Made by a program: the position numbers and the translations under genes | Notes under the pieces: model-generated | Told to the model about the DNA's origin: nothing | What the model saw: only the letters and a program-made list of their open reading frames with translations | Database searches by the model: none | Shown here: in pieces, positions 1-64,000 of the stretch | How the letters are laid out: every line of letters begins with the position of its first letter | Position numbering within the stretch: the first letter of the stretch is position 1 | Assembly (NCBI GenBank): GCA_001972305.1 | Contig: BDDD01001764.1 | Coordinates: 195,626-259,625 of the forward strand | Origin: Cephalotus follicularis | Taxonomy: Eukaryota > Streptophyta > Magnoliopsida > Oxalidales > Cephalotaceae | Direction: 5' to 3' | Length of the DNA: 64,000 nt

Positions 1-171
1 ACGCTTCCCAAGACTCCATTAAAAATATCTCCTTCTCTCATAACTCATATGATACACATTGGGCCTTACCAAAGTAAAGCACAAGCTGAACCAACATCCA
101 GAAAAAAGGAAAAACAAAATTTTCCCGAGGCCCCAACATCAATGTACCCAAAATTAACGCGGGTCGTTACA
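1..171 (-). repeat. LTR end fragment, chromovirus family C
   Basis: The sequence to position 171 matches the LTR end at 27890-28083: shared blocks include the cattgggcct segment, the ccaaacatcaat segment and the terminal gggtcgttaca. Read on the minus strand this is the 5' end of an LTR (starts TGTAACGACC). The rest lies outside the window. It interrupts the gag of the neighbouring D2 element; cagtt at 172-176 could be one half of its target duplication, but the partner is not visible. Confidence 0.75.
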
Positions 172-438
172 CAGTTCCTCTATGGCAAGTCCATAAAAGG
201 ATGGTAACATCTATATAATTGTATACTTGATCTCATAGTGAGCTTCTTGGACAGTAGGCACCATAATACATGAAGCAGTGGCATATTCACCTAGAGTAAA
301 GTGTTCACTTAAGGGTCGTCTTGGGGGCATGTCATTATTCTCACACATTATGTTAGTCGCTCTAATGCCAGCAAAAGTTCTTTCAATTTCTAGGTCACAG
401 GTAACTACTTCGTTATCTAATGATCGACGACCTAGCAT
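172..438 (-). pseudogene. gag N-terminal fragment of element D2
   Basis: The minus-strand frame starting at 438 begins MLGRRSLDNEVVTCDLEIER and is clearly homologous to the gag start of element D at 55237. Shared stretches are the IERT, the PPRRPLSEHFT-like block and YEIK. It is the N-terminus of a Ty3/gypsy-type gag, normally the capsid precursor. A stop after the YEIK block breaks the frame, and a family-C LTR cuts it at 171. The protein is not functional. The family call rests on similarity to D and on the primer-site type. Confidence 0.75.
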
Positions 439-471
439 GCACCTAAGCTTCGATAAAATTCATTAAGCTCC

Positions 472-489
472 TCAGCAACGGCGTCGAAA
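472..489 (-). promoter_or_regulatory. Degenerate primer-binding site of D2
   Basis: On the minus strand the bases just after the LTR read TCGACGCCGTTGCTGAG. This is a mutated form of the TTGGCGCCGTTGTCGG site found at the same position in element D (55335-55350). It resembles the tRNA-Asp-type primer site of plant gypsy elements. Confidence 0.55.
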
Positions 490-492
490 TTT

Positions 493-1858
493 TGTTCGTT
501 TCGTTGAACTGATTCAAAATTACCCTAATCTAACGATTAGCAAATGGAAAGTAGGGATCGTTCCCACAAAGAGCTATGATGATATAAATAAACTTAACAT
601 GCAACTATACAAAAATAACAAACACTAAATGAAATAAATTGAAAAGAGAATTGATTTGCATTAAACTTTTGCAATGAAAATTTGAACAATTCATATTAAA
701 TATCTAAAGAATTGTAAAAATATAAATATGAAATTAAGATGAGAAAGCAATCCCTTAGATGTGAGAATCCCTACATGTATATATATATATATATATTCAA
801 ATTCATGGAATAAAATCTGGTTTAATGTCACATAAAATAATGATTTAGCCTAGGTACACCCTATCCTGTCAAACCTTGATACTCTCGAAATGATGATTGG
901 TAAAAGGATGTCTGTGGTGCAATCACATAAAAAGATTAAGAATCATAGCATGATGTAAATGAATTAGGGCTACAAGCACTAAAACATCAAAACATATTTT
1001 ATACCATTAAAATTCTTTCTCATCAATGTTCCACATACATTAACAGAAAAAGATTGTCTTACAAACATGCTGTTAAACCAGAAAACAAGAATTGAAATAT
1101 ATATAAAACATGGGTTCATCTACATCCAAGGATTAAGAAACTTAGCCGGTCATGATGATGGTAGGTGCAATAATATTCAAAGAATTGTTCGTCCAACAGC
1201 TGCCTTTTCTTATTTTTGTTTGACGTTCACCAGCATCCCTATAACTGACTTATTGTTTCCTTTTTATACTCTAACCTAATGCAGAAAAACGAAAAAAAAT
1301 CTAACTATTACAATTTGATTAAAACTGTAAAAACTTTCCAATTCTGTTGCCTAATACGTCGAAAGCATCAACGCTTTAGTCCTGGGCGTCGACGCTTTGG
1401 TGTGTTGTGCTGTATGCGCTTCGCGTTACGTTTGGCATTGACTTGAATAATTGAACTACAGTGTTAAGCGTCGACGCTTTCTTTGCAACCGTCATCGCTT
1501 TGAAGGTAGGTGTCAAGGCTATAATGAGAGCGTTGATGCTTCAAGGGTGCACTTTGATTTTTAACTTTCTGTAGTAAAGCTTCGACGCTATGGCCTTAAC
1601 TGTTGGCATTTTCTGGTTAAGTGTCAACTTTTACAGTCAAGGCGTCGACGCTTTGCTCTGTTTCCCATAGAATTTTTGTCAATTCTTCAAATTTTGATCT
1701 CCTAGCTTTCGATTTGCGCCAATTTGACTCATGTTTCTACATTTTGATCTTTTTGGCTTCTTACCCGAATGTCAATCAAACACAACCAAAGAAATATGTT
1801 CCAAGCATAAAAATACAATAATTAACTCATTAAAATGAATACATTTTTATGCTCATCA
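493..1858 (-). repeat. 5' LTR of element D2 (gag-protease family)
   Basis: This LTR (1366 bp, minus orientation) runs from tgttcg at 493 to gctcatca at 1858. Both outer parts align with the LTR of element D (55356-57038): the aaattaccctaatct block, the gatgtgagaatccc block, paired blocks of type ctatcctgtcaaacc-ttgatactctc, and the catttttatgctcatca end. The middle does not align. D2 carries a GTCGAC array at 1367-1654 where D carries an unrelated catgcatgg-rich segment. An (AT)n microsatellite lies at 778-796. Confidence 0.8.
1367..1654. repeat. Degenerate GTCGACGCTTT array, about 21-bp pitch
   Basis: Copies of gtcgacgcttt or close variants start at 1367, 1388, 1470, 1491, 1512, 1532, 1581, 1602, 1623 and 1644. 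A weaker copy is at about 1430. Successive intervals are mostly 20-21 bp or multiples of it. Copies at 1388, 1470 and 1644 are perfect; others have decayed. Confidence 0.75.
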
Positions 1859-2090
1859 GCTCTCAAGTCTGCCTCCAAAGTCTGAGCTCTAACATCTACC
1901 ACCGAGGCCTACCATTGAGCTCTGAGGTCTGACCTCTACCACCTAGGTCTGCCCTCGACGTCTGAGGTTTGATCTCTGCCTCTATGGGTTGCCCTATGAG
2001 GTTTGCCGTTGACCTCCGAGGTCTGCCTCCGCTGCAAGGTTTGATTTTAAGGTCTGACCTTCGCTGCGAGGTCTACCTTCACATTATCCC
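1859..2090. repeat. Degenerate GAGGTCTG array, about 20-bp pitch
   Basis: Variants of gaggtctg start at about 1904, 1924, 1944, 1964, 1984, 1998, 2018, 2036, 2049 and 2068, mostly 20 bp apart. The array lies directly beside the D2 LTR end. It may belong to the copia LTR that follows. No coding potential is seen. Confidence 0.6.
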
Positions 2091-3359
2091 GTCCTTAAGC
2101 TCCCTCAATAAATAAGTATTCATATGTTAAAACAAACAACCCTTCACACAGAACATTCTCCAAGATGTTAATCTCTCACTAAATGACATGTGTCCCACAC
2201 ACGTTAACCTATTCCAAAATCAGGTATGACCCGAAAGCCCAATTTGTTCCCGGTACAATGATAAATTTCCCAGAACATTCCAAAAATCTGGTACGACCAT
2301 CCTAATAGGCCCAGACTATAAAAATATCCCCGGTATGATATCCAATCATTCCCCGGATCCGTGGACGGAAGTTCCACGTCTATCATCTGTTAGTCGGTCA
2401 ACCGGTACTTTATCCTGTCATCAGTTTATGTGTCATGTATCCTTTGTCATTCTTGGCTCCGACCGCAGACTAGAGTTTGGATTAATGTCAACACTAGGTA
2501 GTACCGCGATAACTATAACTCCATGCATGCAATGACACTACCGATAGACCTCCCCAGAAACTACGTTTCTAGTCTTCCTCTTCTTGGCTAGTTTTTTAAG
2601 TCTACAACCGACAAAGATATTATAGAGCCGATCACCTTCAATAAGGGTGTGACGATCCCCTATTCCGCACTCGCCCATACATCTCAATGCAGCTCCCACA
2701 AGGCCCAAAGAAAACCCTTTTACCAGCTCATGGCAGAAACTGGGGAAGGCAGAAATCAAAGCCAAGCAGTTACTACACAATGCATGCCAGCCGCTCGGGT
2801 CTGAGGAAACAATGCAGTTCACGTATGGCCTTCTAGTCACCATTGACTATACACTACCGAGACTATTGAAATCTTAATGACAAGGGTATAGACCATCCAA
2901 AATAGGTTTCATATGGTGGGTCTGTTCAGTGTTCATGCTATCATAGCATGCACCCCGTATTATCTTTAGCGTAAACACAAATGGCAATGAGTGAATCCAT
3001 CCTCCACTGACACCCGGGAGCAAGCATAATACGACAAGTCTATCCGGTTCATCAATTTCCCTAAGAAAGTGAACCTATAACTGGAAACATTTTTTCAGAA
3101 GGGAGTAAGGATCTCATTCTCATAACCTCTCCAGCACGAGATCCAACCCTTTATCGAAAGGGCACTATATGTGTATACGGATAATGTCTTAATTAATCTG
3201 ATTTAATAGTTATGGTTTGGGATATACATATAGTAAATTCCACTATTAAATGTAATTTTCAAAATAAAACATGAAGGTAACTATGAATGTATAAATCAAG
3301 AGTGTATATATAGAAGCATGTAGCCACCTTGTGGCATGCAGGGACACTCCTACCTAACA
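2091..3359 (-). repeat. Copia-1-family LTR in inverted orientation
   Basis: The segment is an inverted, diverged copy of the copia-1 3' LTR. The block around 3040-3080 (ccggttcatcaatttcccta) is the reverse complement of 8785-8830. The block at about 2450-2560 matches the complement of 9290-9395, and 3290-3355 matches the complement of 5140-5200. On the minus strand it begins TGTTAGGTAGG at 3359. The other end is not resolved, so whether it is a solo LTR or part of a rearranged element is open. No gene is present. Confidence 0.6.
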
Positions 3360-5118
3360 GAAATCCCACAGGATGAAGAGGAATTAGAGGTTGGTACCTC
3401 TAGAGACATAGTTAGGGTTGTATCCTAATCTGAGATTAGATCTCATTCAAGCCCTCCTCAGATGAGGAGATCATGCAGCATATCGACAGTACCCGAGAGA
3501 TATGATTTTCTCGTGGAAGGCACTGATGAACCTAATGTCATAGAGGATGATGACCCTATTAGCTACGAGGAAGCAGTGCAAGGCACTGATTCCAAGGCAT
3601 GACTAGAAGCCATGAAATCTGAAATGGACTCCATGCACGCCAATCAAGTTTGGAACTTGGTCGAAGCACCTGAAGGCACAATGCCTATTTGTTACAAATG
3701 GATCTTCAAAATGAAGCTTGGCACTGATGGAAACATTGGGACTTGTAAAGCGTGACTAGTTGTGAAAGGGTATAGACAAAGACATGTTGTCAACTATATC
3801 AAGACTTTCTTTCCAGTTGCAATGCTTATGTCCATTCATATTTTTCTTGCAATGGCCGCTCATTATGATTATGAGATTTGGCAAATGGATATCACGACGG
3901 CCTTCCTAAATGGCTATCTTGAAGAGGGTATTTATATGTCCCAACCTGAGGGGTTTACATCTGAGGAGCATTCGTACATGATATTCAAGCTCCAAAGGTC
4001 TATTTATTGCCTTAAGCAAGCATCCCATAGCTGGAACATTCACTTTGATAAGGTCGTTAAGTCTTTTGGCTTCATAATAAATGTGGATGAGCCGTGTGTC
4101 TACCAGAAATAGGAAGACCCCAGTATCACTTTCTTGGTACTTTATGTTGAGGACATTCTACTCATTAGGAATTACGCACGTTGTTACAATCCGTGAAGGT
4201 ATGTTAGCGAAGAACTTCTCCATTAAGGGTTTGGGAGAAGCCTCCTACATACTAGGTATAAATATCTTCAGGAACATATCCAGTAGGATGCTTGGGCTCT
4301 CCCAAATCTAGTACATCAGTAAGGTGCTGAAGCGATTTAGTATGGCGAATTTCAAACATGGCCTACTGCCGATAGAACAGGGAATTCACCTTTCCAAGAG
4401 GATGTCACCGCAAACTTCTAAGCAGAAGGTACGCATGATTCAGCAGCCTTATGCTTCAGCTGTGGGTTGGATCAGTATGCCATGTTATGTACTAGTCTTG
4501 ATATCACATATGCCCTGGGTATGGCTAGTCGATTTCAATCCGATCCTAGTGAGAAATACTGGGAAGTAGTCAAGGAGATCCTTAAGTACCTTAGACGGAT
4601 GCAGGATACCTTCTTCATCTACGAAGGAGATAGTGAGTTGAGATTGGAGGGCTATACATACTCTAGTTTCAATAGTGATTCGGATTATCACAAATACATT
4701 TCGGGTTACGTGTTTACCCTTAACGGTGGTGCTGTGAGTAGGAGGAGTTCCAAGCAAGAGACTACTGCAGACTCCATCACTGAAGTGGAATACATTGCAG
4801 CCTTCGATTCCACAAAGAAGCTATTTTGGTATGAAAAACTCTGGTTGCTTCCATCCATCTATCATCCAGTTGTGGTGTACTGTGATAATGATGGGGCCGT
4901 TGCACAAGCCAAGAAACCCAGGTCTCATCACCGGTCTAAGCATATCAAGCAGTAGTATCTTTTGATCTCAGCGATCATAGATAGAGGATATATTGTATTT
5001 GAGAGGGTTGCCTCAAAGGCAAATATAGCATACCCACTGACCAAGGCTATGAGTAGCATTGTACTCAAGGTTCATCATAGTATGATGGGCGTGAACTATA
5101 GGTCTTCGTGGCTTATGG
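3360..5118 (+). pseudogene. Copia-1 pol fragment: integrase tail, RT, RNase H
   Basis: Translation gives Ty1/copia pol in order. An integrase-RT linker lies at about 3450-3590 (DFLVEGTDEP, DPISYEEAV). RT follows from about 3600 (WNLVEAPEG, YKWIFKMKLG, QMDITTAFLNGYLEEGIYMS, QPEGF) to about 4560; its second catalytic block reads LYVEDILLI, where the usual motif is YVDD, so a catalytic Asp is replaced. RNase H spans 4467-4955 (SRRSSKQETTADSITEVEYI, YCDNDGAV, RSKHI). Stops occur at 3600, 3753, 4110 and later, with frameshifts near 4130 and 4465. Gag, protease and the integrase core are missing. The polyprotein would have copied and integrated the element; this copy is dead. Confidence 0.85.
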
Positions 5119-5134
5119 GACAAGTGGGAGATTT
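5119..5134 (+). promoter_or_regulatory. Polypurine tract of copia-1
   Basis: The gacaagtgggagatttt region directly follows the end of the pol frame (NYRSSWLMGQVGDF then stop). It is the usual position of the plus-strand primer of copia elements, just before the 3' LTR. Confidence 0.65.
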
Positions 5135-5210
5135 TTAGTTATGGGATGACCCTGCAAGTCACTGGGTGGTTGTTGTACATGTATATAACTCTTGTATATG
5201 CAATCTTAAT
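5135..5210 (+). repeat. Copia-1 3' LTR, first segment
   Basis: The sequence after the polypurine tract matches the inverted copy ending at 3359, so it is LTR. It is cut at 5210 by solo LTR S1. The target duplication ttaat is at 5206-5210 and again at 8569-8573. Confidence 0.7.
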
Positions 5211-5511
5211 TGTAACGCCCCAAACCCCAAGGGTTTGACGTGCTACTAACAGTATCATTCATTATGCAATATTCAGCAGAAATTAAAAACTTTTAACAAT
5301 ATAATAATGCATGCGAAATAAATTCAATTAAATATCATTTGCGTGGATAAACCCAGTGTTACACAATACTGTTCATAAAAGCTCTGCCACAAGTCAGCAG
5401 GTCAAGAAATATAATATTCAAAAAAATATAAATAAGTTGGTCGTCATTCTGTTGTGGAGGAGACTCACCCGGGGCTTCAATCCTTGGCTAGCTGTGAAGC
5501 TCCACCTGTAC

Positions 5512-5543
5512 CTGACCCATTACATTAAAATGCAATGGGTCAG
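5512..5543 (-). other. Long hairpin conserved with family E
   Basis: The arms CTGACCCATTACATT and AATGCAATGGGTCAG pair over 15 positions with one mismatch around a 2-nt loop. Equivalent hairpins occur at 49053-49086 (S2) and 58514-58545 (E LTR 1), with a decayed form at 62232-62268 (E LTR 2). Confidence 0.6.
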
Positions 5544-5970
5544 CGACCACTGGTCGTGTAAGAACTACAACTCAGTCATGTATGCAGATGCAGATGTAGC
5601 AGGCAGTATGCAATGCAATGAGATGCAACAGTACAGTATAACACTTCATTCATTCCATATCAGTCCTCAACATTCATTAACAGTCACTAACAATCATTAA
5701 CCGTCATAATAAATTCTTCCTCGACATCCCCTACAAAAGAAGGAGCAATAACGTACTCCAGGCGTTAAGGCAGAGGAGTCGGGACAGGAATAATCGTTAC
5801 ATTTTAGGCAGACCGGTTCCTCGGGTTCCTCGACCGTAAGAAGAACAATGTACGCGCTCTAGACGTTAAGGGAAGAGGAGAGGAACACAAACATTATACA
5901 GTATCAGTAACGGTCATTCGGTACACTATACAATAATAATAATAGTAACAGTAACAGTAACAGTCAGTGT

Positions 5971-6142
5971 GGCTCATCTCCGTCGGTGATCCGTTGGCTC
6001 ATCTCAGTTGGTGATCCGTTGGCTCATCTCGGTCGGTGATCCATTGGGCTATCTCGGTGATCCACCAGGCTCATGTCAAAGATAGCCTTACCGGCTCATC
6101 TCAGTCGGTGATCCCGTAGGCTCATCTCAGTTGGTGATCCGG
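5971..6142. repeat. 25-bp minisatellite in S1
   Basis: Units of type ggctcatctcggtcggtgat start at 5971, 5996, 6021, 6047, 6068, 6093 and 6119. The period is about 25 bp, with one shortened copy. Confidence 0.85.
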
Positions 6143-6394
6143 TGCAATACAGTACATTGACACTACATTCACTACGTTGACATTTATAACATTACATTAA
6201 CATTTATAATAGGGTCTGCCTTTATCATTTAACTACACTACATTCCTTTATAGTCCCTGCACTTATCACTTATCATTACACTACATCTATCACTTATCAT
6301 CCTCTTACACCTCCTGCACTTATCACTCTTTCACTTTACTGCACTTATCACTATTTTAATCTCCCTTTTTATTGTAGCATCAATTCATATGTAC

Positions 6395-7800
6395 ATAACT
6401 AACGCATGCTGGACAAAACGGGGGTGGACGCATGCATTAGGCGAGCTCGGCACACTTCTTGCAGACTCTGGGCGCAAGCGCACGCCATGGGAGGTTCAGA
6501 TGCACTGCCTGGTCGGCATGCATGGTAGAGGAGGCTCGCATGCAATGGCCGGATGGCATAGGAGAGTGTTATGCTTCAGTGCTAATGGTATCGCGGCATC
6601 ATTGGCATAAATGGCGCCATGGCAGAGAAGAGCTGGTACTCCTGCCATGGATGCTCAGCACTTCACAGTGCATGGCGCACATGGAAAAGGAGATCCCAAT
6701 GCATGGGACACAATGCAGAGGAGGGTGCTTGGCTTGTACGGTGCTATACGGCAGGGGAAGAGCTCAATGCCTGCATGGTAGCTCCACTAATGCATCCTCG
6801 GCACATGCATGGGAATGGCACCTCGGTCATTCACTGTGAAGATCTCAGACGCATGTGTGGGGACAGGGGTGCACTACACCGGTGCATCCCCGGCGTGTTT
6901 CCTCGGACACATGCTTGCTTGAATAGCTATGGCGCATCCCCGGTGCATGCAGGGAAGATCACATGCACAGTGCATGGAGGCATGCATGGCCCTTTGGCGT
7001 CCTTGGCGCCTATGGCAGTGGAAGCCATAGTGGGCACCTCGGATACCTGGAAAGGGAGGCCATGGTTGGCACCTAGGCCACATGCCAGTGGACGCCATTG
7101 TTGCTTCCTCGGACACAAGCCAGTAGATGGCCAAGGTCGGTTCCTCGGCATACAGTAGATGGCGAGCTCTGGTATTTTGCCACCCATGCTCGGACGCCTA
7201 CATGAAGAGCTCATCGCACTAGTGTGTCCTTGGCGCATAACTGGGGATGTATGGTACAGTGGGAGGCCATGGTTAGCGCCCTTGCAGAGGAGAGCTTAGC
7301 TCCGCTGCCATGGATGCTCAATTCCTCTTCTTTATTGGGTATGTGATGATGATAGTGGATGGCGCCTATATTTCATGCTGAGGACACATGCATGCACGGT
7401 AGTCCCAGGGTATTTTGGGGCGTCCTCGGTAGCTAGGCGTGCTCAGCACCAGTGCACAAGACAGTGGTCCCTCTGCAATTGTGCTCCTCGGCACCAAGGT
7501 AGTGGAAGGTCCTGTGCGGCACCTCAGGTGCATGCTGATGGGCAACTATGCACGGCTCCACATCGCATGCCAGTGGAAGGCACAGAGTGAAGAGCTGACG
7601 TCATTGTGTGCAGGAGGACGCATGCATGGGGAGCTCTACTATGCACACTGTCTGGGACGCCTTGGCAGAGGGAGATTATAGCATGTGTGTGTGCTTGAGG
7701 AGCATGCATAGGAGGACAAGGCGCTGCGGCATGATGCGCTAGGGCGCATGGCACCTCGGCTGCGTGTCCTCAAACGCCAAGGTGCGTGACACTGGCGTGT
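6395..7800. repeat. GC-richer catgcatgg / cctcggca repeat domain in S1
   Basis: About 1.4 kb is filled with recurring gcatgcatgg, cctcggcac and ccatggc words at irregular spacing, and is clearly less AT-rich than its flanks. Long frames on both strands (up to 179 codons at 6619-7158) are side products of the composition: they overlap in several frames, are rich in His, Cys, Met and Gly, and show no domain. Confidence 0.6.
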
Positions 7801-8573
7801 GTGAAGCCAGAGGACGCCATCTTTACATTAAGGCTAAATATACACTATGTCTAACACCCATCAATCACAGAGGACCATAAATTTCATAAGATTCAGTTTA
7901 CCATGTAATCCTTCGTCAGATTCTAGTCTATTTCTTATTACATACTATTTATAACAGTACACAGTAAAAGAAAAGGCACTGAGTAGGAGTAGTTCCTACC
8001 TGGAATAGAAGAGTTTAGAGCACCGTCCTTTGCTTAGCACAATTCCTCTATTGCTCCTTCCCTCCTCTTCCACCGATAGCTCACTTGTCTCCTTTCCTTC
8101 AAAAATTAGCAACGGTCCCCAACACACTCACTTCCCCTTTTTATAGCCATTCTCAGAAGTATCTAGAATTTACTCCACCATTCTAGCAAAACCTTCACTT
8201 GTGGGCTAGTGGTATGAGATGGTCAGCCCAAAACCATTTCTTTCCCTCCATTTTCTCTATCAGTCCACCACTTGGCCCAATAGCAATCATGTCAAGCCCA
8301 TAATATATATATATTGGCCCAAATGCTTCCATAATTATTTCAAGGCCCATTTCATTTTCTCTTCTTTATTTTTCATAGATTGGCCCGAAGCCAACATAAT
8401 TATTCGAGCCCAAATACTATTATCGTCATTTAGGCCCAAAATACCATTTATCCATTTATGGTCCAATACCATTTCTTTTATAAATCCCATATTACATTTT
8501 GAGCCCAATTCCATAAAATTCGGGGTATTATACCAACATCCATTCTTTTAAAAAATCTGGGTATTACATTAAT

Positions 8574-9396
8574 TCCATAATATGTTACATTGTGCATATT
8601 CCCAGTTATTATGGCAAACAATATATCATAGTATCCCAATCATGTTATTATTGTAGATGTAGTTTAATTTATATTAACTATAAACACATATGGCACCCTA
8701 TCCTTCAAAGGGTTTGATGTCATGCCTACAACAATGAGAACAACTATCGTACTCCCTTTTGACTAAATGCTCCAAGTTGTAGGTTCACTTTCTTAGGGAA
8801 ATTGATGAACCAGATAGACTTGCCGCAATTGAGTTTTACGTCCGAAGTTAGAAGGAGGGTGATTAACTCGTTATCACTAGGGGTGATCCCTAAAGCCGAT
8901 GTGGGGTGCATGCTTGGAGCATGTTCACTGAACCGACCCACCAAAGGAATCCTATTTCGACATTCACTTACTTGTGTCAATAGTGATTCCTATCTGTATC
9001 GGTAGTGTATAGCCAAGCCATATGTGACCTGCGCTATTCTTTAGACCTGAGCGGCTGCTTAACATTAAATAGTGACTACCTGACTATGATTTTTACCTTG
9101 CCCAGCTCTACCCAATAGCTGGAAAACGGGTTGTCTTTGGGCATTGTGGAATCTATATGTGAATGTGAGCATGTGAGAAATAAGGGAACATCCCACTCAT
9201 AGTGAGGGTGATTGGCTCTACTATCTGTGCCTATTGCAAACTCCGATAAACCTGGCTAGGTATCGGTAAACCGGAAACTAGGTTTTGGGGAGGTCTGCCG
9301 ATAGTCGCAATGTGATATAGGATTTACAGTCATCGTAGCTTCATCTAGGGTTGACACTTATCCTTACCCTAGGTCACGATCAGAGCCAAGGATGAC
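8574..9396 (+). repeat. Copia-1 3' LTR, second segment
   Basis: This continues the copia-1 LTR after S1. The region 8750-9395 is the inverted counterpart of about 2450-3120. It stops at 9396 where element B starts; atgac at 9392-9396 would be B's target duplication, but its partner was lost with B's right end. No coding sequence. Confidence 0.7.
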
Positions 9397-10300
9397 TGTA
9401 ATATTCTGTTTCTATGTTGACATGTTTATATGTTTGTTGATGATATCATATCCTTTTTTATTTATGCCATGGTATGCGGACCTCTTTGGTTTTTGGTTTG
9501 AATTTCTTTTGTTTTCTGGGCAAAAAGCGCCGACGCTGTATTTAGAATCGCTGACGCTTTGGCTGCTGGGTGGCACGTCGACGCCTAAACGTGTGACTTC
9601 GACGCGTTTTGTATTTAAGTGCTTAACCGTCGACGCTTTGTTCGGCTTTCCATATCAGTTTGGACGGTGACAATGTTTTTGGAAGGTTGGATTCTTTCCT
9701 TTTTTTTGGCTATCTGATTTCCTTTAGTGTAAGACGCGTTTTGGTTAGTATGGTAATGTTCTAAAACACTGATCTTGACAATTAAAATGTGGATTTGTAC
9801 ATTAATCAGACAAAATTCTTTTAAAAACATAAACCCTTTTCTGCATATTTCTACAAACGAACAACAGCTTTGAACACGTTTTTCTACACCGATTTCGACG
9901 TTTTTTGGAGGTAATTTCTAAACGAAAGTTGTAGTTTACATTATGTAGTTTCTGTATCATCGTTTAATTCGTGTTAAAACCAACTATAACATGATCTAGA
10001 GTATGATTTTGGAATCTTGTTGAAATTAAATTCGGCTGTTGTTTTTATATGTTCATTCATGGGTTGTATACATAACTAGTAATGTTGATACTTAAAAACA
10101 AAGAAATCATACTATTGATGAAGGTAGATATATGTGTAAGTCACTGGTTTTAGGATTTTAAAAAGAGAAATCTGAAATTTTGTTATGGTTGCATAAACAA
10201 TTTATATGGAAGAAAATTAGGTTTCAAAATGGATTTTACTCTCTGTACGAAATCATAAGGTTATTCTGGCGTTTTTGAAGTAATATAACATGTCACTGAA
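9397..10300 (+). repeat. Element B 5' LTR, first segment
   Basis: The start resembles the A LTR start (tgtaatattctg against tgtaataccctg). It carries gtcgacgcttt-type sites at 9529, 9550, 9577, 9598 and 9629 (intervals 21, 27, 21, 31). It is interrupted after 10300 by element A. No gene. Confidence 0.75.
9529..9639. repeat. GTCGACGCTTT array in B LTR, left part
   Basis: There are five sites: gccgacgctgt, gctgacgcttt, gtcgacgccta, ttcgacgcgtt and gtcgacgcttt. Intervals are 21, 27, 21 and 31 bp. Confidence 0.75.
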
Positions 10301-10311
10301 TGTAATACCCT

Positions 10312-10415
10312 GTTCGTTCGTAAATTTATTTTACGGATTTTGTATGTTTGTTCGTAAATATATTTTACGGATTTTGTATGTTCGTTCGTAAATATATTTT
10401 TACGGATTTTATATG
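10312..10415. repeat. Three tandem 34-35-bp units at the A LTR start
   Basis: Units of type ttcgttcgtaaatatatttt followed by acggattttgtatg start at 10312, 10347 and 10381. They begin 11 bp after the LTR start. The matching part of the 3' LTR is deleted. Confidence 0.85.
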
Positions 10416-10959
10416 TGTTTTCGGGCTTTTAATTTTGTTTAATTTTAAAGTCCGTTTGCCCTATGATCGGCTTTATGTGAATTGTGCGGTACGATATCGG
10501 TCTGATATTTGGGTATGTTATACTATGTTGGATTTTATAAATTCTTAGTTTAATCCAAAATTATTTTATTAAAAACAAATTATTATTCTTTTATTTTAAT
10601 ATTCCTTATTTTTCCTTTTCATTATTTATTCATTTTGTTATTATTTCTTTTTCTTTTCTTTGTCCTATTTTATCATTTTCTACCATTTTCACCTACTTCC
10701 TTCCACCACCCTTCTTCTTTCCAGCAGATTTCTCCTTCCCACCATCTGAAAAGCCATGTTAGAATATCTCCTTTTCATTACATAATCCAGAAAACTCTCA
10801 TTCCATTTCCCTTTGTCAAATCTTGTCTCCCCCTTTCTTCATATTTGAATGCCATTGCCATTTTTATATGATGCCACCATCCCTATTGCAAACAAATCCG
10901 AATCTGCCTTGTTATTGTGCAAAAATCTGCTGTGTAATTCATTATCCAAAGTTCAGAAG

Positions 10960-11068
10960 GTAATCTCAATCCTTTAATTGTTTCCTTGCATTAAATTCTC
11001 AAAATTTGCTAAGTATGTCAAAAAAATACCATGGTTTTGTATTCTTCTTTCTTTGTTTCTGTTCACAG
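10960..11068 (+). other. Putative short intron in the A LTR
   Basis: A donor-like CAGAAG|GTAATC is followed 109 bp later by a pyrimidine-rich acceptor (ctttgtttctgttcacag). The length fits a small plant intron. A second donor-like AAAG|GTCAGT lies at 11132. The same sites occur in the 3' LTR at about 18723-18831. This is inference from splice-site shape only. Confidence 0.3.
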
Positions 11069-11521
11069 CTGAATTGGGTATTGTACTTGTGTTCTTCCTA
11101 CTGTTTTCTGGGTTCTATAACATCATTAAAGGTCAGTAAATTAATTCCCTTCAATTATAGTTTTGTTTCAATGGCTTACTTTGAGTTTTTGTGTTCTTGG
11201 AGTCTTGAGTCTTTGATTCTTGTCTAAACATGTTGCTAATGTGTTAGTGATGTTATCTGCACGTTTTATGCACCTATATATGTCACAAACTAAGTTTATA
11301 ACATCTGTATTTAACAAAACACAAAAATCGGACATGTTCATGCAATGTCCTCTTGCTTCCTTTTTCAAGTAAAATCTATACCAAGGTTGTTTCTTTGTCA
11401 AATTTGTGTTTATAAGTCACCTAAAAGTCATATATAGTCATATGTTTATGTCCATATGTCTCTAGTTTATTGTAGAAATCATTTGAACCAATTTCAGTAG
11501 CAAATCGTCGGATTTCCAAAT

Positions 11522-11810
11522 TGAATAAACTACAAGGGGGGGGGGTGAATTGTAGTTACTAAAAATTCTAAGCTTATTTGCAATGAATAAAAACAATAAG
11601 CAAACACAATATGAACACAATGTAAAGAGATAGAGTTTAGAGATGTGCAAACACTAGTTTTTAGAGTGGTTCGGCCAAACTCTTGCCTACGTCCACTTTT
11701 CCCAAGGATCTCCTTTATGTTTAGCTTTTGTCTTTCTTGCACAAAAAGAAACTTTGTTAAATACAAATATGTTATCATCAAAACATAGGATTGAGACATA
11801 AATGTCAACA
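11522..11810 (-). repeat. 3' LTR of N1
   Basis: The LTR is 289 bp; its minus-strand start TGTTGACATTTATGTCTC is repeated at 13027. It contains a G run at 11536-11545 on the plus strand. Confidence 0.85.
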
Positions 11811-11826
11811 ATCTCCCCCTTTTTGA
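11811..11826 (-). promoter_or_regulatory. Polypurine tract of N1
   Basis: On the minus strand CAAAAAGGGGGAGAT directly precedes the LTR start, the normal plus-strand priming position. Similar g-rich tracts recur at about 11935, 11952 and 12050 in the internal region. Confidence 0.75.
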
Positions 11827-12307
11827 TGATGACAAAATTTGTTACAATTAAAGCATAAATTTGTTAAGTTTATAATCATTAACAAAGAAAAACATGTGAA
11901 GTAGGAAATGATACCAATTGAAAGCATAATAACTCCCCCTGAGTTTAATGTCTCCCCCTTAGTCATAGAAGGCTTTTTCTTTGAAACTTAGAACAAAATG
12001 CACATATTAACCATTCTTTTTTAAACTATAAACAAGAACAAGTGCACTCTCCCCCTTTTTGTTATCATCTTAAAAGGGAATTTGGAACTTATTCAATATT
12101 TCAACCTACAATACAAGCATTTTAAACCATAGACATTACATGAAGCTGTAATTGAGTACACCAAAGCATTAAAAATATAACCTTCATTTCATCAAAACAT
12201 AGTCATTATACAAACATTTGAGCTGTCAAAATACAAGCATTAAAGACTAAAAATGCAGAAATGCAAGAGACAGAAAATGCAGAACACAAAAGGCATGATG
12301 CACATGC

Positions 12308-12935
12308 TCAATCCTCCATAGCATCCGTGGCTGCATCCGTGGCTGTATCATCCGGTGGATCATCATCGCGGCTGGATGATGAGGATATCAGTCCATCAAA
12401 CACAACAAGACCTGCGTCAGCGGTCCTCCTAAAAAATCTCCTTTGACGCCTCCTCATGCTCTCAATGTCTTTATGCATACTCTTGATAACATCAAACATC
12501 TCATCCATCCTATGACTTGGAGGATGCTCTTCTGGAATCTGTTGAGGTGGTGGTTCGATATGTAATGGTGCATTCTCTGCTTCCTCACCCGCCTCAGCTT
12601 CTCCCTCTTCTTGCTCAATTCGGTTCGAATCCTCATCCCTTGTAATCCAAGCACCTGTCCTCTTGTGCTTTTTGAACCCCATCCTTGCGAGAGTTCCTTT
12701 TCCCAGCTTATCCGAGCTTTGGAGGTTATTGTGCACCTCACCCGAGAAGTCCACACCAAAGCATTCAAGAATCCTAGTAATGATGTTGCTATAGCCTAGC
12801 CTCGCATTCTCTCGGTCGTGTATAGAGTGCATATACATCACAATGAGATAGAGAACATTGATGGGTCGGCGAGTGACAAAGTGGTATAAAGTGAAGGCTT
12901 CCATGTGGGTTACCTCATCGAACCCACCGGCCTTT
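12308..12935 (-). CDS. Partial plant-transposon-protein-like ORF of N1
   Basis: An open minus-strand frame enters from the truncated LTR at about 12935 (FDEVTHMEAF...) and ends at 12308; 198 codons follow the first Met at 12904. The N-terminal third (HFVTRRPINVLYLIVMYM, YSNIITRILECFGVDF) resembles the family annotated as putative plant transposon protein, often found in non-autonomous LTR elements. A charged linker rich in Glu and Pro follows, then a basic RRRQRRFFRRT patch and an acidic Ser/Asp tail. No RT, integrase or protease is present. The role is unknown. Loss of the 5' end means no native start is left. The family call is from memory of the motif and is moderately sure. Confidence 0.6.
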
Positions 12936-13027
12936 GTTTAGCTTTTGTCTTTCTTGCACAAAAAGAAACTTTGTTAAATACAAATATGTTATCATCAAAA
13001 CATAGGATTGAGACATAAATGTCAACA
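12936..13027 (-). repeat. Truncated 5' LTR of N1
   Basis: About 92 bp are identical or nearly so to 11718-11810. The homology stops at tttagctttt, where coding sequence begins abruptly. A deletion therefore joined the LTR start to the ORF. Confidence 0.85.
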
Positions 13028-13048
13028 CAAATGTTCTGTCGCCAAAAA

Positions 13049-13212
13049 CAGCCGACTGTCTGAGTGAACAGTCGACTGGAATGGTTGGGTAGTCGACTGG
13101 ATTGAAGAACACAGTCGACTACATGCATTTTTGGGTTGCGTAGTCGACTGTCACATGATCCAGTCGACTTCCCAGCGTCTCCAGTCGACTGGATCCCTGT
13201 TCAAGGCGACTG
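13049..13212. repeat. CAGTCGACTG array in the A 5' LTR
   Basis: Eight copies of the 10-bp palindrome or one-to-two-base variants start at 13049, 13069, 13090, 13112, 13141, 13161, 13182 and 13203. Intervals are 20, 21, 22, 29, 20, 21 and 21 bp. The spacers differ from each other. Confidence 0.9.
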
Positions 13213-14616
13213 GTATGCCCTGCAATGTGCTGTTTTCACCCGTTTTGATTCGTTTGACCCCCGAATCGATCCGAATCTTTTCCAAACATTTTTGTGAGTC
13301 TGTTTAATGCTTCCAATGTGTTTTAAAATCTTATACATATTATTTTTAATGTCTTTATAGATTTTTGAATTTCATGTGGATTCCGTTTAAAATTGTCTAT
13401 TAGTAAGTACTTTGCAAGCGCATAAGGTACGGATTTTATGTTCCTTGGCTATCTGACCTTCAAACTGGAACTGTTTTGATAAACATCTTCGTTTATGAAA
13501 TCAACGATGTTTTATGATCTTGATATGTTTCAAATTTAAGTTGGTTTGACATTTTATTGATTCCAACTTTATCTATACAATATGTTATGGTACGAAATGT
13601 TAAGATACGATATGTTATGATATGTTATGTTATACTACTGTTGTGAATAGTTTTTTTTTGAATATGTTGTGTGAAAAATATTTTATGTGTTTTAATTTGA
13701 TTTTGATAAATCAATTATTTTAATTTAAATACTGAGTATTGTACCCACCTATGGGGCGTATCCATAGGCACGTCGTGGGACTGGCACGGGGACGTGACAC
13801 TTCCGTAGTAGTGTGATTTGACTACGGCGTCTCTGAGTGTATGAACGAATCCCATGAGGTGGATTTGTGGATCCGCTATGTGATAGAGGCGTATGAATCG
13901 ATTCTAGTTTATGTGATCTGAGGTGAATTCAGATATATGGTCCGATGTGTGATCGGATATATGTATGTGAGAATTGACTTGTGTAGTGCTGTACACCTCA
14001 ATTCTAGTGGGCATGTGGAATTAGCGCCTCCCTTGCAAAAAGATATGATATGTGATATGAATATGGCTCAGTATGTTTTACGAACTGCAATTTATAGCGT
14101 TTTGAATTGTTTCGTAATTGTTTCAAAAAATGTGCAATTGCCATTTGATTATGATTAAACTTTTTTATTTGTTAAAGATTTTTGTTATGTTATTATTGAA
14201 ATATTAACGTTTTAAAATTACCATTTACTGTTTTATTTCCCTTATCCGTACTGAGGTTTGCTCAGCCGCGTTTTGTTTTTCCATGCGGCAGGTTTTCAGG
14301 AGCAGCGGGGGAAAGTGTGATTGAGTGATGACTACCCTTTATGTTGGATCCTTAGGAGAGTGATCCCTATGTTATGTTTAGTGGTCTGAAACATTTGATA
14401 TTATGTTTTATGTTTTTAAATTGGAACTTTATTATGTTTTGAATTTTCCGTAACTACTTAATATGTTAAATGTCTAGTTTTAATGTTTTGATAAGACTGC
14501 CACGTTTTCTGGCTGTTATTGGTTAATAAAGCAAATTTTATGAGTTTTTTTTAAGTTATGATATGTATGATATGACCTTGTGACGACTCCCGCCGTCCGG
14601 GGGTGTTACAGAATTA

Positions 14617-14628
14617 TGGTATTAGAGA
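14617..14628 (+). promoter_or_regulatory. Primer-binding site of A (tRNA-Met type)
   Basis: tggtattagaga, six bases after the LTR end, matches the plant initiator-Met site TGGTATCAGAGC at 9 of 12 positions. Confidence 0.75.
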
Positions 14629-14789
14629 TATAGGTTTTGTTTCCTTAGAAGACCTAACTAGGTTTGACCTGTGAGATTGGGTAGACACCGGGTTAGGCTG
14701 TTTCGATTATGATTTTCTGATATGTTTTTTGTTTTCTGCTTTATGTTTTGTTCCTTGTGATGTTTTATGTTTAAAGCGCCTTTTTGTAG

Positions 14790-16415
14790 ATGGCACGTAC
14801 AAGGAACGCTGCTCGGAGGACTGCACCTGTTGAGGCTCAGGAAGTCAGAAATGAGCCTACCATGGAGGAGCTCGTATGACAGGCAGTCGCTCAGGAGATA
14901 CGACGCGCGTTGAATGAACAGAATCAGAATCAGGACCGTAGGGAGCCAGTTGCTGCTAATGATTCTCCTGCTGATGTCCAGTTGGGAAGAGATGCTGGGA
15001 ATGGGACTGTTACACCCACTTATGTTTGGCTTGAGCGGTTCCAGAAGCATAGACCATTGTCTTTCAGCTCAGCCGTAACTCCGGTGGAAGCTGAGCACTG
15101 GATTGCTAATATGGACAAGATCTTTGATGTCCTAGGTTGCAGTGATGAACTGAAGATTAAGCTAGCTGTATACAAGCTCGAGGGTGATGCTCAGAAATGG
15201 TGGAAAGTTGTCGTTTTGGCTAAGGGTGGCAACTATGCGGAGACTTTGACCTGGTCTGAATTTTGTGAGGTCTTTTATCAGCAGTACTTTCCCACCGCTA
15301 ATAAGGAGGCTTACGCCAGAGACTTTGTCAATACCCGACAGAAGGATGGAGAGTCAGTGACAGAGTTCTTGAGCCGATTCACTAGACTTGCTGGTTTTGC
15401 TGGGTCCGCTGCAGGAACAGCATTGGAGCAAGCAGAAAAGTTCAAGTGGAAGTTGCACTACCAGTTCCGGGGTAAATTGATCAACACCAGGTTTGCTGAT
15501 GTATCTGAAGTGGCTAATGCGGCAAAGAATATTGAGCTGGAAAGGTTAGATTTCCAGGCTGCTCGACAGGAGTTTGACAGAAAGAGGAACATAGGTGATT
15601 CTCAGGGGCAAGGTTCTGGATAGAATAAGAACATATATGGTAAGCGTGGGAAGAGAAATGATTACCGGGGACAGCAACATCTCGGTAATGACCAGAGGCA
15701 GACTCAGGGAGCTGCGGATGTTAAGATTGCAAAGTGTGATGTGTGTGGTAGACAGCATCCAGTGGGAGTATGCTACAAGGCTATCGGGGCCTGTTTTGTG
15801 TGTGGACAAAAAGGGCACTTCGTGAAGGATTTTCCTGACCCTCGTGCAAAGGAAAGGAAGGGGATCAATGCAGATCATGGACAGCGCAACGTGGGAGGTC
15901 GTGTCTTTGCTATCACGACTCAGCAGGCAGCTAACGCACCAGGTACTATTTCGTGCTTTGTTTATGTTGGTAATCGTAAGGCTTATGTTTTGTATGATAC
16001 TGGATCGACCCACTCGGTTGTAGCGAGGTCTTTTGTTCGGCATCTTGGGATGTCTTCCCAATTGCTTGATCCAGATTTGGTTCTTTCGACCCATACGGGT
16101 TCTTCTGTTGTGATATCTGAGTGCTTTTATGCTTGTCCTATTGTTTTCGATGATCGGGTTCGTGATGCGGATCTTTTGCCTATCGATATGTTCGACTTCG
16201 ATATGATTTTGGGAATGAACTGGTTGGATCGACATCGGGCTACGATCGACTGCTATGCTCGGAGGGTTTTGTTTGGGGATGTGAATAGTCCTGAGTTTGT
16301 TTTTCAGGGTTCACAGCCTAGGAAAGAAGTAAAAGTGATTTCTGCTTTGAAAGCTCGGAAGTTGGTAGCTAAGGGCGCTGAAGGTTTCTTAGCTGTTGTG
16401 AAGGATGTCTCAAAG
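14790..16415 (+). pseudogene. Element A gag and protease
   Basis: The frame starts at the ATG at 14790 (MARTRNAARRTAPVEAQEVR). The gag capsid part is at 14910-15623: ERFQKHRPLSFS, WIANMDKIFDVL, KWWKVV, FYQQYFP, EFLSRFTRLA. A zinc knuckle lies at about 15792-15833, CFVCGQKGHFVKDFP, with the final Cys replaced by Phe. The aspartic protease follows, with YDTGSTHSVV (catalytic DTG at 15996-16004) and ILGMNWL. In-frame stops are TGA at 14877 and TAG at 15621. A one-base loss near 16415 breaks the link to RT. It would encode the capsid and the polyprotein-processing enzyme but is not functional. Confidence 0.88.
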
Positions 16416-17814
16416 GTGAGCCTCGTCTTGAAGACTATCCTGTGGTGCAAGAAATTTATGATGTGTTTCCGTAGGAGTTACCAGGTTTACCACCGCAACG
16501 GGAAGTGGAGTTTACCATCGAACTCATTCCCGGAGCGGCACCGATATCTAAGGCACCTTACAGAATGGCACCGTTGGAACTGCAAGAATTGAAGGAACAG
16601 TTGCAAGAGCTGTTAGATCAGGGTTTCATTCGGCCTAGTGTATCACTGTGGGGTGCTCCGGTTCTTTTTGTGAAGAAAAAGATGGGTCTATGAGGTTATA
16701 CATAGACTACAGAGAGTTGAACCGAATCACTGTTCGGAATAAATACCCGCTACCTAGGATTGATGACTTGTTTGATCAAGTCCAAGGTGCTCGGTATTTC
16801 TCAAAGATCGATTTGAGATCGGGATATCATCTGCTTTGGATAAAGGACGAAGATGTGCCTAAAACTGCTTTCCGTATTCGGTATGGGCATTATGAGATTT
16901 TGGTGATGCCTTTAGGACTCACTAATGCACCGACAGTTTTCATGGATTTGATGAATAGGGTTTTTCATGAGTACATGGATCAGTGTGTTATTGTGTTCAT
17001 AGATGACATTCTTGTGTATTCCAAGTTGAAGGAAGAGCATGAAGAACAGCTTCGCATTGTGTTGGGGATTCTGAGGAAAAATCAGTTATACGCGAAGTTT
17101 TTGAAGTGTGAGTTTTGGTTGGAACAGGTGGCGTTTTTGGGTCATGTGGTCACAGCTGAAGGTATATGTGTGGATCCTGCTAAAGTTGAGGCTATTACGA
17201 AATGGCCGAGACCTACCACAGTGACGGAGGTTAGGAGTTTCTTGGGTTTGGCTGGATATTATAGGCGGTTTGTGGAAGGCTTTTCTTCTATAGCCTTACC
17301 AGTTACTCAGCTTATGAGAAAGGGAGCGAAGTTTGTATGGAATGAGGAGCGAGAAGCAAGCTTTGAGAAATTGAAGAATGGTCTTGTGTCAGCACCAATT
17401 CTTTGTTTACCATCTGGGTCGGGTGGGTACCAGATATACAGCGATGCTTCTAAGAAGGGTTTGGGATGTGTTCTGATGCAACACGGTCATGTGATAGCTT
17501 ATGCTTTGAGACAGTTGAAGCCTTATGAAGTGAACTATCCCACACATGATCTTGAGTTGGCAGCTGTAGTGTTTGCATTGAAGATTTGGAGACACTACTT
17601 GTACGGAGAAACTTGTGACATCTTTACCGATCATAAGAGTCTCAAGTATATCTTTACACAGAAGGAGTTGAACATGCATCAGAGAAGGTGGTTAGAACTT
17701 CTGAAAGACTATGATCTGAACATTCAGTACCATCCTGGTAAAGCAAATGTGGTAGCTGATGCTCTAAGTTGGAAGAGTTCTGGGAGTGTTGCGGCTTTGC
17801 TTACTCAGCCGTAG
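16416..17814 (+). pseudogene. Element A reverse transcriptase and RNase H
   Basis: RT begins near 16430 (RLEDYPVVQEIYDVFP, then a stop) and continues with [14 protein letters not shown] and FIRPSV. A one-base frameshift near 16675 lies in the VKKKDGS motif. The main frame is 16648-17814: [30 protein letters not shown] (catalytic Asp pair near 17003), [12 protein letters not shown]. RNase H follows ([41 protein letters not shown]). It ends ADALSWKS...TQP with a stop at 17812 where the homologous B frame has Gln. This is the element's DNA-synthesis module. Confidence 0.9.
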
Positions 17815-18715
17815 TTGATAGCTGATATGGAGCAGATGGATTTGCATCTGTATGTTCGGGGTTTTGAAGGTTGTATTGCTGCGATGAATGTTGAATCTAC
17901 TCTTATATATCGGATTAAGACAGCTCAGAGTGACGATGGTGAGCTTTGGGCCTTAGTCCAGAATGTTGAAAAGGATAAGCAATCAGATTTCCGTATGGAT
18001 GAGCATGGTGTGATATGGCTGGGTAATCGGTTGTGTGTTCCGTAAGATTCTTCTATCAGAGATGCTGTTTTGTCAGAGGCACACAGTTCTCCATTTTCTA
18101 TACATCCGGGTTCTACGAAAATTTATAGGGACTCGAAGAAGAATTTCTGGTGGAATGGAATGAAAAAGGATGTGGCGGAGTACGTTGGGAAGTGTTTCAT
18201 CTGTCAGCAGGTAAAGATTGAACACCAGCGTGCTAGTGGTTTCTTACAACCGTTGGAACTTCCGGTATGGAAATGGGAAAGTATATCGATGGACTTTGTT
18301 ACGGGTTTTCCGAGAACTTTCAGAAGGCATGATGCTATCTGGGTAGTAGTGGATCGATTGACGAAATCGGCTCACTTCTTGGCTATCCTAGAAGACTTTT
18401 CTGTTGATCGTTTGGCTGAGGTGTTTTAGCAGGAGATTGTGAGACTGCATGGGACTCCGGTATCCATTGTTTCGGATAGGGATCCTCGTTTCACATCGCG
18501 GTTTTGGAAAGGGTTTCAGAAAGCTTGGGGTACTAGGCTTGGCTACAGTACAACTTTTCATCCACAGATAGATGGGCAGACTGAGAGGACCATCCAGACC
18601 TTAGAGGATATGTTGAGGTCTTGTGCTTTGTAGTGGACTGGGAGCTGGGATGAGTATTTGAGCTTGGTAGAGTTTGCCTACAATAACAGTTGGCATGCTA
18701 GTATCGGTATGGCTC
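17815..18715 (+). pseudogene. Element A integrase, C-terminally truncated
   Basis: It is in one frame with RT, with stops at 17812, 18043, 18427 and 18631. Visible are the HHCC region (SEAHSSPFSIHPGSTKIY, CFICQQVK) and the DDE core ([33 protein letters not shown]). The frame stops at IGMAL, where LTR sequence begins at 18716. The GPY/F part and chromodomain, which direct chromovirus integration, are gone. Confidence 0.88.
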
Positions 18716-20862
18716 TCAGAAGGTAATCTCAATCGTTTAATTGTTTCCTTGGATTAAATTCTCAAAATTTGCTAAGTATGTCAAAAAAATACCATGGTTT
18801 TGTATTCTTCTTTCTTTGTTTCTGTTCACAGCTGAATTGTGTATTGTACTTGTGTTCTTCCTACTGTTTTTTGGGTTCTCTAACATCATTAAAGGTCAGT
18901 AAATTGATTCCCTTCAATTATAGTTTTGTTTGAATGGCTTACTTTGAGTTTTTATGTTCTTGGAGTCTTGAGTCTTTGATTCTTGTCTAAACATGTTGCT
19001 ATTGTGTTAGTGATGTTATCTGCACGTTTTATGCACCTATATATGTCACAAACTAAGTTTATAACATCTGTATTTAACAAAACACAAAAATTGGACATGT
19101 TCATGCAATGTCCTCTTGCTTCCTTTTTCAAGTTAAATCTATACCAAGGTCGTTTCTTTGTCAAATTTGTGTTTCTAAATCACCTACAAGTCACATATAA
19201 TCATATGTTTATGTCCATATGTCTCTAGTTTATTGTAGAAATCATTTGAACCAATTTCAGTAGCAAATCGTCGGATTTCCAAATGTTCTGTCGCCCAAAA
19301 CAGCCGACTGTCTGAGTGGACAGTCGACTGGAATGGTTGGGTAGTCGACTGGATTGAAGAACACAGTCGACTACCTGCATTTTTGGGTTGCGTAGTCGAC
19401 TGTCACATGATCCAGTCGACTGCCCAGGGTCTCCAGTCGACTAGATCCCTGTTCCAGGCGACTGGTATGCCCTGGAATGTGCTGTTTTCACCCGTTTTGA
19501 TTCGTTTGACCCCCAAATCGATCCGAATCTTTTCCAAACATTTTTGTGAGTCTGTTTAATGCTTCTAATGTGTTTTAAACTCTTATACATATGATTTTGA
19601 ATGTCTTTATAGATTGTTGAATTTAAAGTGGATTCCGTTTAAAATTGTCTATTCGTAAGTACTTTGCAAGCGCATAAGGTACGAATTTTCTGTTTCTTGG
19701 CTATCTGACCTTCAAACTGAAACTGTTTTGATAAACATCTTCGTTTATGAAATCAAAGATGTTTTATGATCTTGATATGTTTCAAATTTAAGTTGGTTTG
19801 ACATTTTATTGATTCCAACTTTATCTATACGATATGTTATGGTACGAAATGTTAAGATACGATATGTTATGATATGTTATGTTATACTACTGTTGTGAAT
19901 AGTTTTTTTTGAATACGTTGTGTGAAAACATATTTTATGTGTTTTAATTTGATTTTGATAAATCAATTATTTTAATTTAAATACTGAGTATTGTACCCAC
20001 CTATGGGGCGTATCCATAGGCACGTCGTGGGCCTGGCACGGGGACGTGACACTTCTGTAGTAGTGTGATTTGACTACGGCATCTCTGAGTGTATGAACGA
20101 ATCCCATGAGGTGGATTTGTGGATCTGCTATGTGATAGAGGCGTATGAATCGATTCTAGTTTATGTGATATGAGGTGAATTCATATATATGGTCCGATGT
20201 GTGATCTGATATATGTATGTGAGAATTGACTTGTGTAGTGCCGTACACCTCAATTCTAGTGGGCATGTGGAATTAGCGCCTCCCTTGCCAAAATTTATGA
20301 TATGTGATATGAATACGACTCAGTATGTTCTACGAACTACAATTTATAGCGTTTTGAATTGTTTCGTAATTGTTTCAAAAAATGTGCAATTGTCATTTGA
20401 TTATGATTAAACTGTTTTATTTGTTAAAGATTTCTGTTACGTTATTATTGAAATATTACCGTTTTTAAATTACCATTTACAGTTTTATTTCCCTTATCCG
20501 TACTGAGGTTTGCTCAGCCGCGTTTTGTTTTTCCATGCGGCAGGTTTTCAGGAGCAGCGGGGGAAAGTGTGATTGAGTGATGACTACCCTTTATGTTGGA
20601 TCCTTAGGAGAGTGATCCCTATGTTATGTTTAGTGGTCTGAAACATTTGATATTATGTTTTATATTTTTAAATTGGAACTTTATTATGTTTTGAATTTTC
20701 CGTAACTACTTAATAAGTTAAATGTCTAGTCTTAATGTTTTGATAAGACTGCCACGTTTTCTGGCTGTTATTGGTTAATAAAGCAAATTTTATGAGTTTT
20801 TTTTAAGTTATGATATGTATGATATGACCTTGTGAAGACTCCCGACGTTCGGGGGTGTTACA
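18716..20862 (+). repeat. Truncated 3' LTR of element A
   Basis: This 2147-bp copy of the LTR lacks the first 652 bp and starts at tcagaaggtaatct (equivalent to 10953). It lacks N1 and so shows the pre-insertion site. It ends GGGGTGTTACA, followed by TSD ctgaa. Confidence 0.9.
19301..19464. repeat. CAGTCGACTG array in the A 3' LTR
   Basis: Starts at 19301, 19321, 19342, 19364, 19393, 19413, 19434 and 19455. The intervals (20, 21, 22, 29, 20, 21, 21) are identical to the 5' copy. The core is kept through most small substitutions. Confidence 0.9.
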
Positions 20863-22489
20863 CTGAACCTACATGTTGTTAGTTATGCATTGTGTTTATC
20901 AAAAATCGGATTATTCATGAAATTGAAATTGCTTTCTGCAATTGTTATTCTGTGTCTGGCTCAAACCGTCGACGTTTTCGTTCTGAGCGTCACCGCTTTG
21001 TGTTGTTTTATGCCTTAGTCTGTCAACTCTTGGCTCGACGCTTTGTCCTTTTGTGCTATTAAACTGTCGACACCTAGGAACAAACGGTCGACACTTTATG
21101 ACAGTTTGATGTTTTGATTTCTTTTATGTTATGTGATGTTTGGGCTCGTATGTTTAGGTCTTTATATAGTTCCTGGTGAAGTTTAGGACACTCTAGGATA
21201 CTTTTGTCTAGTATTTGTGTTTGTTTAGATTGTTTGATCGACTAAGGTACGGATTCTTCGTTCTTTGGTACTCCTTCGATTAAACTTTCATTAATTGATG
21301 ATTTTGTACGTTTTGTCGAACGGATTTATGTTCCTGGTTTCATTAGCAATAAAACTCGTGTTTTTAATACGGATGTTCTCATTTTGATAATAATCTTACA
21401 AAAATGGATTTCAACATTGTTACTTCGGATATTGATTATTAATAAGCATATTTTATGTTATCGAAATTCTGATAATTGTTTTAGACATGGCTTCCCCTTT
21501 CGGAAGTATGTTAACTTCAGATACTGTTAAGATTTTGTTTTCAGATAAGATCAGAAATTGTTTAGAAATTGTTAAAATTGTTTTACAATAAAACAAAGTT
21601 TTAGCATAGTAACATACAGAGAAAAACCCTACCTATGAGGTGTAATAGGCATGTTCTTTGGCACGGAGGACATGACACCTACCGTGGCGGTGTGATCGGT
21701 CTACGTCGTCTCATTTAAATATGTATCCTGAGGGTAGGATATGGATCCTTTTGAGGCGTATGAGTATACTCTAGTTATGTTAGAATTCAGAAATTCAGAA
21801 ATTCAGTATTTGGGATTGTTTGTGTAGTGCCGTACACGACTTTTTCGTCAGAGCATGTGTGCCTCGCGAACCCCATGCACCTATATATGTATGTATGTCA
21901 GAAATTCTCTGTTATAGAATTATGAATCAGATAATGTTTGAATTATGATGTTATGTTTTCGCAAAGTTATGATGATTTTATAACTGCTCGCTTTTAAATA
22001 TTTTGTTTTACTTTTCAAGAATATTTACCATGTTATTTACTGAATTTTAAAGTTCATATTATTTTGTTTATCGCTTACTGTTTTCAATTCCTTATCCGTA
22101 CTGAGGTTTGCTCAGCCGCGTTTTTGTTTCCATGCGGTAGGTTTTCAGCAGGACGGGGGAAACGTGTGATGAGAGTTACTCACTTGTCAGAGTATCAGCT
22201 AGGAGTTGGTCCTTGTGTTTTCCAGTATGATCAGACTAGTTTTCGTCAAAAACGGTTTAAGATTTTGATTTTGTTTCAGTTATGATTTTCAGTATTTGGA
22301 TTTCGGATTATGATTCGTTTTTAATTTTATAATTGGATAAAATTTTTAGACTCTATTTTATATCAGTTTCTTATAAGATATGTTTTCAGACCATCACATC
22401 CGTTTCGTATCAGTCTTATGTTTAGATTTCCGTTATGTTTCAGTTTGGTATTATCACCTGTAAGGGCTCCCACCATCGGGGGTGTTACA
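20863..22489 (+). repeat. Element B 5' LTR, second segment
   Basis: This continues the B LTR after A. It holds further GTCGAC-type sites at 20968-21097. From about 21240 (actaaggtacggattctt) it aligns with the A LTR from about 13425, and it shares the ccgtactgaggtttgctcag block. It ends GGGGGTGTTACA. No gene. Confidence 0.85.
20968..21097. repeat. GTCGAC array in B LTR, right part
   Basis: Sites start at 20968, 20989, about 21034, 21066 and 21087. Two of the four intervals are exactly 21 bp, and a weak extra copy lies at 21022. Confidence 0.65.
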
Positions 22490-22494
22490 GATTG

Positions 22495-22506
22495 TGGTAT
22501 AAGAGA
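22495..22506 (+). promoter_or_regulatory. Primer-binding site of B (tRNA-Met type)
   Basis: tggtataagaga, five bases after the LTR end at 22489, corresponds in position and sequence to the site in A. Confidence 0.7.
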
Positions 22507-22662
22507 AATAGGTTTTGTTTCCCTAGAAGGCCTGACTAGGTTTGACCTGTGACATTGGGTAGACACTGGGTTAGGACTTCTTCGTTACGATCTTTTGATA
22601 TGTCTTTCGTTTTGACCTTCTGACTCTTTTGCCTTTATCTTGTCTTGGATTTTGTTGCGTAG

Positions 22663-24066
22663 ATGGCACAAACAAGGAACACCCTACAGAGGACCGAACC
22701 AGTTATGGCTCAAGATGGAGTAAGAAATGAGCCTCACCTTGAGGAATATCCGGTTGTTAGAGAGTTCTCAGATGTGTTTCCAGATGAATTACCGGGTTTG
22801 CCACCGCAACGGGAAGTGGAGTTTAATATCGAGCTCATTCCCGGAGCGGCACCGATATCTAAAGCACCTTACAGAATGGCACCGTTAGAATTGCAAGGAC
22901 TGAGGGAGCAATTGCAAGAATTGTTGGATCGGGGTTTTATCCGGCCTAGTGTTTCACCGTGGGGAGCTCCGGTTCTTTTTGTCAGGAAGAAGGATGGCTC
23001 TATGAGGTTGTGCATAGACTACAGAGAACTGAACAGGATTACTATCAGGAATAAATACCCTTTGCCTAGGATTGATGACCTTTTTGATCAACTCCAAGGT
23101 GCACGGTATTTTTCTAAGATCGATTTGAGATCGGGTTATCATCAGCTACGGGTGAAAGATGAAGACGTAGCTAAGACTGCTTTTCTTACACGGTACAGAC
23201 ATTACGAATTTCTGGTAATGCCTTTTGGGCTTACAAATCCTCCGGCAGTCTTTATGGATCGGATGAATCGAGTATTTCATGTATACTTGGACAAGTTTGT
23301 GATTGTGTTCATTGATGACATTCTTGTGTATTCCAAGTCGGGAGAAGAACATGAAGCTCAACTTCGGATAGTGCTGGGTATTTTGAGGAAGAATCAGCTT
23401 TATGCGAAATTTTCGAAATGTGAATTCTGGTTGGAGCAGGTAACATTCTTAGGTCATGTGGTTACAGTAGATGGTATTAGTGTGGATCCTGCTAAGGTTG
23501 AGGCTATTACCAAATGGTTGAGGCCTACTACGGTAATGGAAGTTAGGAGCTTTTTGGGTCTGGCTGGCTACTATAGACGGTTTGTGGAAGGCTTTTCCTC
23601 CATAGCCTTGCGACTGACACAACTTTTAAGAAAGGGAGCCAAGTTTGTGTGGAATGAAGAAAGGGAAGCAAGTTTTGAGAAATTGAAGAACGGTTTGGTG
23701 TCTGCACCAATTCTTCGATTACCGTCTGGGTTAGGGGGGTACCTGATATATAGTGATGCTTCCAAGAAGGGTGTGGGATGTGTTCTTATGCAGCATGGTC
23801 ATGTGATAGCTTATGCTTCAAGACAGTTGAAGCCTTATGAAGTGAATTACCCTACACATGATCTGGAGTTAGCAGCTGTGGTTTTTGCGTTGAAAATCTG
23901 GAGGCATTATTTGTATGGAGAAACTTGTGATGTCTTCACTGATCACAAGAGTCTCAAGTGCATCTTCACGCAAAAGGAGTTGAACATGCGACAGAGGAGA
24001 TGGTTGGAGCTGTTGAAGGACTATGACTTGAAATTCAGTACCACCCCGGTAAAGCAAATGTGGTAG
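22663..24066 (+). CDS. Element B fused gag-start, RT and RNase H ORF
   Basis: This is an uninterrupted 467-codon frame. It starts with the gag N-terminus ([14 protein letters not shown]...NEP, aa 1-24) and passes directly into the pre-RT linker ([18 protein letters not shown]) and [55 protein letters not shown]. RNase H follows ([23 protein letters not shown]). Gag capsid, zinc knuckle and protease are missing. The deletion ends share GAGCCT, seen at both sites in element A, and keep the frame. A one-base loss near 24035 then shifts the frame, so it ends [12 protein letters not shown] motifs look intact. Whether the protein is made is unknown. Confidence 0.88.
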
Positions 24067-24574
24067 CTGATGCTTTGAGTAGGAAGAGCTCTGGAAGTGT
24101 AGCGGCTTTGCTTACTCAGCCGCAGTTGATAGCAGATATGGAGCGTTTGGATTTGAATCTGTTTGTTCGGGGTTCTGGAGGTTATATGGCTAATATGAGT
24201 ATAGAGCCTACCCTTATATCTCGGATAAAGGCGGCTCAGAGTGATGATGGTGAACTATGGGCGTTAATCCAGAATGTCGATGAGGGTAAATAGTCAGAGT
24301 TCCGTGTGGATGAGCATGGAGTGATCTGGTTGGGTAGTCGGTTGTGTGTGCCGGCAGATACTACTATCAGAGATGTTGTTTTGTCTGAGGCGCACAGTTC
24401 TCCATTCTCTATACATCCAGGTTCTACGAAAATGTATAGGGACTTGAAGCGAAATTTCTGGTGGAATAGAATGAAGAGGGATGTAGCAGAGTATGTTGGG
24501 AGGTGTTTGATCTGTCAGCAGGTTAAGATTGAGCACCAACGAGCTAGTGGTTTGTTACAGCCCTTGGAAGTTCC
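24060..24574 (+). pseudogene. Element B integrase N-terminal fragment
   Basis: The frame holds the RNase H end ([17 protein letters not shown]) and the integrase zinc region (SEAHSSPFSIHPGSTKMYRD, FWWNRMKRDV, CLICQQVKIEHQRASG). One stop lies at 24291 where the A frame has Gln. It is cut at LEVP by the family-C LTR fragment, so the catalytic core is absent. Confidence 0.88.
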
Positions 24575-24660
24575 AAGCCGACCATAACCAAGGAGAAAAA
24601 GAAAAATTTCCCCCAAGCCCCAAACATCAATTTACCCAAAAATTAATGCAAGTCATTACA
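24575..24660 (-). repeat. 3' LTR stub of C
   Basis: The stub is nearly identical to 27998-28083 (accaaggagaaaaagaaa, ccaaacatcaatttaccc, attaca end). Confidence 0.85.
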
Positions 24661-24677
24661 TGCTCTCCCCCTTAAGG
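24661..24677 (-). promoter_or_regulatory. Polypurine tract of C
   Basis: On the minus strand CTTAAGGGGGAGAGCA directly precedes the LTR start TGTAATGACT. Confidence 0.8.
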
Positions 24678-24687
24678 AATTTTGTCC

Positions 24688-26760
24688 TCAAAATTCCAGC
24701 TCTGGTCTAGGGAACAAGTCAGGGTAGCGCTCCCTCATCTGGTCCTCACATTCCCAAGTAGCCTCCCCTTCTACATGGTTTCTCCATAAGATCTTCACCA
24801 AGGGAATGGTCTTGTTCCTCAACACCTGTTCTCGGCGTTCTAAGATCTTCTCTGGGGCTTCCTCATAAGCCAACACTGGTAAATCCTCCTCGGCCAACAC
24901 CACTGGCTCGGTCAAAACATGGGAAGGATTAGCAACATATTTTCTCAGCACGGATACGTGGAACATGTCGTGAACTCTAGCCGTCCCCTCTGGAAACGAC
25001 AGGCGATAAGCCACTGGTCCGATCCTTTGTACTATCTCAAAGGGACCTATGTACCTTCGGCTAAGCTTCCCACGCTTGCCAAAATGAACAATCCCCATGT
25101 AAGGTGATACCCTAAGGAAAACCTTGTCACCTATAGAGAATTCCAAGTCCTTACGGCGTTTGTCTACGTAGCTCTTCTGCCTACTCTGGGCCGCACGCAA
25201 ACGATCTCGGATCACCTTTACCTTCTCTGCTGTGTCCTGTACCAACTCTAGTCCTAACATCTGGTGTTCCCCCACCTCATTCCAACACAAAGGGGCCATA
25301 CCAATGCTCGCCTGATAGCTGTTGTTGTAGGCAAACTCGATCAAAGTCAAATGGTCATCCTAACTTCCTAAAAAATCTATGACATAGGCTCTCAACATGT
25401 CCTCAAGAATCTGGATAGCACACTCAGACTGCCCATCGGTCTGAGGATGGTACGTCGTACTGAGTCGTAACTCCGTACCCAATGTCCTTTGCATGCTCTG
25501 CCAAAATCTTGAGGTGAACCTCGGATCTCTATCTGAAACTATGCTGCTGGGGATCCCATGTAACCTAATCACACCATCCACATACAACCGAGCTAACTTG
25601 TCCAAACAGAAGTCCTTCCTTATAGGTATGAAGTGAGAAGACTTGGTCAGAAGATCAACAATAACCCAGATTTCATCATGCTTACTCCTCGTCCGAGGAT
25701 AACCTGTGACAAAGTCAATCGATACGTTGTCCCATTTCCATACTGGAATAGGAAGTGGTTGAAGAAGACCTGAAGGCCTTTGTCGCTCAGCCTTCACCTG
25801 CTGGCACGTCAAGCACCTTGCCACGAACCTAGTAATCTCACGCTTCATGCCCCGCCACCAAAAAAACTGCCTTAGGTCACGATACATCTTTGTGCTTCCA
25901 GGATGCATTGACCAAGGAGAACGATGAGCTTCTTCCAAGATCTCTTGCTTGATCGTCTCAACATGTGGTACACATATCCTCTTCCCAAACATCAGAGCAC
26001 CATCACCTCTGATGTGGAAGTCAGTCCGAGAACCCTCTCTAACTTGTTTCATTAACTTAACCAACCTCCAGTCCTTCTCTTGCACTCCCCGAATTTGCTC
26101 TTCCCAAACAAACCTCACTCGCAGAGAAGCTAACATCGCTCCACTATCCTCGGCAGACAGCTCTGCCCTCAAAGATCTCAACTGTTCCAACATCGACAAG
26201 TAACCCAACCGTCCATGAGCCAAGGAAGTGGAAAACTTCCTGCTCAACGCATCATCAACCACGTTGGCCTTACCAGGATGATTCTTGATGGTACAATCAT
26301 AATCCTTGATGAGCTCGATCCATCTCCTCTGCCTTATGTTCAAATGTGGTTGAGAAGACAAATACCTCAAATTCTGGTGGTCAGTAAAGATCAGGCAGAC
26401 CTCACCATATAGATAATGATGCCATATCTTCGAAGTAAACACCACCGCAGCTAACTCCAAGTCATGCGTAGGGTAATTGAGCTCATGAACCTTCAACTGC
26501 CAAGAATCATAGGCAATAACCTTCCCTTCTTGCATCAACACACAACCAAGGCCATGCAAAGAAGCATCACTGTAGACCACAAAACCAACCCCCAGAGAAG
26601 CAAGGGTCAACACCAGAGTTGACATTAACCTATCATTCAGCGTATGGAAGTTCTTCTCATAGTCCTCCGACTGAATGAACTTCACATCCTTCCTTGTCAA
26701 CTTCGACACAAGAGTCGCTATTGCCGAGAATCCATCCACGAATCTTCGGCAATCACACGT
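24688..26760 (-). pseudogene. Element C RNase H, integrase and chromodomain-like tail
   Basis: One minus-strand frame is broken only by a stop at 25360 (Trp codon position in SWDDHLTLIEFAYNN). It opens at the RT end (RRFVDGFSAIA) near 26760. RNase H is [17 protein letters not shown] and FTDHQNL. The integrase HHCC is HRSPWSMHPGSTKMY and CLTCQQVK. The DDE core is [22 protein letters not shown] and TDGQSECAIQ. The GPY/F region is RYIGPFEIVQRIGPVAYRL. The tail KILERREQVLRNKTIPLVKI..WECEDQMRERYPDLF has the chromodomain-type form of Tekay-like chromoviruses, which bind modified chromatin. Gag, protease and most of RT are missing. Confidence 0.9.
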
Positions 26761-28083
26761 TGGCTCACCTTACTACAAGAACATCGAACGAGCGTCTACG
26801 CAAGTCCACCCCCGTCGGTAATCATGAGCTTAGCACTACACCATATGAACTTCGATCGAGGAGCTACCTCGTCAGAAATCATGTAGCGTTGGTATCGTCC
26901 AAGGGGCCCGTAAATCACCGCTCAGCTCTACCCTTGACGAGATGACAGAGGAGAACATCGGCTCAGAGGTAAGTGCATCACCACTTAGACCATCTTGGGC
27001 TGGCAATCTCATGCTAGAAGTCTCCATTATGGCCTGACCAGAGAAGATAGTGGATCCTCAGCTACCCTCACATATAATTCCATCATAGACCAATGAAATG
27101 AGCAGATCCGGGTATGGAACGCAGGCACAGTCACACCCAAGAGTTCATCATAGACAATGGCACTGCTGAATGGAATTGGGATCAAACGCCCACTCCTCTA
27201 TCAACCACAATAAGTCTCATACATAACCAAGTAACCAGTAACTAGTACCCGAGGACAACAACACATGATATCAAAATAAGGCATGAATACTTAAACAGAA
27301 GGGGAAACAACAAGTTCAACCCGGGCATCGAGTCCTCAGCTCGGAACACAGCATTCACATGCAATATCAACAGGTGATAGGAGAAGAAAGCCTAGTCAAA
27401 GATAATATCATAGAAGGGCATATAAATAGTAAACTCTCAGTTATCAATTGATAGAAAGAATAACATCCCACTCACTAGTATCAGTAGCTTCCTCGGCTAG
27501 CTTCCTTGTTGTGCGGACTTCGTGCCTAGATCCTCCTCTGCAAGGCCAACATACAACAACGCTTAGCCACCATGAACAAACATTTTTTAAGTCATTTATG
27601 AACCACATACATCCATGAAAACCAAGACGAAGCTCTTTCACGGCCTTAAGGATCATCTCAACACCAACAAAGCAACGTACCACAACGTACCAAAGAGGAC
27701 TCTGACCTGCTAGACGAGTAGACGGGTAAGGAAAGTCCCAACCTCAAACAAGGATAAAAGCTTCAGAAGAAAGACGAAGAAAAAGAAGAAAGATGAAAGC
27801 TCACTCTCTCTAATGCTTCTTCAGGCATGAGATGATGGATGTGATGTTTGCTGAAAGCCAGCTGCCAAAGCTTCCTAAGTAAGCTTTGCACATATCCCAA
27901 CACCAATTCAAATATCTCTTATCTCATATCATCTCATATAACATTGGGCCTCAACCAAGCCCCAAGCGTAGCCATCATTATCCAAGAAGAGAAACCCAAG
28001 TCGACCACAACCAAGGAGAAAAAGAAAAATTTCTGCCAAGCCCCAAACATCAATTTACCCAAAAATTAATGCGGGTCGTTACA
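26761..28083 (-). repeat. Partial 5' LTR of C
   Basis: This is non-coding sequence ending in the family-C terminus. No primer site or gag is found between it and the RT remnant, so a deletion joined the inside of the LTR to RT near 26760. Positions 27890-28083 match 1-171. Confidence 0.6.
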
Positions 28084-30130
28084 GCATATATGATGCTCCC
28101 TATTGCAGAAGCTTAGGGAATGTGCATCATGCGCTCTCTTTCATTTGGTGCCTTATGAGACATTGATTTAGAAAGCTTAATCCAATGACTGAGAGGTAGG
28201 TAGCATCTCTTAGAATTTTCCATGCTAAACCTCTTAATCACTTTCTCTATATATAAGGATTGGAACAATCCAAGCATCTTTTTAGGTCTATCTCTATGGA
28301 CCTTGATTCCCAAGATGTAGGATACTTCTGCCAAATCTTTCATGGAAAAAACTGTGGACAACCAATTCTTGGTTTTAGTTAACATATCTACATCATTCCC
28401 AATGAGTAGTATGTCATCAACATAAAGAATCAAGAATATGACTGAGCTCCCACTCAATTCCTTGTACACATATGATTCATCTTCATTTTTGACCAAATCA
28501 AACTCTTTGAACTTTTTGTCAAAATAGATGTTCCCGCTTATGGTGGCTTGCTTGAATCTTTAAATGGATCGATTGAGTTTGAACACCTTATGGTCCTCAC
28601 CACTGGATATGAAACCCTTAGGTTGGGTCATATAGATATCTTCTTTAATGTGTCCATTGGGAAGGCAGTTTTCAAATACACCTACTATATCTCATAGTCA
28701 TGGTGTGTAGGAATAGCAAGCAACATCCGAATGGATTTAAGCATCACAACAGGAGAGAAGGTTTCTTCATAGTCAATCCCCTCTCTCTGTTTGTAGCTTC
28801 AGCTACTAGCCTTGCTTGGAAGGTGTTAACCTTTCAATCCCCTCCAATCTTCCTCTTAAAGAGCCATTTGCACCCTATGGGAACACTTCCCTTAGGTGCA
28901 TCTACCAAGTCCTAGACTCGGTTGGAGTACATGGAGTCCATTTCGGATTTCATGGCTTCTGGTCATCTCTCTGAGTCTATATCTGATATAGCTCCTAGGT
29001 AACTAGTTGGATCCTCATCCATAGGATTTACCTCTTGGGTTCCCGCTATGAGAAAACTCCCATAGTACCTATCAGGTTCCCTAGGTGTTCTACTAGACCT
29101 TCGAGGAGGTTGTTTGCCAAGAGGTTCTACTTTTGCTATAGGCTCAACTAGTTGGTCATTTATCTTTTTAGTAGATGAAATCGCATCTCGCTCAACACTT
29201 CTCCCACAAGATTCTTCCAATAGAAACCCTATCTTTAGGAAGGTGGAATGCTTTGACAAAAACACATTGTTCTCATCAGAGTAGTAAAAGTGGTATCCCA
29301 TAGATATTCGCCTCCACGATATGATCATAGAGTTTTAATACTCTTTTCAATTTGTTTCCCTACTTCGATTCTGAATTCTTTGAACCTTCAAAATGTCTAA
29401 GAGTGTGCTTTATCAAGTACAAGTACCCGTACCATGAAAGATCATCGGCAAGGTTATGAAGTAGGAATAACCACCTCTTGCTTGAAAAGGCATTGGTCCA
29501 CACACATCTGTTCGCACTAGGCCCAATAAATCTTTAAACCTCTCCCCTTGTCCCATAAAGAGTGATTTGGTCATTTTTCATTTGATGCTAGGTTCACGGG
29601 TTGGAAATGGTTCGTTGTGAGAGATATCAAGATATCCCTAACTAACCAACCTATGGACTATTTTCTCACCGGCCTGACCAAGTCTATAGTACCAAAGGTA
29701 TGTCTGGTTAATGTCATCTCTCTTTCTTTTGGTATTCTTTCAATATTTAAATTAATATGCCTATTTATTATGTATAACCCATTGTCAACAAAACATTCAA
29801 CATTCAATATAACATCATTCATATATAATGAACAACTATTGTCTTTAATAATACAAGTGAAGCCATCAACTACAAGTACAAAAATAGAAATGATGTTCTT
29901 CCACAAGGAAGGTGCAAATAGAGTGTTTTTAAGCTCAAGGCTCTTGCCAATGGCCAACAAAATACAAGTAGATCCTATAGTTGAGGCTTCAACGCTTGTT
30001 CCATTAGCTACTTTCAGGTCCACTTCTTCCTTCGCAAGGTATCTACTTCACAGAATATCATACAAATTAACACAAATGTGTGAGGAACATCTAGTATCTA
30101 ATACCCAAGAAGTATGATATCTCTTTTCAA
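28084..30130 (-). pseudogene. Copia-2 pol fragment (protease to RT)
   Basis: Minus-strand Ty1/copia pol. The protease region at about 30000-30130 (VLDTRCSSHIC; normally DTGCSSH) is followed by the GAG-pre-integrase region (29658-30023) and the integrase N-part at about 29335-29590 (MTKSLFMGQGERFKDLLGL, VCGPMPFQARGGYSYFIT). The frame then jumps from decayed RGGEYL to GYHFYYSDENNVFLSKHSTF (29320-29270), so the rest of the catalytic core is deleted. The linker (RRSSRTPREPDRY) follows, then RT at 28084-28960 with LYVDDILLIGND and IEKVIKRFSMENSKR. RT stops at IGSIIYA where element C is inserted. Many stops are present. Confidence 0.85.
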
Positions 30131-30965
30131 CAGGCATATTTAACTGAATCATAAATATTGAAGGCTCATATTTTCCTTGAGGTTTGCCAATGGAAGACAG
30201 GAACATCTTGTAGTTCCTCTTCCAGTGCCCTGCTACACTGCAGTAAAAACACGAGCCCTTAGGAAGGGGGCTCGGCTAATGTAGAGGCTATGTCTGCCGC
30301 CACAGGTGACACCCTTGGCGGGGGTACAGCTGCCTATGGCCTTGCATAAGGCTGCACTACCTTATGCCTTGCTCGCTCGCCTTTGCTCTTGCCCTTGCCT
30401 TTCTGAAAGGCATTCTTCCCCTTTGTTTTGTTTTTGTAAGCGTGGGGCAAGAGCAAAACATGTTTGGACTTGGGGAGGTGAATCTCACTATCGCCAACAT
30501 GTTGAGGGCTCCAAAAACGAGATCTCAACTTTGTTCATATTGAAGTTAATGATGAACTGATTATACGAATGAGGAAGTGACAGAAGGATCACATTCGTGC
30601 TCAACTCTGCATCTTGGATGAAACCCAAAGGTAGAAACTGCTTAACGTAGTTGATCATTTTTAGAGAATGATTTTTGAAAAATGCTCCATCTGGCATCTT
30701 GGTGCTGAATCTCTACTTTGAGAGCTGATAGCTAGTGGTCCTGGTTTTCTCACCATACAACTGTTTTAGGTGAAACAAGATAGCTCTTTGGTCGGTCATG
30801 TTCTCATGCTGATGCTGAAGGTCATAGCTCATTGCTGCTATCATGTAGCATCTGACAATCTTATTGTCTTCCTTCCTTTTGAGAAATGTTTCTTTCTCCC
30901 CATCACTAGCATCATCAGCAACACTTGTGGGGATGCTAGCCTCAAGTACTTAGTCTCTACGATCG
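30131..30965 (-). pseudogene. Copia-2 gag
   Basis: From about 30930 downward: KETFLKRKEDNKIVRCYMIA, LKQLYGEKTRTTSYQLS, then a stop, then KMPDGAFFKNHSLKMINYVK, FLPLGFIQDAELSTNVILLS. This is the copia gag (UBN2-like) capsid region. A basic Lys-rich segment lies at about 30360-30440, and a zinc knuckle near 30230-30275 reads CFYCSVAGHWKRNY, with the final Cys changed to Tyr. Stops and frame changes show decay. Part of it lies in the first unit of the 987-bp tandem repeat. Confidence 0.8.
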
Positions 30966-31526
30966 ATAAAGATTATCAATCGTAGGTTATGAATCCAGTG
31001 CAAAAAATTTAGACCGTTTAGTTTTTTGGTATCCAGTATACCAGATAGCGGGTTGGGTGCATTGCAATATATATAGATATAAAAGGAAAGGAAAGACAAT
31101 TATCATTTTGTTTAAATTATGTTCTCGAAACATAAAGATTTGGTCTTTAAATATTTAAGTATAACCTCTGACTATTTTGCGCGAATTCCATAAACCTCAG
31201 GTATGGAAGACAATAAACATTTAACAGGAATGATCTCAACATAAGTTGTTTCTTAGGGGTGATCGGAATCCCATAACTCTTGCATAAGCACCTTGAGTTT
31301 ACCCAAAAACTGTGATGTCCCTTATGGTTAGAAAAAAGTCTTTGCCAATTTTAACTCATCAAATTCCCAATCTTTGTTTTAGTCTATAGGTACTATATGC
31401 CCATGAGTCTACTCATCAAGTCATAAGTATGCTATTTCAAGTTCAACCCATCATTGACCACTATGGTGGACGAAAGATTACGCAACAACGCTAGACCTAT
31501 AGCCCCCCACTAATACATATCTCATA

Positions 31527-31955
31527 TTGAAGTTAATGATGAACTGAGTGTACGAATGTGGAAGTGACAGAAGGATCACATTCGTGCTGAACTCTGCATC
31601 TTGGATGAAACCCAAAGGTAGAAACTGCTTAACGTAGCTGATCATTTTGAGAGAATGATTATTGAAAAATGCTCCATCTGGCATCTTGGTGCTGAATCTC
31701 TACTTCGGGAGCTGATAGCCAGTGGTCCTAGTTTTCTCACTTTACAACTCTTTTAGGTGAAACAAGATAGCTCTTTGGTCAGTCATGTTCTCATGCTGAT
31801 GCTGAAGGTCATAGCTCATTGCTGCTATCATGTAGCATCTGACAATCTTATTGTCTTCCTTCCTTTTGAGAAATGTTTCTTTCTCCCCATCATTAGCATC
31901 ATCAGCAAAACTTGTGGGGATGCTAGCCTCAAGTACTTAGCCTCCACGATCGATA
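31527..31955 (-). pseudogene. Copia-2 gag N-terminal half, second tandem copy
   Basis: Same block as in the first unit: MPDGAFFNNHSLKMISYVKQ, FLPLGFIQDAEFSTNVILLS, PHSYTQFIINFNM. It then reads into leader sequence (RYVLVGGYRSSVVA, stop). A stop lies before MPDGA, as in the other copies, so this stop predates the duplication. Confidence 0.82.
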
Positions 31956-32513
31956 AAGATTATCAATCGTAGGTTACGAATCCAGTCCAAAAAATTTAGA
32001 CCATTCAGTTTTTTGGTATCCATTATACCAGATAGCGTGTTGGGTGCATTGCAATATATATAAATATAGAAGAAAAGGAAAGACAATTAGCATTTTGTTC
32101 AAATTATGTTCTCAAAACATAAAGATTTGGTCTTTCAATCTTTAAGTATAACCTCCGACTATTTTGCGCGAATTCCATAACCCTCAGGTATGGAAGACGA
32201 TAAACATTTAACTGGAATGATCTCATCATAAGATGTTTCTTAGGGGTTATCGGAATCCCATAACTCTTACATAAGCACCTTGAGTTTACCAAAAAACTGT
32301 GATGTCCCTTATGGTTAGACAAAAGTCTTTGCCAATTTTAACTCATCAAATTCCCAATCTTTGTTTTAGTCTATAGGTACTATATGCCCATGAGTCTAGT
32401 CATCAAGTCATAAGTATGCTATTTCAAGTTGAACCCATCATTGACCACTATGGTGGACTAAAGATTACGCAAGAAGGCTTGACCTATAGCCCCCCACTAA
32501 TACATATCTCATA

Positions 32514-32942
32514 TTGAAGTTAATGATGAACTTATTGTACGAATGAGGAAGTGACAGAAGGATCACATTCATGCTTAACTCTTCATCTTGGATGAAACCC
32601 AAAGGTAGAAACTGCTTAACGTAGTTGATCATTTTTACAGAATGATTGCTGCCAAATGCTCCATCTGGCATCTTGGTGCTGAATCTCTACTTTGAGAGAT
32701 GATAGTTAGTGGTCCTGGTTTTCTCACCATACAACTTTTTTAGGTGAAGCAATATAGCTCTTTGGTCAGTCATGTTCTCATGCTGATGCTGAAGGTCATA
32801 GCCCATTGCTGTTATCATGTATCATCTGACAATCTTATTGTCTTCCTTCCTTTTGAGAAATGTTTCTTTCTCCCCATCACTAGCATCATCAGCAACACTT
32901 GTGAGGATGCTGGCCTCAACTACTTATCCTCTATGATCGATA
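32514..32942 (-). pseudogene. Copia-2 gag N-terminal half, third tandem copy
   Basis: MPDGAFGSNHSVKMINYVKQ, FLPLGFIQDEELSMNVILLS, PHSYNKFIINFNM, then leader sequence. It has more substitutions than the second copy relative to the first. Confidence 0.82.
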
Positions 32943-33502
32943 AAGATCATCAATCGTAGGTTACGAATCCAGTCCAAAAAATTTAGACCGTTCAGTTTTT
33001 TTGTATCCAGTATACCAGATAGCGGGTTGGGTGCATTGCCATATATATAGATATAAAAGAAAAGAAAAGACAATTAGCATTTTGTTCAAATTCTGTTCTC
33101 AAAACATAAAGATTTGGTCTTTAAATATTTAAGTATAACCTCTGACTATTTTGCGCGAATTCCGTAACCCTCAGGTATGGAAGACGAGAAACATTTAACT
33201 GGAATGATCTCATCATAAGTTGTTTCTTAGGGGTGATTGGAATCCCATAACTCTTACATGAGCACCTTGAGTTTATCCAAAAACTGTGATGTCCCTTATG
33301 GTTAGACAAAAGTCTTTGCCAATTTTAACTCATCAAATTCCCAATCTTTCTTTTAGTCTATAGGTACTATATGCCCATGAGTCTACTCATCAAGTCATAA
33401 GTATGCTATTTCAAGTTGAACCCATCATTGACCATTATAGTGGACTAAAGATTACGCAACACGGCTCGACCTATAGCCCCCCACAAATACATATCTCATA
33501 TT

Positions 33503-35216
33503 CAATTGAAAGAAGAGAACTTATTTTAAGCAAACCTTGGGTTTGCCCAACAAGTTATGAGCTCTTGACAAGGTTCCTCACATGAATAACAATGATGGAA
33601 GGCAATGGTCGGATACGTGCTTGGTCCATGTTCGTTATCACTTGATATTGATTTTATTAGAGGGGTTTTATGGTCTTCAATATTGGCAATCCCATTATTA
33701 GTACAATTGATAGATAGATGGAATAATATGGAGAGAATGTTGGAGTCTCTAGCACGTCACATTTAAACTGAGCATGCATCTCTACATGTTACCCTAATGG
33801 TAATCATAGAATTTTAAATTAATGGTATCATCCTAGGTAGTTTATTACAATAACGCTAATATCCCATACAAGCCATAGGTGTCAAAAATATTACAATTTA
33901 AAAGTCTTCTACCTTCTCCATTAGTCATTCGCCGCGACTTCGCCAAGTAAACAAACTACTTCTAATTATAGATGAAAAGAAACTCGATTTCAAATCGAGG
34001 GATTTACAAATGGAAGAGAGAATGTTTAAATGGATTGCATATTAGGAGAGTAGAGGTATGAAAGCCTTAATTAAAACAATATCACAAACACCAAACATTA
34101 AAGAAATAAAACTACCATACATTCAACACGTGAATAAAAACCATCCATCTAGCCTAAAGTCCATGAACTACCTTCATGTATTTATTAATTCAATCTCATT
34201 GAATATATATAAGACAAAAGTATGAGTAATTATGAGTACACAAACTATAACCAAGTCTAGGACAAAATTTTAAAATTTTTGGCTCGATTCACTATTCATC
34301 ATGACCCGGGACGTACTAGGTCCCACAAAGAATTGAGCCTTGGTTACTATTTATCATGGGCCTAAGAGGTACTAGGGCCCACCAATAATTGGGACTTAAT
34401 GACTGTTCATGGTTCAACCATTCAATTAGGGTTAGGGCTTGGGATAGTTAGGATTGACCAAAAACCCTAACTAGTGCCATGTGTCATCCATTCACACATG
34501 CCACTTGTCCTTTGATCAAACCCTTCATCACATGAGATAACTTCAACCCTAAAGATAAGTTCAAATCCTAGCCATCTATCTCATGGATGGATCCAAGGAC
34601 AAAGATTGAATATTGCATAAAATCTGCTTTATTGAAGGTGGACACATTCTTCCTTAAATTAAGGAAATTGTCATAGAAATATCATAACACTTATCTAACA
34701 CTCCATCCTTCCATTAATGCCATTCATGGTCTGCCCGCATTAGCCATCTCACTCACTCAACCTTCACATCTCCTTTTAATGTAAAACTTACATCAAAATT
34801 AAATGCATCTCTTACATCTAACAATACATTCATATCAAACATAACTTTTATATTAAAGTTTATGGATTTACTAACATTTGAGATATTAAAGTGAGTAAGG
34901 TACATATTAATATGTCTCACATAGTATAAAGAAAAGGGACTTTATACATTAATGTCATAAAGTGTGTTTGTCATCATCTTCATTAAGATGACTCAAACGC
35001 TTCAAACAAACTTCGTTAATGTAGTTTGAAGCTCACTTGGGCCGAAAATTTCAAGGGATTTTGGGACATGATTAAGGTAATTTTTAGGCTTAGGTCAAAG
35101 AGAGAAAAATGTCCCTAACATACACACAATAACATTGGTGCCCTCAAAAATCAAAACAAAACTATTGTATTCATCATTTTAATGCTTAACCTTACACAAA
35201 TTTTTAGGTCTCGAAA
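33503..35216. other. Non-coding stretch, probable copia-2 5' flank or LTR remains
   Basis: No domain and no clear LTR ends are seen. It lies upstream (minus sense) of copia-2 gag, so the 5' LTR may be here in decayed form. At 34291-34410 a unit of about 55 bp is repeated just over twice (ctattcatcatg...gtactagg...cccac). cgaaa at 35212-35216 could be the left target duplication of the family-E array. Confidence 0.5.
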
Positions 35217-35227
35217 TGTAGTGCCCC

Positions 35228-35265
<38 letters not shown>

Positions 35266-35286
35266 AATAGAAAAGAAAAGAAAAGG

Positions 35287-35308
35287 GCCTGGCGTTTTAA
35301 CGCCAGGC
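35287..35308. other. Perfect inverted repeat near the start of E LTR 1
   Basis: The arms GCCTGGCGTT and AACGCCAGGC surround a TT centre. S2 has ACCAGGCGTT and AACGCCTGGT at the same place (46297-46318), so paired changes keep the symmetry. LTRs 2 and 3 keep only the right arm. Confidence 0.75.
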
Positions 35309-35438
35309 ACTTTAACACGTCAAAGAGAGGGAGACGTGAGAGAGAGAATGGGAGACAGGGAGCGGGAGAGAGAGAGAGAGACGCCGGAGAAGATGATGAT
35401 GTGAGCGAGCGAAAGACGCAGGTCCTCCACTGCCAACG

Positions 35439-35980
35439 GTAAGCTCCTTCCTTCTCCTCTCCTTTCTTTTCTTTCCTCTGTCGCCCGACGCCTTGCCACT
35501 ACCGTGCGTTCCACCTCCGGAAATCATCACGGGTAGAGCGGGTTTTGGTCATGACGACTAGCTCTTCCCCTTTTTTGTGGCTATTGAGGCGTTGTTCAGC
35601 CAAAAACGGCCAGGAATGGTTAACTGAGTTAACCCAACGAGCTTGACTCACTGCCTGCTGTGACCGTCGGTTCCTTGGTGAGTCTCGATGAGTTTAAGGC
35701 GGGGATGTGTTAATCTGAAGATGGTGTGGTGTTTTTGGGTGGTGGCCGGAGCTGTTGAACGTATGGCAAGTCAACTCAGTGAGTTGACTCACTGCTGGCT
35801 GTGACTGTGCGATTCACGGTGAGTCATGGCTACCAGTGCATAGATTGGCCAATTTGGAGCATGTTTATGGTGTAGTCGGAGTTTCAATGTGTTGGCCGGA
35901 ATTTGGTCAGAACTCCGGTGATGATAATTTGTATTTGCTACCTATGAGTAGATTGTAACAGAATGTGATGGTTATTGCAG
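35439..35980 (+). other. Putative intron 1 of E LTR 1
   Basis: The donor is CAACG|GTAAGC and the acceptor is ggttattgcag. Equivalent sites lie at 59874 and 60388 in LTR 2, and the donor recurs at 63576 in LTR 3. Inferred from splice-site consensus and conservation only. Confidence 0.35.
35777..35794. other. CAGTGAGT-TG-ACTCACTG inverted repeat
   Basis: Eight-base arms pair perfectly around TG and include a TGACTCA (GCN4/AP-1-like) core. S2 has the same 18-mer at 46918-46935 and a 19-bp form with 9-base arms at 46776-46794. LTR 2 has a decayed form near 60181. Confidence 0.6.
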
Positions 35981-36460
35981 TGATACAAGAGAAAGAGAAT
36001 TTTGTTGACACGAGATGGAGCTGTGCTCGTAACGACGAGTGAAGATTAGAGGAGGTAGCGGTTCATCGATTGTACTGCAAGTCCTCCCGACTCACAAGCT
36101 CAGCTGTTAACAGGTAGGTATACATATGCTCTGATGGAATGTGCCCAGATGACTAGTGACTCGATCCCATTCGCATACGCCGGTATGGGACAGTGGTATA
36201 TGAATGGTTGATCACTAGAGTGCGGTCTTACTGATTTACTTGCATTCATGCATTCTGAATGGATGGTATGGATTGTTATGCTATTCATTGATGATTTTGT
36301 GCTAAGAGAATTGTTATGGTTATGCATGATTGATGATTGTATGGCTTAATGAATTATGTACTGGTATAAGAGACAAATCACTGATTAAATGAATTGAAAG
36401 GGACACGTGACTGGACCCTCAGTGGGGACACACGACTTGACCATTAATGTAATTGAGGGA

Positions 36461-37140
36461 TGATGGGTGTCGTTAGGCCGAATCAAAATTACACTAATTT
36501 AACAATTTAGCAAGTGAAAGTGGGGATCGTTCCCTCGAAGAGCTGAAAGGAGATGCTATAAAAATAAACTTAGGATGTAGCTAAACAAAAATAACGAATA
36601 CGAAATTAATTTAATCTAAGCTAACAATGCAAATAAAATGGATTGAAAAGAGGATAGGTTTTGAATTAAACTAATTTAATGAAAAACTAAACAATTCAAA
36701 TTAAATATCTAACGTAAACTAACAAAATAAATAAATAAATAAAATAATATGAAACAGCAATCCCGTAGATGTGAGAATCCCCGCATGTATATATATAATC
36801 AAATTCATCGCACAAGTTTCAGTTTAGCGCAGAAATTTACCGAATTAACCTTGGTACAGCATATCCTGTCAAACCTTGATACTCTCAAAAGGCTGATTGG
36901 TTAAAGGTCGCCTTTGATTAACACAACAAACTAGTGATTTAGCCTAGGTACAACCTATCCTGTCACACGTTGACACTCTCAAAAGGTTGATTGGTTAAAG
37001 GCTGTCATTGGTTCAATCACATAAAAAAAAGTATTGCATGATATATATGAAATAAAGCTACTAACAATAAATCATCGAAACAGATTTTATATATTAAAAA
37101 TTTTTCTCATCAATGTTGTCACTACATTAATAAGAAAAAG
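36461..37140 (-). repeat. Element D 3' LTR, segment 1
   Basis: Aligns with 55356-56035, including two copies of the ctatcctgtcac..tctcaaaagg block. It ends at the insertion of F (TSD aaaag, 37136-37140). Confidence 0.9.
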
Positions 37141-38307
37141 TGTCACACCCCGTTATTCCAAATACATTAGACAACATATATGGTGATATCAGGAATAAAT
37201 ATAATCCAGCATTTCCAATAACAATCCAAAATAACATAAGTGGAAGCAATTAAAACTGAATTACAAGTCATCCGCACGCAGCCCATACTACGTGAAGGCA
37301 TAAACCAACAATTATCCTTACATAAGGAATGTACAACAGAGTACGGGATATGATCTGTCATTTCAAAATACAGTACAACATTAAAAAAATAACAACCTTA
37401 AGTCAAAAATAGAAGCTCTCCATACTTCAGCCGCAATCCTCAAGTCTTATCTTAATCTGTAATTGTAGGGGTTAGCCGTTGTCCTCACTTGGCTAAGTAA
37501 GAAGATAATGCATGCTAAGGAATATATGGATGCAACATGTATGACAGTTTATATTTAAAAGATCATTTTAGTATGCCAATACATAAGCAATCATGCCAAG
37601 TGGCCATAGACAATACAATGCAAGAATACCGCACAAGGGTATAATCAATTCATCCTGGTTTGGGTGTCACATGTCGCTACCTCCTAGCTCCGACTACGCA
37701 CCACCTATCCATCACTCTACACTCCGAGATGATAGATAAGGTAACATTCACTACCAGCGTTGGTGAGTAGTTTAACAATAAGATCTGCAATGCAGATATG
37801 TTTGGGTGGATACTCTGGCCAACTCCTGGCACCCAGGATCACCTCCGTAGTCAGTGACATCCTCCATCACTCGACTAACGGCAATAACAAAGACAATCAA
37901 TTCAATCAATTCAGTTCAATAATAATATCACATATATGTATAATATGCAATATAAAAGTTGTTTTGTTTAGAAACATTAACAATTCATTTATCGTACATC
38001 TCTTAGGAGGAAAATGATATCAATTCAATAGCAGTTTCCAGTTTGGGAAACAAAATAGTAGGTACCTCACATAGGAGAAAAATCAGTTGTCCTTTTAGCA
38101 ATAATCTTTCATTCGAAAATGATAATTATTATCATGAATAGTGCATATAGCACTTAGTAGTTCAATCTTTAGAAATATGGAAACAGTAGGTTTATAACAA
38201 TCACTGGTATATGCTAATTAACAGTAGAATATCCAGAAACCATAGCAAGACAGTAGCAATTAAAATTAAAGTCTGAACAGGACATATATCAGAACTTTAG
38301 CCCAGGA

Positions 38308-38421
38308 CAGTCGGCTGTTCTAAAGCACATTCGGCTGTTTTAATTGAGCAGTCGACTGTTTTGTCTTAACAGTCGACTGGATGGGGATGGGTAGTCGACT
38401 GTCATGTAGAACAGTCGACTG
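38308..38421. repeat. CAGTCGACTG array 1 in the F 3' LTR
   Basis: Six sites start at 38308, 38328, 38349, 38370, 38392 and 38412, with intervals 20, 21, 21, 22 and 20 bp. Two sites read tcggctg. The array is missing from the 5' LTR because of its deletion. Confidence 0.9.
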
Positions 38422-39497
38422 CTTCTGGCCAGAAATGCAGGTAGTAGCAGGTTAGTATATTCTAATGTCTAATACAATTCAATCAGTGCATGAAATCAAG
38501 CAGAAAATAAACATACATGACATGCATACTCATATCTTCCAAAATATGTCATTACCCCTACCTCAATTGGTATCCCAAGATCAATTGTAATTGATCTTTC
38601 TCTTTGAGTTTCCAAGCCTCATTCTCCACCAACCAATCCTTCCAAATCCAGCAGAATTAATCTATGCAATGCATGTTTTGGAGATTCAGTCACTTAATCA
38701 GTAGGTTAACTAGTTATCCAGTTGCAATTACTACTTCAATAGTAGTTAATCAAGAGTTCATTAAGTCCCCCTTTTCATTATCAATAACTTTTCTCCATTA
38801 TTCACTTCTACTTCTAGTAACTACCATGCTTGCATGTTACAGAAGGTGTATACATGTTTAGTCATCATACACATACTTAGAGACAACTGTAAAAACAACC
38901 CTAATCAGATCATAGGTTTATCAACAATTCTCTAAGCTCATGTCCATGTTCTTACTCCCTTACATTATCATTCCAATTCAATTCTAGAAGTTGTTAACCT
39001 TAAACCATGTTAATAGAAGACATCTAACCCTCCTAGTTACATCACTAACAGTTACTACATCAGCAGGAAGCTCGAATTTGGAAGTTACCAGGAGGAATCC
39101 AAAGCTTCCAAGTCCCCTTTTGCACTCTAAGCCTTCAACATGCATTCACTTGCCAACAATTCTCCAGCAATTCTTCTCTTCCATGGTGTTTTTCTAACAC
39201 ACAGTAAGCTCATGGACAGCTGATATAAAGGCTTAGGAACCTTTGAATTCACCAGATTACCTTACTCAGTTTTCTCTCATTCCTTCTCTCTCTCACACGC
39301 ATTCCTCTTTCTCACCATTCTCTCTTTCCATTTCAGTTTGCAGGTCTGCAGAGAACAGGCAAGCACTCCTTTTGGCATGTTCTAGCAGCTGGTGACTTCG
39401 CCTAACACCTGTCCTTCATGCAATGCCTTTTGATTTCATCACACAGGCATGCACAGACACCTGTTCTGTACTGATCCAGTTCACTGTCTTCAACAGG

Positions 39498-39555
39498 CAG
39501 TCGACTTTCACAACACGCATCAGACAGTCGACTGTTCCCCTGTGACTGTCGGCTG
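39498..39555. repeat. CAGTCGACTG array 2 in the F 3' LTR
   Basis: Sites at 39498, 39525 and 39546, intervals 27 and 21 bp. Confidence 0.8.
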
Positions 39556-39697
39556 TCGATGGCTGTTTTTGGTAATTTTAGGTTCATTTGCTCAATTAAA
39601 CCAAACAAACAGTATAACAATTGGACATTAAAATTAAATAAATGCACATTTTATTCATCAATATTAATGTACACGAATTGAATTTGCGGTTATTACA

Positions 39698-39711
39698 TTC
39701 CCCCCTCCTTC
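39698..39711 (-). promoter_or_regulatory. Polypurine tract of F
   Basis: On the minus strand GAAGGAGGGGGGAA lies directly before the LTR start TGTAATAACC. Confidence 0.85.
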
Positions 39712-39742
39712 AAAAAATTCATCCTCGAATTTAGCCTTTACA

Positions 39743-41220
39743 TTACATTCCGAACAAGTGGGGAAATGTCTCCCTCATTTCTTTCTCACGCTTCCACGTA
39801 GCTTCCTCCGCTCCGTGAAATGGCCACAACACTTTTACCATAGGAATGGTCTTGTTCCTTAGAACCTTTTCCATTCGATCCACTATCCTTGCCGGCCTTT
39901 CCTCATATGTCAATCTAGGACTAATGAATCCAGGATCGTAGCTCAAAATGTGAGATGGGTCATGTACGTATTTCCATAACATTGAAACATGAAATACGTT
40001 ATGCACGTCTGAAAAACTAGGCGGTAGAGCAATCTGATATACTACCTCACCCACTCTATCTAGTATCTCGTAAGGTCCAATATACCTTGGAGCCAACTTC
40101 CCTTGGAGGCCAAAACGGTGTATCCCTTTCAAAGGCGAGATCTTCAAGAAAACACGATCCCCCTCCTCGAATTCTAGCTTCCTTCTCTTGCTATCGGCGT
40201 AACTCTTCTGCCAACTTTGTGCAGCTAGCAGTCTCTTCTTAATCATCTCCACTTTATCAGTGGTCTCCTGTACCAGGTATGGTCCCAGCACTTGTCTCTC
40301 ACCTACCTCGTCCCAGCAAATAGGTGATCTGCACTTTCTCCCTTACAAAGCTTCATATGGAGCCATTCCAATGCTGGTGTGAAAACTGTTGTTGTAGGAG
40401 AACTCAATCAGTTCCAGATGATCCTCCCAACTCCCAGCAAAATCAATCATGCAAGCCCGTAGTATATCCTCTAGAGTCTGAATAGTACGCTCGGACTGTC
40501 CGTCAGTCTGGGGGTGGAATGCAGTCCTAAAGTTCAAGGTTGTTCCCATAGCTGTTTGGAACTTCTTCCAGAACCTTGAAGTAAATCTAGCATCTCGATC
40601 ACAAACGATACTGACCGGCACCACATGCGGTCTCACTATCTCCCGGATATACAATCGAGCAAGCTTCTCGATAGAATACGTCAAGTTCATCGGAAGGAAG
40701 TGAGCAGACTTAGTGAGTCTGTCCACCACCACCCACACTGCTTCATGCTGATTTCGTGACCTCGGCAATCCTGACACGAAGTCCATGGTCACATGCTCCC
40801 ATTTCCATTCAACCACTAGTAACGATTGTAGCAGTCCCGCAGGTTTCTGATGTTCAGCCTTCACTCTCTGGCAGGTCAAAAATCTTGCTACATATTTAGC
40901 AATCTCCGGTTTCATACCACTCCACCAGTGGTTCTATTTCAGATCGTGCCACATCTTGGAACTTCCAGGGTGAACACTGTATCTTGACTTGTGAGCTTGT
41001 TGTAGTAGCTCATTGTTGATGCTCTCGTCACCCGAAACACATATCCTCCTTCGGAACATCAATATGCCACTGGTATGAATGGAGAACTCAGAATCAGTGT
41101 CTAAGTTCTCCACAATTTAGAATCACTGTACTGAGCAGTCAGAATACGCTCCAGAAGTTCCGGTTGTGCTCTCAAACTTGCCACTATAACTCCACGGGAA
41201 ACCATGAACGGATTCCATCT
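39743..41220 (-). pseudogene. Element F integrase with chromodomain-like tail
   Basis: The zinc region (41220-40916) is decayed. The core at 40915-40343 has TMDFVSGLPRSRNQ, DRDARFTSRF and [14 protein letters not shown], so the D, D and E positions are present. A stop after IGMAPYEAL separates it from 40291-39743, which has RYIGPYEILDRVGEVVYQI and VFHVSMLWKYVHDP. The tail NKTIPMVKVLWPFHGAEEAT ends with the EMRETFPHLF block of Tekay-like chromoviruses. It would insert the cDNA and guide it to chromatin, but the frame is broken. Confidence 0.88.
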
Positions 41221-41880
41221 CTAAAATTCCTCCAATAGCTTCCACTGTGAAACCATTGCTCCAGCAATCATTGACTTGCGACTCAGCGCATCAGCCACTA
41301 CATTCGCCTTTCCCGAGTGGTATTGAATATTGCAGTTGTAGTCATTAAAGAATTCCACCCATCGCCTTGGTCTCATGTTGAGCTCCTTCTGGGAAAACAA
41401 ATACTTCAAACTTTTATGGTCAGTAAAGATCTCAAACTGAGCACCATAGAGATAGTGCCTCCATTTCTGCAAAGCAAACACTATGGCTGCCAACTCAAGA
41501 TCATGTACGGGATAATTTTACTCGTATGGATCCAACTTCCTTGATGCGTATGCAATCACTCTACCATGTTGCATAAGAACGCATCCCAATCCCTTCCCAG
41601 AAGCATCAGTATGAACAGTGAAACCCTCATTACCGTCCGGTAAGGCCAACACTTGAGCCGAAATAAATCGACTCTTCAACTCTTGGAAACTTGCCTCACA
41701 AGAATCATCCCATACAAAACTGGACTTCTTCTGAGTTAGCTGTGTCAACGATGTTGTGTGTTTCGAAAACCCTTTGATGAATCTTCGGTAATAGCCAGCC
41801 AATCCCAAGAAACTACGGACCTCTGTAACATTCCTTGGTTGGGTTCGAAGGATCCACTGACAATCCTTAACTTGACCCAA
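41221..41880 (-). pseudogene. Element F RT end and RNase H
   Basis: Frame 41880-41518 carries [40 protein letters not shown] and [13 protein letters not shown], then a stop. Frame 41493-41221 carries [20 protein letters not shown] and [10 protein letters not shown], then [16 protein letters not shown]. One frameshift separates it from the RT frame and one stop divides it. Confidence 0.88.
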
Positions 41881-43285
41881 TGTGACCTAGGAAAGTCAAA
41901 TGATCTAGCCAAAAATCGCACTTGCTGAATTTGGCGTATAGCTGTTCCTTCCGTAGTGTCTGCAATACAATCTTCAAGTGCTGCATGTGTTCATCAATGC
42001 TCTTTGAATAGATCAGGATGTCATCTAAGAATATAACAATAAACTGATCAAGATAGGGTCGGAACACTCTGTTCATCAAACACATAAAGGCTGCAGGAGC
42101 ATTCGTCAAACAAAACTGCAGTATCAGAAATTCATAATGCCCATATCTGGTTCGAAATGCGGTCTTCTCCACATCACCTTCTCTGATCCTCAACTGATGA
42201 TAACCCGTTCTTAGGACAAGTTTGGAGAATACAGTTGAGCCTTGCAATTGGTCGAACAATTCCTCAATATGTGGCAGAGGATGCTTATTCTTCACAGTCA
42301 GTTGATTTAGCAACTTGTAGTTGATGCATAGCCACATCGATCCATCCTTCTTTTTCACAAACAGAACCGGTGCACCCCACGGTGATACACTCGGTGTGAT
42401 AAAGCCTTTATCAAGGTAATCCTGTAATTGAACCTTCAACTCCTTCAGTTCGGCATGAGCCATATGGTACGGTACTCTGGATATAGGAGCAGTTCCAGGC
42501 AATAGCTCAATACTGAACTCTATATCCCTCTCTGATGGCAACGAAGTGAGATCATCTGAAAACACATCAGGAAATTCACATACAACAGGCACTTGTTCAA
42601 TACTGAGCGTACCTTTCATATGATCAATCACATACGCCAAATAGCCCTCGCATCCTCGCTTCAGATACTTCTGTGCTCGAGTATATAAAATGATCGGAGC
42701 AGTAGCATTCTTCTCCCTGATAAACTTGCTCTCAGTCCCATCATGAAGGTAAAATGTCATCATCTTGTTGTAGCAATCCACACAAGCATGATGAGCATAC
42801 AACCAGTCCATCCCCAAGATTACATCGAAATCCTGGATAGGTAGCACTATCAGGTCAGCAGATAATTGTATCCCAGCCACCATGATCTCACAGTCTTTCA
42901 TAACAGTATCAGATAGAAGACAAGTACCCGCAGGAGTACTCACTTCCAATACATACGGTAGTCTAGAAGTAATACCATGCAAATTGTGAGCAAATTCAGA
43001 TGCAATGAATGAATGCATTGCACCAGGGTCAATCAATACATGAGCTAGTATGCCAGATATGTAAATAGTACCTCTTACAACAGTAGTAGATTCTGGCACA
43101 TCATCTTTAAACAATGTGTAGACCCTATCTTTCACAATCCCTTTTCCAGTGTCTTTTCGCGGTTGAGCAGCCGCAACATTACCACTAGCACCAGCACTTC
43201 CTTGTTGGTCGCGTGCTTGATCCCTCATCATCGGGCAATTATTCATCATGTGATCCTGTGAACCACACCTCAAGAACTTTCCCAT
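41867..43285 (-). CDS. Element F zinc-finger, protease and RT ORF (472 aa)
   Basis: An open frame on the minus strand. A knuckle-like [11 protein letters not shown] lies near aa 8. The protease region reads [17 protein letters not shown]; the usual active-site triplet D-S/T-G has Pro in the middle, so activity is doubtful. DVILGMDWL follows. [48 protein letters not shown] (normally KIDL), FLDDILIYS. It ends by frameshift at FLGHIGSS. Several substitutions in normally fixed RT residues mark it as decaying despite the open frame. Confidence 0.85.
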
Positions 43286-44298
43286 TTTCTTCCAGCATTC
43301 GGTCTCATCATGGTTCGGGCGACCACAAAAGGTACATCCACCTGCATTCTGTTGACTGTTTCGGCTAGGAGTCCTTGATCGTGAGTTATTGTGTTGAGAA
43401 ACTCCTTGCCCTCGGTTACCAGACTTTGCCGATTTAGCAGGATGTTACTTTCTTGCCCCTGTGACTGTGCGGTCCTTGATTGATTAGCACGAGCCCGTTC
43501 TGACCTCCTTTCATTGGCATCATCTTCAAGAATCATCGCCCTCTCAGCAACTTCAACAAAAGAGGTCAGCTGCAACATCAAAAGTTTAGACCTGATGTCA
43601 GGTCGAAGGCCTTTTAGAAACCTTCGGATCATCCGTGATTCACCCTCTACCAGATAAGGTGTATGTCTTGCTAGCTCCACAAATCTGGTCTGGTACTGAG
43701 CTACCGTCATGTCTCCTTGACATAACTCCATCAATTCTGTCTCCCATCGGTCACGCTCTATCTGTGGCATATAAGCCTCAAGGAACTCGGACTGAAATCT
43801 GTCCTAAGTCCGGTCAAGTCCACGGGCCTCCCATTTTGCTTCAGTCCTTTCCCACCAGTAAGTAGCCTCACCCCATAAATGGTACATAGTAAAATTGAGT
43901 TTCTGCTCATCGGTACACTCCAAAGTAGCAAATATTTTCTCCAGGTCTCTAATCCACTGCTCGGCCACAGTAGCATTCAGTTCACCATTGAAAGTCAGAG
44001 GATTCTGTCTCATGAAGCGCTCCAGATCTCGGCCAAATCCACCGCCATGGCAAGCTTCAGGAGAATGATGATAGGTCCGGTTCGCCTCATACATTTGCCG
44101 AATCTGTTCCATGTTCGCCGCATTAGCTTGCATCTGCTGTTGAAAGAGATCAGCCATGCGGTCAAAGTGACTCCTCTCATCATCCACTGGGGGAATATTC
44201 ACTCCTTCATTCACTGCCGGGTCAATTCCAGGTACCGGCGGTGCGTTCACACCTTCATCAGCTCTACGCCTTCCTCTTCTACCTCTTCGTAGATCCAT
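43270..44298 (-). pseudogene. Element F gag
   Basis: Starts at 44298 (MDLRRGRRGRRRADEGVNAP). Capsid motifs: NPLTFNGELNATVAEQWIRD, EKIFATLECTD, GEATYWWERTEA. It has an in-frame stop at 43804 (Trp position) and continues FQSEFLEAYMPQIERDRWET, VAQYQTRFVELARHTPYL, RRFLKGLRPDI. Near 43450-43300 the frame shifts before the first zinc knuckle ([14 protein letters not shown] in another frame). A polycistronic gag-pol is expected for the family. Confidence 0.87.
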
Positions 44299-44387
44299 TC
44301 AGTTTCCTATATGGAATGACATAATCATTAGGAAACAATCCACTTAAATTTCCGAGAAACTTATCCCAGCTAGCATATATGGAATAT

Positions 44388-44399
44388 GCTCCGATACCA
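44388..44399 (-). promoter_or_regulatory. Primer-binding site of F (tRNA-Met type)
   Basis: On the minus strand TGGTATCGGAGC lies three bases after the 5' LTR end. It matches the initiator-Met site at 11 of 12 positions. Confidence 0.88.
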
Positions 44400-44402
44400 T
44401 GC

Positions 44403-45687
44403 TGCCACACCCCGTTATTCCAAATACATTAGACAACATATATGGTGATATCAGGAATAAATATAATCCAGCATTTCCAATAACAATCCAAAATAACATA
44501 AATACTCATATCTTCCAAAATATGTCATTACCCCTACCTCAATTGGTATCCCAAGATCAATTGTAATTGATCTTTCTCTTTGAGTTTCCAAGCCTCTTTC
44601 TCCACCAACCAATCCTTCCAAATCAAGCAGAATAAATCTATGCAATGCATGTTTGCGAGATTCAGTCACTTAATCAGTAGGTTAACTAGTTATCCAGTTG
44701 CAATTACTACTTCAATAGTAGTTAATCAAGAGTTCATTAAGTCCCTCTTTCCATTATCACTAACTTTTCTCCATTATTCACTTCTACTTCTAGTAACTAC
44801 CATGCTTGCATGTTACAGAAGGTGTATACATGTTTAGTCAGCATACACATACTTAGAGACAACTATAAAAACAACCTTAATCAGATCATAGGTTTATCAA
44901 CAATTCTCTAAGCTCATGTCCATGTTCTTACTCCCTTACATTACCATTTTAATTCAATTCTACAAGTTGTTAACCTTAAACCATGTTAACAGAAGACATC
45001 TAACCCTCCTAGTTACATCACTAACAGTTACTAAATCAACAGGAAGCTCGAATTTGGAACTTACCAGGAGGAATCCAAAGCTTCCAAGTCCCCTTTTGCA
45101 CTCTAAGCCTTCAACATGCATTCAGTTGCCAACAATTCTCCAGCAATTGTCCTGTTCCTTAGTGTTTTTCTAACACACAGTCAGCTCATGGACAGCTGAT
45201 ATAAAGGCTTAGGAACCTTTGAATTCGCCAGATTACCTTACTCAGTTTTCTCTCATTCCTTCTCTCTCTCACATGCATTCCTATTTCTCACCATTCTCTC
45301 TTTCCATTTCTGTTTGCAGGTTGCAGGTCTGCAGAGAAAATGCAAGCACTCTTTTTTGCATGTTCTTACAGCTGGTGACTTCGCCTAACACCTGACCTTC
45401 ATGCAATGCCTTTTGAATCAACCACACAGGCATGCACAGACAGCTGTTCTGTACCGATCCAGTGGACTCTCTTCAACAGGCAGTCGACTGTCACACCATG
45501 CATCAGGCAGTCGACTGTTACCCTGTGACAGTCGGCTGTCGTAGGCTGTTTTTGGTAATTTTAGGTTCATTTGCTCAATTAAACCAACAACCACAAACAG
45601 TATAACAATTGGTCATTAAATTCAAATAAGTACACATTTTATTCATCAATATTACAATGTACACGAATTGAATTTGCGGTTATTACA
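44403..45687 (-). repeat. 5' LTR of F with internal deletion (1285 bp)
   Basis: Matches 37141-37238 and then jumps to about 38526, so about 1.28 kb is missing near 44500. The missing part includes GTCGAC array 1. The remaining array (45460-45538) is kept. Confidence 0.9.
45460..45538. repeat. CAGTCGACTG array in the F 5' LTR
   Basis: Sites at 45460, 45481, 45508 and 45529, intervals 21, 27 and 21 bp. This is the counterpart of 39498-39555, with one further site kept. Confidence 0.85.
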
Positions 45688-45692
45688 AAAAG

Positions 45693-45945
45693 TGTCTTAC
45701 AAACATGCAATTAAACTTGAAACCAAAATTGAAATATATATATATAACATGGGTTCATCTACATCTAGGGATTAGAAATACTTAACCGGACATGACGATG
45801 AAAACAGATATCTTCAATGAATTCTTCATCTCCATGCCCTTGCTGTCGGCTCGCTACTGCGTTTTTCTACTTCTGTAATTGCGTTCTCTGTCTCAATTGT
45901 CCACCTCCCCTTTTCTACTTTCTTATGCAATATATATATATATAT
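45693..45945 (-). repeat. Element D 3' LTR, segment 2
   Basis: Aligns with about 56036-56291 of the 5' LTR, from tgtcttac to the (AT)n run where S2 inserted. Confidence 0.88.
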
Positions 45946-46261
45946 TGTAAGGTCCCAAATTTTATAAATAATTATTTTAATATTGGTACAGTGTATGACT
46001 GTATTGAACCGATGGAGCCCGAATTAATAAAAGGCATCGCGTATTAGAGCCGCAAATCGTAAGGCCCGAAATGATTAATAAAGCCCATTTTTAATGCGCG
46101 ACAATAAGCCCCTATGTTCACATTTTTATTGCGACAATTTTGGCACCCGTTCGGATAATTAATATTGCCGTTTGCGGATTAAACGGGACCCAGGCCTTAG
46201 TATTTTAGCCAGTAACTACCAAGAAGGGAAGCAAAAGTTGAGGAAAGGACAAGAAATGACA

Positions 46262-46318
46262 CACGGGCGCATAAGGCGCCCGTGCAAAGGAAAGTGACCA
46301 GGCGTTAAAACGCCTGGT
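46262..46318. other. Two adjacent GC-rich hairpins in S2
   Basis: The first (46262-46284) has 9-bp arms CACGGGCGC/GCGCCCGTG and a 5-nt loop. The second (46297-46318) has 10-bp arms ACCAGGCGTT/AACGCCTGGT around AA. The second corresponds to 35287-35308 with compensating base changes. Confidence 0.75.
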
Positions 46319-47514
46319 CTGTGAATGAAAGGGGGAGACATAGAGGGCATCGGGAGAGAACGGGAGAGAGATGGCGCCGGAGAAGAAATGGTGTCGGGCG
46401 AAGCTTGACGGCCGGAAGCGTGCTCCACCCACGATAACCTCCCCTTTCTCTTCTTCCTTTTCTCTTTCTTTCTTCTGCCCGACGTCATCATGTCACGCCG
46501 CTGCCGTGTGTTCCACCGCCGGTTAGCATCGCGGGTGGGTCCAGTCTTCACCTAGGAGGCCGGCTACACCCATTTCAGTGGCTGGTTTGGCGTCAATCAG
46601 CCAGAAACGGCCGGATTTAAACTGACGGGTCGACTCAGCGAGTTGACCCGCTGCCGCCTTGGACGGTGCGTTTAGCGCCGAGTCTCGGTGAGTTAAGGCT
46701 TGTGGTGTGTTTGTATGGTGGTTGTGATGCGTTTTATGGCGTTGGCCGGAGCTGAGGACGACCGGTGAGTCAACTCAGTGAGTTGAACTCACTGGCCGGC
46801 CGTGACACAGCGAGTCACGGCGAGTCACGGCGAGTCTGTGGCAGCGACGCGTAGAACTGATGGTTGTGAGGCGATTTTGGGTTGTGACCGAGGCTGCGGT
46901 TGACCGGCGAGTTGAATCAGTGAGTTGACTCACTGTCGGCAGTGACAGCGCGTTTCGCGACGAGTCACGATGAGCCTCCGATGGTTTTGAACATATCGCC
47001 CAATGTGGAACCTGTTTTTGGGTTTCGCCGGAGCTAAATGAATTGACCGAAAACTGGCCAAAGCTCTGATAAGGGCTGTTCTTGGTTTTCGTGCGTAGAT
47101 CGTAACGGAAATGTGTTGTGCATGCAGGATACGAATATGATCAAGGATAAGCAAAACGATCAAGGATTGAGGATTTTCGAGCTTTACGAGCTCAGTTGCT
47201 AAGAGGTAGGTTATACTATTGCTTGCATTGCATTCATGCATTTTAAATAATTATATGAACTGATGTGTACGAATTGTACTTGCATGGATGCATGATTGCA
47301 TATACATATATATATATATATACAAGTATACGGATGGATATGCATATTGCATATGACATATGATATAAGGATTGATATTTAATTAAGAGGAGATGAGTTC
47401 TTGCCTTCTCTTAATTCATGGGCTATGGGATGAATTTTAAAAGGCTTTGAACTGTTTCGGGCATAGTTCCATGATTTAAGAAAATTTTCACAAACTACAT
47501 TTTCTATCAAAACC

Positions 47515-47720
47515 GTCGACGCTTTATGCTTTCAAAACTAAACCTGTCGACGCTTTTATGTGTTAAACTTACAGTCGACGCTTTTATGTGTTAAACTTAC
47601 TGTCGACTCTTTTATGAGTTAAACCAAACAGTCAACGCCTTATGCTTTAAAACAAACCGTTGACACTTATACTTGTGCTTTTTAAAACTGTTGACGCCCG
47701 GGGCTAAGCATCGACGCTTA
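47515..47720. repeat. GTCGACGCTTTT array in S2, about 29-bp pitch
   Basis: Sites start at 47515, 47546, 47574, 47602, 47631, 47659, 47690 and 47710, with intervals 31, 28, 28, 29, 28, 31 and 20 bp. Units contain atgtgttaaacttaca between sites. Later copies are more degenerate. Confidence 0.88.
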
Positions 47721-48385
47721 GTGCCCTATTCAGCCCGAACACACTGTTTTACATGGTTTTCCATCCGAAATGGTTTTATCTTCAACCGGATTCCATAGAA
47801 AGCCTCCCTAAGGCTTTGTAACCTATGGAAATCCTTATGTATCACTTTTGATTTCTAAATCGATGTTCAAAGTGAAGTTTTAAGGAAAGTACTCAATAAA
47901 AGAGTTTTACGCAAATGGTTTCTAAATGGTTTTCAAAATGGTCAGGATAGTTCCATTGGGATATCGAGACGCATATATCTTATTTGAACTTCCTCTCCAT
48001 TGTTTTATGGATTTTAGAATGGTCGGGTGCTTCCATTGGGACATCTGGGCGCGGATACTCCCATTCGGACTCCCTTTCCATTCGTTATAACTTCGATAGG
48101 GACCAACCAAATGATATATGAAAAATTCATTACAAATTGGATTATGGACACAAAAATGATTCATGATTACAGAAATGATATTACATGTTTTGACGGATGC
48201 GGATCACATGAGATCCTTTACAAAATGGTCCCTATTATTATTATTTAAAAACACACATGATTTTGGGTCACAACTATGGGATAGATTATTGATTGTATTG
48301 TATGAGACTATCGAGATAACCCATTCATGACTTCATTTCCGTCGTGAACGTCATGAATGTTAGACCACGGTTTATACCACATGGT

Positions 48386-48640
48386 GATTGCGGACCATAT
48401 AAAAGAGCTTACCTCACCTTGTGGTTGACTATTACGTACAGTGCTTACCTCACATTGTGATTGCGGACCATATAAAAGAGTTTACCTCACATTGTGATTG
48501 CGGACCGGTACGTACAGTGTTTACCTCACAATGTGATTGCGGACCATATAAAAGAGCTTACCTCACATTGTGATTGCGGACCATTATGTCAGGACTATCT
48601 CTCATCGTGGGTGGACCATACAAAAGAGCTTACCCCACGT
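48386..48640. repeat. 37-bp minisatellite with TATAAAAG in S2
   Basis: gattgcggaccatataaaag-type units start at 48386, 48459, 48496, 48535 and 48572, spacing 37-39 bp, with variant units at about 48423 and 48600. TATAAAAG is perfect at 48398, 48471 and 48547. Confidence 0.85.
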
Positions 48641-49052
48641 TGTGAGAAGTCCAATATGAATTATGAAATATATGACGTGGTCAGTGTTATCTCATTCCTC
48701 ACACCTCCACGACACCAACTGTGAGTCGAGGGTGGGATGGACCCTATGGACTGTTTGTCCCTATGATTGATATGGATTGATATATGGATTGATATATGGA
48801 TTGTCTGTAGGCCTATGGCCTTGATGTGATTAGGACCAGCCCAGTATACCACTGCTTAGGAACAGTTGGTATACTGACGCCGTCCGCAATTGTCATTTGT
48901 GCACATGACATGCATTACATATATACTATACTGTTGCACGCATATCTCCATTATGCTGATGCACTACATGACATACATTGATATATTGTTGCACACATAC
49001 ATTCTTATAATGTTGCATGCATAGCATAGTATACCTACACGACATTATGTCG

Positions 49053-49086
49053 CTGACCCATTTCCCCTGTGTGCGGAATGGGTCAG
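49053..49086. other. Conserved CTGACCCATT hairpin in S2
   Basis: The arms CTGACCCATT and AATGGGTCAG are perfect around a 14-nt loop. It is the counterpart of hairpins in S1 and E. Confidence 0.6.
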
Positions 49087-49403
49087 GCTCAGGCACAGGT
49101 GATGGATTACAACAAGGTAAGCTGAGAAGGACAGGTTTTCTATAACAACTTCTGTTAGCCAATTGTATTTGGTTTTGTTTATATGAGTTGAATATAAGAG
49201 TTGAAAAGAAAAGGGACTCATGTTATGATTAAATGAACTGTACTGATATGTTAGACTTGTTGTGTATAAGAGACAGACATAAAGATATATAGCGATGTTT
49301 TATTTCAGCTATCGACCTTCCGACATGTGGCAGTGCTTATGATATGGGTGTTGATGTATATGATATAGACAGGACCCCCCCTATAGTGATAAACTACTAT
49401 TTC

Positions 49404-49474
49404 CTCCTTCGGGAGTGTGGTTGTTGAGGTCTGAGCCCCATATGTACATAAACTGGTGATTCCTCCTTCGGGAG
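49404..49474. other. Two CTCC-TTCG-GGAG hairpins in S2
   Basis: CTCCTTCGGGAG occurs at 49404-49415 and 49463-49474. A TTCG loop closed by C-G is an exceptionally stable RNA tetraloop. The E counterparts at 58831 and 62539 have TACG loops. Confidence 0.5.
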
Positions 49475-49757
49475 TGTGAAAACATATAAATTGAGTTTTT
49501 CTTTACAGGGGGTTTAGTTCTATAAACGAATACTTCATGCCGAAATTTCGGGAGATTTTAAGAGTTTGTTTTTATTTGATTTGATTTATTCCGCTGATGT
49601 ATATATGGTTCTTCCGCTTATTTGACTTTGATTTAAAGTTTTAAATTTGTAGAACTTTTTGGAGTATGAATTATATGATATAAATGGATTGAAGGGAATG
49701 TTTCTCGTGCGTCGGATCGTGGGGGTTTACTCTCGCGGTTCGGGGCGCGACATATAT

Positions 49758-50510
49758 ATATATAAGTTGATTAAACCTAAAGCACTAAAACATGGGACGC
49801 ATGGACTGGGCATTAAATTACATGCATGGGCTGAAAATTGGTTGATGTATGGCCATCTTGTGCGCAGGCTTTTGGACTATCCATGGCTTCATGTTTAAGC
49901 TTTGAATGATGGGCGCATGTGGTGCTTGTGACTTGCTAGCGTGTTGAATTGGTTGGAAGATGTATGCATGCATGGAATGGGCTGATGGATGATGGATTTG
50001 CTGACTGGAGGCGTGACTTGTATGGCTTCATCGGCTGCTGATGGATGCATGATGTATCAATTGCATGGCCTTGAATTGTTGTGGCAGGTTACATTGAATT
50101 TATGCGGCAAAGGATTATAAAAATGGAGAGTGACATCATGATTAGGTAATCATTGCGTTCCACATATTTGAACATTGTTTTCTTGCAATATCTCTTCGTC
50201 AGATCTTCAAAATGAGTCAGCCCAAGAACGAAAAGTGCTCCAAATAATTTTATGAATAATGATGAGCTCAATATTCGATATCTTCCGAGCCTTAAATTTT
50301 CACTTCTCTCGCTTAAGTGGGTTCACTCTTTAACCGATCGTTGACTTTAAACCACTTTAACTCGAAAAGTACCGTTTTAGCTTCGTTTTCTCTTATTCTG
50401 CAATAATCAAATAATACCTGAAAATCAAATAAACACCACCACAGTAGTCTATTTAAAGCATAAAAATATACTAAATAAATCATTAAAATCACACATTTTT
50501 ATGCTTATCA
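49758..50510 (-). repeat. Element D 3' LTR, segment 3
   Basis: Aligns with about 56292-57038 (aagttgattaaacc to gcttatca). It contains the catgcatgggctgaa-rich cassette that takes the place of the GTCGAC array of D2. Confidence 0.9.
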
Positions 50511-51991
50511 AATACCCCCATACTTGCACTTTGCTTGTCCTCAAGTATACAAAATGGAAAGCTCAAAAAACGACCATAAAACCTAAAACTAAAACAGCAA
50601 ACACAAACACAAACAAAAACCTAATTCACTTTCGTAGAAATCACGATTGCATTTAGCGGATGCAACAAGCCTTTAAACCACTAGGTGGCCCTAGTGGACG
50701 AGTTTTGTCTCGTGAGTGTTTTCCAATGAATAAACACACAAAATTCAGTTCATCAAAAATTTGACAATAGGTTAAATGTATCTCTACTCAAAAATACATA
50801 GAACACCCCCATACTTGAATTTTATTATCTCGTTCCAAGTTCTAGAATCAAAACACATGTCAATTAAGGAGCATTCATATATATTTTTATAATTCCAAAA
50901 TATATAAACCAATCAAAATATGCATTCTTAGCAATATAAAATCTAGTTCGGAGCCGGACAAAGAACTTTAGCACTTACATATATTTTCTTTCTTTTGCTT
51001 TTTTTTTTCTCTTTTTTTTTTCTTTCTTCCACTCTTTTCCATCTAAATGTCATGGATGGAGGTAACACCAGACACTCAAAGTACTAAGTAGCTTCAGATT
51101 TTTTTTTACCAACTTAAATTCGTGCAATGTCTTGATCTCTTAAGCTTTCTATAAGACCCATGTAGCGAGCTTTCGACCAGTTACTCTCAAACCAGTTGGC
51201 TTTAAGGAACTAGGTGTAAAACACCCCTCAGATTTAATTACTAGAATCAAATAGGCTACAGACCAAGACTGAATTCGAAAAGGTAAAATATACATTTTTT
51301 TCATTTTTTTTCTTCTTTTTTTTTTACATATATATGTAAGAACATCCATTCATCGTTATTCTCCTTACTATAATTTATGAAACTTTGAAAACATACAAGA
51401 TGGTTTTTTATTAATTATTTTCATTTATTTTTCGCGTAAACTCCTACCTTGAGATATATTTCTTTTCTTTTCCTCGAAAACGAAAATTTTATTATTTCTC
51501 CTATGGGGTTTTCTATTATTTCTAAGCATATCAACATTTATTCCTACTTTCAAAATTAAAATGAACTACGGTACTAAACCCCCCCCATACTTAAACATTG
51601 CATTGTCCTGAATGCAATGAAACACAAATATAACAATAAATGAGTAAAAATAATCAAACAATTCAAAAAAATAAAAGAACAATGGGGTAGGATTTACCGG
51701 ATATGATCGTGAAGATTGAAATAATCTATCAGTGCAACGGAAATTGAGAACTGTAGAAACATCAAACTGCACGTAATTAACCTACAAAAACAATTAAAAA
51801 CAAAAACATAAAAGAATCGAGGTATATAAATAAAATAAAAATACACTGTGGGTTGCCTCCCACTAAGGGCTTTGCTTTAACGTCTTTGGCTAGACGTTAC
51901 TGGTGTGGATATCAAAGAGGAGTGCAGACAGGATCAATCAAGTCAACGGACTCAATGATCTGTCCATCATTAATTCCATCCATATATGGTT
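50511..51991 (-). other. Element D 3' untranslated region with three polypurine tracts
   Basis: The proper polypurine tract AAGTATGGGGGTATT abuts the LTR (50511-50525). Near-copies AAGTATGGGGG lie at 50804-50819 and 51576-51595. Near 51850-51900 the minus strand carries agcaaagcccttagtgggag followed by gcaacccac, a block I recognise as common downstream of gag-protease in plant gypsy elements. No coding domain follows; RT and integrase are missing. Confidence 0.75.
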
Positions 51992-52757
51992 TCAAACGCG
52001 GCCCATGGACGTAAATGTGTCTTTAAAACCTGTCCAAGCAAACTCAAAAATACCAAGTGAAAGCACAGTTTGAACAATATAAATAGCATCCCAAAAATAT
52101 TTCCACCAATAAAATCCATCAATAGAACCATAACATTTAAGTACATTAACACAATGGGAGAAAACAACTTTTACAATATATGAACCATCCCAACAAGAAT
52201 TCCACCAGTAAAAACTGTCAAAAATGCAAACTACCAAATTACTAGTCTCCCAATCCCAAAGAAAATTCGCAATTTCAAATGAAGTGGAACAATGACTCAT
52301 GAATGAATTACAAGGAAATTCTTTTAATTCAAATTTCGGAGACTTTTCTATGAATGGTTTATGCCAAGATGTGCGCAATGTACCCTCTGATTCTAATGGT
52401 TGTAGACCTAACACCTCAAAGAAATCTCCTTTTTCAATCTCCTCAAATTCCCTCATACACTCACTGATGATTTCATCAAATTCGCGTTCCCTATCCGAGA
52501 TTGATTCAATAACCCCATTATCTAGCCACTTCAAAAATTCCTATTGAATTGCTTCCTCATCCTCTATTTCCTTCAAGCATTCAATGAAGTTGCTATCAAA
52601 CTCTATGTCAAAGGACGTTTGGTCAGGTGTGGCAATTTTGTGAGTGTAATGGGATAGATGATCCCATTCGCTATCTGATGTTGGCTCATCAAGCTTATTT
52701 TCTAGCCATGCTAACTCAGCTTCATTTTCCAACCACTGTGAGTCAATCCAATCAGGA
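51992..52757 (-). pseudogene. Element D post-protease Trp-rich domain
   Basis: In the same frame as gag-protease, after a stop at 52760 and with another at 52541. The first part is acidic (LAWLENKLDEPTSDSEWDHL, FDEIISECMREFEEIEKGDF). FELKEF recalls the linker before RT in related gypsy elements. A 33-residue tandem repeat follows: DSFYWWNSCWDGSYIV at 52219 and DGFYWWKYFWDAIYIV at 52120, each followed by a hydrophobic run. It ends WTGFKDTFTSMGRV. No known enzyme is recognised; it takes the place where RT would be expected. Confidence 0.6.
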
Positions 52758-52759
52758 GT

Positions 52760-54016
52760 CTAGTGTATCAAAGTAGAATCCAACAGGGCATTAATCTCAA
52801 CAGTGTCTGAATCTGCCTCACAATAATCGTCAATGAAACTCCAAGGATATGTCCTATCCATCCTATCTATGGAAAAACAAGCCTCCTCACCTTGCAGTCC
52901 TAGGGGTGCATTGAAGATGTTTATTCTCAATTTCTTATTACCAAAGGATATGTCCATAGCTCCAGACCAACAATTTATGCATGCATTTGCTGTTGCTAAG
53001 AAAGGACGACCTAAGATAATCGAATGTGGTTTCCCAATCGCAGGTGTTTCCATATCAAGCACAAGGAAATCCACTAGAAAATAAAGCTCATCTACTTTCA
53101 CCAAAACGTCCTCAATGAATCCCTTCGGAATTTTCAAAGATCTATCAGCAAGTTGAAGGGTTACCTCAGCGGGTTTCAATTCTCCAAATCCGAAAAGGTC
53201 ATAAACTGAGCTAGGGAGGATGTTAACGCTGGCCCCTAAATCAAGGAGAGCTCTCTCTATCTGTAAATTTTCAATTTTGCAAGATATCAGAGGAGCTCCA
53301 GGATCTTTGAGTTTAGGAGGCAACTTGTTGGAAAGCACTGCGCTCACCTGCTCTGTGAGATGGACCATTTTTGGAATGTGCGTTCTCAGCTTACGCTTTG
53401 TGGTGCATAAGTCTTTTAAGAATTTGGCATAAGCTGGCACTTGTCGTATTGCATCTAAGAGAGGAAGGTTGATTTGGACTTGTTTGAACAGTTCCATCAT
53501 CTCGTCCATTCTTGCCAACTTTTTACCAAACGGAGGAACTAAAGATGGAGATCGCAAACACTCGGGGTAAGGTGCTTTAGGTGTGGCAAAGGTAATGTCT
53601 TTTTCCTTCCCCTTTTGTTCACTTTCTTTAGACGTGGATGCTTTAGTGACTTCCGTTTCAGATTTTCCAACGGTCTCTTTCTCACCACTCTTGGAGGACA
53701 CACACTCTTCAGGATTCTTTGCATGAATCGGATTAGGATTTGAGATAGTTTCTTGTGTTCCTTCGTTTACTCGACCACTTCTCAAGGTAGTAATTGCTTG
53801 GGCTTGTTCTACGTAGGAACACTGTTTAGTCTGATTTCTTGGATTGCCTACCATTTGACTGGGCATGTGGCCTTCTTCTCTCTTCCTCATCATATCAGCT
53901 CGCTGTCCTATTTGCGTTTCCAATTTGGAGATGGATTGGGTATGGGAGTGAATGATCTGATCATATTTTTTGCTATTCTTGTTGATCCCATCTAACGCAA
54001 ATAGTACCTTATCCAA
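52760..54016 (-). CDS. Element D gag C-terminal and aspartic protease ORF (418 aa)
   Basis: The open minus-strand frame continues the gag frame above. An amphipathic Gln/Arg-rich helix at aa 20-45 (QSISKLETQIGQRADMMRKR) and a long charged linker precede the pre-protease block (LPLLDAIRQVPAYAKFLKDL). The retropepsin region has ERALLDLGASVNILPSSVYD, the DLGAS form of the active site used by Athila/Tat-like elements, and IILGRPFLATANACINCWSG. It would cut the gag polyprotein. It ends at a stop at 52760 before the Trp-rich domain. The native start is upstream in gag. Confidence 0.85.
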   Translation of the reverse strand: MDKVLFALDGINKNSKKYDQIIHSHTQSISKLETQIGQRADMMRKREEGHMPSQMVGNPRNQTKQCSYVEQAQAITTLRSGRVNEGTQETISNPNPIHAKNPEECVSSKSGEKETVGKSETEVTKASTSKESEQKGKEKDITFATPKAPYPECLRSPSLVPPFGKKLARMDEMMELFKQVQINLPLLDAIRQVPAYAKFLKDLCTTKRKLRTHIPKMVHLTEQVSAVLSNKLPPKLKDPGAPLISCKIENLQIERALLDLGASVNILPSSVYDLFGFGELKPAEVTLQLADRSLKIPKGFIEDVLVKVDELYFLVDFLVLDMETPAIGKPHSIILGRPFLATANACINCWSGAMDISFGNKKLRINIFNAPLGLQGEEACFSIDRMDRTYPWSFIDDYCEADSDTVEINALLDSTLIH

Positions 54017-55237
54017 TTTATCTTCATTTGTCGTAAGCGTTTGAGGTGGTGGAAGATTGGGTTACTGCACATCCCTATAGGCATTTTGATAAGGAGGGGA
54101 ATTATCTTGTCTATACGGGGGATTTTGGATAGTATTGGGATGCTTCCATGAAAAATTGGGGTGATTCCTCCATCCCGGGTTATACGTGTTGGAATGTGGA
54201 TCCTTTCCCGGTCGTTGGAATCCTTGTATTGCTTGTGCTTATTCTTGAATAAAATCCTGATAATGCACAGCAAGCGGGCAATCACTCATAAAATGTGTTG
54301 GGCTAGCACATAAGGTGCAAGCCTCTTGTGCTATGGAATTCTGAGTGGATTGCTTAGGAAGCATTCCTATCGTTATCACTTTATCTAACTTTTGTGATAG
54401 GATGTCCACCTTGGCTTTGATGGTCTCCAATTGGCTCACCTCATATATGCCTCCTTTCTTTTGAATACCCGTTGTTGAAGACTCTACTCTGGATGATAAA
54501 TGGTGCAGAGAGTTCTCGCTGAGGGACTCAAACAATTGCCAAGCCTCATCCTCACTTTTATGCATGAATGTACCTCTACAAGAAGCATCCACAAACTGTC
54601 TATTTTGTGCAGTCAGTCCATCATAGAAGCATTGGACTAATTGCTATTTAGGAACGGCATGATGGGGACATTTTCGGATGAGGTCCTTTAATCTTTCCCA
54701 TGATTCATGGAACCGCTCACCATCTTGCTGTGAGAAGCTAGTGAGAGCTCGTCTTATCTGGTTAGTTCGGCCTATGGGAAATTATTTCTTGAGGAAGTCA
54801 TGCTATAATTGTGCCAACGTTGTGATGATTACGGAGACTAAGGAATGTAACCATTGTTTAGCTCTATCTTTCAATTAGAATGGAAATAAGATCAACTTAA
54901 GGGCATCCTCCGACAAATTCTGAATTTTAAACGTGGAGCAAATCTCAATGAATTCATCCAAATGCTTGTACGGTTCCTCATTGGCAAGTCCATAAAAGGA
55001 TGGTAACATCTGAATAATACTGGACTTGATCTCATATTGAGCAGCTTGGATAGCAGGCACCCTAATGCATGAAGCAGTGGTATATGCACGTGGGGTAAAA
55101 TGTTCGATTAAGGGCCGTCTTGGTTGCGCGTCATGATTTTCACCTATTCTGGTGTTTGCTAAAATGGCAGCAAGGGTTCTTTCAATTTTTAGGTCGCAAG
55201 TACGTATTTCAGAATCCAACGTTCGGTGACCTAGCAT
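54017..55237 (-). pseudogene. Element D gag
   Basis: The start codon is at 55237 (MLGHRTLDSEIRTCDLKIER). Motifs: IIQMLPSFYGLANEEPYKHL, DEFIEICSTFKIQNLSEDAL, then a stop and frame change near 54875. Next comes a capsid part with FLKK.FPIGRTNQIRRALTS and FHESWERLKDLIRKCPHH. From 54592 the frame is continuous: GTFMHKSEDEAWQLFESLSE and a zinc knuckle CTLCASPTHFMSDC near 54320. Stops occur at 54239 and about 54063. This is the structural protein of the particle, broken here. Confidence 0.85.
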
Positions 55238-55334
55238 GCATTTAACTAAAATTAATAAATAAATAACAATCCTAAGTGTTTTTTTTAAACTCACTAAACT
55301 CCCTAAGCTATTTTTATGACACTCACTACGCTCG

Positions 55335-55350
55335 CCGACAACGGCGCCAA
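55335..55350 (-). promoter_or_regulatory. Primer-binding site of D (tRNA-Asp type)
   Basis: On the minus strand TTGGCGCCGTTGTCGG lies just inside the 5' LTR. It fits the TGGCGCCGTTGCCGGGG site that I know from Athila/Tat-like plant elements. Confidence 0.8.
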
Positions 55351-55355
55351 CATTT

Positions 55356-57038
55356 TGATGGGTGTCGTTAGGCCGAATCAAAATTACCCTAATCTAACAA
55401 TTTAGCAAGTGAAAGTAGGGATCGTTCCCACGAAGATCTGAAAGGAGATGCTATAAAAATAAACTTAGGATGTAACTAAACAAAAATAACGAATATGAAA
55501 TTAATTTAATCTAAGCTAACAATGCAAATAAAATGGATTGAACAGAGGATTGGTTTTTAATTAAACTAAGTTAATGAAAAACTAAACAATTCAAATTAAA
55601 TATCTAACGTAAACTAACAAAATAAATAAATAAATAAAATAATATGAAACAGCAATCCCGTAGATGTGAGAATCCCCGCATGTATATATATATTCAAATT
55701 CATGGCACAAGTTTCAGTTTAGCGCAGAAATTCACCGAATTAACCTTGGTACAACCAATCCTGTCAAACCTTGATACTCTCAAAAGGTTGATTGGTTAAA
55801 GGCTGTCTTTGATTAACACAAGAAACTAGTGATTTAGCTTAGGTACAACCTATCCTGTCACACCTTGATACTCTCAAAAGGTTGATTGGTTAAAGGCTGT
55901 CATTGGTTCAATCACATAAAAAAACGTATTGCATGATATAGATCAAATAAAGCTACTAACAATAAATCATCAAAACAGATTTTATATATTAAAAATTCTT
56001 CTCATCAATGTTGTCACTTCATTAATAAGAAAAAGTGTCTTACAATCATGCAACTAAACTTGAAACCAAAATTGAAATATATATATAACATGGGTTCATC
56101 TACATCTAGGGATTAGAAATACTTAACCAGATATGACGATGAAAACAAATATCTTCAATGAATTATTCATCTCCATGCCCTTACTGCCGGCTCGCTACTG
56201 CGTTTTTTTACTTCTGTAATTGCGTTCTCTGTCTCAATTGTCCACCTCCCCTTTTCTACTTTCTTATGCAATATATATATATATATATATAAGTTGATTA
56301 AACCTAAAGCACTAAAACGCGGGACGCATGGACTGGGCATTAATTTACATGCATGGGCTGAAGATTGGTTGATGTATGGCCATCTTGTGCGCAGGCTTTT
56401 GGACTCTGCATGGATTTGTTTTGAAGCTTTGATTGATGGGCGCATGTAGTGCTTGTGACTTGCTGGCGTGTTGAATTGGTTGGAAGATGTATGCATGCAT
56501 GGAATGGGCTGATGGATGATGGATCTGCTGACTTGAGGCGTGACTTGTATGGCTTCATGGGCTGCTGACAGATGCATGATGTATCAATTGCATGGCCTTG
56601 AATTGTTGTGGTGTGTTACATTGCATTTATGCTGCAATGGATTATAAAAATGGAGAGTGACGTCATGATTAGGTAATCATTGCGTTCCACATATTTCAGC
56701 ATTTGTATTCTTGCAATATCTCTTCGTCGGATCTTCAAAATGAGTCCGCCCAAGAACAAAAAGTGCACCAAATAATTTTATTAATAATAATGAGCCCAAT
56801 ATTCAATATCTTCCGAGCCTTAAATTTTGACTTCTCTCGCTTAAGTGGGTTCACTCTTTAACCGATCGTTGACTTTAAACCACTTTAACTCGAAAAGTAG
56901 CGTTTTAGCTATCTTTTCTCTTATTCCGCAAAAATCAAATAATACCTGAAAATCAAATAAATACCACCACAATAGTCTATTCATAGCATAAAAATATACT
57001 AAATAAATCATTAAAATCACACATTTTTGTGCTTATCA
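55356..57038 (-). repeat. 5' LTR of D (1683 bp)
   Basis: Uninterrupted LTR, used as reference for locating F and S2 in the 3' copy. (AT)n at about 56272-56291. The catgcatgg-rich cassette is at about 56320-56610. Its open frames are not supported as genes. Confidence 0.92.
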
Positions 57039-57043
57039 AGGGA

Positions 57044-59129
57044 CAAGTGACTGGACCCTAAGTTGGGACACGCGACTGGACAATGAATGTAAATGAGGGA
57101 CACATGACTGGACCCTAAGTGGGGACAGGCGACTGGACCATTAATGTAATTGAGCACACATGACTGGACTCCGAAAGGAATTGAATGAATTGTTATTGGC
57201 CATTATCGGTGGACAGACGACTGGACTCCTAAAGGAATTGAATGAATTATTATTGGCCATTAGCGGTGGACACACGACTGGACTCCTAAAGGAATTGAAT
57301 GAATTGTTATTAATTGAAAATGGTTTATGGAAATGGTTTTCAAATGGTTTTGACGGATGTGGATCCTATGTGATCCTTTATGGTTAGGTCCCTATCTTTT
57401 AAATGGAATATGGTTATGGGTACGACATGATTATGACTATGATTATTGGTTGCTATTGTTTGAGACCTAATGAGATAACCCATTCCTAATCTTCATTTCC
57501 GTCATGGGGGTTATGAGTGTCAAATCACATCTTAAGAAATTAACGGAATATGGTAGCATAGGCTGGGATACTATGTGAACAAGCCTTATGGTTATCATAA
57601 GGATGATTGGGACCAAGTGAACAAGCCATCTGGTATGGATGATGTGGTTAGTGTTATCTACCTCACATGTCTACAACACATAGTGTGTGTAGACAGTGGG
57701 ATGGACCTTATGGATTGTTTGAAACATGGTATGGTTATGGATTGTCTGCAGGCTTATGGCCTTTGGTGTGATCAGGATTAGCTAAGTTGGCCCCCTCTTA
57801 GAAGCGGTTGGTATATTGAAGCTATCCGCAATTGTCATTCACATACATGACATTACATGGCATATGGATATATTGTTCACTACATGGCATATGATTTGAT
57901 CGTTGTATTGGTTACATGCATAACATACTGCTACCCTGTTGCATGAATGACATATCGTTACATTGTACCATCGCATGGCATATAGTATAGCCTTCCGCCA
58001 TTGGATACGGTACGATTAAGGAACGTATATGGAATGGTCATGGAATGGTTGTAGATCGTACGACTATGGATCGTACGGTTATGGTGTGGATTGTGACGGT
58101 ACAGGGATATTGATGGTAGCCGTAGCTAGAGAGACCGGTGTTAGAGAAGCTCCATCTTCGTTTCCCTGTTGTACTTACGAATGCTACTCTAGTCTACCAG
58201 TGGAATGAGGACCGCTGGCTAGGATACCAAGGGTGCCTAGTGTGTTATGTCGGCAAGGAAGGCCGAGAAAAGATTATATATGCTTTCGAAGGACTTTGGA
58301 ATTATATGGACGCCGAATGATAATGGAATTGTGTTACGATCATATGGATATGGTGAGTAAGTGGTGTCTATTGAAAAGGGCATATTTCTAAATGCTAGTT
58401 CTCATAGCATGGTTTATATCGATTGTCATGCATACATCTCTCATATGTCATACGTATCTGTTGCACTCCTATATGTACCTTGCATATGTATATCCTACAC
58501 AACCTTCGGGTTGCTGACCCATTGCATTGTACTGTAATGGGTCAGGTTCATGTCAAGGTATCGCGCAGCAGTGATTAGCCAGGATAAACCATAGGGCAAG
58601 GATCTACATCTCTTCTAACTTACTTTGTATAAATGTGGTAATTGTAAATGGACAGATATTTAATATGGATGTGTATATGGTTATTGTATAAGAGACAAAT
58701 CTAAAGATGAAATCGAGATATGTTTTATTTCTGTATTTGACCTACCGGCTTGTGGCAGTGCTTAAGATTTACATGCGTTTTGATGTAAAGGACATGGATG
58801 GGTCCATATATTGTGATTATTACAGATTTCCACCTACGGGCGTGTGGTTATTGAGGGTTGAGCCCATATATGGAATGTGTTTTTCTTTACAGGGGGATAG
58901 AGTCCGATAAACGAATACTTGATGCCGAAATTTTGGGAGATTTTAAGAGTTAGAATATATTAAATATGATTCTTCCGCTTATGACTTTGATTTAAAGTCT
59001 TATATGTATAGCACTTTGGAATATGATTGATAAATGATATGGAGTATGATTTATATTTGATTGAAAGGACTGAATGGATGGTATCTCACTCGTCGGATCT
59101 TGGGGGCCTTCGCGGTTCGGGGCATGACA
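57044..59129 (+). repeat. Family-E LTR 1, second segment
   Basis: Resumes the ggaccctaagt-type repeat array broken by D. It contains the CTGACCCATT hairpin (58514-58545), a TACG-loop hairpin near 58831, the acceptor-like site at 58892 and the LTR end GGGGCATGACA. A 60-codon frame at 58138-58320 has a counterpart in LTR 2 but no recognised domain. Confidence 0.88.
58514..58545. other. Conserved CTGACCCATT hairpin, E LTR 1
   Basis: The arms CTGACCCATT/AATGGGTCAG are perfect and extend three further pairs if one G-U is allowed. Confidence 0.6.
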
Positions 59130-59676
59130 TCTTGGTATCATAGCCGGTCCTATGCTGGATATGCCAGGATAGGGTCCTCGGCTAGTGGAATTGAGATTGA
59201 TTGATTGAGTTAAAGTCATATAGTTGGAGTTACTTGGAGTAGCGGAATAATAAGTGTTACATGGAGTATCTTGGAATTATGGTTATGAAAGTTGATAGCT
59301 GATTGTTGTCTCTTATACAAGGTAGAATATGGAATGTCGACGCGGAAGAACCGCAATAGGAGATAGAGCCTGGCCGACGACCGGACGGGCCCGAGCTTGT
59401 AGAATTATGGAAAAGGAAAGTACAGCCCAAGAGGAAGAACATGTTGCTTGTCCTCAAGAAGAGCCTAGAGATTATTTAATGAGAGATGCACGGCATGATG
59501 ACCAAATGAATGGAATGGTGCAGCCACAAACACCTGTGAATTGACGGTAACCAACGTAAGGCTAAGTTTATTGAGAATAGCACCTCATATGGAAAGCAAA
59601 GAAGATGGATGGCATTGTACCTCACATGTTTTAACCTAGGAAATCTTAGGACGAGATTTCTCTAAGGAGGGGAGGA
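59130..59676 (+). mobile_element. Family-E internal region 1 (547 bp)
   Basis: The primer site TGGTATCATAGC is at 59133-59144. A short gag-like start follows near 59336 (MSTRKNRNRR, then a stop). The end reads cgagatttctctaaggaggg and the polypurine tract AAGGAGGGGAGGA is at 59664-59676. No protease, RT or integrase sequence is present. The 71-codon frame at 59329-59544 is in another frame and has no known domain. Confidence 0.88.
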
Positions 59677-60521
59677 TGTAATGCCCCGAATATATATAAT
59701 AAATAGAAAAAAAGAAAAGAACACGCCAAGCACATTAACGAGTCAAAGAGAGAGAGACGAGAGAGGGAGAATGGGAGACAGGGTGCGGGAGAGAGAGAGA
59801 GAGAGAGAGAGAGAGACGTCGGAGAAGATGATGATGCCGGCGGGCGAACGACGCAGATCCTCCACTGCCAACGGTAAACTCTTTCCTTCTCCTCTCTTTT
59901 CTTTTCTTTCCTCTGTCACTCGACGCTGGAAACCCTCAAGGGTAGAGCAGGTTTTGGTCGTGACGACTAGCTCTTCCCCTTTTTGTGGCTGTTGAGGCGT
60001 TGTTCGGCCGAAAACGGCCGAGAATGGTTGACTGAGTTAACCCAGCGAGCTTGAATCGCTGTCTGCTGCAACCGCCGGTTCCTTGGTAAGTCTCGGCGAG
60101 TTTAAGGCGGGGATGTGTTAATCTGAAGATGGTGTGGTGTTTTTGGGTGGTGGTCGGAGCTGTTGAACGTCTGGCTAGTCAACTCAATGAGGTTACTCAC
60201 TGCCGGTTGTGACTGTGCGATTCACGGCGAGTCACGGCTACCAGTGCATAGTTTGGCCAATTTGGAGCCTGGTTATGGCGTAGTCAGAGTTTCAATGTGT
60301 CGGCCGAAATTTGGCCGGAACTCCGGTGATGATAATTTGTATTTGCTACCTATGAGTATATCATAACGGAATGTAATGGTTATTGCAGTGATACAAGAGA
60401 AAGAGAATTTTGCTTTCACAAGATGGAGCTGTGCTCGTAACGAGGAGTGAAGCTTAGAGGAGGTAGCGGTTCGTCGATTCTACTGCAAGTCCTCACTACT
60501 CACAAGCTCAGCTGTTACCAG

Positions 60522-62600
60522 GTAGGTATACATATGCTCCGATGGAACGGGCCCAGATGACTAGTGACTTGATCCCATTCGTATACGCCGGTATGGGATG
60601 GTAGTATACGAATGGTTGATCACTAGAGTGCAGTTTTACTGTTTTACTTGCATTCATGCATTTTGAATGGATGGTATGGATTGTTGTGATATTCATTGAT
60701 GATTATGTGCTAAGCAAATTGTTATGGTTATGCATGATTGCTGATGGTATGGCTTAATGAATTATGTACGGGTATAATAGACAAATGACTGATTGAATGA
60801 ATTGAGAGGGACATGTGATTGGACCCTAAGTGGGGACACGCGACTGGACCATTAATGTAATTGAGGGACACGTGATTGGACCCTAAGCGGGGACACGCGA
60901 CTGGACCATTAATGTAAATGAGGGACATGTGACTGGACCCGAAGTGGGACACGCGATTGGACCATTAATGTAATTGAGGACACAATGGACCGTAAACGGT
61001 TATGGTTATGGATGGAAATGGTTTATGGAAATGATTTATGGAAATTGAAAATGGTTTATGGAAATGGTTTTCAAATGGTCTTGACGGATGTGGATCCTAT
61101 GTGATCCTTTCTGGTTAGGTCCCTATCTTTTAAATGGAATATGGTTATGGGTACGACATGATTATGGCTATGATTATTGATTGTTATTGTTTGAGACTTA
61201 TTGAGATAACCCATTCATAATCTTCATTTCCATCATGGGGATTGTGAGTGTCAAATCACATATTATGAAATTAACGGAATATGGTATCATAGGCTGGGAT
61301 ACTATGTGAACAAGCCTCATGGTTATGGTAAGGATGATTGGGTCCAAGTGAACAAGCCATCTGGTATGGATGATGTGGTTAGTGTTATCTCGACCTCACA
61401 TGTCTACGACACAGAGTGTGTGTAGACAGTGGGATGGACATTATGGATTGTTTGACACATGGTATGGTTATGGATTGTTATGGATTATCTGTAGGCTTAT
61501 GGCCTTTGATGTGATCAGGATTAGCTAAGTATGCCCCCGCTTAAGGACGGTTGGTATATTGAAGCAATCCATAATTGTCATTCATATACATGACATTACA
61601 TGGCATATGGATATGTTGTTCACTAGATTTCATATGATTTGATGGTTATATTGGTCACATGCATGGCATACTGCTACCCTATTACATGCATGACATATCG
61701 TTACATTGTTGCATCGGATGGCATATAGTATAGCCTTCCGCCATATGGATACGGTACGATTAAGGAACTTATATGGAATGGTTGTGGATCGTACGGTTAT
61801 GGTGCGGATTGTGACGGTACATGGATATTGATGGTAGCCGTAGCTAGAGAGACCGGTGTCAGGGAAATCCATTTTCGCTTCCTTGTTCTCCTTACGAATG
61901 CTACTCTAGTCTACCAGTGGAATAAGGACCTCTGCCTAGGATGCCAAGGGTGCCTAGTCTCTTATCTCAGCAAGGAAGGCCGAGAAAATATTATATATGC
62001 TTTGGAAGGACTTTGGAATGATATGGACGCTGAATGATAATGGAATTGTGTTGCGATCATATGGATGTGGCTAGTAAATGGTGTCTATGGAAAAAGGGAA
62101 TGTTTCTAAATGCTAGTTCTCATAGCATGGTTTATATCGATTGTCATGCATACATCTCTCATATGTCATACTTATCTGCTGCACTCCTATATGTACCTTG
62201 CATATGTATATCCTACAAGACCTTCGGGTTGCTGACCCATTGCATTGTATTGTAATGTAATGCATCAGGTTCAGGTCCAGGTTTGGCACAGGATAAACCG
62301 TAGGGTGAGGATCTACATCTCCTCTGACCTACTTTGTATAAATGTTGTAATTGTAAATGGATAGATATTGAATATGGATGTGTATATGGTTATTGTATAA
62401 GAGAACATCTAAAGATGAAATCAAGATATGTTTTGTTTCTGTATTTGACCTACCGGCTTGTGGCAGTGCTTAAGATTTACATGCATGTTGATGTAAAGGA
62501 AAAGGATGGGTCCATATATTTATATTATTACTGATTTTCTCCTACGGGAGTGTGGTTATTGACGGTTGAGCCCATATATGGATTGTGTTTTTCTTTACAG
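60522..62600 (+). other. Putative intron 2 of E LTR 2
   Basis: CCAG|GTAGGT donor and tttttctttacag acceptor. The interval is 2079 bp and encloses the 57-bp array. The preceding putative exon is 133 bp (60389-60521), as in LTR 1. Confidence 0.35.
60808..60985. repeat. 57-bp two-part repeat array in E LTR 2
   Basis: gggacatgtgattggaccct and ggggacacgcgactggacca halves alternate. Full units start at 60808, 60865 and 60922, exactly 57 bp apart. Related units lie at 36399-36460 and 57041-57170 in LTR 1. Confidence 0.88.
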
Positions 62601-62843
62601 GGGGATATAGTCCGATAAACGAATACTTCATGTCGAAATATCGGGATATTTTAATAGTTAGAATATATTCAATATGATTCTTCCGCTTGTTTAACTTTGA
62701 TTTAAAGTCTTATATGTATAGCACTTTGGAATATGATTGATAAATGATATGGAGTATGATTTATATTTGATTGAAGGGACTGAATGAATGGTATCTCACG
62801 CGTCGAATCGTGGGGGATTGCCTTCGCGGTTCAGGGCGTGACA

Positions 62844-63389
62844 GCTTGGTATCAGAGCCGGTCCTATGCTGGATACGCAAGGATAGCGTCCTCTGCTAGT
62901 GGAATTGAGATTGATTGATTGAGTTAAAGTGCTATAGTTGGAGTTACTTGGAGTAGAGGAATAATAAGTGTTACATCGAATATCTTGGAATTATGGTTAT
63001 GAAAGTTGATAACTGATTGTTGTTTCTTATACAAGGTAGAATATGGAATGTCGACGCGGAAGAACCGCAAGAGGAGATAGAGTTGGGCCAACAACTGGAC
63101 GGGCCCGAGCTAATAGAATTGTCTAAAAGGAAAGTACAGCTCAAGAGGCAGAACATGTTGCTTCGGTTCAAGAAGTGCCTAGAGATTATTTAATGAGAGA
63201 TGCATGGCATGATGACCAAATGAATTGAATGGTGTAGCGACAAACGACTGCGAATTGACGGTAACCAATGTGAGGCTAAGTTTATTGAGAATAGCACCTC
63301 ATATGGAAAGCAAAGAAGATGGATGGCATTGTACCTCAGTTGTTTTAACCTGGGGAATCACGGGACGAGATTTCTCTAAGGGGGGAGGA
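62844..63389 (+). mobile_element. Family-E internal region 2 (546 bp)
   Basis: The primer site TGGTATCAGAGC (62847-62858) is a perfect Met-type site. The gag-like start MSTRKNRKRR then stop is near 63049, and the polypurine tract AAGGGGGGAGGA ends at 63389. It is collinear with internal region 1 and differs by scattered substitutions. Confidence 0.9.
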
Positions 63390-64000
63390 TGTAGTGCCCC
63401 GAATATATATATAATAAATAGAAAAAAAAGAAAAGAAAACGCCAGGCACTTTAACGAGTCAAAGAGAGGGAGACGCGAGAGAGAGAACGGGAGACAGGGA
63501 GCGGGAGTGAGAGAGAGACGCCGGAGAAGATGATGATGCCGACGAGCGAACGACGCAGGTCCTCCCCTGCCAACGGTAAGCTCCTTCCTTCTGCTCTCTT
63601 TTCTTTTCTTTCCACTATCGCCCGATGCCCTGCCACTGCCGTGCACTCCACCGTCGGAAACCATCACGGGTAGAGCGGGTTTTGGTTGTGACGACTAGCT
63701 CTGCCCCTTTTGGTGGCTGTTGAGGCATTGTTCGGCCGAAAACGGCCGAGAATGGTTGACTGAGTTAAGCCAGCGAGCTTGACTCGCTACCTACTGTGAC
63801 CGCCGGTTCCTTTGCGAGTCTCGGCGAGTTTAAGGCGGGGATGTGTTAATATGAAGATGGTGTGGTGTTTTTGGGTGGTGGTCGCCGTTGGTTGTGGATG
63901 TGCGATTCACGGCGAGTCACGGCTACCAGTGCATAGATTGGCCAATTTGGAGCCGGTTTATGGCATAGCCGGAGTTTAGATGGGTTGGCCGGAATTTGGC
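63390..64000 (+). repeat. Family-E LTR 3, first 611 bp
   Basis: Starts TGTAGTGCCCC. It has the GA-rich leader and the CAACG|GTAAGC donor-like site at 63576, then runs off the window. A small deletion relative to LTRs 1 and 2 lies near 63883 (gtggtcgccgttggttgtgg). Confidence 0.9.

Follow-up and report, generated by a model that had tools for sequence, protein, structure and literature searches.

In tobacco, the U3 region of the retrotransposon Tnt1 carries BII boxes to which defence-induced factors are reported to bind, and its subfamilies are regulated differently (PMC3316501). DRE sites in U3 have been reported for plant LTRs (PMC6762207, PMC11656987): Rider has a CBF site there, yet is described as showing no cold response (PMC6762207), and DREB1D sites are reported as associated with plant LTRs (PMC11656987). 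ONSEN is described as recruiting HSFA2 at a heat element, and EVADE a WRKY factor at W-boxes (PMC12786077). Dense motif arrays in noncoding parts of transposable elements, differing between relatives, are reported for VANDAL elements and their VANC proteins (PMC5735166).

Here we describe arrays of the palindrome GTCGAC in LTR retrotransposons of Cephalotus follicularis, found in a window of 64,000 nucleotides (the whole stretch analysed). With Tnt1 the likeness lies in motif boxes within the U3 of an LTR promoter and in relatives whose regulation differs, or here may differ. Tnt1 is, however, a single Copia family of tobacco, whereas here several Ty3-type families carry phased palindromes with mostly dissimilar spacers, in hundreds of thousands of pairs. 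With the DRE/CBF sites of plant LTRs (Rider, a machine-learning survey, stress-activated elements of maize) our arrays share the CRT core, in their GCCGAC variant; the available text of those reports describes sites rather than phased palindromic arrays, and here GTCGAC is dominant and flanks are symmetric. ONSEN and EVADE, as described, resemble our proposal in that an LTR retrotransposon recruits a host stress factor, but their motifs differ from GTCGAC. VANDAL arrays are likewise dense, noncoding and variable among relatives; VANDALs, however, are described as DNA transposons that encode the protein binding their tandem repeats, which stand in direct orientation, whereas the arrays in the window lie in retroelement LTRs, not in VANDAL/MULE carriers, and their sites are palindromic. 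In the titles and abstract openings searched, no prior description of GTCGAC arrays in LTRs appeared; the extended site CAGTCGACTG is found in four papers, none of them on retrotransposons by title.

GTCGAC arrays in the window and the genome

The window contains 36 GTCGAC sites against a shuffled mean of 5.2, with none of 100 shuffles equalling the real count. Within it the motif is bound to LTRs rather than equally frequent elsewhere: 33 of the 36 sites fall in mapped LTRs, which make up 31% of the sequence. Genome-wide, 262,153 GTCGAC pairs lie 15-45 bp apart, against 1,956 for CTCGAG (a control palindrome of the same composition, with CpG) and 4,308 for the reversed pattern (a CpG-free control). 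The periodic LTR arrays noticed in the initial annotation are real, and the pattern extends well outside the window. The elements and arrays are listed below, where dialect 1 denotes the flanked site CAGTCGACTG, found in the A and F arrays, and dialect 2 denotes GTCGACGCTTT, found in the D, H and S2 arrays.

1358..1654, minus strand: D array, dialect 2, at about LTR positions 211-502 of the D 5' LTR (455-1859)
9397-10300 and 20868-22489, plus strand: H LTR, in two pieces split by element A
9529..9634, plus strand: H array i, dialect 2, LTR positions 133-238 (initially annotated as B)
10301..20862, plus strand: element A
13051..13210, plus strand: A 5' LTR array, dialect 1, six exact sites as well as units reading GCCGAC and GGCGAC
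19303..19462, plus strand: A 3' LTR array, the same six exact sites as in the 5' LTR array
20968..21092, plus strand: H array ii, dialect 2 (absent from the initial annotation)
37144..45687, minus strand: element F, inside the LTR of G
38310..38419, minus strand: F array ii of the left (3') LTR, dialect 1
39500..39560, minus strand: F array i of the left LTR, dialect 1, with its right-LTR copy at 45483-45536
47515..47715, plus strand: S2 array, dialect 2, units of 28-31 bp, in a solo LTR (45946-49751)
55356..57038, minus strand: G 5' LTR, relative of D, zero GTCGAC

Element A entered the H LTR with a target duplication of CTGAA; its 5' LTR (10301-11521 and 13028-14611) is interrupted by an insertion (11522-13027), and its 3' LTR (18716-20862) lacks the 5' part. 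Each F LTR carries two arrays, the 3' LTR spanning 37144-39697 (2,554 bp) and the 5' LTR, with about 1.27 kb missing, approximately 44403-45687. The S2 carrier is a solo LTR by its TG..CA ends and its target duplication TATAT, though the latter lies within a TA run. Exact sites of the D array stand at 1388, 1470 and 1644, with decayed units in between, so that the period of about 21 bp first proposed for it holds only with decayed units included, the exact sites being separated by 82 and 174 bp.

In D, H, A and F the U3 arrays precede putative TATA boxes, assigned by sequence, by 70-150 bp, and are thus placed as in Tnt1, inside the LTR and upstream of the core promoter. The candidate box of D is TATAAAA near 1268, about 90 bp past the array in element orientation, and that of H is TATATAG near 21163, 71 bp after the last site of array ii. 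The S2 LTR has no clear TATA box.

Exact-site spacings of 60 bp or less in the window are 52, 21, 22, 29, 20, 21, 21, 22, 29 and 20 bp (the first ten) and 21, 21, 21, 22, 20, 27, 27, 31, 28 and 28 bp (the remaining ten). An unbiased 6-mer scan covered the window, two trimmed loci from contig C1 and 20 stretches of 10 kb chosen arbitrarily, the last set including about 15.5 kb of N. At 20-22 bp it gave 30 GTCGAC pairs whose flanks are dissimilar, versus one at 15-18 or 24-26 bp; words overlapping GTCGAC aside, poly-T alone matched this motif in pair number (32), without periodicity (44 pairs at control distances). Among the first 100 pairs listed genome-wide, 55 have dissimilar spacers, 36 of them at 19-22 bp and none at 15-18, 24-26 or 33-39 bp; for dialect 2, 28 of 39 dissimilar spacers at the listed places measure 19-22 bp. 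Since 20-22 bp approximates two helical turns, neighbouring sites should sit on roughly one face of the DNA. Helical phasing past 21 bp is not clear. A pooled array test peaked at a period of 10.3 bp, and gaps of 25-75 bp gave R=0.29 at 10.4 bp (n=40); once the 174 strings had been strictly de-duplicated to 42, the 10.4-bp peak was absent, the best periods being 7.0 and 8.5, and off-pattern spacings of 25, 28 and 49 bp also occur in arrays.

The site and its candidate reader

The arrays are probably homotypic enhancer modules of U3, bound by a host protein, driving LTR transcription and replaced as blocks. A host DNA-binding protein would read a near-palindrome with a G(T/C)CGAC core, occupy several sites 20-22 bp apart on about the same DNA face, and activate transcription from a TATA box that follows them by 70-150 bp. 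Among related elements the module would be gained, lost or replaced as a whole, its flanking letters (the dialect) changing along with it. Selection for a host factor is our best reading of what is observed: the sites, their spacing, their U3 position, block replacement between sisters, and GCCGAC enrichment at array positions.

Near array sites GCCGAC is enriched 23-fold, with 24 occurrences 19-23 bp from a site and none at 14-18 or 24-26 bp. As a genome-wide stand-in for GTCGAC it occurs 49,363 times, about eight times the 6,076 of the CpG-decay form. It could be the older form, from which GTCGAC was made by CHG deamination. The arrays thereby tolerate the CRT/DRE core R(C/T)CGAC, GCCGAC included. 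The CRT/DRE is an asymmetric site, each read by one AP2 domain. A CBF/DREB-type AP2/ERF protein is the front-running, if tentative, candidate for the factor; the barley CBF element is given as (G/a)(C/t)CGAC (PMC3602543). Against our preferred explanation, GTCGAC is itself palindromic and even the asymmetric GCCGAC units have symmetric flanks (A at -1 in 0.90 and T at +6 in 0.88 of 42 units), which is odd for a monomeric AP2 domain and would favour a dimer instead.

It is accordingly conceivable, if doubtful, that a homodimeric host factor, an activator or repressor from outside AP2/ERF, reads the palindrome as a whole and that the three dialects correspond to versions of it. Besides the symmetric flanks, this is favoured by the dialects themselves: the initial annotation placed two of them correctly, but at least three exist, all three extended palindromes, and in six LTRs with two arrays each (two pairs being relatives) both arrays agree in dialect. 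The tolerance for G(T/C)CGAC, on the other hand, agrees with a known CBF element.

WRKY W-boxes, which have the sequence TTGACY, were rejected: the recurrent GTCAAC units examined in the D family read TTGACG on the opposite strand. Conservation of individual sites is weak. Between homologous LTRs 11 of 22 sites persist (22 of 37 counted both ways) versus 119 of 298 other CG hexamers, and in one comparison (L025/L016) none of three; inside families, the cores surpass the remaining sequence in identity by 0.04-0.05, with circular-shift ranks of 31/220, 29/473 and 41/185.

Descent and replacement of array blocks

A and F are Ty3-type elements with the Pfam domains RVP_2, RVT_1, RNase H and SH3_Tf2-1, and H is assigned to their group by similarity; reverse transcriptase amino acid identities are 85% (A-H), 60% (A-F) and 63% (H-F). 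We take this group to be chromovirus/Tekay; no Pfam chromodomain match was obtained for it. The D/G group has a gag-protease (Pfam Asp_protease_2 at E=0.011), is presumably Athila-like from its protease motifs, and is no close relative of A, H and F. That the arrays occur in different lineages, as first proposed, holds for these two groups. The independent cases are fewer than five families, because B is no family of its own, being one of two arrays in the LTR of H, the sister of A, and because the A and F arrays occupy a similar position within the LTR.

A, which carries dialect 1, and H, which carries dialect 2, have downstream LTR sequence in common and differ in the array, so array type does not follow descent in these sisters. 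D and G also share downstream sequence but not the array block, and the corresponding part of G (56305-56689) holds a CATGCA cluster in place of an array. In both pairs the flanking LTR parts align at 75-82% and the array block is precisely where they differ; one breakpoint falls no more than 3 bp from the last site of H. Sisters alike downstream but not in the array indicate that U3 blocks were replaced. A U3 swap within the A family was discarded: A's array was absent from 5 of 14 stretches, but the fixed offset used had put four of these on another part of the A LTR and one on the internal region.

These sister differences, and the distance of D's group from A, H and F, argue against an ancestral LTR whose arrays were kept while the remainder diverged, which we regard as a possible but rather improbable account. 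It draws on the layout of H, F, L018, L022, L025 and L014, each with two arrays placed much alike within the LTR, on dialects constant within the A, H and D families, and on spacer homology. With sites masked, 22 arrays were compared (462 comparisons, both orientations, 100 shuffles each), and 30 of the 462 exceeded all their own shuffles where about 5 were expected. The strongest matches were F/L011/L014, whose arrays align, and two pairs assumed to be related, L018/L020 and L001/L018:251-700; the remainder were weak (z up to 5.5).

Movement of array blocks between families, via template switching or recombination, seems unlikely. The replaced U3 blocks of the sisters bear out part of the initially suggested cassette exchange, but no clear cassette is common to separate families: site-masked A, H, F, S2 and D show no clear homology, D-S2 alone rising above shuffles, weakly and in opposite orientation, and no donor was seen for either replaced block. 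Exchange of an intact cassette between families was set aside, the masked matches being mostly weak or among relatives. Neutral tandem duplication, as in minisatellite growth, is very improbable as a general account: the 28-bp units of S2, unlike other arrays in the window, are true tandem copies, as are parts of L018:265-699 and L016:5348-5682, but in most of the listed pairs the sites are identical while the spacers around them are not alike. An RNA feature such as a dimerisation loop hardly merits consideration, for although retroviral dimer initiation loops resemble six-base palindromes, the arrays come before the putative TATA boxes, and GCCGAC, common in the arrays, is not self-complementary.

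Consequences for elements and host

More speculatively, a single host regulator, probably dimeric and new as a reader of this palindrome, might be a common promoter currency of independent Ty3-type lineages in one genome, their arrays gained, lost and retuned by replacement of entire U3 blocks and the dialects matching divergent versions of the factor. If host-factor enhancer arrays are the right reading, one genome would hold several hundred thousand phased binding-site pairs, spread at least in part by retrotransposons. These would supply enhancers in ready-made form and could act as a sink for one regulator, and U3 block replacement would offer different elements a way of converging on a shared host factor.

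Array-bearing LTRs in the window

Within the window GTCGAC occurs 36 times against 5.2 expected, and 33 of the 36 lie in mapped LTRs (a set that leaves out the LTRs of repeat family E), which make up 31% of the sequence; the others are at 28000, 59336 and 63050. In a scan of all 6-mers, with overlapping words and poly-T set aside, GTCGAC was the sole word strongly recurring at 20–22 bp between dissimilar flanks (30 pairs, versus one at 15–18 or 24–26 bp). The elements concerned are:

10301–14611, 5′ LTR of element A, whose 3′ LTR ends at 20862; strand +; target duplication CTGAA
11522–13027, insertion in the 5′ LTR of A
9397–10300 and 20868–22489, 5′ LTR of element H, split by the inserted A
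37144–39697, LTR of element F; strand −; the other LTR of F lacks about 1.27 kb
45946–49751, solo LTR S2
elements D and G (the latter a D relative lacking GTCGAC), both on strand −

The insertion site of G (target duplication AGGGA) falls at the junction between units of family E, which forms head-to-tail repeats of an about 3.75-kb unit at 57039–64000 and 35254–36460. A separate 987-bp unit stands in three tandem copies at 30535–33528, with about 94–95% identity.

Elements A and F yielded the domains Retrotrans_gag (A), RVP_2, RVT_1 and SH3_Tf2-1 (F), and H was assigned with A by similarity; reverse transcriptase identity is 85% for A–H, 63% for H–F and 60% for A–F. Since no Pfam chromodomain match was obtained for these elements, their chromovirus/Tekay label is one that we presume from LTR ends and integrase tail. 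The G protease matched Asp_protease_2 only at E=0.011, and G is presumably Athila-like.

Two arrays per LTR are found in H, F and four LTRs from elsewhere in the genome (L018, L022, L025 and L014; F is kin to L014, and L018 to L022), the first lying about 130–300 bp and the second about 1000–1390 bp from the LTR start, with the same dialect in both arrays in all six. A TATA-like box follows the end of the second array by 71 bp in H, 146 bp in A and about 114 bp in F, and the D array by 90 bp; S2 has no clear TATA box. The initial annotation had recognized two dialects, a count that must be raised: AAAGAC-RTCGAY-GTCTTT units at L016:5353–5900 and L027:6162–6260, spaced mostly 20–22 and 47–50 bp, constitute a third. 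Units of GAGTCGACTC, 13 bp apart at three homologous loci (L017:7063–7082, L022:3732–3751 and window 46629), are possibly another palindrome type with different spacing.

Abundance and spacing across the genome

Genome counts were made in the assembly to which the window belongs (1.577 Gb, 9,746 contigs), inside and outside LTRs alike. GTCGAC pairs number 262,153 at 15–45 bp and 179,883 at 45–75 bp, against 4,308 and 3,907 for the reversed control; CAGTCGACTG followed by GTCGAC 8–14 bp on occurs 66,796 times forward (222 for the reversed pattern), and GTCGACGCTTT pairs 4,420 times (control 16). Because the reversed GTCGAC control contains no CpG, we also counted CTCGAG, a palindrome with the composition of GTCGAC, CpG included: it forms 1,956 pairs, and its own reversed control GAGCTC 18,335.

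As about 100 places were listed per search, from the first contigs, spacing was judged on these. Among the matches listed, 36 of 55 dissimilar GTCGAC pairs are spaced 19–22 bp, one 23 bp, nine 27–32 bp and nine 40–45 bp, with none at 15–18, 24–26 or 33–39 bp. Dialect 2, likewise among the matches listed, has 29 of 39 dissimilar spacers at 19–23 bp (19 of exactly 21), three at 25, one at 28, five at 31–32 and one at 34 bp. The 27–28-bp class of dialect 1 looks like a single inherited stretch, judging by eye from spacer words in common. Phasing peaks at 10.3 bp (power 3.38 versus a null maximum of 2.17; 18 arrays with 129 sites, one 2-site array dropped), which is largely a restatement of the 21-bp spacing; when only gaps of 25–75 bp are taken, R is 0.29 at 10.4 bp (n=40).

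Block replacement and site persistence

The arrays lie in U3, the LTR part upstream of the putative TATA box, and it is here that related LTRs part. A and H align at 75% from A1485/H1132 through both ends, beginning at most 3 bp from the last H site; the sole further segment lies off the diagonal and scores 79, where shuffles reach at most 75. The LTRs of D and G match over their first 98 bp (76%) and again from D534/G734 onward (82%), with no alignment between, where D has the array and G has none. Once the sites were masked, 30 of the 462 comparisons between arrays exceeded their own 100 shuffles, the strong matches linking F, L011 and L014 to one another and L001 to L018:251–700; among the A, H, F, S2 and D arrays D–S2 alone did so, weakly.

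Family stretches came from 40 scored of 5,856 (H), 6,169 (A) and 2,188 (D) first-look candidates, and so represent close relatives only. Among these scored candidates, dialect 2 is present in 17 of 20 H stretches, the other three lacking a homologous U3; U3 is present in nine of 14 A stretches, all nine with dialect 1; and exact GTCGAC occurs once or more in 18 of 20 D stretches, the other two being one with nothing but decayed units and one that is not homologous. Dialect is thus stable within the H, A and D families. In many D-family copies (L049–L068) several units carry GTCAAC at the matching place, therefore an inherited change, not recent decay.

Individual sites persist modestly. Between homologous LTRs, without the two same-element pairs (8/8 kept), exact GTCGAC was kept in 11 of 22 cases (F/L011 3/4, F/L014 3/6, L011/L014 1/4, L025/L016 0/3, L018/L022 4/5), or 22/37 counted both ways, against 119/298 for other CG hexamers counted likewise. 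Core identity within families exceeds that of the remaining array span by 0.04–0.05, ranking 31/220 (A), 29/473 (D) and 41/185 (H) among circular shifts; these counts exclude L070, L074, L075, L078 and L081 for A, L049, L053 and L067 for D, and L032, L039, L042, L043, L044 and L048 for H. Both results, like the phasing, count against reading the arrays as binding modules for a host factor.

Site preference and U3 modules

GCCGAC/GTCGGC is 23 times denser at up to 75 bp from exact sites (42 in 10.8 kb) than at distances above 300 bp (37 in 222 kb); other enrichments are 5.5 for GGCGAC, 4.7 for ATCGAC and 4.6 for GTTGAC/GTCAAC, and the remaining single mutants give 0.5–1.9. In dialect 1, CAGCCGACTG adjoins GTCGAC 24,605 + 24,758 times genome-wide (controls 82 and 68) and CAGTTGACTG 2,946 + 3,130 times (controls 7 and 6); although CpG deamination should favour CAGTTGACTG, CAGCCGACTG is the commoner, and C at position 2 therefore looks tolerated. 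Alternatively, GCCGAC would be the older form, and GTCGAC derived from it by CHG deamination. Tolerance of G(T/C)CGAC matches the element (G/a)(C/t)CGAC given for barley in an excerpt of PMC3602543, and GCCGAC is the preferred site of HvCBF1 according to an excerpt of PMC4196112. The flanks of the 42 GCCGAC units are symmetric (before, C 0.76 and A 0.90; after, T 0.88 and G 0.79), a pattern easier to reconcile with a dimer than with one AP2 domain.

DRE sites in LTRs were known before (PMC11656987 and PMC6762207, in excerpt), and we found no earlier account of phased palindromic arrays common to several lineages in the titles and abstract openings of the papers surveyed, further excerpts being PMC5735166, PMC12786077, PMC2832683 and PMC3316501.

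The window's densest CATGCA/TGCATG stretch is 6651–7100 (11 in 450 bp).

Against a background of 1.34 per kb, the U3 of G (56305–56689) has eight CATGCA/TGCATG in 384 bp (at least eight in shuffled G U3 of 639 bp at p about 0.0015) and its relative L015 (1861–2330) has 15 in 470 bp, versus 0–2 in each of the 20 D-family stretches. Between the G and L015 clusters there is no alignment, whereas both LTR ends align (86%). RY elements are bound by B3-domain factors. The RY-like cluster of G occupies the LTR part that holds the GTCGAC units in D, and it fits a reading in which U3 modules would be homotypic arrays for differing host factors.
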